From Bacillus safensis FO-36b (GTDB lineage Bacteria > Bacillota > Bacilli > Bacillales > Bacillaceae), in NCBI RefSeq assembly GCF_000691165.1, contig NZ_ASJD01000003.1, forward strand, positions 372,001 through 436,000: a DNA stretch of 64,000 nt, read 5' to 3'. A program made the position numbers and the translations under genes. The notes under the pieces were generated by a model that had not been told where the DNA came from, ran no database searches, and saw only the letters and a program-made list of their open reading frames with translations. Shown here piece by piece: positions 1 through 64,000 of this stretch (the first letter of the stretch is position 1; each line of letters opens with the position of its first letter).

Positions 1-453
1 GAAAAAACAAAAAAAGTAGAAGCGGCTATTGAAAAGCTTGAACAGCGGTATTTGCGTAATGTGACGCCGACAGAGGTGGCTGAGGAACTCGGCATGAGTG
101 AACAGGATGTCGTCACAACGATGAATGAAGGATTCTTTGCAAATCTGCTCTCAATTGATGAGAAGCTGCATGATCAAGAAGACGGAGAGAACGTCCAAGT
201 CATGATTCGCGACGAGAAGTCTGTGACTCCAGAAGAGAAAATGCTGAAAGATGAATTAATTGAACAGCTTTCTGAAAAAATCACAGAGCTTTCAGAAAAA
301 GAAAAGCTTGTGATCAGTCTTTTCTATAAAGAAGAACTGACATTAACGGAAATCGGTCAAGTGCTCAATTTATCTACCTCGCGCATTTCGCAAATTCATT
401 CAAAGGCCTTGTTCAAGCTTAAGCATCTGCTTGATAAAGCCATTCAATCTTAA
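1..453 (+). CDS. sigD: RNA polymerase sigma factor SigD (FliA type), 3' part only
   Basis: The reading frame is open from base 1, so the gene's 5' part lies outside the window; 150 codons and the stop remain. The visible part covers the end of sigma region 3 (a helix-turn-helix around TPTEVAEELGMSEQDV) and all of region 4, ending in LTLTEIGQVLNLSTSRISQIHSKAL, the -35 recognition helix-turn-helix. In Bacillus, SigD is the flagellar/motility/autolysin sigma factor and sits at the end of the fla/che operon immediately before swrB, exactly as here. The ATG at 52 gives a shorter frame but is internal to the family's normal protein. Identification rests on region 4 plus the swrB-rpsB neighbours. 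Confidence 0.95.
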   Translation, partial: EKTKKVEAAIEKLEQRYLRNVTPTEVAEELGMSEQDVVTTMNEGFFANLLSIDEKLHDQEDGENVQVMIRDEKSVTPEEKMLKDELIEQLSEKITELSEKEKLVISLFYKEELTLTEIGQVLNLSTSRISQIHSKALFKLKHLLDKAIQS

Positions 454-474
454 AGAGTTAGTGAGTGAAAAAAT

Positions 475-1014
475 ATGTTATGGCTGATTAGCTTCATGCT
501 TCATGCTGCACTTATTTATTTTGTGATTATTTTATATACGAGAATGAATTCGCTGAAGGCAACAGAACAAAAGCAGCGAGAACTTCTAGAAGAAACGGAA
601 AATACCCTGGCTGCATTTTTGATGGAGGTCAAAGAAGAGAATGACAAACTATCAAAAGTGGCAGCCGCTTCCCCTGATTTTTCTGCTGAAGAGCTGAAAT
701 CGGATCTTCAGACACCAAAGCAGCCACAACCACCAATTGAATCCCAGCAATCGGTCGAAAGTGAAGATCCCGTACCGGAGCACCTGTCGGCTCTCCTTAG
801 CGAAGTTGAGGTGCAGGAAGAGAAGGTAAACGAACCCGTTCCACAACTCGAAACAGAGGCTTCTATGCCTTCTAAAAGTGAAATAGAAGAAACATTCGAG
901 GACCAAGTGAAGACCCTATATGATGAAGGGCGGTCACTAGAAGAAATAGCGAAAGAAATGAAAACTGGCAAGACAGAAATCGAGCTTTTATTAAAATTTA
1001 GCGGAAAGCTGTAA
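475..1014 (+). CDS. swrB: Swarming motility protein SwrB
   Basis: A 179-residue protein with one N-terminal membrane helix (about residues 3-22, MLWLISFMLHAALIYFVIIL) followed by a long, charged, low-complexity cytoplasmic part (residues 25-130, rich in E, K, P, Q). A short C-terminal helix-turn-helix-like segment follows (VKTLYDEGRSLEEIAKEMKTGKTEIELLLKF). This architecture and the position between sigD and rpsB match B. subtilis SwrB, which promotes flagellar type III secretion activation and swarming. It starts 21 bases after sigD and is probably cotranscribed. The linker is poorly conserved in the family, so assignment relies on topology, C-terminus and synteny. Confidence 0.88.
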   Translation: MLWLISFMLHAALIYFVIILYTRMNSLKATEQKQRELLEETENTLAAFLMEVKEENDKLSKVAAASPDFSAEELKSDLQTPKQPQPPIESQQSVESEDPVPEHLSALLSEVEVQEEKVNEPVPQLETEASMPSKSEIEETFEDQVKTLYDEGRSLEEIAKEMKTGKTEIELLLKFSGKL

Positions 1015-1021
1015 AGGATTC

Positions 1022-1050
1022 TTGATTGTCAGTCCATCATGTGTTATATT
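1022..1050 (+). promoter_or_regulatory. SigA-type promoter of rpsB
   Basis: A -35 box TTGATT (1022-1027) and a -10 box TATATT (1045-1050) are separated by 17 bases. The predicted transcript would carry a leader of about 110 bases before the rpsB AGGAGG site. That length is compatible with an autoregulatory ribosomal-protein leader, but I did not identify a specific fold. Confidence 0.65.
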
Positions 1051-1091
1051 ATTTCTTGGTGTTAAATACACACGCTTAATGATTCGTATGA

Positions 1092-1904
<813 letters not shown>

Positions 1905-1911
1905 CCTATTC

Positions 1912-1952
1912 AAAAGGTGATAAGAGGGAAATGCCTTTTATCACCTTTTTTT
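1912..1952 (+). terminator. Intrinsic terminator after rpsB
   Basis: Inverted repeat AAAAGGTGATA / TATCACCTT around a short spacer, followed by a run of seven T residues. It probably gives partial termination between rpsB and tsf. Confidence 0.85.
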
Positions 1953-1995
1953 CACCTAGTAATCCGTGTTTTAACATAGAAGGAGGAAATGTAAA

Positions 1996-2877
1996 ATGGC
2001 AATTACTGCTCAATTAGTTAAAGAACTGCGTCAAAAAACTGGTGCAGGTATGATGGACTGTAAAAAAGCGTTAACAGAAACTGATGGTGACATCGAGAAA
2101 GCAATCGACCTTCTAAGAGAAAAAGGAATCGCAAAAGCTGCGAAAAAAGCAGACCGTATTGCGGCAGAAGGATTAACTCTTATCAAAACTGACGGCAACA
2201 CAGGCGTGATCCTAGAAGTGAACTCTGAGACTGATTTCGTTGCGAAAAACGAAGGATTCCAAGCACTTCTTAACGAACTTGCTGATCATTTGCTTGCTGC
2301 TAAACCTGCAACAATTGAAGAAGCTCATGCTTCTAAAATGGAAAACGGTTCTACAGTTGAAGAGCATATCACATCTGCAATTGCGAAAATCGGAGAGAAA
2401 ATCACTCTACGCCGTTTCTCTGTTATCACAAAAGAAGATAATGCTGCATTCGGTTCTTACCTGCACATGGGCGGACGTATCGGTGTGTTAGCTGTTCTTA
2501 ATGGAACAACTGACGAAGAGCTTGCAAGAGACATCGCAATGCACGTTGCAGCTGTAAACCCTAAATACATTTCTCGTGACCAAGTGTCAGAAGAAGAAGC
2601 AAACCGTGAGCGTGAAGTATTAACACAGCAAGCTCTTCAAGAAGGAAAGCCTGAAAACATCGTAGCTAAAATGGTAGAAGGCCGTCTAAACAAATTCTTC
2701 GAAGAAATTTGCTTACTTGACCAAGCGTTCGTTAAAAACCCAGATGAAAAAGTGAAACAAGTTGTAGCTGCGAAAAACGCAACTGTTCAAACTTATGTTC
2801 GCTATGAAGTGGGCGAAGGTATCGAAAAACGTCAAGACAACTTTGCTGAAGAAGTTATGAGCCAAGTGAAAAAATAA
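1996..2877 (+). CDS. tsf: Elongation factor Ts
   Basis: The 293-residue protein starts with the EF-Ts signature [26 protein letters not shown] and contains the second signature [12 protein letters not shown] near residue 80. The length is normal for Firmicute EF-Ts. It is the guanine-nucleotide exchange factor of EF-Tu, in the cytoplasm. A GGAGG site lies 8 bases before the ATG. Gene order rpsB-tsf-pyrH-frr is the standard bacterial translation/UMP kinase cluster. Confidence 0.99.
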
Positions 2878-2905
2878 TGTTTGAAAAGCTCTCTGGGGCT
2901 TTTTT

Positions 2906-2938
2906 AGGGAGCACAAGCACTGTGTTCCCTATTTTTTA
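2906..2938 (+). terminator. Intrinsic terminator after tsf
   Basis: AGGGAGCACA and TGTGTTCCCT pair around a 5-base loop and are followed by ATTTTTTAG. Confidence 0.85.
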
Positions 2939-2949
2939 GAGGATATTGA

Positions 2950-2978
2950 TTTACAAAAGACAGTTTCTTACGCATAAT
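2950..2978 (+). promoter_or_regulatory. SigA-type promoter of pyrH-frr
   Basis: -35 TTTACA (2950-2955) and -10 CATAAT (2973-2978) with a 17-base spacer, located between the tsf terminator and the pyrH start. Confidence 0.6.
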
Positions 2979-3011
2979 AAGAGACGGTATAGTTTACACT
3001 TGGAGGTTATC

Positions 3012-3734
3012 ATGAGCAAACCGAAATATAATCGCATTGTACTGAAGCTAAGTGGCGAAGCACTAGCGGGTGATGCTGGAAATGGAATTAACCCAACTGT
3101 CATTCAATCAATTGCAAAGCAAGTAAAAGAAATTGCAGAGCTCGATGTTGAAGTTGCAGTCGTTGTAGGCGGAGGAAACCTTTGGCGCGGAAAGACAGGC
3201 AGTGATCTAGGAATGGACCGTGCAACAGCAGACTACATGGGGATGCTGGCAACAGTGATGAACTCACTGGCGTTACAGGACAGCCTAGAAACGCTTGGCA
3301 TTCAGTCTAGAGTGCAAACCTCTATCGAAATGAGACAGGTTGCAGAACCATACATAAGAAGAAAAGCGATCCGTCATCTTGAAAAGAAACGTGTCGTCAT
3401 TTTTGCTGCAGGAACAGGAAACCCTTATTTCTCTACAGATACTACGGCAGCACTTCGTGCAGCAGAAATTGAAGCAGATGTCATTTTAATGGCGAAAAAT
3501 AATGTAGATGGTGTCTACAGTGCTGATCCTCGTACAGATGCGGATGCAGTAAAATATGATAAGCTTTCATATCTTGATGTACTTAAAGAAGGGCTTGCTG
3601 TAATGGATTCTACTGCGTCCTCATTATGTATGGACAATGACATTCCATTAATCGTCTTCTCCATTATGGAAGAAGGAAATATTAAACGTGCCGTAAACGG
3701 CGAATCAATCGGAACGATCGTGAGGGGGAAATAA
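3012..3734 (+). CDS. pyrH: Uridylate kinase (UMP kinase)
   Basis: Bacterial-type UMP kinase of the amino acid kinase fold (240 residues), phosphorylating UMP to UDP with ATP. Visible motifs are the N-terminal [11 protein letters not shown], the glycine-rich [28 protein letters not shown], and the nucleotide-site [23 protein letters not shown]. The ATG at 3012 is preceded by TTGGAGG at good spacing; the frame extends upstream to 2946, but that extension runs through the promoter and lacks a ribosome site. frr begins one base after the stop. Confidence 0.98.
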
Positions 3735-3735
3735 C

Positions 3736-4293
3736 GTGTCAAAAGAAGTGTTGAACCAAACGAAAGAAAAAATGGAAAAAGCCGTACAAGCCTACGGACG
3801 TGAGCTTGCAACTGTTCGTGCTGGCCGTGCAAATGCTTCACTGCTTGATAAAGTGACAGTGGATTATTACGGTGCACAAACACCGCTTAACCAAATTGCG
3901 TCGATCACAGTGCCAGAAGCACGTATGCTGATTATCACACCTTACGATAAAACAGCAATCGGTGATATCGAAAAAGCGATCCAAAAGTCTGATCTTGGCA
4001 TCACGCCAACAAGTGACGGAAATGTGATCCGCATTGCGATTCCTGCGCTGACAGAAGAAAGACGTAAAGAGCTTGTGAAAGTCGTGAAAAAATACTCAGA
4101 AGAAGCAAAAGTAGCTGTTCGTAACGTGCGTCGTGATGCAAACGATGATTTGAAAAAGCTTGAGAAAAATGGGGAGATCACTGAAGATGAATTAAGATCA
4201 TCGACAGAGGATGTTCAAAAATTGACAGATGAATATGTCGCTAAAATTGATGACGTGACGAAAGATAAAGAAAAAGAAATCATGGAAGTTTAA
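3736..4293 (+). CDS. frr: Ribosome recycling factor
   Basis: A 185-residue RRF, the usual length, which with EF-G splits post-termination ribosomes. Typical segments are [47 protein letters not shown], and [27 protein letters not shown]. It starts with GTG one base after the pyrH stop, with GAGGGGGAA as ribosome site inside the pyrH end, so translation is probably coupled. Confidence 0.98.
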
Positions 4294-4323
4294 GAAAAAA
4301 CTATGTACAATAGATAATAGTGA

Positions 4324-4357
4324 AAAGACCCTCTTCATGTTTACAGGGGGTTTTTTT
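4324..4357 (+). terminator. Intrinsic terminator after frr
   Basis: GACCCTC pairs with the GGGGGT block across a 12-base loop and is followed by seven T residues. Confidence 0.8.
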
Positions 4358-4383
4358 GTTAATACTGTTGATGACTATATTAT
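4356..4383 (+). promoter_or_regulatory. Possible SigA promoter of the uppS-cdsA-dxr-rasP operon
   Basis: TTGTTA (4356-4361) and TATTAT (4378-4383) are 16 bases apart, starting inside the T tract of the frr terminator. The match is moderate. Confidence 0.4.
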
Positions 4384-4423
4384 TTAGCGGGAACGCAACC
4401 TTTTTGGGTGATGGAGGAATCTC

Positions 4424-5206
4424 ATGCTCAATATACTCAAAAATTGGAAGAATCAGCAAACAGCAGCTTCCAACTTAGAAAGCCTGACAAAAGAAGACAT
4501 ATTAAATGGAGAAATTCCTGAACATATTGCCATTATCATGGATGGGAACGGAAGATGGGCGAAAAAACGTGCTCTTCCACGGGTAGCAGGTCATCATGAA
4601 GGAATGAAAGTCGTCAAGCGCATGACAAAGCTTGCAAATGAGCTGAATGTCAAAGTGCTGACTTTGTATGCTTTCTCTACGGAAAATTGGAAACGTCCAA
4701 AATTAGAAGTAGACTTTTTAATGAAACTTCCTGAAGAATTTTTAAACATCTACCTGCCTGAACTCATCGAAGAAAATGTCCGTGTGCGTTTAACAGGTGA
4801 TCCAGACGGCCTCCCGCAGCATACGAAAAAAGCGGTAGAGAACGCAGTAAAGAGTACGGCGAACAACGACGGACTCATTTTGAACTTTGCGCTCAACTAT
4901 GGTGGGCGCACAGAAATCGTCTCCGCATGCAGACAAATTTCTGAAAAGGTCAAAGAAGGTAAGCTTCGAGCAGAAGACATCACAGAAGAGATGTTTTCAG
5001 CTTATTTAATGACAGAATCTCTTCAAGATCCGGATTTGCTCATTCGCACGAGTGGAGAAATTAGATTAAGCAACTTTATGCTTTGGCAAATTGCGTACAG
5101 CGAGTTTGTCTTTACGGATGTGCTTTGGCCTGACTTTTCTGATGAGCACCTTATAGGCGCTATCGGAGAGTACCAGCGCCGCGGCCGGAGGTTCGGTGGA
5201 ATTTAG
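4424..5206 (+). CDS. uppS: Undecaprenyl diphosphate synthase (isoprenyl transferase)
   Basis: A cis-prenyltransferase of 260 residues that extends farnesyl diphosphate with isopentenyl diphosphate to C55-PP, the lipid carrier precursor for wall polymers. Signature blocks are AIIMDGNGRWAKKR with the catalytic Asp, GHHEGMKVVKR, LYAFSTENWKRP, and the C-terminal DLLIRTSGEIRLSNFMLWQ (RTSGE..RLSNF) with the AYSEF segment. A GGAGG site lies before the ATG. It heads an operon with cdsA, dxr and rasP as in B. subtilis. Confidence 0.98.
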   Translation: MLNILKNWKNQQTAASNLESLTKEDILNGEIPEHIAIIMDGNGRWAKKRALPRVAGHHEGMKVVKRMTKLANELNVKVLTLYAFSTENWKRPKLEVDFLMKLPEEFLNIYLPELIEENVRVRLTGDPDGLPQHTKKAVENAVKSTANNDGLILNFALNYGGRTEIVSACRQISEKVKEGKLRAEDITEEMFSAYLMTESLQDPDLLIRTSGEIRLSNFMLWQIAYSEFVFTDVLWPDFSDEHLIGAIGEYQRRGRRFGGI

Positions 5207-5218
5207 AGGGTGGTGCAG

Positions 5219-6013
5219 ATGAAACAAAGAATTTTGACGGGTGTTTTGGCAGCTGCAGTCTTTTTGCTTGCAGTTATATATGGACAGATGCCATTTACCC
5301 TGCTGATTTATTTAATGGGAAGTGTCGCTCTCTTTGAGCTTTTAAGAATGAAAAAGATCTCGATTTTCAGCTTTCCTGGTATTGTCAGCTTAATATTGCT
5401 TTGGCTTTTAATGGGCGGAGACAACAGCTTCTTCCCAAACGTGGACGCATCAAAAATGCAGATTGCTTTATTTGCAGTCTTAATACTTTTAACTTATACA
5501 GTTTTGAGCAAAAACTCTTTCACATTCGATGAGGTTGCTTTTGTTGTATTAGCCACATTATATATTGGCGTTAGTTTCTATTATTTTATCCAAATTAGAG
5601 GCTTATATGGCATGAGTGCGATCTTCTTCGCAGCAGTGATTATTTGGTCTACTGACTCAGGAGCCTATTTTATTGGGAAATCTATGGGGAAACGAAAGCT
5701 TTGGCCAGAAATCAGCCCAAACAAAACAGTAGAAGGATTTATCGGCGGAATCGTCACAGCGGTCGTGTTGTCACTTGTGTTTCAGGTGGTTACAGGATTT
5801 TTGCCATCATATCTGCTTGTGATGTTTATTACTCTTTTACTCAGTATCTTTGGACAGCTAGGCGACCTTGTGGAATCTGCTTTAAAGCGTCATTATCACG
5901 TGAAGGATTCAGGGACAATTCTCCCTGGCCATGGCGGGATTTTGGACAGGTTTGACAGCTTTTTATTCGTTCTGCCGTTTTTATACTTACTGCTCGCAAC
6001 GTTTGCCAGCTAA
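5219..6013 (+). CDS. cdsA: Phosphatidate cytidylyltransferase (CDP-diglyceride synthase)
   Basis: Integral membrane enzyme that makes CDP-diacylglycerol from CTP and phosphatidic acid. About eight hydrophobic segments and the family's C-terminal signature (SALKRHYHVKDSGTILPGHGG followed by LDRFDS) are visible. Upstream GTG codons at 5210 and 5213 are in frame but overlap the ribosome site GAGGGTGG, so the ATG at 5219 (MKQRILTG, 264 residues) is preferred. It lies 12 bases after uppS and before dxr. Confidence 0.97.
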   Translation: MKQRILTGVLAAAVFLLAVIYGQMPFTLLIYLMGSVALFELLRMKKISIFSFPGIVSLILLWLLMGGDNSFFPNVDASKMQIALFAVLILLTYTVLSKNSFTFDEVAFVVLATLYIGVSFYYFIQIRGLYGMSAIFFAAVIIWSTDSGAYFIGKSMGKRKLWPEISPNKTVEGFIGGIVTAVVLSLVFQVVTGFLPSYLLVMFITLLLSIFGQLGDLVESALKRHYHVKDSGTILPGHGGILDRFDSFLFVLPFLYLLLATFAS

Positions 6014-6052
6014 CCTCATAGAAACTTATTGAACGAGAGAAGGAGTGGCAAT

Positions 6053-7204
6053 TTGAAATATATTTCGCTATTAGGCGCAACAGGATCAATTGGAGAACAA
6101 ACGTTAGATGTGATCAGTCAGCACCCGGACAAGTTTAAGCTGAAAGCCATGACATTTGGCAGAAATATAGCAAAGGCGATTCCGATCATTGAGCGCTTTC
6201 AGCCTGAATTCGTCGGCTGTGTAGACGAAGAAACCTATCACATGCTAAAAAATCATTCATTTGCATACGATGTGAAGCTGGCTGCTGGTGAAGAAGCCAA
6301 CATCGAGGCAGCGACCTATGATGCAGTGGACGTAGTGGTCAATGCACTTGTAGGGAGTGTTGGACTTGTTCCAACATTAAAGGCCATTGAACAAAAAAAG
6401 ACGATTGCTCTCGCAAATAAGGAAACACTTGTGACAGCTGGTCATATAGTAAAAGAGTACGCTAAAACATATGATGTACCTTTACTTCCTGTCGATAGTG
6501 AGCATTCCGCTATTTTTCAATGCCTGCAAGGTGAACAAGCTAAAAATATTGAACGCTTAATCGTGACAGCTTCAGGTGGTAGTTTCCGAGATAAAAAACG
6601 AACTGAACTTGAAGGTGTTACGGTTGAAGAAGCGCTGAACCACCCGAATTGGTCGATGGGAGCGAAAATCACCATTGATTCAGCGACGATGATGAATAAG
6701 GGTCTTGAGGTGATCGAGGCACATTGGTTGTTTGATATCCCTTATGAACAAATTGATGTGCTGCTACATAAAGAGAGCATTATCCATTCGATGGTGGAAT
6801 TTCACGACAAAAGCGTCATGGCTCAGTTAGGGACACCTGACATGAGAGTGCCTATTCAATATGCACTCACATACCCTGACCGGGCGCCGTTACAAGAAGC
6901 GAAATCATTGAACCTTTGGGAGATTGGACAATTGAATTTCCAGAAAGCGGATTTTGACAGGTATCGCTGCTTACATTTTGCTTATGAATCAGGTAAAATA
7001 GGAGGGACAATGCCTGCTGTACTTAATGCAGCAAATGAAATGGCAGTCGATGCATTTCTGAAAGGCAAAGTAACGTTCCTGCAAATTGAAGAATTGATTG
7101 AAAAGGCACTAATCAGACATCATGTGATTTCAACGCCTAGTTTGCAAGATATCCATGAAGTGGACAAAGATACACGAGACTTTGTTCAATCAATCCTCAC
7201 ATAA
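6053..7204 (+). CDS. dxr: 1-deoxy-D-xylulose 5-phosphate reductoisomerase
   Basis: Catalyses the NADPH-dependent conversion of DXP to 2-C-methylerythritol 4-phosphate, the second step of the MEP isoprenoid pathway that feeds UppS. It shows the N-terminal Rossmann motif [29 protein letters not shown], the metal/substrate site [46 protein letters not shown], and [11 protein letters not shown] frame extends upstream to 6029, but the TTG at 6053 has AAGGAGTGG at correct spacing and gives the family's usual N-terminus [11 protein letters not shown] (383 residues). Confidence 0.97.
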
Positions 7205-7216
7205 GGTGGTATGTTC

Positions 7217-8476
7217 GTGAATACAGTGATTGCGTTTATTATTATTTTTGGAACGCTCGTTTTTTTCCACGAGCTTGGCCATTTAATTATGGCGCAGCGC
7301 GCGGGGATTTTATGCCGCGAGTTCGCAATTGGTTTTGGGCCGAAGATTTTCTCCTTTAAACGAAAAGAAACCGTTTATACCATTAGACTTCTCCCTATTG
7401 GCGGATTTGTTAAAATGGCTGGAGAGGACCCTGAAGTTATCGAAATTAAACCAGGTCATACAGTGGGGCTCTTATTCAATGAGCAAAATGAAGTAGAAAA
7501 GATCATTTTAAATGATAAAGAAAAATATCCTGATGCACTTGTCATCGAAGTTGAGCAGATTGATTTAGATCATGCTATGAGAATCTCGGGATATGAAGCT
7601 GGAAATGAAGATATTCTGACTGGCTACAATGTCAGTCAAACAAGCTTCTATATTGCAGATGGTGAAGAAATTCAAATCGCACCATACAATCGTCAATTCG
7701 GTTCAAAAACGGTTTGGCAGCGAATTAAAGCTATCGCAGCTGGACCGATTATGAACTTTATTCTAGCGTATGTGATTTTGGTTGCTTTAGGTTTTATTCA
7801 AGGGGTAACCGTTGATGATCCTGTACTCGGTAAGCTGACGAAAGACGGCCGGGCGGCTGAGGCTGGACTCATGCAGGGAGATCACATCGTGTCCATTAAC
7901 GGCGAGAAAATGAATTCTTGGACAGACGTCGTTCAAACAGTTCAAAAGAACCCTGAGAAAAAAATGAATGTCGTCATTGACCGAGACGGCAAGGAAAGCA
8001 CTGTGCAGGTTGTACCAGAAGCTGTGAAAGCAGATGGGAAAAGCATTGGCCGTTTCGGATCATATCCGCCAACGGAAAATGGATTTTTGAAAGTTATTTC
8101 ATCCTCTGGAACAACTGTCGTTTCAACGGCAGGTCTGATCTTAACGAACTTGCAAAAAATTGTCACAGGACAATTTTCACTAGACATGTTAGCAGGTCCT
8201 GTTGGAATTTATGACATGACAGGAGAAGTAGCCAAACAAGGTGTGTTAACATTAATGCAGTTTGCGGCGTTCCTCAGTATCAACCTAGGCATCGTGAATT
8301 TGTTACCGATTCCTGCATTAGACGGAGGACGTTTACTATTCTTATTTGTTGAAGCCATTCGCGGTAAACCAATTAATCGTGAGAAGGAAGCACTTGTTGT
8401 CTTTATCGGTGTTGCTTTCCTCATGCTGTTAATGTTAGTGGTAACGTGGAATGACATTCAGCGGTTATTTTTATAA
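7217..8476 (+). CDS. rasP: Site-2 intramembrane zinc metalloprotease RasP
   Basis: Membrane protease of the S2P/RseP family that cleaves membrane-embedded substrates such as anti-sigma factor RsiW and signal peptide remnants. The first membrane helix carries the zinc motif HELGH, a PDZ domain lies around residues 190-270 (GLMQGDHIVSINGEKM), and the second catalytic motif is LPIPALDGGRL in a C-terminal helix. The ribosome site AAGGTGG ends at 7209; this fits GTG 7217 (MNTVIAFII), whereas the ATG at 7211 two codons upstream leaves almost no spacing but remains possible. A terminator follows, so this ends the uppS operon. Confidence 0.97.
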   Translation: MNTVIAFIIIFGTLVFFHELGHLIMAQRAGILCREFAIGFGPKIFSFKRKETVYTIRLLPIGGFVKMAGEDPEVIEIKPGHTVGLLFNEQNEVEKIILNDKEKYPDALVIEVEQIDLDHAMRISGYEAGNEDILTGYNVSQTSFYIADGEEIQIAPYNRQFGSKTVWQRIKAIAAGPIMNFILAYVILVALGFIQGVTVDDPVLGKLTKDGRAAEAGLMQGDHIVSINGEKMNSWTDVVQTVQKNPEKKMNVVIDRDGKESTVQVVPEAVKADGKSIGRFGSYPPTENGFLKVISSSGTTVVSTAGLILTNLQKIVTGQFSLDMLAGPVGIYDMTGEVAKQGVLTLMQFAAFLSINLGIVNLLPIPALDGGRLLFLFVEAIRGKPINREKEALVVFIGVAFLMLLMLVVTWNDIQRLFL

Positions 8477-8486
8477 AAACCATTCT

Positions 8487-8520
8487 CTCTTGTTTCTCAT
8501 TCCGGGAAACAAGAGTTTTT
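8487..8520 (+). terminator. Intrinsic terminator after rasP
   Basis: Perfect inverted repeat CTCTTGTTTC / GAAACAAGAG with a 9-base loop and a T5 tail. Confidence 0.9.
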
Positions 8521-8556
8521 GTGAGAAGTCCTATTTCATAAATGAGGTGTAACGAC

Positions 8557-10254
8557 ATGAGACAATCCCTGACTTTTATTCCAACTCTTCGAGAGGTGCC
8601 GGCAGATGCTGAGGCAAAAAGTCATCAACTCTTAGTAAGAGCTGGGTTTATTAGACAAAATACAAGTGGAATCTATCATTATCTGCCGCTTGCGCATAAA
8701 GTCATTCAGCATATTCAATCGATCGTCCGCAAGGAAATGGAAAAGGCAGGCGCGGCTGAGCTGCTAATGCCAGTGCTGCAGCAGGCAGAAATGTGGCAAG
8801 AGTCAGGAAGATGGTATACATACGGTCCAGAACTGATGCGTATGAAGGATCGCCACGGACGCGAATTTGCGCTTGGCCCAACCCACGAAGAAGTGATCAC
8901 ATCATTAGTACGCAGCGAAGTGAAATCGTATAAGAAGCTACCTTTAACACTATATCAAATTCAATCAAAATTCCGTGATGAACAGAGACCACGCTTTGGA
9001 CTGCTGCGCGGACGTGAATTTATCATGAAGGATGCATACTCATTCCATTCTTCACCAGAAAGCCTTGATGAGACATACAACAAAATGTTTACGGCTTACT
9101 CTAATGTGTTCTCAAAAGTGGGTCTCAATTTTAGACCAGTCATTGCAGATTCAGGGGCAATGGGTGGAAAAGATACGCATGAGTTCATGGCGCTCTCAGA
9201 AGTCGGAGAGGATACCATCGCTTATTCTGATACGTCCTCATATGCCGCGAATATCGAAATGGCTGAGGCTGTATATCACGGAAAAGAAGCAAATCCTGCG
9301 GACTTCAAAGAGCTTGAAAAAGTCCATACGCCGCAAATGAAAACCATTCAAGATGTGGCTGGCTTTTTAGAAGTTGACCCTTCTGCTTGCATTAAATCTG
9401 TTTTGTTTAAAGCAGATGATGCGTATGTTCTGATCCTAACTAGAGGCGATCATGAAGTAAATGATGTGAAAGTGAAAAACTTGGTAGGAGCACAGCTTGT
9501 CGAGCTTGCTTCACGCGAAGAAGTGCTGAAAGTTATTGGAACTGAGCCTGGATTTGTTGGACCTGTTAAACTGGAAGCAGAAGTCGATATTTATGCGGAC
9601 CTTGCTGTGAAGGGAATGACAAATGCTGTCGCTGGTGCAAACGAAGCGGATTATCATTATGTCAATGTCAATCCTGCACGTGACGTGTCAGTAAAAGAAT
9701 TCACAGATCTTCGCTTGATTCAAGAAGGAGATGTTTCTCCAGATGGGGAAGGCACAATCCAATTTGCAAAAGGGATTGAAGTAGGACAAGTCTTTAAACT
9801 GGGCACTCGTTATTCTGAGTCGATGGATGCAACGTACCTCGATGAGAATGGTCGTGCGCAGCCAATGATTATGGGCTGCTATGGCATCGGCATCTCTAGA
9901 ACGCTGTCAGCGATTGTTGAACAGCATCACGATGAGAAAGGAATCATTTGGCCGGAAACAGTGGCACCATATGACCTACACCTCCTTGCATTAAATATGA
10001 AAAACGATGCGCAGAAAGAACTGGCTGAAACGTTGTACGAGCGCTTAGAAGATGAAGGCTTTGACGTACTTTTCGATGACCGCCAGGAGCGTGCAGGAGT
10101 AAAATTTGCAGACAGTGATTTAATTGGACTGCCAATTCGTATTAGCTGCGGAAAACGTTCAGAAGAAGGTATAGTAGAAGTGAAGTTTAGAAAATCAGGT
10201 GAATCACATGAAGTATCTGTTGATGATCTGATTTCATTTATACGCCAAGCATAA
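8557..10254 (+). CDS. proS: Prolyl-tRNA synthetase (bacterial type, with editing domain)
   Basis: Class II synthetase of 565 residues that charges tRNA-Pro. Motif 1 region ([24 protein letters not shown]), motif 2 ([31 protein letters not shown]) and motif 3 ([10 protein letters not shown]) are present. An inserted YbaK-like editing domain lies at about residues 225-400 and an anticodon-binding domain at the C-terminus. The in-frame ATG at 8542 overlaps the ribosome site GAGGTGT, so ATG 8557 ([19 protein letters not shown]) is chosen. It is followed by polC as in B. subtilis. Confidence 0.98.
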
Positions 10255-10270
10255 AGCGAACAAAAAAATG

Positions 10271-10300
10271 AAGGTACCTCCTGTAGAAAAGAGGTACCTT
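10271..10300 (+). promoter_or_regulatory. Perfect inverted repeat between proS and polC
   Basis: AAGGTACCTC (10271-10280) and GAGGTACCTT (10291-10300) form a 10-base-pair stem with a 10-base loop. The tail TTCTGATT is a poor U tract, so this is either a weak terminator or an mRNA-processing or stability hairpin. Confidence 0.55.
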
Positions 10301-10327
10301 TCTGATTGACAAAAGGAGGGTCCTGTC

Positions 10328-13300
10328 TTGGATGAACAATTACCGATCACACGGCGGCAATTTCATATATTACTCAATCAGATTCAAATGACAGATGATG
10401 ACCTCAGTCGTTACTTTGAAGAAGGAGAAATCGTCAAATTGACGGTGCATAAGGCGACGAAAACATGGCATTTCCTTTTTAAATTTAAAGCGCTTTTGCC
10501 TTACAAAGTATACGCCATGTTTCTCAGCAGGCTGACAAATGCATTTTCACATATTGCACAAATCACTTGTACGATTGAAGTGAGTGATCCGCACATATCT
10601 GAAGAACTCGTGCAATCGTACTGGTCACATTGTGTGGAAGAACTTCAAGGAATTTCTCCCCCAATCATCAGCTTGCTTCAGCAGCAAAAACCATCGCTGT
10701 CTGGACATAAAATCATCATTAAAACAAAAAGCGAAACAGAGGCACTCGCTATTAAGAAGAAGTACAGCCCGATGCTTCAGGCCGCATTTAAACAAGTGGG
10801 CTTTCCAGAGCTGCAATTCGATACAGAAATTTTTGTATCAGATCAAGAGATTCAGAAGTTCAGAGAACAAAAGCTTGCTGAAGATCAAGAAAGAGCCATG
10901 CAAGCCCTCACTGAGATGGAGAAGAAAGAAAGTGAGGAGCAGAATGAAGCTCCGTCAGGCCCTCTGATGATTGGCTATCAAATCAAAGACAATGAAGAAA
11001 TTCGTACGCTTGATAGTATCATGGACGAGGAAAGAAGAATTACCGTTCAAGGCTACGTATTCGATGCAGAAACGCGTGAGCTGAAAAGCGGGAGAACGCT
11101 TTGTATCTTTAAGATCACAGATTATACAAACAGTATTTTGATCAAAATGTTTGCAAGAGAAAAAGAAGATGCTCAGCTGATGAAATCATTGAAAAAAGGC
11201 ATGTGGGTGAAAGCAAGAGGAAGCATTCAAAATGATACGTTTGTCAGAGATCTTGTCATGATCGCCAATGATGTCAATGAAATGAAACCGCAGCTGAAAG
11301 AAGATACAGCACCTGAGGGTGAAAAGCGTGTGGAGCTTCATTTACATTCCCCTATGAGCCAAATGGATGCTGTCACTGGCATTGGCAGACTTGTTGAACA
11401 AGCAAAAAAATGGGGACATGAAGCAATTGCCCTGACAGATCATGCCGTTGTACAATCCTTCCCAGATGCGTATGCAGCAAGTAAAAAGCATGGCATCAAA
11501 ATGATGTACGGTGTGGAAATCAACTTAGTAGACGACGGGGTACCGATTGCATATAACCCAGAGCACCGCTTGTTAGAGGATGCGACGTATGTCGTATTCG
11601 ACGTAGAGACAACTGGACTTTCAGCCGTTTATGACACGATCATTGAGCTGGCAGCAGTGAAAATAAAAGGCGGGGAAATCATTGACCGCTTTGAGGCATT
11701 TGCTAATCCTCATCACCCGTTATCAGCGACCACCATCGAATTAACAGGTATCACCGATGATATGGTGAGAGATGCACCAGATGTCGTCGACGTCGTGCGG
11801 GATTTCAAAGAATGGATTGGACAAGATATCCTTGTTGCGCACAATGCGAGCTTTGATATGGGCTTTTTAAATGCAGCGTATAAACGCCTGCTAAAAACAG
11901 ATAAAGCGTCAAACCCTGTCATTGATACACTTGAACTTGGCCGGTTCCTTTACCCAGAATTTAAAAATCACCGGCTGAACACTCTTTGTAAAAAGTTCGA
12001 TATTGAACTGACGCAGCATCACAGGGCGATTTATGATGCAGAGGCGACAGGCTATCTCATGCTGAAGATGCTAAAAGATGCGGCTGAAAAAGAGATTGCC
12101 TATCACGATCAATTGAATGAAAACATGGGGCAGTCGAATGCTTACCAGCGCTCACGTCCTTACCACGCGACTTTGATTGCTCAAAATGAGACTGGCCTTA
12201 AGAATTTATTTAAGCTTGTTTCACTTTCTCATATACATTATTTCTACCGGGTCCCGCGTATTCCGCGCTCTCAGCTTGAGAAATATCGTGAAGGTTTAAT
12301 TGTTGGATCTGCTTGTGATAAGGGTGAGGTATTTGAAGGAATGATGCAAAAGTCACCTGATGAGGTGGAAGACATTGCAGCATTTTATGACTATTTAGAA
12401 GTACATCCGCCAGAAGTGTATCAGCACCTGCTGCAGCTTGAGCTAGTTCGAGATGAGCGTGCGTTAAAAGAAATCATCACAAACATTGTCAAGCTTGGCG
12501 AAAAGCTGAATAAACCAGTTGTGGCGACTGGAAATGTACATTACCTGCATCCAGAGGACAAAATTTATCGTAAAATCTTAATTTCATCACAGGGTGGAGC
12601 GAATCCGCTGAACCGCCATGAACTGCCAAAAGTTCATTTTAGAACGACAGATGAAATGCTCGAAGCCTTCTCCTTCCTAGGAGACGAAAAAGCGAAAGAG
12701 ATCGTCGTAACAAATACGCAAAAGGTATCTGAGATGGTCGAAAGCATTAAACCTATCAAAGATGATCTTTACACACCAAAAATTGAAGGTGCAGATGAAG
12801 AAATACGGGAAATGAGCTATCAAATGGCGCGCAGCATCTACGGAGATGATTTGCCGAAAATCGTAGAAGACCGCATTGAGAAAGAATTAAAAAGTATTAT
12901 CGGTCATGGCTTCGCCGTTATTTACTTAATCTCTCATAAGCTCGTAAAAAAATCACTTGATGATGGATATCTTGTTGGTTCAAGGGGATCTGTCGGCTCA
13001 TCTCTTGTTGCGACATTAACAGAGATTACTGAAGTAAATCCACTTGCACCTCATTATGTATGCCCAAGCTGTAAGCACTCTGAGTTCTTTAATGACGGAT
13101 CTGTTGGTTCAGGCTTTGACCTTCCTGATAAGGACTGTCCAGAATGTGGAACGCCGTATAAAAAAGATGGACATGATATTCCGTTTGAAACGTTCTTAGG
13201 TTTTAAAGGAGACAAAGTACCTGATATTGACTTAAACTTCTCAGGCGAATATCAGCCGATCGCACATAACTATACAAAAGAGCTGTTCGGTGAAGATTAT

Positions 13301-14641
13301 GTATACAGAGCAGGTACGATTGGTACCGTTGCAGAAAAAACAGCATATGGTTACGTAAAAGGCTATGCAGGAGATCATAACCTTCATATGAGAGGCGCTG
13401 AAATCGACCGGCTTGTACAAGGCTGTACAGGGGTAAAACGAACAACAGGCCAGCATCCAGGCGGGATTATCGTTGTGCCTGATTATATGGACATTTACGA
13501 TTTCTCACCTATTCAATACCCAGCAGATGCGACAGGTTCCGATTGGAAGACGACACATTTTGATTTCCATTCGATCCACGATAACTTGCTCAAGCTGGAT
13601 ATTCTTGGGCACGATGATCCAACGGTCATTCGTATGCTTCAAGATTTAAGCGGAATCGATCCAAAAACGATTCCAACAGATGACCCTGAAGTCATGAAGA
13701 TTTTCCAAGGGACAGAGCCACTTGGTGTAACAGAAGAGCAAATTGGCTGTAAAACAGGTACACTCGGTATCCCAGAATTTGGGACGAGATTTGTTCGGCA
13801 AATGCTAGAGGATACAAAACCAACGACCTTCTCAGAGCTTGTTCAGATTTCTGGACTATCACACGGTACGGATGTTTGGCTCGGAAATGCGCAAGAGCTC
13901 ATTCACAATAAAACATGTGAACTAAGTGAAGTAATTGGGTGTCGTGATGATATTATGGTCTATCTCATCTATCAAGGCTTAGAGCCGTCACTTGCCTTTA
14001 AAATCATGGAATCTGTTCGTAAAGGAAAAGGACTTCCTCCTGAATGGGAAGAAGAAATGAAGAATAATAATGTACCAAACTGGTATATTGATTCTTGTAA
14101 AAAAATCAAATACATGTTCCCTAAAGCCCACGCGGCTGCTTATGTGTTAATGGCTGTTCGGATTGCTTATTTCAAGGTGCATCATGCACTCCTGTACTAT
14201 GCAGCTTACTTTACCGTTCGTGCGGATGACTTTGATATTGAAACGATGACAAAAGGATCGAATGCGATACGAGCTGTTATGGATGACATTAACTCTAAAG
14301 GTCTAGATGCATCACCGAAAGAAAAGAACCTATTAACTGTACTAGAGCTTGCACTTGAAATGTGTGAAAGAGGCTACCACTTCAAAAAAGTTGACCTCTA
14401 CCGCTCAAGTGCAACGGAGTTTATCATTGATGGAGACGGTTTAATACCGCCATTCAACTCAATCCCTGGACTTGGTACAAACGTTGCGTTAAATATTGTC
14501 CGCGCGCGGCAAGATGGGGAATTCCTCTCAAAAGAAGATTTACAAAAACGCGGAAAAGTGTCGAAGACCATCCTTGAATATTTAGATCGTCAAGGCTGTT
14601 TAGAAGCACTTCCTGATCAAAACCAGCTTTCTTTATTTTAA
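10328..14641 (+). CDS. polC: DNA polymerase III PolC, Gram-positive replicative alpha subunit
   Basis: A 1437-residue replicative polymerase with built-in proofreading, the usual length for Bacillus PolC. Visible order: N-terminal domain, OB fold (about 225-325, [22 protein letters not shown]), first half of the PHP domain ([15 protein letters not shown]), DnaQ-like 3'-5' exonuclease inserted in PHP (about 420-585, [16 protein letters not shown] through the second Exo motifs), rest of PHP ([16 protein letters not shown]), then polymerase palm/fingers including a zinc-binding [10 protein letters not shown] and CPECG cluster and [14 protein letters not shown] with catalytic aspartates. It begins with TTG at 10328, with AAAAGGAGGG placed 7 bases upstream; a nearby ATG is out of frame. 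Confidence 0.98.
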
Positions 14642-14651
14642 TGTGATAAAT

Positions 14652-14680
14652 AAGAGCGCCCTAAAAGGGCGTTCTTTTCT
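14652..14680 (+). terminator. Intrinsic terminator after polC
   Basis: AAGAGCGCCC and AGGGCGTTCTT pair around TAAA, followed by TTCTC. It separates the core genes from the polysaccharide-hydrolase block. Confidence 0.85.
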
Positions 14681-15066
14681 CTATATACAATAATTTTATT
14701 ATGTTAACTAATAAAGATTTCTCATCAATTGGAATTATTTTCTTATTCGTTCATATATCTTGATTTAGCGTGATGTTTTAAGAGAAGAGATTGTATGTCA
14801 TTCTTTCTACCCAAATAGAGCTCAAAAGAGAATTTCGCCGTCTGAAATGTTCTCAAGCGACATATGATCATTCTGGGTACAGTCAGAAGGAGAATCAAGA
14901 GAAAACCTTCGATGAGCGTAAAGCTGATTGCTGTTTACTATGCTTATTTTTGAAACATATTTGATTCTTTTCAAAACTGTACAGATCACGAAATGAAGGA
15001 TAGAAAGGAGGCGGTCGCATCTATTGATCAATGTTTCACTAAAAAGAAGGGGTGAGCAATAGAGAA
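14681..15066 (+). other. Non-coding stretch upstream of the GH9 gene
   Basis: About 385 AT-rich bases without a convincing gene. A weak promoter-like pair (TTGGAA, 17 bases, CATATA, around 14730-14760) is visible. Near the end there is a strong AAAGGAGG at 15004-15011 followed by TTG 15024, which opens a 12-codon frame (MINVSLKRRGEQ, then stop) out of frame with the GH9 gene. That peptide looks like the charged start of a signal peptide with no hydrophobic core. I saw no clear catabolite-repression operator. Confidence 0.5.
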
Positions 15067-16917
15067 ATGGCATCTTACAACTATGTAGAGGTTCTCCAAA
15101 AATCCATGCTGTTTTATGAAGCGCAGCGGTCAGGCCGGCTTCCGGAAAGTAATCGTCTTAACTGGCGGGGAGATTCTGGACTAGAGGACGGGAAGGATGT
15201 TGGGCATGACTTAACTGGCGGCTGGTATGATGCAGGAGATCATGTGAAATTTGGACTTCCGATGGCTTATTCAGCAGCCGTGCTTGCATGGACAGTATAT
15301 GAATACCGGGAAGCTTATGAAGAAGCAGAATTGCTTGATGAGATCTTAGATCAAATCAAGTGGGCAACGGATTATTTTTTGAAAGCACATACAGGACCGA
15401 ATGAATTTTGGGCGCAAGTAGGTGATGGAAACGCCGATCATGCTTGGTGGGGTCCAGCAGAAGTGATGCCGATGAACCGGCCAGCTTTTAAAATTGATGA
15501 ACATTGCCCTGGCACAGAAGTAGCTGCACAAACTGCGGCGGCTTTAGCAGCAGGTTCTATCATTTTTAAAGAAACAGATGCGTCCTATGCAGCAAAGCTT
15601 TTAACACACGCCAAACAGCTATATGCATTTGCTGACAGGTATCGCGGCAAATATACAGATTGTGTCACCAATGCGCAGCCATTTTACAACTCCTGGAGCG
15701 GCTATGTTGACGAACTTATTTGGGGCGGGATCTGGCTGTACTTGGCGACAAATGAAGAAACCTATTTAAACAAAGCATTAAAAGCGGTAGAGGAATGGCC
15801 GAAGGATTGGGATTATACGTTTACCATGTCATGGGACAATACTTTTTTTGCCTCACAAATCTTACTAGCAAGAATCACGAAAGAAAACAGATTTATAGAA
15901 TCGACAGAGCGCAATCTTGATTACTGGACTACAGGTCTTGTTCAAAATGGAAAAGTAGAAAGAATCACCTATACGCCTGGCGGTTTGGCATGGCTTGATC
16001 AATGGGGTTCACTTCGTTATGCCGCCAATGCAGCATTTTTAGCCTTTGTCTATGCTGATTGGGTATCTGATCAAGAAAAGAAAAATCGATACCAATCGTT
16101 TGCAATTAAGCAAACTCACTATATGTTAGGTGATAATCCGCTGAATAGAAGTTATGTCGTTGGTTTTGGCCAGAATCCGCCGAAGCACCCGCACCACCGT
16201 ACTGCACATGGCTCATGGTCGAACCAGCTGACAAATCCTCCAGTTCATCGGCACACACTTTATGGAGCACTTGTTGGAGGTCCTGATGCACAGGATCAAT
16301 ATGACGATGACATCTCGGATTATGTATCAAACGAGGTGGCGACCGATTATAATGCCGCCTTCACTGGAAATATCGCCAAAATGGTGCAGCTGTTTGGTCA
16401 AGGGCAATCAAAGCTGCCAAATTTCCCGCCTAAAGAACAGGTGGAGGATGAGTTTTTTGTAGAGGCAGCTGTGATGCATAACGATACAACATCTACTCAA
16501 GTGAAAGCAGTGCTATACAACAGGTCAGGCTGGCCGGCAAGAAGCAGTCAAACACTGTCCTTTAGATATTACGTCAATCTGAGTGAGGTCTTTGCAAAGG
16601 GGTTCACTGAAAAGGATATTCAAGTGACAGCAGCCTACAATGAAGGCGCTTCCTTATCACCTTTAAAGGTATATGACGCATCAAGCCGCGTCTATTTTGC
16701 AGAAATCGATTTTACGGGCGTAGCTATTTCTCCTAGGGGAGAATCTGAGCATAAGAAGGAAATACAATTTCGATTATCTGCTCCAAATGGATCGAATATA
16801 TGGGATGCCTCAAATGATTATTCCTATCAAGGATTAACATCCAATATGCAAAAAACAACGAAGATTCCTGTCTTTGACGATGGTGTTTTAGTATTTGGCA
16901 CACTTCCAGACAAATAA
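15067..16917 (+). CDS. GH9 endoglucanase with C-terminal CBM3 (theme B cellulase), no signal peptide
   Basis: Processive-type endoglucanase architecture: a GH9 (alpha/alpha)6 catalytic domain at about residues 5-440 and a CBM3c-like module at about 450-610. The catalytic base motif GGWYDAGDHVKFGLPMA and the C-terminal acid region DYVSNEVATDYNAAFTG are intact, as is the cleft motif HPHHRTAHGSW. The protein starts directly at the mature domain (MASYNYVEVLQKSMLFYEAQRSG) with no hydrophobic leader, unusual for a cellulose-degrading enzyme. ATG 15067 is chosen; GTG 15052 is in frame but abuts the ribosome site. It is first in a run GH9-GH48-GH10-GH5 inserted after polC. The fold is certain; secretion is not. 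Confidence 0.93.
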   Translation: MASYNYVEVLQKSMLFYEAQRSGRLPESNRLNWRGDSGLEDGKDVGHDLTGGWYDAGDHVKFGLPMAYSAAVLAWTVYEYREAYEEAELLDEILDQIKWATDYFLKAHTGPNEFWAQVGDGNADHAWWGPAEVMPMNRPAFKIDEHCPGTEVAAQTAAALAAGSIIFKETDASYAAKLLTHAKQLYAFADRYRGKYTDCVTNAQPFYNSWSGYVDELIWGGIWLYLATNEETYLNKALKAVEEWPKDWDYTFTMSWDNTFFASQILLARITKENRFIESTERNLDYWTTGLVQNGKVERITYTPGGLAWLDQWGSLRYAANAAFLAFVYADWVSDQEKKNRYQSFAIKQTHYMLGDNPLNRSYVVGFGQNPPKHPHHRTAHGSWSNQLTNPPVHRHTLYGALVGGPDAQDQYDDDISDYVSNEVATDYNAAFTGNIAKMVQLFGQGQSKLPNFPPKEQVEDEFFVEAAVMHNDTTSTQVKAVLYNRSGWPARSSQTLSFRYYVNLSEVFAKGFTEKDIQVTAAYNEGASLSPLKVYDASSRVYFAEIDFTGVAISPRGESEHKKEIQFRLSAPNGSNIWDASNDYSYQGLTSNMQKTTKIPVFDDGVLVFGTLPDK

Positions 16918-16950
16918 AAAAACAATGATTTTATTGAAAGGGTGAAGGAC

Positions 16951-19056
16951 TTGTCAAACAAAGAACGGTTTTTAACGCTTTATCATCAAATCAAAAGCGA
17001 TGCGAATGGATATTTTTCACCAGAAGGAATTCCGTATCATTCAATCGAGACGCTCATTTGTGAAGCACCTGATTACGGACATATGACAACTTCAGAAGCG
17101 TATAGCTATTGGCTGTGGCTTGAGGTGCTGTACGGACATTACACAGGGGACTGGAGCAAATTAGAGGCAGCTTGGGACAATATGGAGAAGTACATCATCC
17201 CAGTCAATGAAGATGGACATGATGAGCAGCCGCATATGAACGCTTATAATCCGTCCAGCCCAGCCACATACGCAGCAGAGAAACCATTTCCGGATCAATA
17301 CCCAAGCCAGCTGACCGGTGCTCGTCCTGCTGGTCAAGATCCAATTGATAGTGAATTGAAATCAACCTATGGGACGAATGAAACGTATTTAATGCACTGG
17401 CTCCTTGACGTAGATAACTGGTATGGCTATGGCAACTTGCTCAACCCATCACATACAGCCGCCTATGTGAACACATTCCAGCGTGGTCCGCAGGAATCTG
17501 TATGGGAGTCCATCCCTCATCCATCACAGGACGATAAATCTTTTGGTAAGCCGAATGAAGGCTTTATGAGCTTGTTCACAAAAGAAAATCAAGCTCCAGC
17601 TGCCCAGTGGCGCTATACGAATGCAACGGATGCTGATGCGCGTGCGATACAAGCGATGTATTGGGCAAAGGAGCTCGGCTATAATCAGTCAACTTATCTT
17701 GATAAAGCGAAAAAAATGGGGGATTTCCTCCGTTACGGCATGTACGATAAATATTTTCAAACGATTGGAAGCGGGAAGCAGGGGAATCCGTATCCTGGAA
17801 ACGGAAAGGGCGCCTGTCATTACTTAATGGCGTGGTATACCTCTTGGGGCGGAGGACTTGGGGAGTATGCAAACTGGTCATGGCGTATCGGAGCGAGCCA
17901 TTGTCATCAGGGATATCAAAATCCTGTCGCCGCTTATGCTTTATCCTCTGATAAAGGAGGCTTAAAGCCATCTTCGTCAACAGGGGCAAGCGATTGGGAA
18001 AAAACCTTAAAGAGACAGCTTGAATTTTACGTATGGCTTCAATCGAAAGAAGGAGCCATAGCAGGAGGCGCAACCAATAGCTGGAATGGAGACTATAGCG
18101 CTTATCCAGCAGGAAGAAGTACTTTTTATGATATGGCATATGAAGATGCACCTGTTTACCTTGACCCGCCTTCAAATAACTGGTTTGGAATGCAGGCGTG
18201 GCCAATGGAGCGCGTAGCAGAGCTTTATTATATTTTTGTAAAAGATGGCGACAAAACATCTGAAAATGTCCAAATGGCCAAATCTGTCATAACAAAATGG
18301 GTCAGCTATGCCTTAGATTACATTTTTATCGGCAGTCGTCCTGTGTCGGATGAAGAGGGTTATTTCTTAGATGAGCAAGGACAGAGAATTCTAGGGGGAA
18401 CGAATGTTTCAGTTGCTACAACAAGTGCGCCTGGAGAGTTTTGGCTTCCTGGAAATATTGCTTGGAGCGGACAGCCTGATACTTGGAATGGGTTCCAGTC
18501 TGCAACAGGAAATCCAAATTTAACAGCTGTAACTAAAGATCCGACTCAGGATACGGGCGTATTAGGAAGTCTAGCCAAAGCTTTGATATTCTTTGCTGCA
18601 GCCACAAAGCAGGAAACAGGTGATTATACAGCGCTTGGTGCAAGAGCGAAAGATGCAGCCGCGCAGCTCCTAGAGGTTGCATGGAATTACAATGATGGCG
18701 TCGGCATAGTGACAGAGGAAGATAGAGAAGACTATGACCGTTTCTTTAGAAAAGAAGTGTATTTCCCAAATGGATGGAATGGGACATTTGGTCAAGGAAA
18801 TCAGATTCCTGGAGCCAGCACCATTCCTTCTGACCCGCAGCGAGGAGGGAATGGGGTCTATACGAGTTTTGCTGATCTTCGTCCGAAGATTAAACAAGAT
18901 CCAGCATGGTCTTCACTCGAAAGTAAATATCAGTCTTCATTTAATGAAGCTACAGGCAAATGGGAGAATGGCGCACCAGTTTTCACTTATCACCGCTTCT
19001 GGTCTCAAGTGGATATGGCCACTGCCTATGCTGAATACCATCGTCTGATCAACTAA
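16951..19056 (+). CDS. GH48 reducing-end cellobiohydrolase, no signal peptide
   Basis: A full-length GH48 catalytic domain (701 residues) with no carbohydrate-binding or dockerin module. It opens at the mature-domain consensus RFLTLYHQIKSDANGYFSPEG and contains IETLICEAPDYGHMTTSEAYSYWLWLE, where the Glu of TTSEA is the family's general acid. Characteristic tryptophan-rich blocks follow (YTSWGGGLGEYANWSWRIGASHCHQGYQNP). GH48 releases cellobiose processively from cellulose chain reducing ends and synergises with GH9-CBM3c enzymes, the gene pair seen here. The TTG at 16951 sits 8 bases after GAAAGGG; GTG 16942 is in frame but too close to it. No signal peptide is present, as in its neighbours on both sides. 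Confidence 0.93.
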   Translation: MSNKERFLTLYHQIKSDANGYFSPEGIPYHSIETLICEAPDYGHMTTSEAYSYWLWLEVLYGHYTGDWSKLEAAWDNMEKYIIPVNEDGHDEQPHMNAYNPSSPATYAAEKPFPDQYPSQLTGARPAGQDPIDSELKSTYGTNETYLMHWLLDVDNWYGYGNLLNPSHTAAYVNTFQRGPQESVWESIPHPSQDDKSFGKPNEGFMSLFTKENQAPAAQWRYTNATDADARAIQAMYWAKELGYNQSTYLDKAKKMGDFLRYGMYDKYFQTIGSGKQGNPYPGNGKGACHYLMAWYTSWGGGLGEYANWSWRIGASHCHQGYQNPVAAYALSSDKGGLKPSSSTGASDWEKTLKRQLEFYVWLQSKEGAIAGGATNSWNGDYSAYPAGRSTFYDMAYEDAPVYLDPPSNNWFGMQAWPMERVAELYYIFVKDGDKTSENVQMAKSVITKWVSYALDYIFIGSRPVSDEEGYFLDEQGQRILGGTNVSVATTSAPGEFWLPGNIAWSGQPDTWNGFQSATGNPNLTAVTKDPTQDTGVLGSLAKALIFFAAATKQETGDYTALGARAKDAAAQLLEVAWNYNDGVGIVTEEDREDYDRFFRKEVYFPNGWNGTFGQGNQIPGASTIPSDPQRGGNGVYTSFADLRPKIKQDPAWSSLESKYQSSFNEATGKWENGAPVFTYHRFWSQVDMATAYAEYHRLIN

Positions 19057-19064
19057 GAGGTTAA

Positions 19065-19099
19065 AATCAAGCTGCCGGCTTCTAGCCGGCAGTTTGATT
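19065..19099 (+). terminator. Strong intercistronic hairpin after the GH48 gene
   Basis: AATCAAGCTGCCGGC and GCCGGCAGTTTGATT form a 15-base-pair stem with a 5-base loop. There is no long T tract, so it may attenuate or protect the mRNA rather than fully terminate it. Confidence 0.6.
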
Positions 19100-19136
19100 A
19101 GTAATATCAATCCAATGAAGATAAGGGTGATTTCAC

Positions 19137-20366
19137 ATGGTCAAAGAAAGAAGCTTTCTTCATCATTCATTCAATAGAGGCGAAAATGGGCAGGAAAATC
19201 TGATGTGGAAAAAAGAGGCGGATGATCGAATCTCAGAGCATAGACAAAGAGATCTTGTGATCAACGTGACAAACGGCGAAAAAAAGCCAATAGCAGGTAT
19301 AGAGGTTGAAATAAAGCAAATCAGACATGAATTCGCCTTTGGTTCAGCGATGAATGATCAAGTGTTATTTAATCAACAATATGCTGATTTTTTCGTAAAG
19401 CATTTTAATTGGGCAGTTTTTGAAAATGAAGCAAAATGGTATGCGAATGAGCCAGAAAGAGGGAAAATCACCTACGAAAAAGCAGATGCGATGCTGAATT
19501 TTGCAGATCGACATCAGCTTCCAGTGAGGGGGCACGCTTTATTTTGGGAGGTAGAGGATGCGAATCCAAGCTGGCTAAGGTCACTGCCGAATCACGAAGT
19601 ATATGAAGCTATGAAAAACCGGCTTGAGCATGCGGGCAATCACTTTAAGGGAAGGTTCCGTCATTGGGATGTAAACAATGAAATGATGCATGGTTCATTT
19701 TTTAAAGATCGCTTTGGGAAAACTATTTGGAAGTGGATGTATGAAGAAACGAAAAAAATTGACCCTCAAGCACTATTGTTTGTGAATGATTATAATGTGA
19801 TCTCTTATGGTGAACACCATGCCTATAAAGCGCATATCAATGAACTGCGTCAGTTAGGCGCACCTATTGAGGCGATTGGGGTTCAAGGCCATTTTGAAGA
19901 ACGGGTCGATCCAGTCATTGTCAAAGAGAGGCTCGATGTGCTGGCTGAGCTTGGTCTTCCAATATGGGTCACAGAGTACGATTCTGTTCACCCTGACCCT
20001 AATAGAAGAGCGGATAACCTGGAGGCTTTATATCGTGTCGCATTTAGTCATCCAGCCGTAAAAGGAGTGCTGATGTGGGGATTTTGGGCAGGTGCCCATT
20101 GGAGAGGTGAACATGCAGCCATCGTGAATTATGATTGGTCTTTAAATGAAGCAGGCCGACGTTATGAAAAGCTTCTAAATGAGTGGACGACCCAAAGAGT
20201 TGAAAAAACAGATGCTAATGGCCATGTGAAATGTCCAGCATTTCACGGAACATATGAAATTCGAATCGGTAAAGAAAGTAAAATGTTGAAACAGCAGACG
20301 ATTGCACTTGATTCAAATGAACAAACACCGTATCAACTAGATGTGATCCTGCCTCAAGAAGGATAG
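19137..20366 (+). CDS. GH10 endo-beta-1,4-xylanase-like glycosidase, no signal peptide
   Basis: A GH10 (beta/alpha)8 domain at about residues 60-350, with general acid Glu in FRHWDVNNEMM and nucleophile Glu in LPIWVTEYDS, plus the substrate-site VRGHALFWE. It is preceded by a short beta-rich segment (DLVINVTNGEKKPIAGIEVEIKQIRHEFAFGSAM), common in GH10 enzymes, and followed by a small C-terminal beta domain (about 355-409). Xylan backbone is the family's usual substrate. There is no signal peptide: the start MVKERSFLHHSF is charged. The ATG follows AAGGGTGAT at good spacing. GH5 follows 24 bases later. Confidence 0.88.
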   Translation: MVKERSFLHHSFNRGENGQENLMWKKEADDRISEHRQRDLVINVTNGEKKPIAGIEVEIKQIRHEFAFGSAMNDQVLFNQQYADFFVKHFNWAVFENEAKWYANEPERGKITYEKADAMLNFADRHQLPVRGHALFWEVEDANPSWLRSLPNHEVYEAMKNRLEHAGNHFKGRFRHWDVNNEMMHGSFFKDRFGKTIWKWMYEETKKIDPQALLFVNDYNVISYGEHHAYKAHINELRQLGAPIEAIGVQGHFEERVDPVIVKERLDVLAELGLPIWVTEYDSVHPDPNRRADNLEALYRVAFSHPAVKGVLMWGFWAGAHWRGEHAAIVNYDWSLNEAGRRYEKLLNEWTTQRVEKTDANGHVKCPAFHGTYEIRIGKESKMLKQQTIALDSNEQTPYQLDVILPQEG

Positions 20367-20390
20367 AGATAGATTGTGAGGAGAATGTAA

Positions 20391-21524
20391 ATGAAAAAGT
20401 TGGCTCAAAGAGTGTCTTGCTTCATACTTGTAGCCGCTATATGGTCTGGCTGGTTTTCGCTTACGATGAAGGCCGCCGCTTATGTGCAAACGTCTGGTAC
20501 ACAATTTACGCTGAACAATCAACCATTTTACTTCGCCGGCACAAATAATTACTATTTCCATTATAAATCTAAAAAAATGGTAGATGCTGTGTTCGATGAT
20601 ATGAAAGCAATGAATTTAAAGGTCATACGAATTTGGGGCTTTCACGACGGGGCCCCTCAAGAGAACTCAGTCTTACAATCTAGTCCAGGCGTCTATGAAG
20701 AATCTGGTTTTCAAAAACTAGATTATGCGATTTATAAAGCAGGACAGGAAGGAATAAAGCTTGTGATCCCACTAGTGAACAATTGGGATGACTTTGGCGG
20801 GATGAATCAATATGTGAAGTGGTTCGGGGCAGAATCGCATGATGCTTTTTATACAGATCCTCGTATTCAAAAAGCATACAAAAATTATGTGCGTTATGTA
20901 TTAGAAAGAACCAATACGTATACAGGTGTTCAATATAAAGACGATCCAGCTATTATGACTTGGGAATTAGCCAACGAGCCGCGGATGCAGTCAGATCCCA
21001 CGGGAAATGTACTAGTCAAATGGGCAGATGAAATGAGTACATGGATCAAATCGCTGGATCGTCACCATCTTGTTGCAGTAGGAGATGAAGGATTCTTTCG
21101 CATACCAGGACATGAAGATTGGTTTTACGGTGGAGGAGAAGGCGTCGATTGGGACCGTTTAACATCTCTTCCTAATATCGATTATGGAACCTATCATCTG
21201 TACCCAGATCACTGGAATAAGTCTGCTGCCTGGGGAGTGAAATGGATCGAAGACCATATCACCCGCGGGAATTCAATCGGAAAGCCAGTTGTGCTAGAAG
21301 AGTTTGGCTATCAAAATCAATCAGCTCGTCCTGACGTATACCAAAGCTGGCTGTCAGCAGTTGAGCGGCTCGGAGGGGCTGGCAGTCAATTTTGGATTTT
21401 AACAAGCATTCAGGACGATGATTCGCTCTATCCGGATTATGACGGTTTCCGCATCATAAAAGGGAGCAGGGAGGCAGCACTTATCAGTGAACATGCGAAA
21501 AGAATGAATGAAAAGAACCGATGA
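20391..21524 (+). CDS. Secreted GH5 glycosidase, probable beta-mannanase
   Basis: A 377-residue protein with a classical signal peptide (MKKLAQRV charged start, hydrophobic core about residues 10-25, cleavage near TMKAAA at residues 28-30) and a GH5 (beta/alpha)8 domain. The acid/base Glu is in MTWELANEPR and the nucleophile Glu in VVLEEFGYQN, with VIRIWGF and YGTYHLYPDHW as further family blocks. The WELANEPR style is typical of endo-beta-1,4-mannanases rather than classic cellulases, so mannan is the likeliest substrate (inference). It is the only enzyme of this four-gene block with an export signal. An AGGAG site precedes the ATG. Confidence 0.9.
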   Translation: MKKLAQRVSCFILVAAIWSGWFSLTMKAAAYVQTSGTQFTLNNQPFYFAGTNNYYFHYKSKKMVDAVFDDMKAMNLKVIRIWGFHDGAPQENSVLQSSPGVYEESGFQKLDYAIYKAGQEGIKLVIPLVNNWDDFGGMNQYVKWFGAESHDAFYTDPRIQKAYKNYVRYVLERTNTYTGVQYKDDPAIMTWELANEPRMQSDPTGNVLVKWADEMSTWIKSLDRHHLVAVGDEGFFRIPGHEDWFYGGGEGVDWDRLTSLPNIDYGTYHLYPDHWNKSAAWGVKWIEDHITRGNSIGKPVVLEEFGYQNQSARPDVYQSWLSAVERLGGAGSQFWILTSIQDDDSLYPDYDGFRIIKGSREAALISEHAKRMNEKNR

Positions 21525-21756
21525 CGAATGCCTGCTGAATAAGGAACTGTTTATACCGCTCACTCCAATTAGTAATTCTTACTTTTCAGACAGAATATTT
21601 ATCACTTTTTCTATATTTAAATTTCTTGAAATATGAAGCGGTTATGAGACCAAGTTCCAGAAACGATCAAGAAGCAGAAGGTATTTATGAGATTTCGTTG
21701 AAAGGAAGGGGGTGGTTATATTTATTTTAATTCATAAAAAAGGTATTTCCAATAAC

Positions 21757-21785
21757 TTGACTAAATGGAAATTTAATTCTATACT
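21757..21785 (+). promoter_or_regulatory. SigA-type promoter of pznFKG
   Basis: -35 TTGACT (21757-21762), 17-base spacer, -10 TATACT (21780-21785). It is one of the best promoter matches in the window and overlaps a palindromic operator. Confidence 0.75.
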
Positions 21786-21799
21786 CTGTAGTACAGAGT
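21783..21799. promoter_or_regulatory. 17-bp palindromic operator overlapping the pznF -10 box
   Basis: ACTCTGTA-G-TACAGAGT is a perfect palindrome with 8-base arms and a one-base centre. It covers the second half of the -10 box and the predicted start point, the position expected for a repressor site. The winged-helix protein PznK, encoded by the second gene of this operon, is the obvious candidate ligand (inference). Confidence 0.65.
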
Positions 21800-21823
21800 T
21801 CTTTGTGGAAGAGGAGTTTATTT

Positions 21824-22417
21824 ATGTCTAATGAAAAATTTAATAATTCAGAAATATTAGAGAATTTATCTCATATCAAGACGATTACAAACTATAAAAC
21901 AGAGTATTGTAAACAAACCAGTATTTATTTTATCATTTGGGGCCTTATTTGGATAATGGGATATTCAATACCTTTACTTTTTGCTCATTCTATAACTGCA
22001 GCTGTCTTTTGGCTTATTTTAGGCATTGCTGGCTGGGTTATCACTTTAACTACTTATTTTAAACAAAAGAAAATGATACCGATGCCCTTGTTTTTAAGAA
22101 CTCAATTGCAATACACATGGCTTGGTATTGGAATCATTTTAGGTATCTTTATTTTTTTAATATGTGTTGGTTTATTACCATATACATTAAATAATTTACC
22201 CTTCTATGTTGTTTTATTGGTTTCCATCATGTATTTACTCTTAGGTATTGTTCTGGCTAAAGAGATCTTTATTATGGGGTTCTGGCTAAGTGTTTTAGGT
22301 GTAACTACATTTTTATTATTTCCTAGTTTAATGAACATTATCTTCGCTTTTATAGGTGGAGGAAGTTTGTTATTAACTGGTGTGATTTTAAAAAGAAAAG
22401 GACAAGGAAATGAGTAA
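21824..22417 (+). CDS. pznF: PznF, membrane protein of the plantazolicin cluster (proposed immunity)
   Basis: A 197-residue protein with a soluble N-terminus of about 35 residues (MSNEKFNNSEILENLSHIKT) followed by six predicted hydrophobic segments arranged as three hairpins (for example IYFIIWGLIWIMGYSIPLLF). It has no catalytic motif I recognise. By position it corresponds to PznF, generally proposed as an immunity or accessory membrane protein; function is not shown by sequence. The ATG at 21824 follows GAGGAG; an in-frame TTG at 21803 lies next to the operator and has no ribosome site. It overlaps pznK by 8 bases. Confidence 0.8.
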   Translation: MSNEKFNNSEILENLSHIKTITNYKTEYCKQTSIYFIIWGLIWIMGYSIPLLFAHSITAAVFWLILGIAGWVITLTTYFKQKKMIPMPLFLRTQLQYTWLGIGIILGIFIFLICVGLLPYTLNNLPFYVVLLVSIMYLLLGIVLAKEIFIMGFWLSVLGVTTFLLFPSLMNIIFAFIGGGSLLLTGVILKRKGQGNE

Positions 22418-22703
22418 TGTCAATAGTTTAAATGATTTAATCCATCCAAAAGTTCGGTTAGGGATTATGAGTTTATTAATGATTTATGAAAAATGTGATT
22501 TTAGCTTCTTAAAAGGTTCTTTATCTGTAACAGATGGTAATTTGGGCTCGCATTTAAAAAAATTAGAGGAAGCAGGCTATGTGCTAATTACAAAGACCTT
22601 TGTGGATAAAAAACCAAAAACAATCGTGAGTATAACAGATTTGGGAGAGCACGCCTACAAAGAATATTTGAGTGTTATTGAAGCCATTTTAAAAAATAAA
22701 TGA
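22410..22703 (+). CDS. pznK: PznK, winged-helix transcriptional regulator
   Basis: A compact 97-residue winged-helix protein: IHPKVRLGIMSLLMIYEKCDFSFLK, then the recognition helix SVTDGNLGSHLKKLEEAGYVLI and the wing TKTFVDKKPKTIVSITDLG. This is the single-domain HTH type seen next to ABC transporter genes. It overlaps the pznF stop (shared ATGAGTAA) and precedes the ABC ATPase by 21 bases, so F-K-G are one operon. The palindrome at the operon promoter suggests autoregulation (inference). Confidence 0.85.
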   Translation: MSNVNSLNDLIHPKVRLGIMSLLMIYEKCDFSFLKGSLSVTDGNLGSHLKKLEEAGYVLITKTFVDKKPKTIVSITDLGEHAYKEYLSVIEAILKNK

Positions 22704-22724
22704 GATGAAAGGAAAGGGTGCCGA

Positions 22725-23618
22725 ATGTTGCAAATAGAAAACGTCAGTAAAAAATATGGAACTTCCCAAGCGTTAAGAAGTGTTACATTAACGATTCCAG
22801 AAGGAGTTTGTTATGGATTAATAGGTCCAAATGGGTCTGGTAAATCAACCTTGATGAAAATTATATCTCACATCATTAAATCATATGAAGGCAAAGTTGA
22901 GCATGTTGGTGAATCTAAAAGTGCGCTCGGCTACATACCGCAAGACATCAGCTTAGAGGAAAAATTAACAGCTAAAGTAAATATGGAGTTTTTTGGACAA
23001 ATTTATGGTTTAAAAGGGAAAACATTAGATGAAAGAGTAGAAAAAACACTAAAAGATGTAGGATTGTGGGAAAGAGCAAACGATATCGTTGAAAGCTTTT
23101 CAGGAGGAATGAAACGCCGTTTGAATATTGGCTGCGCTTTAATGCATGCTCCTAAGTTAATTCTTTTAGATGAACCGACAGTGGGGGTAGATCCTCAATC
23201 AAGACGTTATATTTTCGACATCATTAACAAATTGAAGGAAGAGGGAAGAACTATTATCTATGTTAGTCATTATATGGAGGAAATAGAGAGTTTATGTGAT
23301 TATGTGGCTTTCATTGATAAAGGGAACATTGTTGAAGAAGGCAAAATAGATGAGCTTTTGAATCGTTACGCAGAAACATCAGTCTTTTTTGAATCTAAGA
23401 TTCCTAATAAAACATTAACTAATCTCGGGTATGATTTTGTAACTTATCAAGGTGGAGTGTTAGTTAAAACTACAAAACCATTAGATACTTTAGAAGATTT
23501 GGCTAAACTGAGTAAGAAGGAATCATTGGTTCCCCAACAATTATCTTTGTACAGACCGAGACTTGAAGATGTCTTTTTTCAATTAACAGGAACAGATTTA
23601 CGTGATCAATTACAATAA
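22725..23618 (+). CDS. pznG: PznG, ABC transporter ATP-binding protein
   Basis: ATPase of an ABC-2 type exporter (297 residues). Walker A GPNGSGKST, Q-loop YIPQD, signature FSGGMKRRLNIG, Walker B LILLDEPTVGVDPQ and switch His in YVSHYMEE are intact. The C-terminal 80 residues form the regulatory domain common in drug/bacteriocin exporters. It pairs with the permease PznH, about 250 bases downstream. Its likely role is plantazolicin export and self-protection. Confidence 0.9.
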   Translation: MLQIENVSKKYGTSQALRSVTLTIPEGVCYGLIGPNGSGKSTLMKIISHIIKSYEGKVEHVGESKSALGYIPQDISLEEKLTAKVNMEFFGQIYGLKGKTLDERVEKTLKDVGLWERANDIVESFSGGMKRRLNIGCALMHAPKLILLDEPTVGVDPQSRRYIFDIINKLKEEGRTIIYVSHYMEEIESLCDYVAFIDKGNIVEEGKIDELLNRYAETSVFFESKIPNKTLTNLGYDFVTYQGGVLVKTTKPLDTLEDLAKLSKKESLVPQQLSLYRPRLEDVFFQLTGTDLRDQLQ

Positions 23619-23750
23619 AAATGCCCTTTATGAATGAAAACCACTCTCGTATTTCAATGAAAATAACTTAAAAGAGTGACTGATGTAGAAAGAGCATAAA
23701 TCTAACGAACAGAATTAATTTGTGTGTACCGTAGATTTAAAATCATAAGT

Positions 23751-23776
23751 AATTAGTCAACATTATTTGACTAATT
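23751..23776. promoter_or_regulatory. 26-bp inverted repeat upstream of pznH
   Basis: AATTAGTCAA (23751-23760) and TTGACTAATT (23767-23776) are perfect 10-base arms around CATTAT. It lies in the 257-base gap between pznG and pznH. The sequence TTGACTAA also occurs at the pznF -35 box. No good -10 box follows at standard spacing, so an operator or RNA hairpin is more likely than a simple promoter. I see no gene in the gap. Confidence 0.5.
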
Positions 23777-23875
23777 CTAATTCGCCACATCTGCAAATGG
23801 TAAAATAAATAAAAAATGTAATTATTTAAGAGTTGTATAGAAGGGAATCAAATGAATATAACGGGAGTGATTTTT

Positions 23876-24622
23876 ATGTGGCCACTAGTCCGCATCGAAT
23901 CTATAAAACAGGTGAAAGATCGATCATTGTTGTTCTGGACCATTTTATTACCAGTTGCTTCAATTATTCTTTTAATAGAATTATTTACATCAGGTAGTTC
24001 TCAAGCACAAAAAACATTGGTTGCTTCTCAATCAGTGACAGGGATGAGCGTGTTTTTCTCCACATTTGTCATTATTTCAATTGTCATTAGTTTTGTAAAA
24101 GATCGTGAGAAAGGAATTGTGGCAAGGCTAGCAAGTACTCCTTTACAGCCGCATCATTTTTTTCTTGGAAAGTGCGTTCCGTTTTTTATTATTATCTTAT
24201 TTCAAGTTTTGCTGTTAACCATTTTAGGGGTTTATTTATATGGTATTGAAATAACACAATACAGCTCGTATTTCTTAGTAGTTGTCCTATTATCAATGCA
24301 AGTGACTTCATGGGGAGTTGCCATCGCTGCATTTGCTAAAACTGAGAATACAGGCTTAGTGATGACAAACATGATTGCTTTAGGGACAGCAGTTGCTTGT
24401 GGTTTATGGACTCCATTTGATCAATTACCTAGTTATCTCAAAATAATTGGTATGCTCTTCCCGCAGTATTGGGCACATCAAGGCTTAGTGCAATCAGTAT
24501 CAACACTACCAGGAGGAGAGAATTTGATCTTAGTAACAGCAGTCCTTATAGGCTATACACTGTTAGGGTTTATTCTTTCGTTGGTTGGCTATAAAAAATA
24601 TATAAAGAGAGCCAGAGGCTAG
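23876..24622 (+). CDS. pznH: PznH, ABC-2 type permease
   Basis: Membrane subunit with about six hydrophobic segments in the ABC-2 arrangement, including the typical KDREKGIVARLASTPLQPHHFFLGK cytoplasmic loop after helix 2. It works with PznG as the exporter. ATG 23876 has GGGAGTGA at good spacing (248 residues); ATG 23852, with AAGGGAA upstream, is an equally legal alternative adding eight residues. Confidence 0.87.
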   Translation: MWPLVRIESIKQVKDRSLLFWTILLPVASIILLIELFTSGSSQAQKTLVASQSVTGMSVFFSTFVIISIVISFVKDREKGIVARLASTPLQPHHFFLGKCVPFFIIILFQVLLLTILGVYLYGIEITQYSSYFLVVVLLSMQVTSWGVAIAAFAKTENTGLVMTNMIALGTAVACGLWTPFDQLPSYLKIIGMLFPQYWAHQGLVQSVSTLPGGENLILVTAVLIGYTLLGFILSLVGYKKYIKRARG

Positions 24623-24700
24623 TCACTAAAAATTTCAGCTAAATGTTATGCACCGCCAAATCAATGCATGTATGCTGTCTGTAGAAAAAGGAGTGAGGCA

Positions 24701-25420
24701 ATGTTAAGTGAAGAGTTAGAACTGTATGTTGAAAGTTGTTTTCGCCCATATAAAAAAGACAAAACATATGAAGAAAAGAAAAAAGAATTATTAGAGCTGC
24801 TTGGAAATGTTAAATTAAAACTCGAAAATGATGGATTAAAAGATGCAGAGGTTCAGGATATGCTTATTGAAAAGCTGAAATCAGGCGAAATAAGCATTGA
24901 TAATCATACATTAGTAATTGATGATCATAACCGCGTAGAGCACGTGAAAAAAATATTTGTTAATGCTGATTTAGAATGGTTAACATTTATAAATGTTAAA
25001 TATAAGTTGTGCGATTTTAAGGGACTATCGATTGTACAAAAAGTAATGAGTCATTCATATTTTAATGGGTGTTATCTGAGAAAAGTTAATATTAGCCATT
25101 CTAAAATTTCCTCAACTACCTTTGAAAAGAGTGATTTGACTCAATCTCATTTTGAACATTGTGAGATAACGAATTCATCCTTATATGGCTGTCATATACC
25201 CAACATTAGTATGGATGAATCATCTTTAATCAATGTTTTATTTGAAAATTGTTATTTTAAAAACATTTCTTTTGAGAATTCTAAATTAATCAATGTTAAT
25301 TTTAAATCATGTACGATTAAAAAATTAAACTTTATTGGAGTGACAATGGATAAAATGACTTATCATATTTTAGAAGGAGAAGGGGCAGATTTAAGCGGTG
25401 TGGAAGTAATCGATATTTAA
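24701..25420 (+). CDS. pznI: PznI, pentapeptide-repeat protein
   Basis: A 239-residue protein. Residues 1-95 are charged and helical; from about residue 110 to 225 the sequence has a strict five-residue periodicity with F, L, I or M at the centre (FNGCY LRKVN ISHSK ISSTT and so on, near 20 repeats). This is the signature of a right-handed quadrilateral beta-helix. Such proteins (Qnr, MfpA, McbG) can mimic DNA and protect gyrase; McbG is an immunity factor in the microcin B17 azole-peptide cluster. Plantazolicin is not known to hit gyrase, so the role here is open. It starts at ATG 24701 with AAAGGAGTGAGG; a terminator follows. Confidence 0.8.
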   Translation: MLSEELELYVESCFRPYKKDKTYEEKKKELLELLGNVKLKLENDGLKDAEVQDMLIEKLKSGEISIDNHTLVIDDHNRVEHVKKIFVNADLEWLTFINVKYKLCDFKGLSIVQKVMSHSYFNGCYLRKVNISHSKISSTTFEKSDLTQSHFEHCEITNSSLYGCHIPNISMDESSLINVLFENCYFKNISFENSKLINVNFKSCTIKKLNFIGVTMDKMTYHILEGEGADLSGVEVIDI

Positions 25421-25429
25421 TACAGCAGG

Positions 25430-25466
25430 GGCTATTGAGAAAAATCTCAATAGCCTTTTATTTTTG
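25430..25466 (+). terminator. Intrinsic terminator after pznI
   Basis: GGCTATTGAGA / TCTCAATAGCC with an AAAA loop and a T-rich tail (TTTTATTTTTG). Confidence 0.9.
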
Positions 25467-25562
25467 TTTTATTCACTATCTCTTGCTGCCCCATTAACAT
25501 GATATGAAAGTTTAATGCAAGGTTTTCGTTAAGCAAAATAAATGTGGAGAACTTCTATTTTC

Positions 25563-25610
25563 AAATAAAAGATGCCCACCCACCCAGCTAAGTCTTCTTT
25601 GCTAGGTGGG
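25563..25610 (-). terminator. Intrinsic terminator of pznA (minus strand)
   Basis: Read on the minus strand, CCCACCTAGC pairs with GCTGGGTGGG (one G-U) across a 12-base loop, then GCATCTTTTATTT. It lies about 40 bases downstream of the pznA stop. Confidence 0.8.
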
Positions 25611-25651
25611 CGAGCGATCTTTTCAATGATATGTCGAAAAACTAAAGTTGA

Positions 25652-25777
25652 TTAGAAAGTTGAAGAACTTGAGATGATTGTTGTGCAAGTGCAGCGCGCA
25701 GCCATTGGTTCGAATAGATGTTGACCTTCCCCATGTACCTTAGCGGCCAAAGCAGTTGGGATTGTAATTTTAGTCAT
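25652..25777 (-). CDS. pznA: PznA, plantazolicin precursor peptide
   Basis: A 41-codon gene on the strand opposite to its neighbours. Translation starts MTKITIPTALAAKVHGEG, continues QHLFEPMAA and ends with the core RCTCTTIISSSSTF. The first 27 residues are the leader (cleavage after MAA exposes Arg28). The core has two Cys, four Thr and four Ser arranged in two blocks split by Ile-Ile, which become azoles and one methyloxazoline; Arg becomes N,N-dimethylated. This core is that of plantazolicin. The ribosome site GGAGGT lies 7 bases before the ATG and a terminator follows. A -35-like TTGACA is seen on the minus strand at 25858-25863, but its -10 box is unclear. Confidence 0.96.
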   Translation of the reverse strand: MTKITIPTALAAKVHGEGQHLFEPMAARCTCTTIISSSSTF

Positions 25778-25902
25778 CTTTAGACCTCCTTATTTAAAAT
25801 TTATCAACATAGATATGTAGTTGATATATTACATATGATGGTTCATAAGTCTTTATTTGTCAATGATTAAGTGTGAAAGTTTTATATTTTCTGAAAAGTT
25901 CG

Positions 25903-25931
25903 TTGATAACCCTGAAAAAGTGTGGTTTAAT
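25903..25931 (+). promoter_or_regulatory. Candidate SigA promoter of the pznJCDBEL operon
   Basis: -35 TTGATA (25903-25908), 17 bases, -10 TTTAAT (25926-25931), with a TG one base before the -10. The leader to pznJ would be about 260 AT-rich bases with no other gene. A second, weaker candidate (TTGATT, 17, TTTTAT) lies about 45 bases before pznJ. Confidence 0.5.
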
Positions 25932-26199
25932 ATGACTATGGAAAATAATACTATATTTAAAATTTTATGTATTTAAAGGGTTTATATGGTCTTAATGTTG
26001 TTTTTTTGATTGAAGGGCGGCGTTATTTTGGATCAAATATTTTGGGTATTTAGATATTAAGTTAATTAAATGTATGAAAAAAGTTGAGGTTACTATGTTA
26101 TGAAGAACTCGAATAGAAGATTACTTTTTCTATTATAAGTTGATTCACTTAGATTTTAACCATTTTATCCCAATGTGATCGGGGAAGAGGGGGCTCTTT

Positions 26200-26907
26200 A
26201 TGAGTATTCATTATGTCGGTATTAGAGAACCAATCAAAGCCTATTTAGAGAAGATGAAAGTTGAGTATGAATACTATCCTGCTCAAATAATCGATTTGGG
26301 CGGGGCTGTTAGTTATGACAAAGAATACTTTATAAATAATACTGATTTTCAAACGGAAACGATTATTTTATCTAATAGAAGGCATACTGTTGAGGATGAA
26401 CTAGGTTCTCTTGAAAGTGAATTATTGAAAATCTATCAGAATAGCATACTTTATAGGACTTCACCGCTTGATATCAATATAGAACTTTATAGAGGATGGG
26501 CAGGTGCTACTGGTAAATTAATAACTGCATTTTCTCCCGAGGGAGTTAATTGGATCAATACAAAAGATGTTGTAAAGGCATGTTTAATCCCTAAAAAAGA
26601 TGTTAGGAATCGTGCTGGAAAGGCATATGATTTAACAGGACCAGAGTTAGTAAGTATGAGTAGGCTGAAGGATATTTTTGAAGAGGATTTAAATATGAAA
26701 ATTGAATTATATTGTAAAAGTAAAGAAGAGGTCATATCAATATTGTCCCAGAACAATATGCCTTTAGACGTATTAGAATGGTTAGTCGGTTTTCAAGAAG
26801 CTTCTTCTTCAAAACATTTACAGCCATTTACGAACACGCTTGAACAAATAATTGGTCACCCCCCAACTCGGGCCCAATTATCTAAAATACAAATTAATTA
26901 TTCTTAA
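26200..26907 (+). CDS. pznJ: PznJ, NmrA-like fragment without nucleotide-binding motif
   Basis: A 235-residue protein usually listed as of unknown function. Residues 75-235 follow the C-terminal half of atypical short-chain dehydrogenases of the NmrA type. Seen are ILYRTSPLDINIELYRGW, a WINTKDVVKACL segment (usual WIDVRDVA), KAYDLTGPELVSMSRLKDIF, and a final LEQIIGHPPTRAQLSKI matching the family's GRPPRTFEEF ending. The N-terminal GxxGxxG Rossmann motif is missing, so it is probably a non-catalytic scaffold or binding protein (inference). The ATG follows GGGGAAGAGGGGG. It leads the modification operon, 14 bases before pznC. Confidence 0.72.
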   Translation: MSIHYVGIREPIKAYLEKMKVEYEYYPAQIIDLGGAVSYDKEYFINNTDFQTETIILSNRRHTVEDELGSLESELLKIYQNSILYRTSPLDINIELYRGWAGATGKLITAFSPEGVNWINTKDVVKACLIPKKDVRNRAGKAYDLTGPELVSMSRLKDIFEEDLNMKIELYCKSKEEVISILSQNNMPLDVLEWLVGFQEASSSKHLQPFTNTLEQIIGHPPTRAQLSKIQINYS

Positions 26908-26921
26908 AGGAGGAATAATAT

Positions 26922-27902
26922 ATGTTTGTCAAAGACCAAGAAATGACGAGGTATAAATTAGCACCACACATTACGCTAGGTAAACTAGAAGACAGTTTGA
27001 TTGGTTTAAAAGCGCAAACTGTCACCAAAATTGAAGGTGACGGAATTATTGAATTTATTCAAGAAATTTCTAATTATCTCACGGAAGATAATGGGGTTTC
27101 GATTAAAGAACTAGAGGAGAATTTCGAAGTAGAGAGTGATCAATTAAAACATGTCCTCGAATTTTTAGTTACAAACGGAATGTGTGTTAAGACGGATATG
27201 AACTTTGATTTGACGGCGCTTTTGTCTTATGAAAGAGCCGGTGGACAAGTATTGGTTGAAGATATACTAGATCGTTTAAAAACAGGAATTGTTGAAGTTA
27301 TTACGCGAGATCATAATCCAGTTGCTGCTGAATTTATTCGTCATTTGCAAGAGGCAGGGCTACATGTAGTGCTTAAAGGAGAATTAAATAAGCAGCCGGA
27401 TATCAGGGTTGCTATTGGCAACTCTCATTTAGACCCGATTTTTGAAGAAATAAATGATCTAGCATTAGAAGACCACATACCTTGGTTGAGCATTGTGCCA
27501 TATGATGGACAGACATCTTGGGTAGGTCCATTTTTCATACCACATCAATCAGCTTGTTTACATTGCTATAACCTTCGAAAGTCAGCAAACTTTTCTGACG
27601 AAGTATTGCGTTCAGACTTAATGAAAATAAAGCCTATAAATCCTGAAAAGAAACCGGTTTATCATATGCCGATTCATTTAGTTCAAATCGGAATTGCAAG
27701 TAATTTAATTTTAGAATGGCTCACACTAAAAGATTACGCACCAAGTGCAATACCAGGTGGATTTACAACAATTAATTTAGATGATAAAGGTGTCTCATTT
27801 AATCATCATCGTGTCTATAGAGTACCTAGATGCCCGAAGTGTTCCCCAGCTGCAGATACAGGTTTTCCTCAAGTTTGGTTTCATGGTGAGGTGAATAATT
27901 AA
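26922..27902 (+). CDS. pznC: PznC, azoline-forming cyclodehydratase partner (E1/ThiF-like, RRE)
   Basis: Partner protein of the YcaO enzyme, presenting the precursor leader. Residues 10-90 form the winged-helix RiPP recognition element (LTEDNGVSIKELEENFEVESDQLKHVLEFLVTNGMCVK). The rest is the ocin-ThiF-like fold. A zinc-binding tetrad is present: Cys212 and Cys215 in CLHCYNL, Cys304 and Cys307 in CPKCSP. No E1 adenylation motif is evident, as in other C proteins of this class. It is followed 2 bases later by pznD. A perfect AAAGGAGG site precedes the ATG. Confidence 0.9.
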   Translation: MFVKDQEMTRYKLAPHITLGKLEDSLIGLKAQTVTKIEGDGIIEFIQEISNYLTEDNGVSIKELEENFEVESDQLKHVLEFLVTNGMCVKTDMNFDLTALLSYERAGGQVLVEDILDRLKTGIVEVITRDHNPVAAEFIRHLQEAGLHVVLKGELNKQPDIRVAIGNSHLDPIFEEINDLALEDHIPWLSIVPYDGQTSWVGPFFIPHQSACLHCYNLRKSANFSDEVLRSDLMKIKPINPEKKPVYHMPIHLVQIGIASNLILEWLTLKDYAPSAIPGGFTTINLDDKGVSFNHHRVYRVPRCPKCSPAADTGFPQVWFHGEVNN

Positions 27903-27904
27903 TT

Positions 27905-29251
27905 ATGGCTAATAAATGGACAACGTTAGAAGAGTCATGGGAAATACTCGACCAATTGGCAGATCCTTATGTTGGGATAGTCCGTAGAGAGTATAGAAAA
28001 CTCAGAGACGTTGATGATATATGGGGTCATTCATATGGAGCGCATGGTACAGACAGCAATATTTTATTTGGGGTACCGTCTAATTCATATAATGGGGGAG
28101 GATCTGCTAATCCAGCTGCAGCCAGATTAGCAGCTATAGGTGAAACGGTGGAAAGATATAGTGCCGCTTATTTACCTTTAAACTCTGATGTTGTATGTTT
28201 TGGTACTCAAAAGGACTTAATCAATGAAGGCAAATCAGTAATTGGCTTTGATAAGTGGGAGATGTATGCTGTCACTCAATATGAAGACCCGAATTTTCCT
28301 CATGATAGATGGAATGAAGATACAAAATTATGGTGGAGAAAAGGTCATATTGCTGAAAATAATGAAGAAGTTTGGACGCCTGCTCAATTAATTCATATTG
28401 CAAACTATACTGAGTGGCCAGGAGACCCCAATATTGGTCATGCAACTAGTAATGGACTAGCTTGTGGTATTACATATCAAGAAGCGGCAATCTCAGGTTT
28501 ATTTGAAACAATTGAAAGAGATGCATTTATGCTTACTTGGTACAATAAGTTAAGTTTACCGCAGATCGATATTAATACCTCACCTAGATTAAAACACTTC
28601 TATGAAAGATATATTAAACCTACTTCTCTTGATTTGCATTTAGTAGACATGAGCATTTTTTCTGGTGTTCCTACTATTTTGGCAGTGATAAGAAATCCTC
28701 ATACAGATTTAGCTCCATTTGCTATTGGCGCGGCCTCTGCTCATTCAATTGAAAGAGCATGTGAGAAAGCTGCGATAGAGGGAATGTATACAAGAACTTG
28801 GGTAAAAACAGAACAACGATTAGGGAACGCCTTAGTGGATGTAGATTATCATCGAGATATTAACAGTTTTGAAGATCATATTAAACTCTATGCGGGAACA
28901 GCTATCGTGAAAGAAGCTGATTTTTTAACAGCGAGTGAGAAATTAGTGGACGTTAAAGACTATGCACAGTTTGATGATCGTTCTCCAGACATTCTATGGA
29001 CTAACCTTGTCAGTCATTTATCAAAACAAGGATATCATGTGGCAACTTTTGATTTAACCAGCCCTGATATAAAAGATGCTGGTGCCTATGTCGTAAAATC
29101 AATTATTCCTGGATATAAACCGATTGACGTTCTTTATAGAGGTAGAATGTTGGGCGGAGAACGAATTTTAAAACATTCTTATCATTTAGGTTTAGTAGAT
29201 AAACCTTTTAAGTTAGAAGAACTGAATCCAATTCCGCATCCATTTCCTTAA
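27905..29251 (+). CDS. pznD: PznD, YcaO azoline cyclodehydratase
   Basis: YcaO enzyme (448 residues) that phosphorylates the peptide backbone with ATP to drive Cys/Ser/Thr cyclisation. ATP-site elements include GETVERYSAAY (the usual E-x-x-ER-S block), NGLACGITYQEAAISGLFETIERDAF, and the Ser/Arg-containing AAASAHSIERACEKAAIEG-type helix. The C-terminus ends in PIPHPFP, a proline-rich tail matching the PxPxP motif characteristic of azoline-forming YcaO proteins and needed for catalysis. It works with PznC and PznB. Confidence 0.95.
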   Translation: MANKWTTLEESWEILDQLADPYVGIVRREYRKLRDVDDIWGHSYGAHGTDSNILFGVPSNSYNGGGSANPAAARLAAIGETVERYSAAYLPLNSDVVCFGTQKDLINEGKSVIGFDKWEMYAVTQYEDPNFPHDRWNEDTKLWWRKGHIAENNEEVWTPAQLIHIANYTEWPGDPNIGHATSNGLACGITYQEAAISGLFETIERDAFMLTWYNKLSLPQIDINTSPRLKHFYERYIKPTSLDLHLVDMSIFSGVPTILAVIRNPHTDLAPFAIGAASAHSIERACEKAAIEGMYTRTWVKTEQRLGNALVDVDYHRDINSFEDHIKLYAGTAIVKEADFLTASEKLVDVKDYAQFDDRSPDILWTNLVSHLSKQGYHVATFDLTSPDIKDAGAYVVKSIIPGYKPIDVLYRGRMLGGERILKHSYHLGLVDKPFKLEELNPIPHPFP

Positions 29252-29275
29252 TATCGTAGAAAGGTGATTAAATAT

Positions 29276-30085
29276 ATGAATAGTATTGAAAGACATGCTA
29301 CTAATTTGGCTGATGTTGTGTATGGAAACGAAGCATTACGGTTTGATGATCCTTCTGAAAATTGGTTTGAGGCAACAAAAATCTATAGGGGTTCAATGGC
29401 ATGGGACGCACCTGGTGTTGCAGGGCTGCTGCGATCTCAAACTTTGCAAAAGATTGCTACACATGCAAGTAAAAGATTTGATGACCTGCCTTTAATTTTA
29501 CTACCTAAACCATTAAATACAAATATATCTTTAGACGATGTCATTCAGGAACGAAGAAGTGCAGATTATTTTAGCGGGGGGAGTGTTTCATTAGAACAAC
29601 TCTCAACAGTTTTACAGAAGAGTTATGGATTGGTAGAGCGTAAAGAAGGACCTAGACGCCCTATACCATCTGGCGGGGCACTTTATCCTCTAGATCTATT
29701 TATTGTAGCCAACAAAGTGGATTCTTTAGACAAAGGTATTTATCATTTCGATCCGTATAGAAAAGGATTGACTAAAATGGGTGATTACTCTGAAAAAGAA
29801 TTTGAGAAAATAATGTTACAAGAAGAATCCGTTCAAGATTTTGCATTTGCTGTAGTCATTTCAGCGAATTTTTGGCGTTCTCGATTTAAGTATGGACATC
29901 GTTCTTATCGCTTCGTTTTTATGGAGGCAGGACATGTCATGCAAAATATGATTTTGCTATCTACTGCACAGAAGATTAATAGCCGACCATTCGGAGGGTT
30001 TATCGATGATGAGTTAATGGAACTGATCGGTGGATTTAATGGAGTAGATGACGCTCCAATTTATACATTGATTGCGGGTACTTAA
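29276..30085 (+). CDS. pznB: PznB, FMN-dependent azoline dehydrogenase (SagB type)
   Basis: Nitroreductase-fold dehydrogenase (269 residues) that oxidises azolines to azoles. Visible: IQERRSADYFSGGSVSLEQLSTVL (FMN phosphate-binding arginines), RRPIPSGGALYPLDLFI, the SagB signature, and YRFVFMEAGHVMQNMILLS with the helix that closes the active site, then RPFGGFID. ATG 29276 follows AGAAAGGTGAT; the in-frame GTG at 29264 is part of that ribosome site. Confidence 0.93.
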   Translation: MNSIERHATNLADVVYGNEALRFDDPSENWFEATKIYRGSMAWDAPGVAGLLRSQTLQKIATHASKRFDDLPLILLPKPLNTNISLDDVIQERRSADYFSGGSVSLEQLSTVLQKSYGLVERKEGPRRPIPSGGALYPLDLFIVANKVDSLDKGIYHFDPYRKGLTKMGDYSEKEFEKIMLQEESVQDFAFAVVISANFWRSRFKYGHRSYRFVFMEAGHVMQNMILLSTAQKINSRPFGGFIDDELMELIGGFNGVDDAPIYTLIAGT

Positions 30086-30089
30086 ATAG

Positions 30090-30764
30090 ATGATTTCAAT
30101 GGTAGCAGCTTTAGGGATCCTCATTCACTTTTTGGGTCCCTTAAGCTCTAAAATGGTTATCAAAATCAAGAGAGATAAACCAATATCCGATCGAAAGTTA
30201 ATAACATATATCACTCCTCAGAGGAGCTATGATGGATTCACGATAATCGGAGCTTCTATATGCTGTGGAGCATTTTCTCAAGAGCTCTTAGTTGAAATTT
30301 CTAATAATAAAAATGTGTATGGTATTTTATTCTTCTTTTTATTAGGTGTCCTATTACCGTCAGTTCTATGGAAATTAAAAAACAAAGTTGTTGCATTTAG
30401 AGGCAGATATGCTGTCAATGTTGATTCAATCTTTTTTCTTCCATTAACTGCTCTATCAGAAGAATTGATTTGGCGGTTCTTTCTTCCGTTATTATTACTA
30501 ACAAATTCTGTGGAATCTGTGGCGGTATCGATTTGTATCAGTTCAATAGGATTTATCTTGCTGCATATACCAATAGGCGGTGTTAAGTCTATTGCTTATA
30601 TGTCGCTTTTTACATTCATCACAGTTATTTCATACTTAACATTTGGTATTCTAGCAGCGATAGCATTTCATATTTCACATAATCTGTTCATTCATTTTTT
30701 TCAACCTCTCAAAATAAACAACTTCAAAACGAAACCTCCCGTATTATCTGAAACTGATTGGTGA
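30090..30764 (+). CDS. pznE: PznE, CPBP-family membrane protease (putative leader peptidase)
   Basis: Membrane protein of 224 residues with about six hydrophobic segments and the CPBP (CAAX protease/bacteriocin-processing) glutamate motif ALSEELIWRFFLPLLL, followed by FILLHIPIGG and IAFHISHNLFIHFF with the conserved histidines. It is the predicted protease that removes the PznA leader after MAA. It starts 4 bases after the pznB stop with a poor ribosome site, suggesting translational coupling. Confidence 0.85.
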   Translation: MISMVAALGILIHFLGPLSSKMVIKIKRDKPISDRKLITYITPQRSYDGFTIIGASICCGAFSQELLVEISNNKNVYGILFFFLLGVLLPSVLWKLKNKVVAFRGRYAVNVDSIFFLPLTALSEELIWRFFLPLLLLTNSVESVAVSICISSIGFILLHIPIGGVKSIAYMSLFTFITVISYLTFGILAAIAFHISHNLFIHFFQPLKINNFKTKPPVLSETDW

Positions 30765-30789
30765 GGCTTTTATAAAGGTGGTAAACCCT

Positions 30790-31611
30790 GTGATAATACT
30801 AGAAAAGATGAAAGAGCTTAAAGGAAAAAGAGCGCTGGCTCAGTCATGGTTTTTGGATCCAGAAAAAAGAAAAATAAGTTCAAATTATGATAATCGAGAA
30901 ACGCCATTTACTCGATGTCTATCAGCTGAAACTTTCATTTCTTATTATCAACTAACATTCAAAAAAAAGCCTGCCTCCATTTTAGATATAGGATGTGGAC
31001 AAGGGCAGATGCTTGAGTATTTATCTAAGCAATTACCTCTAGCTGATTTGACAGGAATTGATTCATCAGAGGAAGCCATACATTGTGCAAATCAATTGAA
31101 TATAAAAGCTAATTTTATTTGTACAGATATCGAAAATTTTTCATCACATGCGAAAAGTTATGATGCGATTTTAATACATCTGTGTTTTGGGCTATTTGAA
31201 GATCCTGTAGCATTATTAGAACAGTTCCTTCCTTATTTATCAAATGAATCTATTATTTATATAGTTGATTTAAATCGAGATAGTATAGAAAGTGGAATGA
31301 ATTCAGTTCAGAACAAAGAAGAAGAACTGTATTTATATGATCAATATCACGCCTCATTGACATTATCTGAGTTCGAGCAGTTACTCACCTATATTACCCA
31401 ACCTAGAAAAGATGTAAAGTATAAGATTGGTACTTCTATAATTGGAGGATTCAGCCCATTTAGTATGGAATTTTTATCGTTAATAGGAAATGAAAATTTA
31501 CAGCACACCTTAAGGCAGGTTCCAGATGAATATAGCAGTTCAGCACAGAAGACACCTTTACTTTTACATGCATGGCTGATTAAACAGTCTGGATACATTC
31601 ATTCCATATAA
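30790..31611 (+). CDS. pznL: PznL, SAM-dependent N-methyltransferase
   Basis: Class I methyltransferase that dimethylates the alpha-amine of the plantazolicin N-terminal Arg after leader removal. The SAM motif I is SILDIGCGQGQMLEYL, followed by LTGIDSSEEAI and a DAILIHLCFGLFEDP post-motif. The GTG at 30790 has AAAGGTGG eight bases upstream (273 residues); GTG 30778, four codons earlier, overlaps that site. Last gene of the cluster; no obvious terminator follows. A structurally studied B. pumilus enzyme (BpumL) is the evident homologue. Confidence 0.9.
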   Translation: MIILEKMKELKGKRALAQSWFLDPEKRKISSNYDNRETPFTRCLSAETFISYYQLTFKKKPASILDIGCGQGQMLEYLSKQLPLADLTGIDSSEEAIHCANQLNIKANFICTDIENFSSHAKSYDAILIHLCFGLFEDPVALLEQFLPYLSNESIIYIVDLNRDSIESGMNSVQNKEEELYLYDQYHASLTLSEFEQLLTYITQPRKDVKYKIGTSIIGGFSPFSMEFLSLIGNENLQHTLRQVPDEYSSSAQKTPLLLHAWLIKQSGYIHSI

Positions 31612-32102
31612 ACATGATTCTTTCTCTATGTATAATATGAAGGTTATCCGTTTAGTTTCTGCCTGCTTTTCGGGGAGTTCAATATGAATGATTTTTAAAT
31701 TGCGATTCCCTAAAAATGAGAACGCGTTTCTCTGAAGTGAAGGAGAAAGGCAGTGTGATTAAAATTGAACTGCTTATTTCTTTAACGTTGAAGTACTTAT
31801 CCATTAGGGGGTTTTGAGAAAGTGGAAAGTGAAGGCTGTTTACTGATACACTCTTTGCTTCTATATGAATAACCATACTGTGTCATACAAAGTTTTTTGG
31901 AATTAGAGATGACTTAGTGTAGATGTTACTTTCTTTCATAGGGAGCTCTGTTGTTCGCTCATTGTATTCAGGTGCATTATTATCAGTCCGCTCTGTTCAT
32001 AGTGGCTTTCCGTTTATATATAAAGGAAGAGAGAGGTATTAATGGTACTGAACATGCTGCATTAATCGATGAGCGAGTACCTATTATAAGGAGGAACTTC
32101 AT
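31612..32102. other. Non-coding stretch between pznL and the rimP promoter
   Basis: About 490 bases with no convincing gene. A 65-codon minus-strand frame (31679-31876) has no ribosome site and no recognisable sequence. A separated inverted repeat GGTACT (32044-32049) / AGTACC (32076-32081) is seen near the right end. It may be remnant or junction DNA left by insertion of the upstream blocks. Confidence 0.5.
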
Positions 32103-32131
32103 TTGCATAAAAAAATTGGATATGGTATAGT
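32103..32131 (+). promoter_or_regulatory. SigA-type promoter of the rimP-nusA-infB operon
   Basis: -35 TTGCAT (32103-32108), 17 bases, -10 TATAGT (32126-32131) with a TG one base upstream of the -10. Predicted start near 32138. Confidence 0.7.
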
Positions 32132-32163
32132 TTTTATGGAAATGCTAACGATTACCGAGACAA

Positions 32164-32186
32164 GAGTGGGGAAACCCGCTCTTTTG
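32164..32186 (+). terminator. Leader terminator 1 upstream of rimP
   Basis: GAGTGGG / CCCGCTC with a GAAA tetraloop followed by TTTTG. The short, imperfect U tract is the type that depends on NusA stimulation. Confidence 0.7.
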
Positions 32187-32236
32187 TATTGAACAGGCAA
32201 TTTTTGTCTCGACATTATTCATCCGTTTTCTGCTCC

Positions 32237-32262
32237 CCCTGCTCACATAAAGCAGGGTTTTT
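32237..32262 (+). terminator. Leader terminator 2 upstream of rimP
   Basis: CCCTGCT / AGCAGGG around a 7-base loop, followed by T5. Confidence 0.8.
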
Positions 32263-32312
32263 ATGCAGAATGATTGATAAGAGCGTTTATCGAAAGCACA
32301 AGGAGGAAGAGA

Positions 32313-32786
32313 ATGAGCAAAAAAGTAGTGGATGTCGTAAGCGAAATGGTGCAGCCAATTTTAGATGGCTTACAGCTTGAACTCGTTGATGTTGAATTTG
32401 TCAAAGAGGGTCAAAACTGGTTCCTTCGCGTGTTTATTGACTCTGATAAAGGTGTCGATATCGAAGAGTGTGCCAAAGTGAGCGAAGCCTTGAGCGAAAA
32501 GCTTGATGAGGCAGATCCGATTAGCCAAAACTACTTTCTTGAAGTGTCCTCTCCTGGAGCGGAGCGCCCATTAAAGAAAAAAGCTGATTTTGAAAAAGCA
32601 CTTGGAAAAAATGTTTTCATGAAAACATATGAACCAATTGATGGTGAAAAAGCATTTGAAGGTGAGCTTACAAGCTTTGATGGTGAGATTGCAACAGTGA
32701 CAGTGAAGATCAAGACAAGAAAGAAAGAGATCAATATTCCATACGAGAAAATAGCTAACGCAAGATTAGCAGTTTCGTTCAATTAA
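32313..32786 (+). CDS. rimP: Ribosome maturation factor RimP
   Basis: A 157-residue protein needed for 30S maturation. Family blocks: [21 protein letters not shown] at the start, [29 protein letters not shown], and [25 protein letters not shown], plus a C-terminal SH3-like barrel. The ATG at 32313 follows AAGGAGGAAGAG; an upstream in-frame ATG at 32274 lacks a site. It is first gene of the nusA operon (B. subtilis name ylxS). Confidence 0.97.
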
Positions 32787-32818
32787 CCTTTTCATTGATA
32801 TAAGGGGGAACCATAAAA

Positions 32819-33934
32819 ATGAGTAGTGAGTTGTTAGATGCCCTGACTGTTCTTGAGAAAGAGAAGGGTATTAGTAAAGAAATTATAATTGAAGCGATAG
32901 AAGCTGCACTCATTTCTGCATATAAGCGTAATTTTAATCAAGCACAAAATGTTCGTGTTGATTTAAACCGCGAAACGGGAACGATTCGTGTGTTCGCAAG
33001 AAAAGATGTTGTAGATGAAGTGTATGATTCTCGCCTTGAAATCTCTGTAGATGATGCAGCCAATATTAACCCGAATTACATGGTTGGTGACGTCGTTGAG
33101 ATTGAAGTCACACCAAAAGACTTTGGACGTATTGCAGCTCAGACAGCGAAACAAGTTGTGACGCAGCGTGTGAGAGAAGCAGAGCGTGGTGTGATCTACA
33201 CTGAGTTCATCGACCGCGAGGAAGACATTATGACGGGAATCGTTCAGCGGATTGACAGTAAATTTATTTACGTGTCACTTGGCAAAATTGAAGCCCTTCT
33301 TCCTGTCAATGAACAAATGCCAAATGAAGAATACAAACCGCATGACCGCATTAAAGTGTTCATTACAAAAGTAGAAAAAACAACAAAAGGACCACAAATT
33401 TATGTGTCTAGAACACATCCAGGTCTTTTAAAGCGTTTATTTGAAATTGAAGTGCCAGAAATTTATGATGGTACTGTAGAGCTTAAATCGGTTGCTAGAG
33501 AAGCTGGGGACCGTTCTAAAATATCTGTTCGTACAGATGATCCTGATGTTGATCCAGTTGGCTCCTGTGTTGGTCCAAAGGGCCAGCGTGTACAAGCAAT
33601 TGTCAACGAGCTAAAAGGCGAAAAGATTGACATTGTTCATTGGTCTAATGACCCGGTTGAATTTGTTGCCAATGCGCTGAGTCCATCAAAAGTACTTGAT
33701 GTCATTGTGAATGAAGAAGACAAGGCGACAACAGTTATTGTCCCTGATTATCAGCTGTCATTAGCGATTGGTAAAAGAGGTCAAAATGCCCGCCTTGCAG
33801 CGAAGCTGACCAGCTGGAAAATCGACATTAAAAGCGAAACAGATGCAAGGGAACTCGGTATTTTCCCAAGAACTGAAGACTCTGAATCTCTTTTCTTAGA
33901 GGCTGAACCAGTAGCTGAGGAATCTGACGAATAA
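32819..33934 (+). CDS. nusA: Transcription termination/antitermination factor NusA
   Basis: A 371-residue NusA lacking the C-terminal acidic repeats found in proteobacteria, as normal for Bacillus. Domains: N-terminal RNAP-binding domain (1-125), S1 domain (about 135-200, GIVQRIDSKFIYVSLGKIEALLPVNEQ), KH1 (VDPVGSCVGPKGQRVQAIVNEL) and KH2 (LSLAIGKRGQNARLAAKLTSWKIDI). It stimulates pausing and intrinsic termination, and could act on its own leader. Ribosome site AAGGGGGAACC. Confidence 0.98.
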   Translation: MSSELLDALTVLEKEKGISKEIIIEAIEAALISAYKRNFNQAQNVRVDLNRETGTIRVFARKDVVDEVYDSRLEISVDDAANINPNYMVGDVVEIEVTPKDFGRIAAQTAKQVVTQRVREAERGVIYTEFIDREEDIMTGIVQRIDSKFIYVSLGKIEALLPVNEQMPNEEYKPHDRIKVFITKVEKTTKGPQIYVSRTHPGLLKRLFEIEVPEIYDGTVELKSVAREAGDRSKISVRTDDPDVDPVGSCVGPKGQRVQAIVNELKGEKIDIVHWSNDPVEFVANALSPSKVLDVIVNEEDKATTVIVPDYQLSLAIGKRGQNARLAAKLTSWKIDIKSETDARELGIFPRTEDSESLFLEAEPVAEESDE

Positions 33935-33949
33935 GAGGTGATATTAAAG

Positions 33950-34234
33950 GTGAAAAGCCGAAAAAAAATCCCGCTTAGAAAATGCGTCGTGACGGGAGAA
34001 ATGAAACCAAAGAAAGAACTGATCCGTGTTGTTCGTTCTAAAGAAGGAGAAGTGTCTGTTGACGCTACCGGAAAAATGAACGGACGCGGAGCTTACCTTT
34101 CTCTCGATAAAGAAACTATTCTTGCGGCAAAGAACAAACGCAGTTTACAGCAGCAATTTCAGACACAGATTGACGAACACATATTTGAAGAATTACTAGA
34201 ACTAGCTGAAAAGGTGAAAAAACCTAATGAATGA
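33950..34234 (+). CDS. ylxR: YlxR/RnpM, small RNA-binding protein (DUF448)
   Basis: A 94-residue basic protein with the family signature [26 protein letters not shown] and the NGRGAYLS motif. Homologues have been linked to RNase P regulation (name RnpM). GTG 33950 follows AGAGGTGAT at proper spacing; an upstream GTG at 33938 is part of that site. It overlaps ylxQ by 8 bases. Confidence 0.93.
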
Positions 34235-34529
34235 ATCTGAATGGTATCCTTTGCTTGGTCTAGCAAATCGAGCTCGTAAAGTCGTGTCAGGAGAAGATCT
34301 GGTGATCAAAGAAATTAGACATGCGCGTGCTAAGCTGGTTCTTCTTGCAGCAGATGCCTCATCTAACACAGAGAAAAAGGTATCTGACAAATGCAAATTT
34401 TATAATGTTCCGGTTAGAAAAGTTGAAGACCGTTCCGTTCTCGGACGTTCTATTGGGAAAGAAGCTCGCGTAGTTGTCGCTGTCACTGACCAAGGCTTCG
34501 CTAAGAAGCTCATAAGCTTGCTCGATTAA
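34227..34529 (+). CDS. ylxQ: YlxQ, L7Ae-family K-turn RNA-binding protein
   Basis: A 100-residue protein of the ribosomal L7Ae/L30e fold, with [21 protein letters not shown] and [22 protein letters not shown], the motif that binds kink-turn RNA. It is located between ylxR and infB as in other Bacilli. Its start overlaps the ylxR stop. Exact role is unknown. Confidence 0.93.
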
Positions 34530-34548
34530 TTTATTTGGGGGTGAACGA

Positions 34549-36669
34549 ATGGCTAAAGTGAGAGTATATGAATACGCAAAAGCCATAGATGTTTCAAGTA
34601 AAGATATTATAGCAGCGCTTAAGGATATGAACGTGGAAGTGAACAACCACATGGCGACGCTTGAAGACGACACTGTGAAAAAGCTAGACGCTATCTATAA
34701 AAAAGCCAAAGCAAAAGAGACAGCTAACGAGAAACCCGCAGAACAAAAAAAACAATCATCTAACAAAAACAATGATAGAAAGAAGAATGACGTGCAGAAT
34801 AATCAATTTAATAAAAACAAAAAAAACAACAACCAAAATAAAAACAAAAACAAACGCGGTGGAAATAACAAACCGCAGCATCAGCAAGCTAGACCTGTGA
34901 AGCCTAAAAAAGAGCTTCCTGAAAAAATTGAATTTACAAATTCAATGACTGTCGGCCAGCTGGCTGATGAGCTTGGAAAAGAATCAGCTGAAATCATTAA
35001 AAAGCTGATGATGCTTGGTGTCATGGCAACAATCAACCAAGAACTTGATAAAGATACAGTTGAATTAATCGCTTCTGAATATGGTGTTCCAGTTGAGGAA
35101 GTCATCATTTTAGAAGAAACTGAACTTGAAAAGTATGAAGTTGAAGATAAAGAAGAAGATATGCAAGTACGCCCTCCAGTTGTAACGATCATGGGACACG
35201 TTGACCACGGGAAAACAACTCTTCTTGACAGCATTCGTAAGACAAAAGTCGTCGAAGGCGAAGCAGGTGGAATCACGCAGCATATCGGTGCATACCAAAT
35301 TGAAGAAAATGGCAAAAAAATTACGTTCCTTGATACACCTGGACACGCAGCATTTACAACGATGCGTGCACGTGGTGCCGAAGTAACGGATACGACAATT
35401 CTAGTCGTTGCAGCAGATGATGGTGTCATGCCGCAAACAATTGAAGCGATTAACCATGCGAAAGCGGCAGAAGTGCCAATCATTGTCGCTGTGAACAAAA
35501 TTGACAAACCAACAGCGAACCCTGACCGTGTGATGCAGGAATTAACTGAGCATGGTCTTGTACCAGAAGCTTGGGGCGGCGAAACGATTTTCGTTCCACT
35601 ATCTGCGAAAACAGGTGAAGGTATTGATGAATTGATCGAAATGATCCTTCTTGTCAGTGAAGTTGCAGAACTGAAAGCCAACCCAAATCGTGCGGCAAAA
35701 GGGACTGTCATCGAGGCTGAGCTTGATAAAGGAAGAGGTTCTGTTGCAACCCTTCTTGTTCAAACAGGTACACTTCAAGTAGGTGACCCAATCGTTGTCG
35801 GAAATACATTTGGCCGTGTACGTGCAATGGTCAATGACATCGGCCGCCGCGTGAAAACAGCAGGACCATCTACACCTGTTGAAATCACTGGTTTAAACGA
35901 TGTACCGAATGCAGGGGATCAGTTCCTCGTATTCAAAGATGAAAAAACAGCTCGTCAAGTCGGTGAGGCGCGTGCTTCTAAACAGCTGGACGAACAGCGT
36001 TCAGATAAAGCAAAATTATCTCTAGACGACCTATTTGAGCAAATCAAACAAGGTGACGTAAAAGATATCAACTTGATCGTGAAAGCAGACGTACAAGGCT
36101 CTGCTGAAGCATTAACAGCAGCTCTTCAAAAAATAGAAGTCGAAGGCGTAAAAGTGAAAATCATCCATACGGGTGTTGGAGCGATTACAGAATCAGACAT
36201 CATTTTAGCAAGTGCTTCTAATGCCATCGTGATTGGCTTTAACGTACGTCCTGATGGAAATGCGAAGAGCACAGCTGAGACTGAGAACGTTGATATCCGC
36301 TTGCACCGCATTATTTATAAAGTCATCGATGAAATTGAAGCTGCGATGAAAGGAATGCTTGACCCTGAATATGAAGAAAAAGTCATCGGTCAAGTTGAAG
36401 TTCGTCAAACGTTCAAAGTATCTAAAATCGGTACAATTGCTGGCGGCTATGTAACTGAAGGAACGATTACAAGAGATAGCGGAATCCGCTTAATCCGTGA
36501 CGGCGTCGTTATTTTTGAAGGCGAAGTTGACGTGTTAAAACGATTTAAAGATGATGTGAAAGAAGTTTCACAAGGCTATGAATGTGGTATTACCATTAAG
36601 AAATACAATGATATCCGTGAAGGTGATGTCATGGAATCATTCGTTATGCAAGAAATCGAAAGAAAATGA
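34549..36669 (+). CDS. infB: Translation initiation factor IF-2
   Basis: A 706-residue IF-2: N-terminal IF2N domain ([21 protein letters not shown]), a Lys/Asn/Gln-rich linker (about 60-125), a second IF2N module, then the GTPase core with G1 [10 protein letters not shown]3 DTPGHAAF, G4 NKID and G5 SAKTGEG, followed by domains II-IV that bind fMet-tRNA. The linker shortness matches Bacillus. It is followed by ylxP with an ATGA overlap. Confidence 0.98.
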
Positions 36670-36944
36670 TCGGTTATACCGAATGTGAGTGCATGATCTA
36701 TGATGCATCCTCACTGAAGGAAAAACGTGCGGTTCTTCAGCGTATATTGACAAGAACGCGTCATAAATTCAATGTAACCATTGCTGAAATGGATTACCAG
36801 GATACATGGCAGCGTACATCAATTGGAATCGCCGTGATTTCCTCATCTCGGGTTCAAGTGGAAAAGGAGCTTCAGCGTGTATTAAGCTTTATCGATTCTT
36901 TTCCTGAAATTGAACGAACGATCACGAAAACTGAGTGGTTTTAA
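36666..36944 (+). CDS. ylxP: YlxP (DUF503 family)
   Basis: A 92-residue protein of the DUF503 family, here overlapping infB by four bases (ATGA) and preceding rbfA. Signature: [49 protein letters not shown]. It has a ferredoxin-like fold in homologues, with a proposed role around ribosome assembly; no catalytic residues are evident. Confidence 0.92.
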
Positions 36945-36961
36945 TTAGAGGTGATAAGATC

Positions 36962-37312
36962 ATGAGTATGAGAGCAACCCGTGTGGGTGAGCAAATGAAA
37001 AAAGAATTGGGTGACATCTTAGGCAGAAAGCTAAAAGATCCAAGAATCGGCTTTTTGACTGTAACCGATGTCGAAGTATCCGGTGATTTGCAAATTGCCA
37101 AAGTCTACATTTCTGTTCTTGGCGACGAGAAGAAAAGAGAGGAAACCTTAAAAGGCCTTGCAAAGGCTAAAGGGTATATCCGCTCTGAAATTGGCAATCG
37201 AATCAGACTTCGCAAAACACCAGAACTGCATTTTGAATTCGACGAATCCGTAGACTACGGAAACCGAATTGAAAGCCTGATTGCTGAATTAAACACAAAA
37301 GATCACGAATAA
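36962..37312 (+). CDS. rbfA: Ribosome-binding factor A
   Basis: A 116-residue KH-like protein required for 16S 5' end maturation and cold growth. Typical blocks are [49 protein letters not shown] and [24 protein letters not shown] 36962 follows GAGGTGAT; a frame extending to 36935 has no ribosome site. Confidence 0.97.
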
Positions 37313-37323
37313 GACGTTGAAAT

Positions 37324-37353
37324 AAGGATAGGCGAAGATCGTCTGTCCTTTTT
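37324..37353 (+). terminator. Intrinsic terminator after rbfA
   Basis: AAGGATAG-G-CGA and TCG-T-CTGTCCTT pair over about 12 positions (with G-U pairs) around AGA, followed by T residues. Confidence 0.7.
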
Positions 37354-37380
37354 CATCGTTTATGAAAGGAGAGAACGCAG

Positions 37381-38310
37381 ATGATAAATGGTGTTCTTTT
37401 ATTACATAAAGAAAGAGGCATGACCTCACACGACTGCGTGTTTAAAGTAAGAAAAATTTTACACACAAAAAAAGTCGGCCATACAGGCACCCTCGACCCA
37501 GAGGTTTCAGGTGTTCTGCCTATTTGTATCGGAAGAGCAACGAAGATTGTAGAATACTTAACAGATAAATCGAAAACATACGATGCAGAAATCACGATTG
37601 GTTTTTCTACAACAACAGAAGACCAAACAGGTGAGATCGTAGAAGAAAAAAAGGTGGAAAAACCGATCTCAGAAAAAGAAATTGATGCGGCGCTGAAGCA
37701 GTTTGAAGGAACCATTGAACAAATTCCTCCCATGTTTTCTGCTGTGAAAATTGGCGGGAAAAAGCTCTATGAGTATGCAAGAGAGGGCATCGAAATTGAG
37801 CGGCCAAGCCGAGAAATTACTATTCACCGTATTGAGCGGACTACACCTGTCACATATGAGGATGGCAGCGTGTCATTTAGGTTTACTGTTCTATGCTCAA
37901 AGGGAACGTATGTGAGGACTTTAGCGGTTGATATCGGGAAGAAACTAGGGTTTCCAGCCCACATGTCACATCTTATTCGTACGGGGTCTGGTGATTTTAC
38001 ACTTGATGAATGTATTACGCTGGATGAGCTGCGAGATATAAGCGAGGAAGGAACTGTAGATGAGCACCTTGTCCCGATCGAGCGTGCGCTCAATCATTTG
38101 CCGAAATGGGAGATAAATGATACATTAGCAAGTAAAGTGGAAAACGGTGCAGTCCTGCCAATGCCTGATGAATTTGCTCATTTCGCAGAGGAGGATCGTG
38201 TCGCTGTATTTGCTCCTTCAGGTCGTTGTCTGGCAATATATATGAAGCACCCGACCAAACAGAACCTGATGAAGCCGGCGAAAATCTTATCTCAGGACAA
38301 GCAATCTTAA
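37381..38310 (+). CDS. truB: tRNA pseudouridine-55 synthase
   Basis: Makes pseudouridine 55 in the T-loop of tRNAs. The 309-residue protein has the N-terminal GVLLLHKERGMTSHDCVFKVR, the catalytic Asp in KVGHTGTLDPEVSGVLPICIG, the FEGTIEQIPPMFSAVKIGGKKLYEYAREG block and a C-terminal PUA-like domain. A ribosome site AAAGGAGAG precedes the ATG. Next gene is ribC, as in B. subtilis. Confidence 0.98.
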   Translation: MINGVLLLHKERGMTSHDCVFKVRKILHTKKVGHTGTLDPEVSGVLPICIGRATKIVEYLTDKSKTYDAEITIGFSTTTEDQTGEIVEEKKVEKPISEKEIDAALKQFEGTIEQIPPMFSAVKIGGKKLYEYAREGIEIERPSREITIHRIERTTPVTYEDGSVSFRFTVLCSKGTYVRTLAVDIGKKLGFPAHMSHLIRTGSGDFTLDECITLDELRDISEEGTVDEHLVPIERALNHLPKWEINDTLASKVENGAVLPMPDEFAHFAEEDRVAVFAPSGRCLAIYMKHPTKQNLMKPAKILSQDKQS

Positions 38311-38327
38311 AGAAAAGGTGACATCTC

Positions 38328-39293
38328 GTGAAGACTATACATATTTCACACCCACATACATTGAATCAAAAGGATCAAGTCCCGTCTGTCATGGCTTTAG
38401 GGTACTTTGACGGTGTTCACCTCGGGCATCAAAAAGTCATTGACGAAGCGAAAAGCATTGCGAAAAAAGAAGGATTGGCCTTAGCAGTCATGACCTTTCA
38501 TCCGCATCCATCACATGTTTTGCAAAAGGCACGGGAACCAAAAGACTTAATTACACCGCTTGAGGATAAAATTGATTTTATCGAACAGCTGGGCGCTGAC
38601 TATTTATACATCGTACAATTCAGCGAGAGCTTTGCAGCTCTATCTCCTCAAGAGTTTGTGGATCAATATTTGGATGAATTGAATGTGAAGCACGCAGTAG
38701 CGGGGTTTGATTTTACGTTTGGCCGTTTTGGTGCAGGCACAATGGAAACGTTCGATGAATACGGAAAAGGCCGTATCAATGCAACCATCGTACCTAAGCT
38801 GTCCAATCAAGACCGAAAAGTCAGTTCCACTCTCATCCGTTCCGCATTAAAAAATGGGGATGTTGAATATGTGAGCGAGCTTTTAGGAAAACCTTATCAG
38901 CTTCGCGGCATTGTCATCCATGGAGACAAACGCGGACGGACGATCGGATTTCCGACAGCTAATGTCGGCTTATCTGCTGAATACATTATTCCGCCAACAG
39001 GGGTATATGCAGTAAGAGCAGAAGTAAAAGGTAAAGTATATGACGGCGTTTGTAATGTCGGCTATAAACCAACATTTTATGAAAAACGTCCTGATCAGCC
39101 GGCCATTGAAGTAAACCTTTTTGATTTTAACGAAGAAATATATGGCCAGCCGATTAAATTACAATGGTTCAAGCGCATTCGCAGTGAACGAAAATTTAAC
39201 GGAATCCAGGAGCTGACGGCTCAAATCAGTCAAGATAAAGAAGAAGCGATTCAGTTTTTTCAAGATCAGCTCAAGCAAACAAAAAAATCATAG
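38328..39293 (+). CDS. ribC: Bifunctional riboflavin kinase / FAD synthetase
   Basis: The 321-residue enzyme makes FMN and then FAD. The N-terminal adenylyltransferase domain has ALGYFDGVHLGHQKVI and MTFHPHP; a VSSTLIRSALKNGDVEYVSELLGKPY segment links to the C-terminal flavokinase domain with GRTIGFPTANVGL and CNVGYKPTFYE. Some schemes call it ribF. Start GTG with AAAGGTGACATCTC upstream. Confidence 0.97.
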   Translation: MKTIHISHPHTLNQKDQVPSVMALGYFDGVHLGHQKVIDEAKSIAKKEGLALAVMTFHPHPSHVLQKAREPKDLITPLEDKIDFIEQLGADYLYIVQFSESFAALSPQEFVDQYLDELNVKHAVAGFDFTFGRFGAGTMETFDEYGKGRINATIVPKLSNQDRKVSSTLIRSALKNGDVEYVSELLGKPYQLRGIVIHGDKRGRTIGFPTANVGLSAEYIIPPTGVYAVRAEVKGKVYDGVCNVGYKPTFYEKRPDQPAIEVNLFDFNEEIYGQPIKLQWFKRIRSERKFNGIQELTAQISQDKEEAIQFFQDQLKQTKKS

Positions 39294-39310
39294 AAAAACT
39301 GCTCTACCAT

Positions 39311-39339
39311 TTGCAAATTCAGCATATTTTTAGTATGAT
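39311..39339 (+). promoter_or_regulatory. SigA-type promoter of rpsO
   Basis: -35 TTGCAA (39311-39316), 17 bases, -10 TATGAT (39334-39339). Confidence 0.7.
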
Positions 39340-39345
39340 TATTCC

Positions 39346-39703
<358 letters not shown>

Positions 39704-39707
39704 TCGT

Positions 39708-39734
39708 AAAAAGCGGGAGGATTCCCGCTTTTTT
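39708..39734 (+). terminator. Intrinsic terminator after rpsO
   Basis: AAAGCGGGA / TCCCGCTTT with a short loop and a T-rich tail. Confidence 0.9.
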
Positions 39735-39802
39735 ATCGTATAATCACTAATATTTTATGGTTAAAATGTTGAAAGAATGGCAAAAACCCTTCTACATACA
39801 GC

Positions 39803-39839
39803 TTTCACATTGATATGTGAAAATCATTTTGTTCATAAT
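39803..39839 (+). promoter_or_regulatory. pnp promoter region with palindrome
   Basis: TTTCACAT-TGAT-ATGTGAAA (39803-39822) is a perfect inverted repeat. It overlaps a -35-like TTGATA (39810-39815), which with CATAAT (39834-39839) at 18 bases forms a SigA promoter candidate. The palindrome over the -35 box could be an operator. Confidence 0.5.
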
Positions 39840-39884
39840 AAGAACTAACTAAAACTTTACGATAAGAGAGGAGTTTATCTCAGA

Positions 39885-42002
39885 ATGGGACAAGAGAAAC
39901 ATGTCTTCACCATAGACTGGGCTGGACGTCAACTGACAGTTGAAACTGGCCAGCTTGCGAAGCAAGCAAACGGAGCGGTCCTCGTACGCTACGGAGATAC
40001 GGCTGTGCTTAGCTCAGCAACAGCTTCTAAAGAACCAAAACCACTTGATTTCTTCCCGCTCACTGTGAACTACGAAGAAAGACTATACGCAGTAGGTAAA
40101 ATTCCTGGCGGCTTCATTAAAAGAGAAGGCCGTCCAAGTGAAAAGGCGATCCTTGCCAGCCGCTTAATTGACAGACCAATTCGTCCGCTGTTTGCAGATG
40201 GATTTAGAAACGAAGTACAAGTCATTAGTATCGTCATGAGTGTGGATCAAGATTGCTCATCTGAAATGGCTGCAATGTTTGGCTCATCTTTAGCTTTATG
40301 TGTGTCTGACATTCCATTTGAGGGACCAATCGCCGGCGTTACAGTAGGACGAGTGGATGGAAAGCTTATCATTAACCCGAATGTGGAGCAGCTTGAACAA
40401 AGTGACATCAATCTTGTGGTTGCCGGAACAAAAGATGCGATCAACATGGTAGAAGCTGGTGCTGATGAAGTACCGGAAGAAACAATGCTTGAAGCGATCA
40501 TGTACGGTCACCAGGAGATCAAACGCTTAATCGAATTCCAAGAAGAAATTGTGAAGGCAGTCGGTAAGGAAAAAATCGATATTCCTTTATATGAAGTAGA
40601 TCAAACGTTAGCAGACGAAGTAAAAGCACTTGCTGAAGCTGACCTGCTGAAAGCGATTCAAGTACATGAGAAGCATGCGCGTGAGGATGCAATCAGTGCT
40701 GTGAAAAAAGCTGTAGTTGAGAAGTTTGAAGCAGAAGAACGTGACGAAGCAACGATTAAACAAGCGAAAGATGTATTAAACAAGCTTGTCAAAAACGAAG
40801 TTCGCCGTCTGATTACTGAAGAGAAAGTACGTCCAGATGGACGCGGCGTAGATCAAATCCGTCCACTTTCTTCAGAAGTAGGACTTCTGCCAAGAACGCA
40901 CGGTTCAGGCCTATTTACAAGAGGACAAACACAGGCGCTCAGTATTTGTACATTAGGTGCACTTGGCGATGTGCAAATTCTTGATGGTTTAGGTGTTGAA
41001 GAATCAAAACGCTTCATGCACCATTACAACTTCCCGCAATTCAGTGTTGGTGAGACAGGTCCAATGCGCGGTCCAGGCCGTCGTGAGATCGGGCATGGTG
41101 CACTAGGTGAACGTGCACTAGAACCAGTCATTCCATCCGAAAAAGATTTCCCTTATACGGTTCGCCTCGTTTCAGAGGTATTAGAATCTAACGGATCTAC
41201 TTCACAAGCAAGTATTTGCGCAAGCACACTTGCGATGATGGATGCCGGTGTTCCAATTAAAGCACCAGTTGCAGGGATTGCAATGGGACTTGTGAAATCT
41301 GGTGAATACTACACAGTGCTGACAGACATTCAAGGAATGGAAGATGCACTTGGAGATATGGACTTTAAAGTTGCAGGTACATCAAAAGGTGTAACAGCCC
41401 TTCAAATGGACATCAAAATCGATGGTCTATCAAAAGACATCTTAGAAGAGGCTCTTCAACAAGCGAAAAAAGGAAGAATGGAAATTTTAGACAGTATGCT
41501 GTCGACAATTCCTGCTTCTAGAGGAGAATTGTCTCGTTATGCACCTAAAATCTTAACGATGACAATCAATCCGGATAAAATTCGCGATGTCATTGGACCA
41601 AGCGGTAAACAAATCAATAAAATCATTGAAGATACCGGTGTGAAAATCGATATTGAACAAGATGGTACAATCTTTATTTCTTCTACAGAAGAAGATATGA
41701 ACCAAAAAGCGAAGAAAATCATTGAAGATCTTGTGAGAGAAGTTGAAGTAGGACAGCTTTACCTAGGTAAAGTCAAACGCATTGAAAAATTCGGTGCCTT
41801 CCTTGAAATCTTCAGTGGAAAAGATGGACTTGTTCATATTTCTGAGCTTGCGCTTGAGCGTGTTGGCAAAGTAGAAGATGTCGTGAAACTTGGCGATGAA
41901 TTACTTGTCAAAGTCACTGAAATCGATAAACAAGGCCGTGTGAACCTTTCTCGAAAAGCTGTTTTACGTGAAGAAAAGGAAAAAGAAGAAAAGCAGTCTT
42001 AA
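39885..42002 (+). CDS. pnp: Polynucleotide phosphorylase
   Basis: A 705-residue 3'-5' phosphorolytic exoribonuclease. Order: first RNase PH domain ([29 protein letters not shown]), helical linker, second RNase PH domain with catalytic features ([42 protein letters not shown]), KH domain ([25 protein letters not shown]) and S1 domain ([30 protein letters not shown]). Ribosome site AGAGAGGAG precedes the ATG. Confidence 0.99.
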
Positions 42003-42023
42003 TGAGATCAAATAAAATGTGTT

Positions 42024-42055
42024 AGAAGCCAGGTATCCGTGCCAGGCTTCTTTCT
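42024..42055 (+). terminator. Intrinsic terminator after pnp
   Basis: AGAAGCC-A-GG and CC-A-GGCTTCT around an 8-base loop, then TTCTTTTC. Confidence 0.75.
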
Positions 42056-42126
42056 TTTCTTGCGCTAACAATAGTTCTAGCTTGTTTCTCCCCATCATAA
42101 TTTGTGGTATAGGGGAGGGACAACCA

Positions 42127-43080
42127 TTGAAAAAAACGTTACCATTCATTGTGTTTGTATTTTTACTGCTCGTGTCATATCAAACGATGAAGCAGCCGGC
42201 TGCTGTTACATATATTGAATCAATGAAAGAGCATGCCGAGGTTGCATCTGTTTCAAAAGATATTTTATATCAGGAGATTGAATCGAAGTCTTCTGACTAT
42301 GAAGTAAAGGCGCAAAATGCTAAGATTGATAAAGTGTGGAAAAAGATGCCTGGCTTAAATGGACAGACAGTTGATGTCGATGTCTCTTATGAAAAAATGA
42401 AGAAACAGGGGTCATTCGATGAAAAGCTGCTTGTTTTTAATGAAACAAAACCATCTATTCATTTACATGAGCTTGGTCCAGAGCCCATTTATAAGGGACA
42501 TCCAGATAAAAAAATGAATGCATTCCTCATCAACGTAGCTTGGGGTGACGAGCATTTAATCAACATGTTAAAGACGCTGGAAAAGCATCAAGTCAAGGCG
42601 ACCTTTTTCTTAGAAGGCAAATGGGTGAAAAAAAGCACAGAGCTTGCTAAAAAAATCGCGGCAGATGGTCATGAAATTGGAAATCATTCATACAATCACC
42701 CAGATATGCGCACACTGACAAGAGAACGAGCATTAGAGCAGATAACGAAAACAAATCGCCAAATTGAAGAATCCCTTGGGAAGAAACCAAAATGGTTTGC
42801 GCCTCCAAGCGGCAGCTTTAAAGAAGAAACAGTCAAGCTTGCCAAACAAGAAGGCATGGAAACCATTATGTGGACAGTAGACACCATCGACTGGCAAAAA
42901 CCATCCCCGGCTATTTTACAAAAGCGGGTGCTTGGGAAAATTCACAATGGGGCGATGATATTAATGCATCCAACAGATGCAACAGCGAAAAGTCTTGACG
43001 CACTTATCACTCAAATTAAAGAAAGAGGATATGAATTAGGGACGGTTTCAGACCTCCTAAGTGAAAAAAGACATCCGTGA
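42127..43080 (+). CDS. ylxY: YlxY, polysaccharide deacetylase-like protein
   Basis: A 317-residue exported protein: charged N-terminus and hydrophobic helix (MKKTLPFIVFVFLLLVSY), a linker, then a NodB-type deacetylase fold from about residue 130. NodB motifs: VAWGDEHLINMLKTL (the usual first Asp pair is altered), GHEIGNHSYNHPDMRTL with the metal histidines, WFAPPSGSFKEETVKLA, and TVDTIDWQKPS. It is B. subtilis YlxY/PdaE-like, linked to sporulation. TTG 42127 follows GGGGAGGGAC; the longer frame to 42019 runs through the pnp terminator. Confidence 0.9.
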   Translation: MKKTLPFIVFVFLLLVSYQTMKQPAAVTYIESMKEHAEVASVSKDILYQEIESKSSDYEVKAQNAKIDKVWKKMPGLNGQTVDVDVSYEKMKKQGSFDEKLLVFNETKPSIHLHELGPEPIYKGHPDKKMNAFLINVAWGDEHLINMLKTLEKHQVKATFFLEGKWVKKSTELAKKIAADGHEIGNHSYNHPDMRTLTRERALEQITKTNRQIEESLGKKPKWFAPPSGSFKEETVKLAKQEGMETIMWTVDTIDWQKPSPAILQKRVLGKIHNGAMILMHPTDATAKSLDALITQIKERGYELGTVSDLLSEKRHP

Positions 43081-43113
43081 TGCGATCTGTTTGTTGAATA
43101 GGAGGAGCAAAAC

Positions 43114-44346
43114 TTGGTCAAAACGTATACATGCCAAAACGGAGTAAGAATTGTACTCGAAAACAATCCCACTGTAAGGTCTGTCGCAATTGGCGTCTGG
43201 ATTGGAACAGGCTCTAGACATGAGACACCTGAAATTAATGGAATCTCACACTTTTTAGAGCATATGTTCTTTAAAGGAACAAAGACAAGATCTGCACGTG
43301 ATATCGCAGAATCCTTTGACCGCATTGGTGGTCAGGTGAATGCCTTTACATCAAAAGAATACACTTGCTACTATGCGAAGGTGCTTGATTCACATGCTGG
43401 CTACGCCCTCGATGTATTAAGCGACATGTTCTTTCACTCAGCTTTTGATGAAGAAGAGCTGAAAAAAGAAAAAAATGTGGTGTACGAAGAAATTAAAATG
43501 TATGAGGATACTCCTGATGACATCGTTCATGATTTATTAAGCAAAGCCATTTATGGTGATCATTCATTAGGATATCCAATTTTAGGAACAGAGGAAACAC
43601 TCTCAACCTTTAACGGAGACTCGCTTAGAAAATACATGGATGAATTCTATACCCCGGACCGCGTCGTGATCTCAGTTGCAGGGAACGTAGATGAGACCTT
43701 TATTCGCGAGGTTGAAAAGCTGTTCGGTTCTTATGAAGGAAAAGGGAAAAAGCAGCCTGTAGAAGCTCCAGCATTTCATTATGGCAAGCTCACACGCAAA
43801 AAGGAAACGGAACAAGCGCACCTATGCCTGGGCTTTAATGGCCTTCCAGCTGGAGATAAGGGCATCTATGACTTAATCGTCTTAAATAATGTTCTTGGCG
43901 GAAGCATGAGCAGCCGATTATTCCAAGATGTAAGAGAGGACAAAGGACTTGCTTATTCCGTCTTCAGCTATCACAGTTCATTTGCAGATAATGGAATGCT
44001 GACGATTTATGGCGGAACTGGAGCGAAACAGCTAAACCTGCTCTCTGAGACCATCTTACAAACATTAGACGTCTTAAAACGTGAGGGAATCACGCAGAAA
44101 GAACTAGAGAACTCTAAGGAGCAAATGAAAGGCAACCTTATGCTCAGCCTTGAAAGCACAAACAGCAAAATGAGCCGAAACGGTAAAAATGAACTGCTCC
44201 TTGGCAAACATCGGACACTCGATGAAATTATTGATGAAATCAACAGCGTCACATTAGACGGCGTGAATAACTTATCTAAACGCATCTTTACAGAAGATTA
44301 TGCGCTCTCGCTTATTAGTCCGACGGGTGATGTACCTTCTGCTTAA
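43114..44346 (+). CDS. mlpA: M16 family zinc peptidase MlpA (YmxG)
   Basis: A 410-residue processing-peptidase-like protease with the inverted zinc motif HFLEH (GISHFLEHMFFKGT) and the downstream Glu in KNVVYEEIKMYEDTPDD. The C-terminal half is the inactive M16 repeat (DVREDKGLAYSVFSYHSSFADNGMLTIYGG). TTG start with AGGAGGAGC upstream. In B. subtilis it is followed by ymxH; here the accessory island begins instead. Confidence 0.97.
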   Translation: MVKTYTCQNGVRIVLENNPTVRSVAIGVWIGTGSRHETPEINGISHFLEHMFFKGTKTRSARDIAESFDRIGGQVNAFTSKEYTCYYAKVLDSHAGYALDVLSDMFFHSAFDEEELKKEKNVVYEEIKMYEDTPDDIVHDLLSKAIYGDHSLGYPILGTEETLSTFNGDSLRKYMDEFYTPDRVVISVAGNVDETFIREVEKLFGSYEGKGKKQPVEAPAFHYGKLTRKKETEQAHLCLGFNGLPAGDKGIYDLIVLNNVLGGSMSSRLFQDVREDKGLAYSVFSYHSSFADNGMLTIYGGTGAKQLNLLSETILQTLDVLKREGITQKELENSKEQMKGNLMLSLESTNSKMSRNGKNELLLGKHRTLDEIIDEINSVTLDGVNNLSKRIFTEDYALSLISPTGDVPSA

Positions 44347-44348
44347 AC

Positions 44349-44384
44349 AAAAAAGGCATGTCTTTTAAAGAGATGCCTTTTTTT
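44349..44384. terminator. Bidirectional terminator between mlpA and the first carrier-protein gene
   Basis: AAAAAGGCATGTCTTT / AAAGAGATGCCTTTTTTT: A-run on one side and T-run on the other, so it can stop both convergent transcripts. Confidence 0.85.
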
Positions 44385-44397
44385 GATACAAAAAAGA

Positions 44398-44661
44398 TTA
44401 ATCAGCTAACTTGTTTTGCAGCTGATGAACAATTTTATTGATTGTTGAAAAGTGCTCTGTCAGTAATTCCTCATCTGCAAATTGAATATCAAAAACCTCT
44501 TCTAATTCCAAAATGAGTGAAACTGCTTTAATCGAATCGAGACCGTGATTTGTTAATTCCTCATCTGCACCAATAGAAACCTTGCTGCTATCATCCAAAG
44601 AACGCAGAACCAAATCTTTTACTTGACTTGAAAGTGAAAGGACATCTGTCGTTTCATTCAT
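44398..44661 (-). CDS. Stand-alone acyl/aminoacyl carrier protein 1
   Basis: An 87-residue carrier protein with the phosphopantetheine attachment motif NHGLDSIKAVSLILELEEVFDIQF (Ser of GLDS) and a four-helix length. It is unlike AcpP of fatty acid synthesis (no DSLDTVELVM block), resembling the D-alanyl/aminoacyl carrier type. ATG 44661 follows AAAGGGAG; an in-frame TTG at 44667 is too close to it. It has its own minus-strand promoter and shares a terminator with mlpA. A plausible partner is the class-II synthetase-like ligase at 63029. Confidence 0.88.
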   Translation of the reverse strand: MNETTDVLSLSSQVKDLVLRSLDDSSKVSIGADEELTNHGLDSIKAVSLILELEEVFDIQFADEELLTEHFSTINKIVHQLQNKLAD

Positions 44662-44706
44662 CTGCAACGCTCCCTTTTACAAATTTTCTATCATTTACAT
44701 AAATTA

Positions 44707-44735
44707 ACTATATTAGAATGGAAAAACATTGTAAA
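44707..44735 (-). promoter_or_regulatory. SigA-type promoter of carrier protein 1 (minus strand)
   Basis: On the minus strand: -35 TTTACA (44735-44730), 17 bases, -10 TATAGT (44712-44707). Leader of about 40 bases to the ATG. Confidence 0.7.
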
Positions 44736-44830
44736 GCAGTTTCGACATAAATAGGAATTGTTGATCATTCTATTCAAATGAAATATTTGGTAGAGTGAGA
44801 AGAAAAGAGACTGGAAGGATGAATCAATCC

Positions 44831-45751
44831 ATGAATAAAACAGACCTTATGCAGCACATTCCCTTATTAAAAGAAGCGGTCAGCATAGACCACATTGATA
44901 AAGGATATTCTCGGGATGAAAAATGGGTCATGACTACGGTGTCAGGTGAAAAATATGTCCTTCGATTCACAGATCAAGACCAGTATGACAAAATAAAGAT
45001 GCAGTTTGAGCTGCTTTCCGAATTAAGACGTCATGGTGTTCAGTGTGCTGATCCAGTGAATATCGGTGTTCTAGAAGCAAAACAGCAAGTGTACTATATT
45101 TTATCGTTTATAGAAGGCCAGGAAGCAAAAGAAATCATGAGTCAGTTAACTGAAGAACAGCAGTATGCTATCGGGGTAAGTGCAGGTCAGGATTTACGAA
45201 ATATGCACAAATATCCGGCACCTTCACACATTGAACCTTGGGAAGATCGTGTCATTAAAAAGCATCATCGATATTTAACTGCTTACCGAGAAAGCGGTAT
45301 CTCCCTTGAAGGGGATGAAAAAGTGGCTCAGTTTATAGCAAAGCACTTACATATTGTGAAAGGCAGACCTAATCAATTTCAGCACGATGATTTTCATTTA
45401 GGGAACATTATTGTCAACAATCATAAATATGCAGGTGTTATTGATTTTAACAATTTTGACTGGGGAGATCCCATTCACGATTTTTATAAAGTAGCTCTTT
45501 TCAGCAGAGAAACAAGTGAAGCTTTTTCAGCTGGTCAAATCAATGGATATTTTGATGGGAACATTCCAGATGATTTTTGGCTGCTTTACTCTGTTTATGT
45601 CGCAATGAGTATCTTTTCATCGATTATGTGGGTTATTAAATTCGATCCGGGTCAAATGGATGAGATGATTGAAAGACTAGAAAATGTGCTAAAAGAACAT
45701 GATTATTTTAATCAAATAGAGCCTCAGTGGTATGCGCGTATCACTAGATAA
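44831..45751 (+). CDS. APH-fold small-molecule kinase 1
   Basis: A 306-residue protein of the aminoglycoside phosphotransferase/choline kinase fold: N-lobe with KYVLRFT lysine, Brenner motif FQHDDFHLGNIIVN (catalytic Asp and Asn) and metal motif AGVIDFNNFDWGDPIHDF. Such enzymes phosphorylate hydroxyls on sugars, antibiotics or choline-like substrates; it could be biosynthetic or self-resistance. The start is uncertain: ATG 44831 is 12 bases after GGAAGG, ATG 44819 is adjacent to it, and GTG 44795 is also in frame. A strong terminator follows. Confidence 0.85.
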   Translation: MNKTDLMQHIPLLKEAVSIDHIDKGYSRDEKWVMTTVSGEKYVLRFTDQDQYDKIKMQFELLSELRRHGVQCADPVNIGVLEAKQQVYYILSFIEGQEAKEIMSQLTEEQQYAIGVSAGQDLRNMHKYPAPSHIEPWEDRVIKKHHRYLTAYRESGISLEGDEKVAQFIAKHLHIVKGRPNQFQHDDFHLGNIIVNNHKYAGVIDFNNFDWGDPIHDFYKVALFSRETSEAFSAGQINGYFDGNIPDDFWLLYSVYVAMSIFSSIMWVIKFDPGQMDEMIERLENVLKEHDYFNQIEPQWYARITR

Positions 45752-45772
45752 CAGTGAAATATAGGACGATTG

Positions 45773-45800
45773 GGCAGTGATGGAAGTCACTGCCTTTTTT
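45773..45800 (+). terminator. Intrinsic terminator after the APH-fold kinase gene
   Basis: GGCAGTGA / TCACTGCC with a 6-base loop and T6. Confidence 0.92.
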
Positions 45801-45823
45801 GTTATAATGATGCAAATTACACA

Positions 45824-45852
45824 TTGTCATGACTAAAAACATTTTATATAAT
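45824..45852 (+). promoter_or_regulatory. Strong SigA-type promoter of the ABC exporter genes
   Basis: -35 TTGTCA (45824-45829), 17 bases, consensus -10 TATAAT (45847-45852). Its position shows that the upstream ATG at 45829 cannot be the translation start of the exporter gene. Confidence 0.85.
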
Positions 45853-45924
45853 CCAAACAAGGATCGAAAAAGATGTAAAAAAATTCCGTTTTTTGTTGAA
45901 AAAGAGCAAAAGGCTGGTGATGGA

Positions 45925-47694
45925 TTGAAACAAATCGACAAGGATTCAAAGCAGTTATGGCGTGTTTATTTATGGACACTTTCATTCTTAAAGCCTTATA
46001 CAGGTAAAGTGATTCTAGTTATTATGAGTGGTTTCGTTATTACCTTGAGCGAGCTCATCATACCTAAATTTATTCAATATTTTATTGAGACCATTTTGCC
46101 AGCAAAAGACTTTTCAAAAATGAATGGTTTATTGTTAGGACTGACTGGCTTAATTGTACTCGGTATTATACTGACAGCCGCACGAAATTTATGGCAAAGA
46201 AAATTAATTGAACAAGCCTCAAGAGATTCACAATTTGCTGCCTTCCAGCAAATCCGTCAACTTGGTTTCTCATACTACGAACAACATTCTGTTAGTGAAA
46301 CACTCTCCTTTGTTAACACACAGACACGAGCTGTACAAGAAATTTACAGACGATACTTCCCACAATTTATCAATCAGATATTATTTATCGCCATCTCACT
46401 TTACTTTATGATAAACATTTCTATTTTTCTCACACTAATCATCATTCCAAGTTTTATTCTCTACTATGTCTTTGGGCCATGGCTTGAAAAAAAGGCCACG
46501 ATCTACGGTAGACAAAGTGCAGAAGGTTTTCGCACGCTGCAAACAAAATTATACGAAAGTCTTGCTTCGATGGAAGAGCTTAGAATTTTAGGCTATATGA
46601 AATGGGATATGGAACGAATTCAAAAACTCCATGAAAAAGTGCGCCAAGATCATGAGAAAAATGTTTTTTTCGCCTATTTACGAGGAAGCAACCGCAGGCT
46701 GACTTATTATATTGGCGCTCTTGCCACTTTTGGTATTGGTATCCACCTTGTAAAGACTGGACAGCTAACGTCAGGTGGTTTTGTGGCATATATATTATAT
46801 TATTTTTCAGCGATGCATATGCTTACTTCCATTGTCACACTTTTAACAGAACAACGAATATTAACATTTCAAATTGAACCTTTATATCATTTTATGAAAA
46901 AAACACCTGATATTAGAGAGCCTCAGCAGCCGGTGTACCTTGATCATGTAGAAGGCGATATCGTGTTTCATGACGTCAGTTTTCATTATCCAAATCATCC
47001 TCCTTTATTAAAAGAGATGAATCTACATATTCGGAAGGGTGAAAAAGTAGCGCTTGTCGGTACAAGCGGCGGAGGGAAAACATCGCTTCTTAAGTTAATT
47101 GGACGCTTTTATGATCCCTCATCCGGGATGATTACAATGAATGGAGTTGATTTGCGCCGTTTACCTACTAGTCAAATAAGAGGTGCGATGGGATTTGTTT
47201 TTCAAGAAACGTTCTTATTTAATATGAGTGTAAAGGACAATATTCGTTTTGGAGATACAAGTCTTTCAGATCAACAGATCATTGAAGCCGCAAAAAAAGC
47301 AGACTGTGATTCATTTATAAGAGAGTTAGAAAATGGATACGATACCATACTCGGGGAAAGGGGATTAAAACTTTCCGGAGGGCAAAAGCAAAAAATAGCG
47401 ATTGCCAGGCTATTTGCTAAAAATCCAAGAGTTGTATTACTCGACGAAGCCACAGCATCTCTTGACAATGTCAGTGAGCAAAAAGTCCAGCATGCATTAC
47501 ACCAAACATTTAAGGAATCTACTGTCATTGCAGTTGCGCATCGTTTATCAACGGTCAGCCATTTTGACAGAATTATTTTTATAAAAGATGGTTGTGTGTT
47601 AGAAACTGGACCATTTCATGAATTGATGAGGAAAAAAGGGCATTTTTATCAATTGGCGTCTGACCGCTCAGAAAAGGAGGCAGGTGTAACATGA
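45925..47694 (+). CDS. ABC exporter half-transporter 1 (membrane + ATPase)
   Basis: A 589-residue type-IV ABC half-exporter: six membrane helices in the first 320 residues (VILVIMSGFVITLSELIIPKF and others) and an ATPase domain with Walker A GTSGGGKTS, Q-loop FVFQETFLFN, signature LSGGQKQKIAIAR, Walker B VVLLDEATASLD and switch His AHRLSTV. The frame is open back to ATG 45829, but that codon lies in the -35 box; TTG 45925, after GGTGATGGA, is the likely start. It overlaps the next gene by ATGA, so the two make a heterodimer. Probably exports the island's product. Confidence 0.9.
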   Translation: MKQIDKDSKQLWRVYLWTLSFLKPYTGKVILVIMSGFVITLSELIIPKFIQYFIETILPAKDFSKMNGLLLGLTGLIVLGIILTAARNLWQRKLIEQASRDSQFAAFQQIRQLGFSYYEQHSVSETLSFVNTQTRAVQEIYRRYFPQFINQILFIAISLYFMINISIFLTLIIIPSFILYYVFGPWLEKKATIYGRQSAEGFRTLQTKLYESLASMEELRILGYMKWDMERIQKLHEKVRQDHEKNVFFAYLRGSNRRLTYYIGALATFGIGIHLVKTGQLTSGGFVAYILYYFSAMHMLTSIVTLLTEQRILTFQIEPLYHFMKKTPDIREPQQPVYLDHVEGDIVFHDVSFHYPNHPPLLKEMNLHIRKGEKVALVGTSGGGKTSLLKLIGRFYDPSSGMITMNGVDLRRLPTSQIRGAMGFVFQETFLFNMSVKDNIRFGDTSLSDQQIIEAAKKADCDSFIRELENGYDTILGERGLKLSGGQKQKIAIARLFAKNPRVVLLDEATASLDNVSEQKVQHALHQTFKESTVIAVAHRLSTVSHFDRIIFIKDGCVLETGPFHELMRKKGHFYQLASDRSEKEAGVT

Positions 47695-49409
47695 GAAAAA
47701 ATTGGCTGTTTCTTTTGATCACAAGGCAAAAATGGATGCTCATCCTTGCTCTTTTACTCGTTTTGATTGAAGCAGCAGCTAATTTAGCCATGATAGGACT
47801 GCAAAAGTGGCTCATTGATGATGTTCTTTTGAATAGTGGTATCAGTCAACATTTCTCCCAGATCTTGATGCTGTTTGCCATTATATTTCTTGTATATGTT
47901 GTGATGTTTGTTGCCAGCCCATATGTGATGCATAAAAACTATCTGACCATCCATCATTCATTGCAGAAAATGATGTTAGATCAGCTTCAGCAAGTATCCA
48001 TGAGATCATATAAAACTCACCCAGTTAGTTTTTATTTACACAAACTTAATCAAGATGTAAAGACAGTTGCTGTTACGGCTGCTTTACATATACCGAAAAT
48101 TGTACAAACGATTTTTATGGCCATTGTTTTATCTATCATTTTGCTATCTGTGAGTTCTGTCTTATTTTTCTTGCTTCTCTTTGCAAGCGCTTGTTATTTT
48201 ATTGTCGGTAAAAAAATGGCGAAAACGGCAACAAACATAGCAAAAGATGTGCAGGAGAGAAGATCAGACCTATTCGTGCATGTAGAAGAAGGCATTTCTT
48301 CTACAAGGGAAGTTGTCGCATTCGATCGACGCAAGTGGGAAATCGGTTTGTATGAAAAGCTGTTTAACAAAATGATGGATCGTGTCATGAAGGAAGGTAA
48401 GTTTCAAAACAAGCTTCTTTTTTTAACAGAGCCATTGAAATGGTTTGGGATACTATCAGTTCTAGTGTTTGGCACATATCAAGTAGCAGCAGGAAACATG
48501 TCCATCGGTTTATTTGTCGTCATTTACCAATATGCATCTCAATTAATGAAGAGTTATCAAGAGTTATTCCAGTATGTATTTGAATTTTTCCAGCAGCGTG
48601 CATCTGTTCACCGAATCGCAGAAGTGCTGCAAATGGAAAACGAAGAAAAAGGAACAAAACGAATAGATGCTGTAGAAGACGTGGTGTTTGAAGATGTTTG
48701 CTTTTCTTATGAACAAACATCTAAAGGCGCTTTAGACGGCTTGAATCTTCATATTCCAAAGGGAAGGAAAGTGGCGATTGTTGGAGCGAGCGGCAGCGGG
48801 AAATCAACGATTTCAAAGCTTACACTTGGACTTTACCGGCCAGACAGCGGGGGAATTTTAGTGAATGGGGTTGATCTATCAGAGATCAATCCATCTCATT
48901 TATTAAAGCGAATAGCCGTTGTCCCGCAAGAGCCCTATTTTTTCCCAGACACGATACGCCTGAATTTAATCATGGGATTACATGATGTGACCGAAGAACA
49001 ACTTGAACAGGCTTGTGAAGTTGCACAAATTCTTTCCTTCATCAAAGGGCTTGAAAAAGGTTTTGACACAGTCATTGGAGAGAGGGGAATTTCCTTATCA
49101 GGAGGACAAAGACAGCGTTTAGCTATCGCCAGAGCGCTTTTAAAACAGGCTGATTTACTTATATTAGATGAGGCGACCTCCGCGCTAGATCGGCAGACAG
49201 AAAGGAAGGTTCAAAAAGGGATAGACGATGCCAAAGGAGGCGGCACCTTGCTTGTGATTGCACACAGATTATCGACCATACAAAATGCAGATTTAATCTA
49301 TGTACTTGAAGGCGGTGCTGTTCAAAGCTGCGGTACTCATGAGGAGCTGATGGAAGCCTCCTCGCATTACCGCTCTTTATTTATGGCCCAGGTAATTACA
49401 GCGTCTTAG
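47691..49409 (+). CDS. ABC exporter half-transporter 2 (membrane + ATPase)
   Basis: A 572-residue partner of the preceding gene, with the same six-helix plus ATPase layout. Motifs: Walker A GASGSGKST, Q-loop VVPQEPYFFPDTIRLN, signature LSGGQRQRLAIARALL, Walker B LLILDEATSALD, switch AHRLSTI. Here the ATPase site is canonical, while the partner has GTSGGGKTS, so one site may be weaker, as in many heterodimeric drug exporters. Its last 14 bases overlap the end of the convergent carrier-protein gene on the minus strand. Confidence 0.93.
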   Translation: MRKNWLFLLITRQKWMLILALLLVLIEAAANLAMIGLQKWLIDDVLLNSGISQHFSQILMLFAIIFLVYVVMFVASPYVMHKNYLTIHHSLQKMMLDQLQQVSMRSYKTHPVSFYLHKLNQDVKTVAVTAALHIPKIVQTIFMAIVLSIILLSVSSVLFFLLLFASACYFIVGKKMAKTATNIAKDVQERRSDLFVHVEEGISSTREVVAFDRRKWEIGLYEKLFNKMMDRVMKEGKFQNKLLFLTEPLKWFGILSVLVFGTYQVAAGNMSIGLFVVIYQYASQLMKSYQELFQYVFEFFQQRASVHRIAEVLQMENEEKGTKRIDAVEDVVFEDVCFSYEQTSKGALDGLNLHIPKGRKVAIVGASGSGKSTISKLTLGLYRPDSGGILVNGVDLSEINPSHLLKRIAVVPQEPYFFPDTIRLNLIMGLHDVTEEQLEQACEVAQILSFIKGLEKGFDTVIGERGISLSGGQRQRLAIARALLKQADLLILDEATSALDRQTERKVQKGIDDAKGGGTLLVIAHRLSTIQNADLIYVLEGGAVQSCGTHEELMEASSHYRSLFMAQVITAS

Positions 49410-49656
49410 TCAGTTTGTTTTTAACTAAAGTGAAGAGTCGTTCTAAGGTGCGGAAGTGGTCAGGGTGTAATTCTTCGTCTTCAAAGGCAATATGAAAGGT
49501 GTCTTCTAATGAAATAACAAAAGAGACGATTTGGACAGAATTTAATCCTAAAGCTTTTAAACTATCATCTCGGCTTGGCTGCTCATTGAGAGACAACTTA
49601 TTCATGACAAGCTGGACAATTTTTTCTTCAACTTCAGTTATTGTCAGTTCATTCAT
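49396..49656 (-). CDS. Stand-alone carrier protein 2
   Basis: An 86-residue carrier protein beginning MNELTITEVEEKIVQLVMNKL. The attachment site reads KALGLNSVQIVSFVISLEDTF: the Ser is kept, but the preceding Asp is Asn (GLNS instead of GLDS). The second half (FHIAFEDEELHPDHFRTLERLF) aligns with carrier protein 1 (FADEELLTEHFSTINKIV), so the two are paralogues. ATG 49656 follows AAAGGAG; longer frames upstream have no site. It lies antisense between the exporter and the kinase block, with its 3' end overlapping the exporter gene. Confidence 0.87.
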   Translation of the reverse strand: MNELTITEVEEKIVQLVMNKLSLNEQPSRDDSLKALGLNSVQIVSFVISLEDTFHIAFEDEELHPDHFRTLERLFTLVKNKLTKTL

Positions 49657-49757
49657 GTCGCGGCTCCTTTCTAAGAGATTGATATATGTTACATTTTGGT
49701 TGATTAAGGAAAAAAATGCAATTGTTTTTATAAATCTATCATAAGGGGTGGCATTCA

Positions 49758-50771
49758 TTGTCATATGTAAGCTATCAAAAAAATGATGTTCGTGTCGTAT
49801 TAGGTGCAGATGAATCAGTTCAGAATTTAGTGATAAGTAAAGTGCATCCATATATTGACTGCAGCAAAATAACAGAAAAACATGAAGGTGACGTTTGGAC
49901 GATTTTAACCAGTAAATATGCACAAGAAATTCAAAAAGAAATACCTCTTGAAGAAGTCTTTTACCAAACGAAGATGGAGCCCCGCTGCCGCTACTTGTAT
50001 GACGGAGAGAAAAAAATCATTGTGATAGATGAACCAAAAGATATCAGATGGACAGCCCAGCATGCGCTTCGGTTAATAAGAGTTTTGCTTCGCCTTTTGT
50101 GTTATCAGGATGGACTCATCTATTTGCATGGGGGCATGATGGAGATGAATCAAAAGGGAATTGCCCTAGTGGGCGGATCAAGGGCAGGGAAAACGTCCAC
50201 CATCTTATCCTTATTATCATTAACCGATGCTCGATATATCACAAACGATGATATAGGTGTTTCATATACGAACACCGAGTACACAGGAACTGGCTGGCCG
50301 AGATCTATGAGTATTCGGAAAGATTCGTTTGAAGCCATTGAAAAGCTGGGTACCCCATACAGACTCCAAACATCGAGTCATCCATTTAACGAGGATGATA
50401 AAAGCTATCATTTTGTATATCCAGAGGAGCTAGAAAAATGGTTTTCACGTGAAGTCAAAACAATGGGGAAAATCGATGTGATTGTATTTCCTGAATTTTT
50501 ACCACACGGGCAAACTGGGGCAGAACTTTCGAAAATGACTCCGCAGGAAGCAGCGGAACGTTTGAAGCAGCATGCAGTCATTAATCCTGGAAGACATAAT
50601 GAATTCTTATTACCATATTTCACATTGCCAACACCCGAAGAGCTAGAACCATTCCTTAACGCACTAGCGGAAAAGGTGCCCTGTTACTCATTAAAACAGG
50701 CATTTACTTCTTTAGAGAAAGGCACTGTCCTCATTCAAGAGCTTCTTGAGCAATCCGACATTGTCGTGTAA
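49758..50771 (+). CDS. HPr kinase-like P-loop protein 1
   Basis: A 337-residue protein. After a beta-rich N-terminal part (1-110), the C-terminal half follows the HprK catalytic fold: YLHGGMM (the position of the usual LHASAV strand), P-loop GGSRAGKTS at about 139-147 with Lys145, and YITNDDIGVSYTN with the tandem Asp of HprK-like kinases. It lacks the HprK C-terminal capsule signature, so HPr is not its target. Related HprK-like kinases phosphorylate RiPP (lasso) peptides. TTG start after AAGGGGTGG. It opens a four-gene run with CYTH, nucleotidyltransferase and a second HprK-like gene. Confidence 0.82.
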   Translation: MSYVSYQKNDVRVVLGADESVQNLVISKVHPYIDCSKITEKHEGDVWTILTSKYAQEIQKEIPLEEVFYQTKMEPRCRYLYDGEKKIIVIDEPKDIRWTAQHALRLIRVLLRLLCYQDGLIYLHGGMMEMNQKGIALVGGSRAGKTSTILSLLSLTDARYITNDDIGVSYTNTEYTGTGWPRSMSIRKDSFEAIEKLGTPYRLQTSSHPFNEDDKSYHFVYPEELEKWFSREVKTMGKIDVIVFPEFLPHGQTGAELSKMTPQEAAERLKQHAVINPGRHNEFLLPYFTLPTPEELEPFLNALAEKVPCYSLKQAFTSLEKGTVLIQELLEQSDIVV

Positions 50772-50790
50772 GACTTTTTGGAGGTGAATT

Positions 50791-51369
50791 ATGGTTGAGC
50801 AGGAGTACAAATATTTGTTGTCACAAACAGATTTTCAGCACATATATGACATGTTCATTCAATATCATACACCTACTTATGTTCTTAATTTCAATTACTA
50901 TTACGACACACCAGATTTTTTATTAAAACGATTTGGTTATACCGTACGTATCCGTCAAATCAGCGGCAAACTAACACTTGAAATCAAATGCCCCAGTCAA
51001 ACGTCTGGCTATAAAAGAGTAAGAGAAGAAACGTCATTACCTATTGAGGAGTTACCGCAAAAACTAGATGTACAGAACATCATGACGTCTTTACCAATTA
51101 CAATCACTCAACAGCCAGAATTGTTAGGGCTATTGGTCACTGAGCGAACAACCTTTTACATTGAGAAAGGCATTAAAATCGATTTGGATCAAAGCAGCTA
51201 TCTTGGCATCACAGATTATGAACTGGAAATTGAATATGACAGTGAAAAAGCATATGAGGCAGATCAATTGTTTCATACATTAACTGATGATTTGGACATG
51301 CCAGCCAATCGAAAAGGAAAGCGCTCTCGATTTATCACTAGATTTCAATCGTTTTACGGGAAGGAGTAG
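50791..51369 (+). CDS. CYTH-domain (triphosphate tunnel) protein
   Basis: A 192-residue protein with the CYTH signature near the N-terminus (EQEYKYLL, an ExExK type motif), basic/acidic alternation typical of tunnel strands (YTVRIRQISGKLTLEIKCP, YKRVREETSLP) and ITDYELEIEYDSEKAYEAD near the end. CYTH proteins hydrolyse triphosphates (tripolyphosphate, thiamine triphosphate) or cyclise ATP. Lying between two kinases and a nucleotidyltransferase, it could act on a polyphosphorylated intermediate (inference). TGGAGGTGA precedes the ATG. Confidence 0.85.
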   Translation: MVEQEYKYLLSQTDFQHIYDMFIQYHTPTYVLNFNYYYDTPDFLLKRFGYTVRIRQISGKLTLEIKCPSQTSGYKRVREETSLPIEELPQKLDVQNIMTSLPITITQQPELLGLLVTERTTFYIEKGIKIDLDQSSYLGITDYELEIEYDSEKAYEADQLFHTLTDDLDMPANRKGKRSRFITRFQSFYGKE

Positions 51370-51375
51370 TCAAAC

Positions 51376-52521
51376 ATGCAGGCTGTTTTGGATCAATCCA
51401 CTCTCTCAAATGAGCAGAGGCTGTTATTACTTAGCTCACGTATTCAATTAAATGAACAAGAAGAAGAGTCTATTAGAGCTCTATTGAAAGATGGCATCGA
51501 TATGCCTAAATTAATTGGACTGGCATCAAGACATAAGGTGCTTCAGCTGATGACGCCTCATTTAATTCGCCTTGATGATGAAAAAAACATTACGACGACA
51601 TACAAATTTTTGCTTCACTATCACTATATAGGGAATCGTCAAAAAAATGTGGAGAGATTCAAGGAATTCAAACGTCTTTTACAAACATTCCGAAATGCAA
51701 AGCTAAAAGCGGTCCCCCTTAAAGGCGCCATTTTAACCCCGCTTGTGTACCAAGATTATGGACTGCGAATGATGTCAGACCTTGATTTCTTAATTCATCC
51801 AGATGACCGGAAGAATGCCTCTTCATTGCTCAAGAAGGAAGGGTTTATCATCGGGAAATATGACTGGGCTGCCGATCAGGAAATACCGATTGAAAGAGAA
51901 GAAGAAATGATGTGGAGAATAAATGCCGGGAATCTTTATTCACATATTAAACGAAGCGGAGAAGATTTTTTGAAGGTACACCGGGTCGATTTCTCTTATG
52001 ATGTTGAGCTGAAAAAAAACTACGAAGCAACAAATGCCTTGCTGGATGCTGCTGAAGAAAAGCCCTTTTTTCAAACAGATGTCTATTTGCTTCAGCCGTT
52101 AGATTTTCTTATCCATCTTGCCTTCCATCTATATAAGGAGGCAACAAACGTACAGTATGTCTACTTACATGCAGATCTTAATTTGATTAAGTTTTGTGAT
52201 GTAAGGGAGTACGTCATGTTTGCTGAAGAGCAAAATCAGCTTGATTGGCATGCTTTGCAAGAAAGAGCGAAGGAATTAGGGGCCGAGAAAGCACTTTTTT
52301 ACACGTTTACGTTTTTAGATTTACTGTACCAAACGAACTATATTGACGAATTGAAGCAGCTAGACATGAGTGACCAATCATTCTTAGAAGCCTATGGAGA
52401 GAATGATTTCGGTTCTTCGAAAATATGGAAAAAATCCTTTATTGAACGTTTTTTCAGCTTGGATAATCGCAATGAGCTTGAAGAGGAACCAGCCATACAG
52501 CTATTTCCTGAAAGGCAATAG
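51376..52521 (+). CDS. Nucleotidyltransferase family protein (PF14907-like)
   Basis: A 381-residue protein. Residues 100-145 carry the nucleotidyltransferase pattern of the PF14907 family: KLKAVPLKGAILTPLVYQD, then GLRMMSDLDFLIHPDD with the metal-binding Asp pair; the remaining two thirds are helical. In lasso peptide clusters such genes accompany HprK-like kinases and modify phosphorylated peptides. No lasso cyclase or peptidase gene is seen here, so the substrate is open. It starts 6 bases after the CYTH stop, with GGAAGGAG. Confidence 0.82.
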   Translation: MQAVLDQSTLSNEQRLLLLSSRIQLNEQEEESIRALLKDGIDMPKLIGLASRHKVLQLMTPHLIRLDDEKNITTTYKFLLHYHYIGNRQKNVERFKEFKRLLQTFRNAKLKAVPLKGAILTPLVYQDYGLRMMSDLDFLIHPDDRKNASSLLKKEGFIIGKYDWAADQEIPIEREEEMMWRINAGNLYSHIKRSGEDFLKVHRVDFSYDVELKKNYEATNALLDAAEEKPFFQTDVYLLQPLDFLIHLAFHLYKEATNVQYVYLHADLNLIKFCDVREYVMFAEEQNQLDWHALQERAKELGAEKALFYTFTFLDLLYQTNYIDELKQLDMSDQSFLEAYGENDFGSSKIWKKSFIERFFSLDNRNELEEEPAIQLFPERQ

Positions 52522-52544
52522 CAAATTGAAGGGGAGGATTCTAT

Positions 52545-53714
52545 ATGGATATAAAAGCGTTTTTTGAAAAGTCGAAGACCGATTTTCCTTATGAAAAATC
52601 ATTTGTGTTTGCAGGTATTCATTTTCATATTCTATCTATGGAATTGCTGGCGGTTGAAGATATTGAACATTATATCCCAAAAGAATTGGATCGCCGCGAG
52701 GGGGATATCCCATCACAGATTGAAATACGGTTTATCATTGATCCGGAGCTTGAACAGTCTATTCGCAGTGTTTGCTTTCAAAAGGGTGAAACCATTACTG
52801 CAAAAAGGAAGTTTACTTACAAACGATTAACATTAGACGATCAAGTATTATTTGCCTCACATGAAGGTGACGAACCGCACAGTGTGGCGGTCAATAACGG
52901 GCGTTATGCTGTGATTGGAAAAAACAATAATGAGTCTGCGATACGCTGTCCACTGCGAATTGTTCGAGAGATTGCCCTTAGAACATTAGAAAATCAAGGC
53001 GGATGCTTTACGCATGCAGCAGCTGTCTCTTTTGAAGATGGCCAAAAAGGAGCGCTCATTATCGGCGATAAAGGTGCCGGGAAGTCAACCACTATGTGGC
53101 AGTTTTTGCATCATGGAGGAGCAGATTTTATTACAAACGATCGTTCCATTTCAGTGCTTGAAGATCAGGAACTTATTGTGTATGGATGGCCGATGTGCTT
53201 GGCGCTTGGAGTAGGAACTGTCCAAGCCACCACAAATATACAGGAACTGAAAAACAAAAAATTCAGCCGGTCTCAAGATAAAAGATTATGGGATGAAACG
53301 ATATCAACAGAGGAAGAGGCAAAAGAAAAATGGGCGAGCGGCTGTAAGTTTGAAATTACACCAAAAGAAGCTGCTGAAATGACAGGAACAACGATTAGAA
53401 GCTCTACGAAAGTAGATATGGTAATTTTTCCTTCACTTAAAATAGGTTCGGGTGAGATTAGGCTTGTGCCGGTAAAAAAAGATGATCAAAGAGCAAAAGA
53501 AATTATGGCAGCAAATATAAGAGAACCGGAAGATCCCGACTATTTAAAAGGCTGGCTCGGACTTCGACAAGTGTCAGATACCTTTCTAGAGCAAAAGGCA
53601 TCTGAGCTTATCCATCACTTGTTTAACATGCCATGCTTTTATTTAGAGGGTGATCCACGTTATCTGCAAGAAGCAATTCCAGATCTGTTAAACAAAAAAG
53701 TCAGTTCGATTTAA
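52545..53714 (+). CDS. HPr kinase-like P-loop protein 2
   Basis: A 389-residue protein with the same general plan as the protein at 49758 but weak direct similarity. The N-terminal part is about 140 residues; then CFTHAAAVSFEDG (LHASAV-like strand), P-loop IIGDKGAGKSTTMW, and FITNDRSISV where the second Asp of the DD pair is Arg. The long tail includes RLVPVKKDDQRAKEI. Loss of the second Asp suggests altered activity compared with copy 1. GAAGGGGAGG precedes the ATG. Its stop overlaps the convergent serine hydrolase gene. Confidence 0.8.
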   Translation: MDIKAFFEKSKTDFPYEKSFVFAGIHFHILSMELLAVEDIEHYIPKELDRREGDIPSQIEIRFIIDPELEQSIRSVCFQKGETITAKRKFTYKRLTLDDQVLFASHEGDEPHSVAVNNGRYAVIGKNNNESAIRCPLRIVREIALRTLENQGGCFTHAAAVSFEDGQKGALIIGDKGAGKSTTMWQFLHHGGADFITNDRSISVLEDQELIVYGWPMCLALGVGTVQATTNIQELKNKKFSRSQDKRLWDETISTEEEAKEKWASGCKFEITPKEAAEMTGTTIRSSTKVDMVIFPSLKIGSGEIRLVPVKKDDQRAKEIMAANIREPEDPDYLKGWLGLRQVSDTFLEQKASELIHHLFNMPCFYLEGDPRYLQEAIPDLLNKKVSSI

Positions 53715-54793
53715 AGAGACGATTGTCTAAACATTCGTTTGAGCCGGTCTTCACGTTTTTTCATTTGCTTGTGATCTGCTGGCAGCAAAATTTGAAAGAG
53801 CATTTCGGCAATTGGCCGTGCGAGCCTTTCGTCAGAGTTCATTAGAATGCACACACCTAATTTTGTCTTGGGAATGAATCCAATATAGGAGGTGAACCCT
53901 TTAATTTCTCCGCTATGTTCAGCTAAGGTGCATCCGTTAAAAGGTCTCAAAAACCATGAAAGACCGGCACCTCTGCTGAAATCTTCTTCAACCATAACGG
54001 GGCTTTGCATTTCTTTTAGCGAATGCTGTTGAAGCACGCTGTTTGCACCGTATTGAGCTTGAATGAATTGAATCAGATCTTCTGCTGTGGAGATTAGTCC
54101 GCTTGAACCGTCCTCCCAAGATGGTGTTTCAGCACTTGGATAGGATACGCCGGACAGGCCTGAGGAAGAAACTGTATACCCTTTGGCTGTGGATGCTGTT
54201 TCAATAAATCCAGTTTGCTTCAAGTCGAGCGGTTTTAGTATGTGGGTATGCACTAATTCTCTATATGGCTGATGACTCACTTTTTCTAGCACTTTACTTA
54301 ATATAGAGTAGCCAAGACTGGAATAATTGATGATAGACCAAGGCGGTGTGAAAATAGTGAGTATTTCAATACACTGAGCTAGCGTCATATCTCGTAAATG
54401 AACGGCTTTGTCGAGTGCTTTGGGCAGGCCTGAGATATGAGAGGCAATCATTCGGAAAGTGAGTGGAATTGGTTCAGACAAGTGACTTTTTATGAAAGAA
54501 AGTAGTGGTTCGTAAGTATGAATGGGTTCATCGAGTTGAATGAATCCTTCCTCTCGCAATTTCATCATAACCATTGCAGTAAAAGGCTTAGTCACAGAAC
54601 CAATTCGAAAGGTTGTGTCTTTTGTAACAGGGGTGCCGCTTTCAATATCAGCGAGGCCTTCATGCCACGACCAAATGTGCTCATCTTCATGAGAAATACA
54701 AATGGAACAGCCGGGAATTTGATGTTGTTCCAATAATTCCCTAATATTAGTGGTTGTATCTTGCAGACGCTGCAGGATCGATTCATTGATCAA
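53711..54793 (-). CDS. Serine hydrolase of the beta-lactamase class C / penicillin-binding-like family
   Basis: A 360-residue cytoplasmic-looking protein (no signal peptide) with the nucleophile motif GSVTKPFTAMV (SxxK), INYSSLGYSIL at the place of YxN (here YSS, an unusual third residue), and HSGEIKGF in place of KTG. Family members act as esterases, D-aminopeptidases, amidohydrolases or transacylases. It could hydrolyse or transfer an acyl group in the pathway. The TTG at 54793 follows GAGGTG; ATG 54811 overlaps that site. It is antisense to its neighbours and convergent with the HprK-like gene 2. Confidence 0.82.
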   Translation of the reverse strand: MINESILQRLQDTTTNIRELLEQHQIPGCSICISHEDEHIWSWHEGLADIESGTPVTKDTTFRIGSVTKPFTAMVMMKLREEGFIQLDEPIHTYEPLLSFIKSHLSEPIPLTFRMIASHISGLPKALDKAVHLRDMTLAQCIEILTIFTPPWSIINYSSLGYSILSKVLEKVSHQPYRELVHTHILKPLDLKQTGFIETASTAKGYTVSSSGLSGVSYPSAETPSWEDGSSGLISTAEDLIQFIQAQYGANSVLQQHSLKEMQSPVMVEEDFSRGAGLSWFLRPFNGCTLAEHSGEIKGFTSYIGFIPKTKLGVCILMNSDERLARPIAEMLFQILLPADHKQMKKREDRLKRMFRQSSL

Positions 54794-54899
54794 AATAGAC
54801 ACCTCTTTCATACAGAATATATATATATTACCAAATGTTTCATGTTGTTTTAAGATGAACGATCAATATTTTTATATTTTAAAAGAGAGCGGGCGATAG

Positions 54900-56132
54900 A
54901 TGATGAAAACAATTCAAAAAACCATTCTTGATATTTTAAAAGGTGATGGCCAAGATATAGAACAAATTCCATATGAGCTTGTGGAACGTAAAGGTGTAGG
55001 ACATCCAGATACGATGTGTGATGCTATAGCAGAAAGAGCTTCTCAATATTATTCTCAATATTGCATGGAGCATTTTGGCAGAGTGGCACACCACTGGTTT
55101 GACAAAGTCATGCTTCTTGGCGGAGATGCTGATGTCACGTATGGGAAAGGGACAATGGTCAAACCGTATCAAGTTGTGTTTGCAGGAAAAGGGGCATACG
55201 CATACGGCGATGAGCCCATTCCTCTTAAAAAGATTCTTTTCGATGCGGCAAAGGATGTGTTATCAGAGGTGACAACAGGATTTGATCCTGAAGAACATCT
55301 CGTCATCGACTGCCGGATCGTTGATCATCAGGGGGCAGGCCGCAAAAACTCACGATATCGTCCGATGGTTGAAACGGACATGATTGAAATCGGTGATCCA
55401 AAGCTTGTGTCAAACGACTGTAACTTACTGCATGCTCATGCGCCATTAAGCCGTCTTGAGAAGCTGGTTCTTTATACAGAGCGTTATGTGAATGGTCCAG
55501 AATTTAAAAAGGTCAATCCAGATACCGGCTGGGATGTGAAAATATTTGGAAGCAGACGTCATGAAGATTTCAAACTCATTGTGAACATGCCATTTCTAGC
55601 TAAAGATATTCATAGTCTTGAGGAATATTTTGCCCGCAAAAAAGAATGCCAAGATCAAATTGCTCGCTATATTCATGAAACGTTAGGCCTCACGCCTGAT
55701 CTCATGCTGAACGCAACAGATCGCAATGGCCGTCCGTACTTAACAGCGCTAGGTTCTGTAGCAGATACCGGCGATGTAGGAGTTGTTGGAAGAGGAAATA
55801 GATTAAATGGCCTGATCACCCCAATGCGATCTATGAGTATTGAAGCGCCGGCTGGGAAAAACCCGCTTGATCATACAGGAAAATTATATGGGGTGCTCGC
55901 ACAACGGCTGGCAGATCAAATTTTTGAGACGATTCAAAAGCCAACAGAAGTGCATATCTTTACTTCAAAAGAGGCACCGCTCCACAATCCTGATGAAATT
56001 TCCGTTCGTATTCAGCAGTGGGATGGAAATGAAGTGGATAGAAAAAGAATTGAAGACCTCGTCATGAATGCGGTTCATTCAATGGGCGATGTGACAACAG
56101 ATTTAATTTTTAAAGGCGTGACAATGTGGTAA
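54900..56132 (+). CDS. Archaeal-type S-adenosylmethionine synthetase
   Basis: A 410-residue enzyme of the archaeal MAT family (PF01941 type), distinct from MetK: ELVERKGVGHPDTMCDAIAE at the start, GGDADVTYGKGTMVKPYQVVFAGKG, DHQGAGRKNSRYRPM, LNATDRNGRPYLTALGSVADTGDVGVVGRGNR and GKLYGVLAQRLADQI. It makes SAM from ATP and methionine. Bacillus already has MetK elsewhere, so this is a pathway-dedicated copy, suggesting a methylation or SAM-derived step. The ATG is either 54900 or 54903; the ribosome site is weak. A promoter-like TTGTTT-16-TATTTT lies at 54845-54872. Confidence 0.9.
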   Translation: MMKTIQKTILDILKGDGQDIEQIPYELVERKGVGHPDTMCDAIAERASQYYSQYCMEHFGRVAHHWFDKVMLLGGDADVTYGKGTMVKPYQVVFAGKGAYAYGDEPIPLKKILFDAAKDVLSEVTTGFDPEEHLVIDCRIVDHQGAGRKNSRYRPMVETDMIEIGDPKLVSNDCNLLHAHAPLSRLEKLVLYTERYVNGPEFKKVNPDTGWDVKIFGSRRHEDFKLIVNMPFLAKDIHSLEEYFARKKECQDQIARYIHETLGLTPDLMLNATDRNGRPYLTALGSVADTGDVGVVGRGNRLNGLITPMRSMSIEAPAGKNPLDHTGKLYGVLAQRLADQIFETIQKPTEVHIFTSKEAPLHNPDEISVRIQQWDGNEVDRKRIEDLVMNAVHSMGDVTTDLIFKGVTMW

Positions 56133-57172
56133 AAAGGATGAAAAAAAGTGTCATTGAAGCCGTACATGCATGTATTCATACAAAAGAACCTATGGCAGTG
56201 ACCATTCATCCCTATGAAATTGAAAAACAACAACAATTGAAACAACACCATCTTCTGTTGATGCTAAAGCCTGAATTAACAAGCATCAATAAAGGTGTAC
56301 AGCTTGATCTCATACTAGATGAACTTCTCCACCGATTAGATGATCGTGATGTAGAAATAGGAGCCGTGCGTGTTATATCATCCTTATATTTGAAAGAAAA
56401 GAAAATAATTGAAAATCAATATGGGATGCTAAATAAAATTTCTAAAAATGGTCTGAGTGAAGTGTCAGATGCAGCCAAAAAGATACTGGCTTTGAAATAC
56501 CCAGAGTTTAAAAAGAAGGAACATTTCATATATGGAGGCCATCAATTTTTACAAAAGTACAAAGAGCTCACGCCGTATGGTTTAGAGCTTTTAACCCGAA
56601 ACGTCAAAGTAGACAAGCTGGGTGCGGGCACATACGCCATAGAGGCCGAGGTGGATGGAGAAAAAATGCTTCTGCTCAATTCATTCCACCCTTGTCAAAT
56701 AGAGTGGTTCACTGCACCTGCAAAGTCTATTATCGTCATTGAATGTTTTTCAAAGCAGCCAATGAGGATGTTGAGAGAAGATTTCATCGGTGCAACGGAC
56801 CCTAAAGAGGCTAAAGCGGGTTCTTTTAAACACATGCTGCTGTCGGAGCAAAAACGGTTTGGTTTATCTAACGTGTGTACTCGGTTTAATGGCATTCACC
56901 TGTCACCGGGTCCTGTAGAAGCGATGGCGGGAATGATTCACTATTTTAGTACACCTGATACAAGACTGACTCCCGCGCATACACTTTTTGGCCAGCTGTT
57001 AAAGGAAAATGGCTTTTCGGCGGAAGCATTAGATCTATTATGTAAAGATGTGTCCATTCATTCAAGCGAAACGCCCGTATTTGAATTAACAGAAAACCTA
57101 AATTGGAATGAAGCACTTGATCTGCTAGTAAAAGTGAGAGACGACATTCAAAAGCATCAACGTGTTCTGTAA
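56126..57172 (+). CDS. Protein with a split nucleoside-diphosphate-kinase-like domain
   Basis: A 348-residue protein of unknown function. Two stretches match the NDK fold in order: LLLMLKPELTSINKGVQLDLILDELLHRL (strand 1 and helix, usual MIKPDAV) and, much later, MRMLREDFIGATDPKEAKAGSFKHM (usual R.LIGATDPKEAAPGTIR) followed by FNGIHLSPGPVEAMAGMIHYF (usual N.IHGSDS). His258 occupies the phospho-His position. About 110 residues are inserted between the halves, so it is not an ordinary NDK. The GTG start overlaps the preceding stop by 7 bases, with AAAGGCGTG upstream. Probably a phosphoryl transferase acting in this pathway (inference). Confidence 0.7.
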   Translation: MVKRMKKSVIEAVHACIHTKEPMAVTIHPYEIEKQQQLKQHHLLLMLKPELTSINKGVQLDLILDELLHRLDDRDVEIGAVRVISSLYLKEKKIIENQYGMLNKISKNGLSEVSDAAKKILALKYPEFKKKEHFIYGGHQFLQKYKELTPYGLELLTRNVKVDKLGAGTYAIEAEVDGEKMLLLNSFHPCQIEWFTAPAKSIIVIECFSKQPMRMLREDFIGATDPKEAKAGSFKHMLLSEQKRFGLSNVCTRFNGIHLSPGPVEAMAGMIHYFSTPDTRLTPAHTLFGQLLKENGFSAEALDLLCKDVSIHSSETPVFELTENLNWNEALDLLVKVRDDIQKHQRVL

Positions 57173-57185
57173 CGGAGGGAACAAC

Positions 57186-57737
57186 TTGAACAATAAAGGA
57201 GCTAGCCAGCGAATTTGGATTGTCGGTCCGCCTGGATCTGGAAAAACAACCCTTGCACATCAATTGAAGCAGGAGTTAACGTTACCTCACTATGAACTCG
57301 ATGCTCTATTCTGGCAAGCGAACTGGAAAAAAACAGATAAGCCGGTGTTTATCGATAACGTCCATGAAATTGTCAAACAAAAGAAATGGGTCGTCGATGG
57401 TCAATATTCATCTGTTCACCACATATTGGCTGAATATGCTGATACGATCATTTGGCTTGATGTCAAGAGAAGACAGACATTCCCCCGTCTCATGAAAAGG
57501 ACATTCAAACGGCTCATCACAAGGGAGAAACTTTGGAATGGAAATAAGGAGCGAATGGGTAACGCGCTCCAATTTTTCTCATATGCCTTTCAAGTCTATC
57601 CAGAGGTGATTCATCAAAACGAAAAGCTTTTTCACAAATTAAAAGAAAAATCTCATGTGAAATGCTTGCGCATAGACAAACGGGACGATGCAGACCAGGT
57701 GCTAATGAAAATCAAAAACCTTGAGAAAAAGGGGTGA
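57186..57737 (+). CDS. P-loop small-molecule kinase (AAA/adenylate-kinase-like)
   Basis: A 183-residue P-loop kinase: IWIVGPPGSGKTTLAHQL (Walker A), HYELDALFWQANWKKTD, WVVDGQYSSVHHIL, a strand TIIWLDVKRR as Walker B-like, and an arginine-rich lid (MKRTFKRLITREKLWNGNKERM). This is the pattern of FlaR/topology-modulation proteins and small-substrate kinases. TTG 57186 follows CGGAGGGAA. Four bases separate it from the next gene. Substrate unknown. Confidence 0.82.
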   Translation: MNNKGASQRIWIVGPPGSGKTTLAHQLKQELTLPHYELDALFWQANWKKTDKPVFIDNVHEIVKQKKWVVDGQYSSVHHILAEYADTIIWLDVKRRQTFPRLMKRTFKRLITREKLWNGNKERMGNALQFFSYAFQVYPEVIHQNEKLFHKLKEKSHVKCLRIDKRDDADQVLMKIKNLEKKG

Positions 57738-57741
57738 GGAC

Positions 57742-58731
57742 ATGACGACACTAGATGATGCTAATAATGTCCTGAAATATTGGTTTTCGGAACAGCCGAT
57801 TCGCTTAACACCTTTAAACGGAAGAAGCCCTAATGAAGGATGGCTTGTCGAAACGATCAAAAACCGTTTTGTCTTAAAAAAATGTGCGAGAAATCATGAT
57901 GCAAAGTGGCTTCAATATTTAGAGGAATTAACAGATGCTCTGCTTGATCATGGCTTCCCGATTCAACCTATGGTGGAGGCAGAAGATCATCGTAAGACCA
58001 TTTTATTCAAAGAACACTTTTGGCAGCTGCGGCCCTATTTCGAAGGAAGACCATATGAAATGGGAAATCGTTCAGATGAACAAGAAGCCATCCGGGTAAT
58101 AAAACAGCTCCATTCACTGAAGAACTTACCGAAAGGACCTGTGAATCCAAACTGCGAATTGAAGAACTGGATTACTTCTCCGGACGAAACGCTCGGCAAG
58201 ACGGCTTATGCCCTAAAAAAGGTTGTTTCTTCTAAAAAGGCTGCTGCTTTGCTCAAAGTGTATGAACGGGAACTAATGAATATCATCACGCTGCTAAACC
58301 CTAGTATATACGAAGCATTACCTCATGCTGTTACACATGGTGACTTTCATTCTGGCAATCTGCTCATTCGTAACAAAAGGCTTGCCATGGTTCTTGATTT
58401 TGATACAGCATGCTTTAGACCGCGAGTATATGATGCAGCCATATCTGCTTTTTTGTTAACGAGAATCAAGAGAGGAACGTTTCAACTAGATATTGTGAAA
58501 ACGATTCAATTTTTAAAGGCATATGCAGATGACTTATCCGAATATGAATGGCGCTCAATATCTGCGTTTATCAGACTTTTATATATTCCGACAGAGCGGT
58601 ATTTAACACTGCTGCACACCTATACACCTCACTTACTAAACTGGTATATTGATTGGTCTTTCGAAGCACTAGAATCTGCATCAAACCAGCTGAAGGAAGA
58701 TTGGTATCTCCAAAAGGAGATGAGAACATGA
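57742..58731 (+). CDS. APH-fold small-molecule kinase 2
   Basis: A 329-residue kinase of the APH/choline kinase fold with Brenner motif VTHGDFHSGNLLIRN and metal motif AMVLDFDTACFRPRVYDAA. It is not closely similar to the APH-fold kinase at 44831 outside the motifs. ATG 57742 follows AAGGGGTGAGG; the in-frame TTG at 57721 lacks a site. Its stop overlaps the next start (ATGA), so it is within the operon from the SAM synthetase onward. Confidence 0.85.
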   Translation: MTTLDDANNVLKYWFSEQPIRLTPLNGRSPNEGWLVETIKNRFVLKKCARNHDAKWLQYLEELTDALLDHGFPIQPMVEAEDHRKTILFKEHFWQLRPYFEGRPYEMGNRSDEQEAIRVIKQLHSLKNLPKGPVNPNCELKNWITSPDETLGKTAYALKKVVSSKKAAALLKVYERELMNIITLLNPSIYEALPHAVTHGDFHSGNLLIRNKRLAMVLDFDTACFRPRVYDAAISAFLLTRIKRGTFQLDIVKTIQFLKAYADDLSEYEWRSISAFIRLLYIPTERYLTLLHTYTPHLLNWYIDWSFEALESASNQLKEDWYLQKEMRT

Positions 58732-59456
58732 AGATCGCTGTTGTCACTGGCGGAAACAGGGGCATAGGCAAAGAAGTATGCAGACAGCTTGCGCAGTGTG
58801 GAATGCTTGTTATTTTAACTGCACGGCAGCTTGAAAGTGCCAAAATAGCTGCGTCTGAAATGACTGAGCATGTTGTGCCATTTCAGCTGGATGTAACAAA
58901 TGAAGAATCGGTTGAACGTTTCTCGGCATTTATAAAAGATTCGTTCGGGAGAGTGGATGTGCTCATTAATAATGCCGGTGTCTTTCATGACAACATAAAG
59001 GATCACACCTTTCCATCTTTTCTAGATCTTCCTGTATCGACACTCCAAGAAACGATGAATGTGAATGTGTATGGTGCAGTCAGAATGACCAAGGCCGTTT
59101 TCCCTTACATGAAAGAGGCGGGATATGGACGGATTGTCAATGTATCCAGCGGTATGGGAAGGCTCTCTGCGATCTACGCTTCAGGCGATGTCAGGCGTGA
59201 TGGAAAAAGCGGTCCTTACTACCGGATGTCAAAAGCGGCGCTGCATGTTCTCACAAAAGTCACAGCTTTAGAGGGGGCACCCTATTCTATCCTTGCGAAT
59301 GCAGTGTGTCCTGGCTGGGTACAAACGGACATGGGGTCATCAGAGGCTGTTAAAACCATACAGGAAGGTGCATCAGGAATCGTGTGGGCGGCACAGCTGC
59401 CCCGAGATGGACCAACAGGAGAATTGTTGAGGGACGGGCAAAGACTTCAGTGGTAA
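58728..59456 (+). CDS. Short-chain dehydrogenase/reductase 1
   Basis: A 242-residue classical SDR: cofactor motif VTGGNRGIG, DVLINNAGVF, catalytic Ser in IVNVSSGMG and YYRMSKAAL (YxxxK). VCPGWVQTDMG follows. It resembles carbonyl-reductase-like SDRs. NADP preference is suggested by the Arg at the second strand (TARQLE). ATG 58728 follows AAAAGGAGATG and overlaps the preceding stop. It could oxidise an inositol hydroxyl (inference). Confidence 0.9.
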   Translation: MKIAVVTGGNRGIGKEVCRQLAQCGMLVILTARQLESAKIAASEMTEHVVPFQLDVTNEESVERFSAFIKDSFGRVDVLINNAGVFHDNIKDHTFPSFLDLPVSTLQETMNVNVYGAVRMTKAVFPYMKEAGYGRIVNVSSGMGRLSAIYASGDVRRDGKSGPYYRMSKAALHVLTKVTALEGAPYSILANAVCPGWVQTDMGSSEAVKTIQEGASGIVWAAQLPRDGPTGELLRDGQRLQW

Positions 59457-59470
59457 GAGGAGGCAACTAC

Positions 59471-60244
59471 ATGCGAGGTATGAAAGGAAAGACAGTTATT
59501 GTGACAGGCGGAGCTCAGGGGATTGGATATGCGGTCGCAGAACGAGCCGCACAAGAAGGCGCACAAGTCGCCATTGCTGATCATCATGTAGATTACGGAA
59601 TTGCAGCAGAAAAACAGCTCAAAGCAAATGGATATGATGTTTTGTTTATAGAGGCTGATATTGCTGATGAAGCATCCATTGTTTCAATGATCGAAAAAAC
59701 AGCCAATCATTTTGGGAAAATAGACATGCTGGTGAATTGTGCAGCCGTGTTTATCATGCGGGGTCTTGAAGCAACCGTTGAAGAATGGCGGCGCATTATG
59801 GATTTGAATATTATGGGACAAGCGCTTTGTGTCAAACACACTTCGCCTTACATGGAGAAAATAGGAAAAGGATCGATTGTAAATATTGCCTCCATTTCAG
59901 GCCACATTGCCCAGCCGAAATATTTAACATATAACGCGACAAAAGCAGCTGTTGTCAATATGACGCGGTGCATGGCAATGGATTTGGCGGATGCAGGTAT
60001 TCGTGTAAACGCAGTGAATCCAGGCACGGTATGGAACAAAAATAACGAGCGGTTCCATTTAGAAGAGCTTGGATTGACAAGAGAGCAAGCAAATCAGCAT
60101 CCTGATATTGGCGGGATGCACATGTTGAAACGAACCGCTGATCCAGAAGAGATCGCATCTGCTGTCATCTTCCTTCTTTCAGATGAAGCGAGTTTTATTA
60201 CAGGAGAAAATTTGATGGTTGACGGCGGCTATACTGCCATGTAG
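59471..60244 (+). CDS. Short-chain dehydrogenase/reductase 2
   Basis: A 257-residue classical SDR: VTGGAQGIGYAVAERAA, Asp after strand 2 (VAIADHHVD, pointing to NAD), LVNCAAVFIMRG in place of NNAG, SIVNIASISGHIAQPKYLTYNATKAAV with Ser, Tyr and Lys, and the C-terminal FLLSDEASFITGENLMVDGGYTAM. Likely NAD-dependent alcohol dehydrogenase of the glucose/inositol dehydrogenase style. GAGGAGGC precedes the ATG. Confidence 0.92.
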   Translation: MRGMKGKTVIVTGGAQGIGYAVAERAAQEGAQVAIADHHVDYGIAAEKQLKANGYDVLFIEADIADEASIVSMIEKTANHFGKIDMLVNCAAVFIMRGLEATVEEWRRIMDLNIMGQALCVKHTSPYMEKIGKGSIVNIASISGHIAQPKYLTYNATKAAVVNMTRCMAMDLADAGIRVNAVNPGTVWNKNNERFHLEELGLTREQANQHPDIGGMHMLKRTADPEEIASAVIFLLSDEASFITGENLMVDGGYTAM

Positions 60245-60259
60245 AGGAGTAAAAATTGC

Positions 60260-61066
60260 ATGAAATTTGATCTGCACACACATCATCAACGCTGTGGTCA
60301 TGCGGAAGGGAACATCAGAGAATATATCGATGAGGCTGTCAAATTAGGTCTGGATTTTATTGGGATATCAGATCACTCTCCGTTCTTTGGTGAAGAGGCT
60401 GACCACTTTAAACCATGGGTAGCGATGGCTAAAAGTGAATTTCAATCATATATAGAGGAAGTCCTGCAGTTGAAAAAGGAATATGACGGAAAAATTCACG
60501 TGCTGTTAGGTGTCGAATCTGACTATTTTCCAGATCACGAGACCCTTTACCGAGACGTGTATCGACATTATCCATTTGATTATATCATTGGCTCGGTTCA
60601 TGTCAGTAATGGATATGACCTATTTAACCGGAAACGGTGGGAACAAATCACAGAGCAGAAAGCCATCATTGAAAAAGAAACGTATTACCAGTTAATTAAA
60701 ATGTCTGCTGAGAGTCAAATGTTCGACGTTTTAGGCCATATTGACGCCTTAAAAGGTTTTTATCCAGAGATTGCTCATCTCAAAACAGAAGCTGTCGATG
60801 ATGCACTGCAAGCAATTGCGGAGAGTGGTTCTGTCATTGAAGTGAATACCTCTGGCAAAACAAAAGACTGCGGCGGCTGGTATCCATCAATGGATCTATT
60901 AGAGCGAGCCAAATTTTATGGTGTGGATGTCACGTTTGGCTCAGATGCACATCAGCCAGCCCGCGTAGCAGATGATTGGCTGAAAGTAAAAGAGACGCTG
61001 AAGGAATTGGGTTACAAGGAATGGTATATCTTTCAATCTCGTCAAAAACGAAAATTGGCTCTATAA
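60260..61066 (+). CDS. PHP-family phosphatase (histidinol-phosphatase-like)
   Basis: A 268-residue PHP phosphatase with the metal-binding pattern FDLHTHHQRCGHAEG, FIGISDHSPFFGEEADHF, GVESDYF, DYIIGSVHVSNGYDLF, DVLGHIDALKGF and VTFGSDAHQPARVAD. Overall it matches HisJ/HisK phosphatases, but its place next to inositol phosphate synthase suggests that it dephosphorylates an inositol (or other cyclitol) phosphate rather than histidinol phosphate (inference). AGAGGAG precedes the ATG. Confidence 0.88.
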   Translation: MKFDLHTHHQRCGHAEGNIREYIDEAVKLGLDFIGISDHSPFFGEEADHFKPWVAMAKSEFQSYIEEVLQLKKEYDGKIHVLLGVESDYFPDHETLYRDVYRHYPFDYIIGSVHVSNGYDLFNRKRWEQITEQKAIIEKETYYQLIKMSAESQMFDVLGHIDALKGFYPEIAHLKTEAVDDALQAIAESGSVIEVNTSGKTKDCGGWYPSMDLLERAKFYGVDVTFGSDAHQPARVADDWLKVKETLKELGYKEWYIFQSRQKRKLAL

Positions 61067-61090
61067 ATTCTAAAAAAAGGGGTTATGAAA

Positions 61091-62173
61091 ATGACAAAAG
61101 TTCGCGTAGCAATTGCAGGAGTAGGATCATGCGCTTCAAGTATCGTTCAATTTGTAGAATTGGCAAAGGAAAAGATGGATACGCTCTCCGGTGTTATGCA
61201 TGATGTCATTGGAGGTTATCACTTGTCTGATGTGGAATTTGTTGCAGCTTTTGAAGTAGATCAAAATAAAGTAGGAAAAGACTTATCAGAGGCTATTTTT
61301 ACTAAACCAACGGCTGCAGTTAAACATATTGATGTTCCGTTTTTCCAAGTACCTGTTGAAGCAGGTCCTTTATGTGATGGTCTTGAAGGAGATTTGTCCA
61401 ACTGCATTCAGCCGCATGAACATTCATTAAAAATGAACACACATGATGTGACGCAAAGATTAAAGGACGTTCAGGCAGATGTACTAGTCTGCTTCTTACC
61501 GACAGGTTCGTTTGAAGCAGTTCGAGTATACGCAGAGGCGTGTGCACACGCGCAAACTGCCTTTATTAATGCGACACCTGAACCAGTGGCAAATGATCCT
61601 GAATTTGTCAAAATGTTTGAAGAGTCGAATACCCCGCTCCTTGGAGATGACTTAAGAAGTCATTTAGGTGCCACAACACTGCATACAGCGTTAATTGAGC
61701 TATTAAAATCCCGAGGGATTGACATTACCAATACGTACCAATTAAATGTCGGAGGCAATACAGACTTTTTAAACCTTGCCAACCCAATGAGATCAACGAG
61801 TAAACAAAAATCGAAGCGGAAAGCATTATTTGCCTCTGGTATTGATGCCAGCGAAGTGGCAGCAGGTCCAAATGGCTATGTCAGCTATTTAGGGGATCAT
61901 AAAGTCTGCTTCCTGCGATTGGAAGGAAATTCTGTTTTAGATTCAGACATTTCGCTTGAAATCCGTTTACAAGTAGAAGATTCTCCGAATTCAGCTGGTG
62001 TTATTGCTAACGCAATGCGCGTAGCAAAAGCAGCTAAAGATATGAATCACAGTGGTGTCATACATGACGTTTGCCCATTCTTATTCAAAAGCCCTCCAAT
62101 TGGACAAGTAGATTCAGAATCATTGCGTCTATTCAATGAATATGTAGCAAATGCTGAGCTGAAAAAGGTGTGA
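61091..62173 (+). CDS. myo-Inositol-1-phosphate synthase (prokaryotic short type)
   Basis: A 360-residue NAD-dependent synthase converting glucose 6-phosphate to inositol 3(1)-phosphate. Signatures: VRVAIAGVGSCASSIVQFVE, VEFVAAFEVDQNKVGKDL, ATPEPVANDPEF, LLGDDLRSHLGATTLHTALIELL, NVGGNTDFLNLANPMR and EDSPNSAGVIANAMRVAKAA. This is the actinobacterial/archaeal short form; Bacillus normally catabolises inositol and does not make it. ATG 61091 lies 8 bases after AAAAGGGG; ATG 61085 is only 2 bases away from that site. Confidence 0.92.
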   Translation: MTKVRVAIAGVGSCASSIVQFVELAKEKMDTLSGVMHDVIGGYHLSDVEFVAAFEVDQNKVGKDLSEAIFTKPTAAVKHIDVPFFQVPVEAGPLCDGLEGDLSNCIQPHEHSLKMNTHDVTQRLKDVQADVLVCFLPTGSFEAVRVYAEACAHAQTAFINATPEPVANDPEFVKMFEESNTPLLGDDLRSHLGATTLHTALIELLKSRGIDITNTYQLNVGGNTDFLNLANPMRSTSKQKSKRKALFASGIDASEVAAGPNGYVSYLGDHKVCFLRLEGNSVLDSDISLEIRLQVEDSPNSAGVIANAMRVAKAAKDMNHSGVIHDVCPFLFKSPPIGQVDSESLRLFNEYVANAELKKV

Positions 62174-62176
62174 TCA

Positions 62177-63028
62177 GTGGAAGCAGAACTAAATCTTTGC
62201 GAGATAAAATTTGCCGCTTTTGACTTGGATGGAACATTAATTGATGAACGAGGCGAGCTTATTGGTGATGTCCATGGCGCAGTGAATATGCTGCGCCAAA
62301 GAGGCATTATTTCAATAATTGTCACAGGCAGAACCTATGATTCTTTCTTCTCTCTGAACTTAGATCCTTCTTTACTCAATTTATTTCATCATGATGTTTT
62401 GCTGAATGATGGAAATGTGATTTGCCATCATCAAAAGAAAACATTTGACGTTAAACAATATCTAAATGCTGCTATATGCCGGCAGGTTATCTCATCACTT
62501 GATGGTCAAGCTGAATTTGTCATGGAATCACACGGGAAGCATGTGGCATCAAGTAAAAGCGCTAAGTTGAAATATTGCATGCTTTACACATTTCCACGAG
62601 AAAAAATAGAGGTTGGTCATCAGAAAGAATTCACATTTGACCGTGTGACAAAACTATTTATTTTACCGAAAGAAAAAATAGATATCGCTCATCTATTAAG
62701 AGATTGTCATTGTGATGTTGCGGATGCCCAGTTTTTAAATGCACAAGTGGTATCCCCGAAAGGAATTTGTAAGGCGGATATGCTTGAACGCCATTTATTA
62801 GATTGTTTTGGAGAAAGTGATTTAAATCGTGTGATTGCTTTTGGAAATGGTCATAATGACAGACTGCTGCTCAAGAAGGCGAGGTGGGGGCTGGCAGTTC
62901 AAGATAGCCATCCATCGGCGATTGAGTTATGTGATGTTCATCTGGGGGAGTCTATTTATGACTATCTTGATAAAGTTTCACAACCATTAGAAGCACCAAA
63001 AGTGATCAATGAAAAGGGAGGAATTTAG
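62177..63028 (+). CDS. HAD-superfamily phosphatase (Cof/IIB type)
   Basis: A 283-residue HAD phosphatase: motif I AAFDLDGTLIDERG, motif II IIVTGRTYDS, a C2-type cap (about 85-200) and the motif III/IV region VVSPKGICKADMLERHLL plus IAFGNGHNDRLLLKKA. The motif IV is FGNGHND instead of the usual FGDGxND, an Asp-to-Asn change that keeps the second Asp. Likely a sugar or cyclitol phosphatase. GTG start after AAAAAGGTG. The next gene begins one base after the stop (TAG then TTG). Confidence 0.87.
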   Translation: MEAELNLCEIKFAAFDLDGTLIDERGELIGDVHGAVNMLRQRGIISIIVTGRTYDSFFSLNLDPSLLNLFHHDVLLNDGNVICHHQKKTFDVKQYLNAAICRQVISSLDGQAEFVMESHGKHVASSKSAKLKYCMLYTFPREKIEVGHQKEFTFDRVTKLFILPKEKIDIAHLLRDCHCDVADAQFLNAQVVSPKGICKADMLERHLLDCFGESDLNRVIAFGNGHNDRLLLKKARWGLAVQDSHPSAIELCDVHLGESIYDYLDKVSQPLEAPKVINEKGGI

Positions 63029-64000
63029 TTGAGTACCCTTCAGCTGCCTTTACCAGATGCGCTAGAAGATACAATGATACCAGATTTTGTGGAAAGAGTT
63101 TCTTTTCTATCAGCCCATATTTTGCACGTTGATCTTCTTGAAGAGGAATCTGTTATTGAAGTAACAGTCGATCATACGGGAGATGCAGAGGCAATATCAG
63201 CTGCGTTTTTAAAGTTATCGTCAAATGTAGCTCAACTGCGGAGGTTTCGTGAAAAGGAAATGAAATCAAATATTCATTTAAAAAGTGAGCCTGTTCATTC
63301 GAAACTAAGCGGGGATGACCAAAAGAGAACTTTCTATGACGAAATTGAAATGGAACTCGCACACTATTTTGATCAATTATTCTTAAATATGGGGGCTTCA
63401 CTTGGGGCCAAATTAAGAAAATACCCTTCTACGATGAGTAAAGAATTAATGGAAAAGTGTAAATACCATACAAATTTTCCGCAAAATATTTATTCTGTTT
63501 TTGAAATACCTCATGATTACCAGGTTATTGATGACATTCGAGAAAAGCATCATGGTTTTCTGCCTGAACACTTCCAGCAAGCAGGTCGATTTTTACAGCC
63601 GTGCATTTGTTATCACTGCTACGAGGAATGGGAAGGGAAGACCTATACAGACAATCAAATGATGACAGCAGCGGGGCAGTGTTTTAGACATGAAATTTCT
63701 TGGAAAGTAGATCCCCTAAGGAAACTAGAATTTAGTATGCGTGAAATTGTCTTTATCGGTAATAACGAATACATTAACGAAACAAGAAAAACACTTCTTG
63801 AACACACATGGCAATGTTTTCATCAGCTTGGCCTTAGTGGTAAGGTCACCACCGCAAATGACCCCTTTTTCTTTTATGATGATATGGATAAAGCGAATTA
63901 TCAATTAATGGCAAACAGCAAATATGAGTTAGTAGCTGTGACAGAAAAGAAAGACGTTTCGATCGCTTCATTTAACGACTGTGGAGAGATGCTTTGTGAA
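63029..64000 (+). CDS. Class-II aaRS-like amino acid:[carrier protein] ligase, 3' end beyond the window
   Basis: The frame is open for 324 codons to the last base, so the protein continues. The N-terminal 120 residues are poorly conserved. From about residue 180 it resembles the truncated seryl-tRNA-synthetase-like ligases that load amino acids on carrier proteins: RFLQPCICYHCYEEWEGK, then AAGQCFRHEISWKVDPLRKLEFSMREIVFIG, where CFRHE is motif 2 of class II synthetases and the Cys/Glu residues fit the zinc site of that family. NDPFFFYDDMDKANYQLMANSKYELV follows. No tRNA-binding coiled coil is evident. It likely charges the carrier proteins at 44398 or 49396 (inference). TTG start after AAAGGGAGG. 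Confidence 0.82.
   Translation, partial: MSTLQLPLPDALEDTMIPDFVERVSFLSAHILHVDLLEEESVIEVTVDHTGDAEAISAAFLKLSSNVAQLRRFREKEMKSNIHLKSEPVHSKLSGDDQKRTFYDEIEMELAHYFDQLFLNMGASLGAKLRKYPSTMSKELMEKCKYHTNFPQNIYSVFEIPHDYQVIDDIREKHHGFLPEHFQQAGRFLQPCICYHCYEEWEGKTYTDNQMMTAAGQCFRHEISWKVDPLRKLEFSMREIVFIGNNEYINETRKTLLEHTWQCFHQLGLSGKVTTANDPFFFYDDMDKANYQLMANSKYELVAVTEKKDVSIASFNDCGEMLCE

Follow-up and report, generated by a model that had tools for sequence, protein, structure and literature searches.

A Bacillus safensis gene island encoding a SAM-synthetase homolog with altered methionine-pocket residues and a predicted NDP-kinase-fold protein

A 27-gene island of Bacillus safensis FO-36b, best explained as a specialized-metabolite gene cluster, encodes an archaeal-type SAM-synthetase homolog (MAT), a protein of predicted NDP-kinase fold (Orf12) and an inositol-phosphate-synthase-family cyclase. 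Together with SDRs, a PHP phosphatase and kinases, these form a recurring core whose genes co-occur in Streptomyces, Firmicutes, Photorhabdus and Paraburkholderia. We tentatively favor a reading in which successive phosphorylations would turn a cyclitol into a triphosphate, from which the MAT-like enzyme would form a SAM-like (thio)cyclitol by condensation, with carrier-bound aminoacyl decoration in this island; we regard its chance as a little under even.

Extent and gene content of the island

The island starts at position 44398 of the window, the 64,000-nucleotide stretch that was analyzed, runs past the window end at 64000 and stops at about 72523. It is flanked by mlpA on one side and by ymxH at the far end, gene names that, like the spore genes farther out, we presume from B. 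subtilis. Strand and spacing indicate several transcription units, and the genes from MAT to an asparagine-synthase-type gene (AsnB) lie on a single strand, overlapping or tightly spaced. A 10-pair terminator-like site (45772–45795) lies 3′ of the APH-fold phosphotransferase APH1 (44795–45751, + strand; PF01636), and such sites are no commoner than in shuffled sequence (13 found, 14.4 expected).

Two carrier proteins are encoded on the − strand, ACP1 (44398–44667, 89 aa; PF00550, 38.1 bits; serine motif GLDSI) and ACP2 (49396–49680; PF00550, 30.1 bits, NCBIfam ACP models below cut-off), and the 94-aa length of ACP2 reflects a start that we chose in an open reading frame of 49396–49923. On the + strand lie both halves of an ABC exporter (45829–47694 and 47691–49409; each PF00664 and PF00005), the core-associated HprK-like P-loop kinase HprK1 (49758–50771), which has no Pfam match and whose profile finds HprK as its best three PDB matches (E 0.0015–0.0016), a CYTH-domain protein (50791–51369; PF01928, 62 bits), the NTP_transf_5 protein NTase1 (51376–52521; PF14907, 142.6 bits) and the HprK-related kinase HprK2 (52545–53714; TIGR04355, 31.8 bits, below the cut-off of 200). 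The CYTH family includes triphosphatases. A β-lactamase-fold serine hydrolase (53711–54811, − strand; PF00144) precedes the run of core genes from MAT to the cyclase, after which come a HAD-IIB phosphatase (62177–63028; PF08282) and an amino acid:carrier-protein ligase (63029–64000, full gene to about 64165, 378 aa; PF00587), both on the + strand. Beyond 64000 the ligase gene is completed and followed by genes for another NTP_transf_5 protein, an ATP-grasp protein, a type III PLP decarboxylase, an acyl-CoA-dehydrogenase-like (ACAD) protein, a BtrH_N-like protein, a 184-aa protein without assignment and AsnB, the last before ymxH. Among the 27 island proteins, of which four have no Pfam match, Pfam scans found no methyltransferase domain, no phosphoribosyltransferase, base-attaching or purine-modifying domain and no 2-deoxy-scyllo-inosose synthase (DHQ-synthase-like) domain. 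The host also has an ordinary MetK.

The gene types named in the initial annotation are all in place, as judged from Pfam or profile matches, but the list had passed over the two HprK-like kinases (one of which may be its "P-loop kinase"), the CYTH, NTP_transf_5 and β-lactamase-fold genes and Orf12. The cluster end that it had sought to the right lies before ymxH, and its statement that the visible part holds no NRPS, PKS or RiPP cyclase stands; the downstream AsnB-type gene scores 216 bits against a lasso-cyclase model with a cut-off of 525. HprK, NTP_transf_5 and AsnB families are also known from lasso clusters, and a lasso or other RiPP reading was rejected with AsnB under that cut-off. A single-sequence search with the PqqD protein of a Parageobacillus locus found nothing at E 1 in the remaining 30 related loci.

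The ligase shares the class II aaRS-like catalytic domain of the Bradyrhizobium amino acid:[carrier protein] ligase (PDB 3mey; E 6.9e-21), but it scores 121.8 bits, below the family cut-off of 357, and its N-terminal part ahead of the match is about 45 residues longer. The AHBA side-chain module of butirosin comprises BtrI, J, K and H. The island resembles this module in its carrier proteins, ATP-grasp protein, PLP decarboxylase and weak BtrH_N match (PF14399, 24.6 bits, below Pfam's 29.7; no sequence match in the PDB), whereas it differs in the class II aaRS type of its ligase and in the presence of ACAD and AsnB-type genes. Unlike a butirosin-type 2-deoxystreptamine cluster, it has no 2-deoxy-scyllo-inosose-synthase-like domain in the Pfam scans.

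Distribution of the island and its recurring core

When the gene set was sought in related genomes, as the initial annotation had proposed, all 27 genes were found colinear in two further genomes of the genus (G023 and G030), which is more than chance. The MAT gene is present in 3 of 44 same-genus genomes, and one sibling genome retains a decayed copy of the island. Since a relative of APH1 (45–49% identical where near full length) occupies the slot alone in siblings without the island, APH1 is probably not part of the core. Besides MAT, Orf12, HprK1 and the cyclase, the core genes in this island, all on the + strand, are those for an adenylate-kinase-like P-loop kinase (57162–57737; AAA_17/AAA_18; PRK08118, 113 bits, below the cut-off of 215), the core-associated APH-fold kinase APH2 (57721–58731; PF01636, 72.5 bits), SDR1 (58653–59456; PF00106), SDR2 (59384–60244; PF13561, 214 bits) and a HisJ-type PHP phosphatase (60260–61066; PF02811; PRK07328, 235 bits, above the cut-off of 202).

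A genome scan with two patterns, one of which included a Trp of MAT, kept 80 loci with a gap in MAT identity, which is at least 50% in 28 loci, 43% in L056 and at most 37% in 51; L056 has none of the remaining core genes. In an HMM matrix over 31 loci, with profiles trained on the cluster itself, MAT as the seed is present in 31, Orf12 in 27, SDR in 26 (the two SDR profiles cross-detect), the cyclase and PHP in 22 each, APH2 in 20, and HprK1 and the P-loop kinase in 17 each. The corresponding counts in 51 generic MAT loci, which are shorter on average, are two for Orf12 (27–36 bits), one for SDR, two for the cyclase, one for PHP, three for APH2, one for HprK1 and three for the P-loop kinase. 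Orf12 starts within about 150 bp of the MAT end in 24 of the 27 loci that carry it, and a search of 398 genomes of the phylum found it in one, the present genome.

The cyclase is missing from the fetched stretch in nine of the 31 loci. In three loci (L042, L047 and L052) a cyclase accompanies MAT but Orf12 is absent. Two generic loci (L063 and L065) carry a canonical-looking cyclase beside a MAT with Asn64 intact; the pairing of cyclase and MAT is thus by itself no proof of altered chemistry. The amino acid:carrier-protein ligase occurs in 4 of the 31 loci, the present island and L042, L047 and L052, where it joins cyclase and MAT, and the ATP-grasp, PLP decarboxylase, BtrH-like and CYTH genes were detected among these loci in the present island only. 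A StrS-type aminotransferase was found in six related loci by automatic gene picking, a procedure that took some antisense frames in high-GC loci but here agrees with a direct search, and is split in two pieces in Parageobacillus; the same query had no match in the present island. NUDIX and SurE genes accompany some related loci. A plasmid collection was searched with the cyclase (111 records) and MAT (27 records) only, and the two records with both matching best were followed.

Conserved and altered residues of MAT, Orf12 and the cyclase

MAT (54900–56132, + strand) belongs to PF01941 (320 bits, cut-off 27), as do the archaeal enzymes TkMAT (PDB 4l4q) and SsMAT (PDB 4hpv). With residue roles taken from PMC3853416, all 31 cluster MATs retain the equivalents of His33, His62, Asn161, Asp201, Asp283 and Tyr271, and the catalytic His, the ribose-diol Asp pair and the adenine-stacking Tyr are kept as in these enzymes. 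In contrast, the methionine-carboxylate Asn64 is replaced by Trp in 30 cluster MATs (a residue included in one scan pattern) and by Tyr in one, while 49 of 51 generic MATs have Asn, and the genomic setting of the cluster MATs is biosynthetic, with an NDK-fold gene close by. Ser164 is changed to Asn and Glu280 to Asp in all 31. Judged from these residues, the cluster MAT is a SAM-synthetase homolog with an altered methionine pocket. The TkMAT Asp in contact with the adenine amino group is aligned to Asp in two of the 31 cluster MATs, in a loop that aligns poorly and at a position where just 34 of 51 generic MATs have Asp or Glu. Since the stacking Tyr is kept throughout, a base-bearing substrate would fit too. 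Archaeal MATs reportedly accept several NTPs (PMC8727953). The long loop of MAT was rejected as a novelty, since several generic MATs are also long-looped.

Orf12 (56126–57172, + strand) has no Pfam or NCBIfam match, and its sequence match to NDK in the PDB (E 4.9e-5) is seen only with a profile. The AlphaFold model has a mean pLDDT of 93.1, and among the Foldseek matches listed 50 of 50 are NDP kinases, spanning the NDK part of Orf12 only (TM-score 0.28–0.34 by query length and 0.58–0.77 by target, rmsd 4–10). Orf12 shares with NDKs a Lys-Pro-Glu motif and Asn-x-x-His-x-Ser, a known NDK motif, whose Asn255, His258 and Ser260 do not vary across the 22 aligned rows, which include some near-copies. 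According to this model, Orf12 is an NDP-kinase-fold protein with a catalytic His, although its 348 residues include a large insertion, unlike the NDK structures among the matches listed (136–182 aa). In the Paraburkholderia locus, the cyclase has as its neighbor a protein resembling thymidylate kinase (26.8 bits, slightly below the Pfam cut-off of 27), so another type of NMP kinase perhaps fills that slot.

The cyclase (61085–62173, + strand; PF01658) is about 40% identical to the aristeromycin cyclase Ari2 (PDB 6k96) and 44% identical to M. tuberculosis INO1. Seven fixed residues are common to cluster cyclases (18 of 18 rows) and Ari2 against canonical synthases, and Lys 62, 240, 244, 273 and 335 are invariant in canonical synthases, Ari2 and the 18 cluster rows. 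In the tree, 18 of 22 cluster cyclases lie on the side of Ari2 across a 90/85 branch, although Ari2 itself sits on a very long branch; the other four (L040, L047, L052 and L054) are nearer the canonical side, though L040 and L054 nonetheless carry Orf12. On this comparison, the cyclase is a separate lineage of the inositol-phosphate-synthase family. At 69 positions that are fixed in canonical synthases and different in Ari2, it is canonical at 26, Ari2-like at 13 and neither at 30; the 56 positions of the first and last classes weaken a simple identification with Ari2, and the counts would fit either ring size.

A candidate pathway and competing readings

From this gene content we infer all substrates, the order of the steps and the product of the pathway that we favor. 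The cyclase would convert a hexose phosphate by ring closure into a phosphorylated cyclitol; this is probably a cyclopentitol bearing an exocyclic CH2OH, such as Ari2 makes from fructose 6-phosphate. The PHP and/or HAD phosphatases would remove the phosphate, and the SDRs would set the oxidation state. In a kinase relay whose order is guesswork, APH2 or HprK1 would add the first phosphate, the adenylate-kinase-like P-loop kinase the second and Orf12 the third, giving a cyclitol triphosphate that mimics ATP. The MAT-like enzyme may then use methionine or a relative as the sulfur nucleophile that displaces tripolyphosphate, which would yield a SAM-like sulfonium or thioether. In this Bacillus, the product would be joined to a modified, carrier-protein-bound amino acid by the ligase, ACPs, ATP-grasp protein, PLP decarboxylase, ACAD, BtrH-like transferase and AsnB, after which the two ABC halves would export it. 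Mannostatin is a methylthio aminocyclopentitol; it was considered as a product type, with no biosynthetic match among the literature matches listed.

The initial annotation had proposed cyclitol and carrier-bound amino acid chemistry, which fits the gene content but overlooks the conserved heart of MAT, Orf12, SDRs, PHP, kinases and cyclase. Its comparison with butirosin is strengthened by the downstream ATP-grasp, PLP decarboxylase and weak BtrH_N match, yet among the 31 loci these were found in the present island only, and an inositol core is doubtful given the distinct cyclase lineage, which shares seven residues with Ari2 and is not Ari2-like at most diagnostic positions. A butirosin-like aminoacylated inositol or aminocyclitol, with MAT as a local SAM supply and the extra kinases yielding a phosphorylated or NDP-activated cyclitol, would account for the ligase, the two ACPs and these downstream genes, and for the StrS-type aminotransferase of six related loci. 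We nevertheless consider it unlikely: the island has no methyltransferase domain in the Pfam scans and no match to the aminotransferase query, the host already has MetK, the methionine pocket of MAT is altered, and the ligase is found in just four loci. It is retained as an alternative, since what the loci conserve together is MAT with Orf12 rather than the aminoacyl genes.

A carbocyclic nucleoside resembling aristeromycin, in which the triphosphate leads to a true carbocyclic SAM bearing a base, seems quite unlikely, even though a kinase relay followed by MAT imitates the path from adenosine through ATP to SAM and the stacking Tyr, the cyclase residues shared with Ari2 and the NUDIX and SurE genes of some loci agree with it. 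Unlike the aristeromycin system, the island lacks phosphoribosyltransferase and base-attaching domains in the Pfam scans, and the adenine-contacting Asp, with the alignment limits given above, is seldom seen. That two or three independent operons became neighbors by chance or joint transfer, without a common product, is very unlikely in our view. Most of the 31 loci do have the core without the aminoacyl genes, and the several transcription units, the terminator-like site and the APH1-like gene resident alone in siblings point the same way, but colinearity of all 27 genes across three genomes, the close same-strand packing from MAT to AsnB and three further loci that combine the ligase with cyclase and MAT argue against it. 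The separately conserved operons that the initial annotation had named as its refutation are half true, in that the core also occurs on its own, free of the aminoacyl genes.

Beyond this island, the favored pathway may exemplify a widely scattered, apparently undescribed bacterial logic in which a dedicated kinase relay, with an NDP-kinase-fold enzyme as its last member, makes a cyclitol triphosphate and a repurposed archaeal-type MAT uses this ATP mimic to alkylate a sulfur amino acid, giving carbocyclic SAM-like molecules, here with a carrier-built amino-acid cap; we put this broader proposal forward as doubtful. Among the matches listed in open-licence PMC literature, there was no characterized cluster of this kind. 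As the Bacillus island has no NRPS or PKS gene, rule-based cluster finders may overlook it. A small core that turns up again in unrelated genera and is recognizable by a signature, the MAT Trp with a nearby NDK-fold gene, lends itself to direct mining and testing. If the proposal is true, an essential enzyme family would have found a new use, in a MAT with a substrate other than ATP and methionine, and carbocycles resembling SAM could act as inhibitors or alternative cofactors.

Extent of the island and its slot in the genome

Within the window, which spans positions 372001‒436000 of contig C3 in our genome G000, the island starts at 44398 with ACP1 (minus strand), APH1, two ABC exporter genes, ACP2 (minus strand) and HprK1. 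These are followed by a CYTH protein, NTP_transf_5, HprK2, a β-lactamase-fold gene (minus strand), an archaeal-type SAM-synthetase homologue (MAT) and Orf12, and then by a P-loop kinase, APH2, SDR1, SDR2, a PHP phosphatase, an inositol-phosphate-synthase-family cyclase, a HAD phosphatase and an amino acid:carrier-protein ligase. The initial annotation had proposed extending the sequence rightwards to the cluster end, and this revealed seven further genes past 64000 in L002, an own-genome stretch (window coordinate = L002 coordinate + 53000). They encode a second NTP_transf_5 (L002 11152‒12282), an ATP-grasp protein (12284‒13543), a type III PLP decarboxylase (13491‒14840), ACAD (14800‒15999), a BtrH_N-like protein (16025‒17020), a 184-aa protein (16989‒17543) and AsnB (17556‒19523), the last island gene. 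The next gene is the PRC-barrel gene that we take to be ymxH, followed by genes presumably of the spore dipicolinate type. From MAT to AsnB, the genes overlap or nearly abut on a single strand over 17.6 kb.

The proposed search for this gene set in relatives succeeded in genomes G023 and G030, both of which have the 27 island proteins in unchanged order at 78‒96% identity. Matches to MAT came from three of the 44 genomes of the genus, and matches to the cyclase from three of 80 genomes of the family. In the ymxH loci fetched from 30 of the 44 same-genus genomes, mlpA lies close to ymxH in 26, with a gap of 57‒85 bp in 13, ~1.02‒1.04 kb in 11, and 274 and 457 bp in two; the genes are not close in our genome, G023, G030 and G024. 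Only pieces of the island APH1, ABC1, 184-aa and AsnB genes are left before ymxH in G024 (locus L113), which is a decayed island copy. Judged by this comparison of the slot across siblings, including the G024 remnant, the island is a losable insertion. An APH1-like gene or fragment (35‒49% identity) is present in the slot gap in eight of the nine ymxH loci read in more detail, so APH1 may belong to the slot itself. In island-less relatives, the slot holds an APH1-like kinase gene alone, as in L112 (470‒1520).

No gene set of this kind was found among the listed open-licence PMC papers, judged by titles and abstract starts, and its novelty, as judged against these papers, is provisional. Elsewhere in the window, the GC content is 0.34‒0.36 at 20001‒32000. 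Low-GC positions 22725‒31611 have the look of a plantazolicin-type azole peptide cluster. ORFs in this stretch resemble cyclodehydratases (one of them YcaO, by eye), a SagB-type dehydrogenase, a methyltransferase and a CPBP membrane protein, and an ABC transporter is also encoded.

A core shared by distant bacteria

The cyclase, MAT, SDR and Orf12 occur together on a Parageobacillus plasmid, in the class-Bacilli genome G338 and on a Paraburkholderia plasmid. A genome-collection scan with four aligned MATs as the query gave 398 relatives, and the best 80 were kept: 28 loci (L028‒L055) show 50‒95% MAT identity, L056 shows 43%, and the other 51, the generic loci, at most 37%. Leaving out L028 (same contig as G030) and adding our island and the two plasmids resulted in a set of 31 loci. 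Profiles matched MAT in 31, Orf12 in 27, SDR in 26 (the SDR1 and SDR2 profiles cross-detect each other's targets), the cyclase and PHP in 22 each, APH2 in 20, HprK1 and the P-loop kinase in 17 each, carrier proteins in nine, HAD and NTP_transf_5 in seven each, and the amino acid:carrier-protein ligase in four. The weakest core matches are low (SDR2, 22 bits in L043; APH2, 81 in L034; PHP, 94 in L052). Among the 31 loci, the CYTH, ATP-grasp, PLP decarboxylase, BtrH-like, 184-aa and β-lactamase-fold profiles matched our island only, and L056 has MAT with no other profile match. In nine loci, no cyclase match fell inside the sequence that was fetched. Orf12 starts within ~150 bp of the MAT end in 24 of 27 loci and lies farther away in L054 and both plasmids.

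The same profiles matched few of the 51 generic loci: the cyclase in two, Orf12 in two (27‒36 bits), SDR, PHP and HprK1 in one each, and APH2 and the P-loop kinase in three each; these loci are shorter on average (14.3 vs 20.1 kb). Profiles built on the cluster favour scores inside it, and the contrast between core and generic loci is large despite this bias. Since the extra genes differ among the related loci (StrS-type aminotransferase, NUDIX and carbamoyltransferase; transketolase-like or AMP-ligase; NRPS), the comparison suggests one shared core that is decorated in different ways.

Two of these loci may be described individually. L054 of Photorhabdus asymbiotica (5957‒17344) has a compact core with SurE-family, carbamoyltransferase, StrS-type aminotransferase and NUDIX genes and a cyclase closer to the canonical enzymes. 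In L042, a Tissierellales MAG (159‒7841), the cyclase and MAT come shortly after an NRPS that comprises three condensation domains, two adenylation domains, three carrier domains and a thioesterase.

Sequence features of MAT, Orf12 and the cyclase

One study assigns residue roles in the archaeal TkMAT, including Asn64, which holds the methionine carboxylate (PMC3853416). The equivalents of the catalytic His, both diol-binding Asp residues, the stacking Tyr, His62 and Asn161 are kept in all 31 cluster MATs. Asn64 is replaced by Trp in 30 of them and by Tyr in the remaining one (L056); the residue is Asn in 49 of the 51 generic MATs, and no MAT with this Asn exceeds 37% identity among the best 80 loci kept. 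Ser164 is changed to Asn and Glu280 to Asp in 31/31. Of the scan patterns, AHHWFDK includes the Trp and KG[VIF]GHPDT does not, and the poorly aligned loop with the adenine-contact Asp was given little weight. According to a second study, the matching His and Asn are among the conserved SAM-contacting residues of P. furiosus MAT, and archaeal MATs accept several NTPs (PMC8727953). The host also has an ordinary MetK.

Canonical-looking inositol-phosphate synthases lie beside archaeal-type MATs in L063 (Legionella sp. MAG, 1405‒3705) and L065 (Bacteroidetes MAG, 32‒4824), the two generic cyclase matches, and the adjoining MATs keep Asn64. In addition, L065 contains a gene of the thymidylate kinase family (58.6 bits) and one with weak similarity to alanyl-tRNA synthetase (25.2 bits, under the cut-off).

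Orf12 has no Pfam or NCBIfam match, and its profile A3 matched only our own among 398 phylum genomes. Against the PDB, NDP kinases account for 8 of 9 matches at E 1 with a 4-row profile (best 0.0089) and 36 of 39 with a 22-row profile (best 4.9e-5). With its AlphaFold model (mean pLDDT 93.1, pTM 0.91), all of the best 50 of 470 Foldseek matches (E 10) are NDP kinases, 36 of them at E ≤0.001. TM-scores are 0.58‒0.77 by target and 0.28‒0.34 by query, the low query value reflecting an NDP-kinase-like part that makes up only a portion of the protein. In the 22 rows, which include near-copies, Asn255, His258 and Ser260 are invariant and Lys48-Pro-Glu is nearly so; this pattern agrees with the catalytic motif of NDP kinases.

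Ari2 of aristeromycin biosynthesis converts fructose 6-phosphate to a five-membered cyclitol phosphate (PMC11188666). Our cyclase, encoded at window positions 61085‒62173, shares 44% identity with M. tuberculosis INO1 and 40% with Ari2. In the tree, 18 of 22 cluster cyclases group with Ari2 across a 90/85 branch, Ari2's own branch being very long. All 18 have 140T, 166E, 185L, 193H, 231L, 248L and 264G, as in Ari2 and differing from the canonical set (M. tuberculosis INO1 plus nine rows from class Bacilli). Of 69 diagnostic positions, our cyclase has the Ari2 residue at 13, the canonical one at 26 and a different one at 30, and five lysines are invariant in the canonical, Ari2 and 18 cluster rows. 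The lysines, tree and position counts thus argue for an apparently active, separate lineage, and the sequences are compatible with either a five- or a six-membered ring.

A possible route through a cyclitol triphosphate

MAT attacks ATP at a primary CH2O-triphosphate. On chemical grounds, an Ari2-type cyclopentitol has an exocyclic carbon for such a triphosphate and myo-inositol does not. The island kinase set could add three successive phosphates, with the adenylate-kinase-like protein as the putative NMP kinase in our island. This place may be taken in Paraburkholderia by a thymidylate-kinase-like protein (26.8 bits, cut-off 27), whose gene adjoins that of the cyclase. The family of the CYTH protein includes triphosphatases. 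The carrier half of the island is similar in outline to butirosin side-chain building, but its loading enzyme is of the type of the Bradyrhizobium ligase structure 3mey. As judged from sequence, the kept Asp pair of MAT fits a cis-diol ring substrate. Since the carboxylate-holding Asn is lost, the alignment suggests another binding mode for the MAT nucleophile, which may be something other than methionine.
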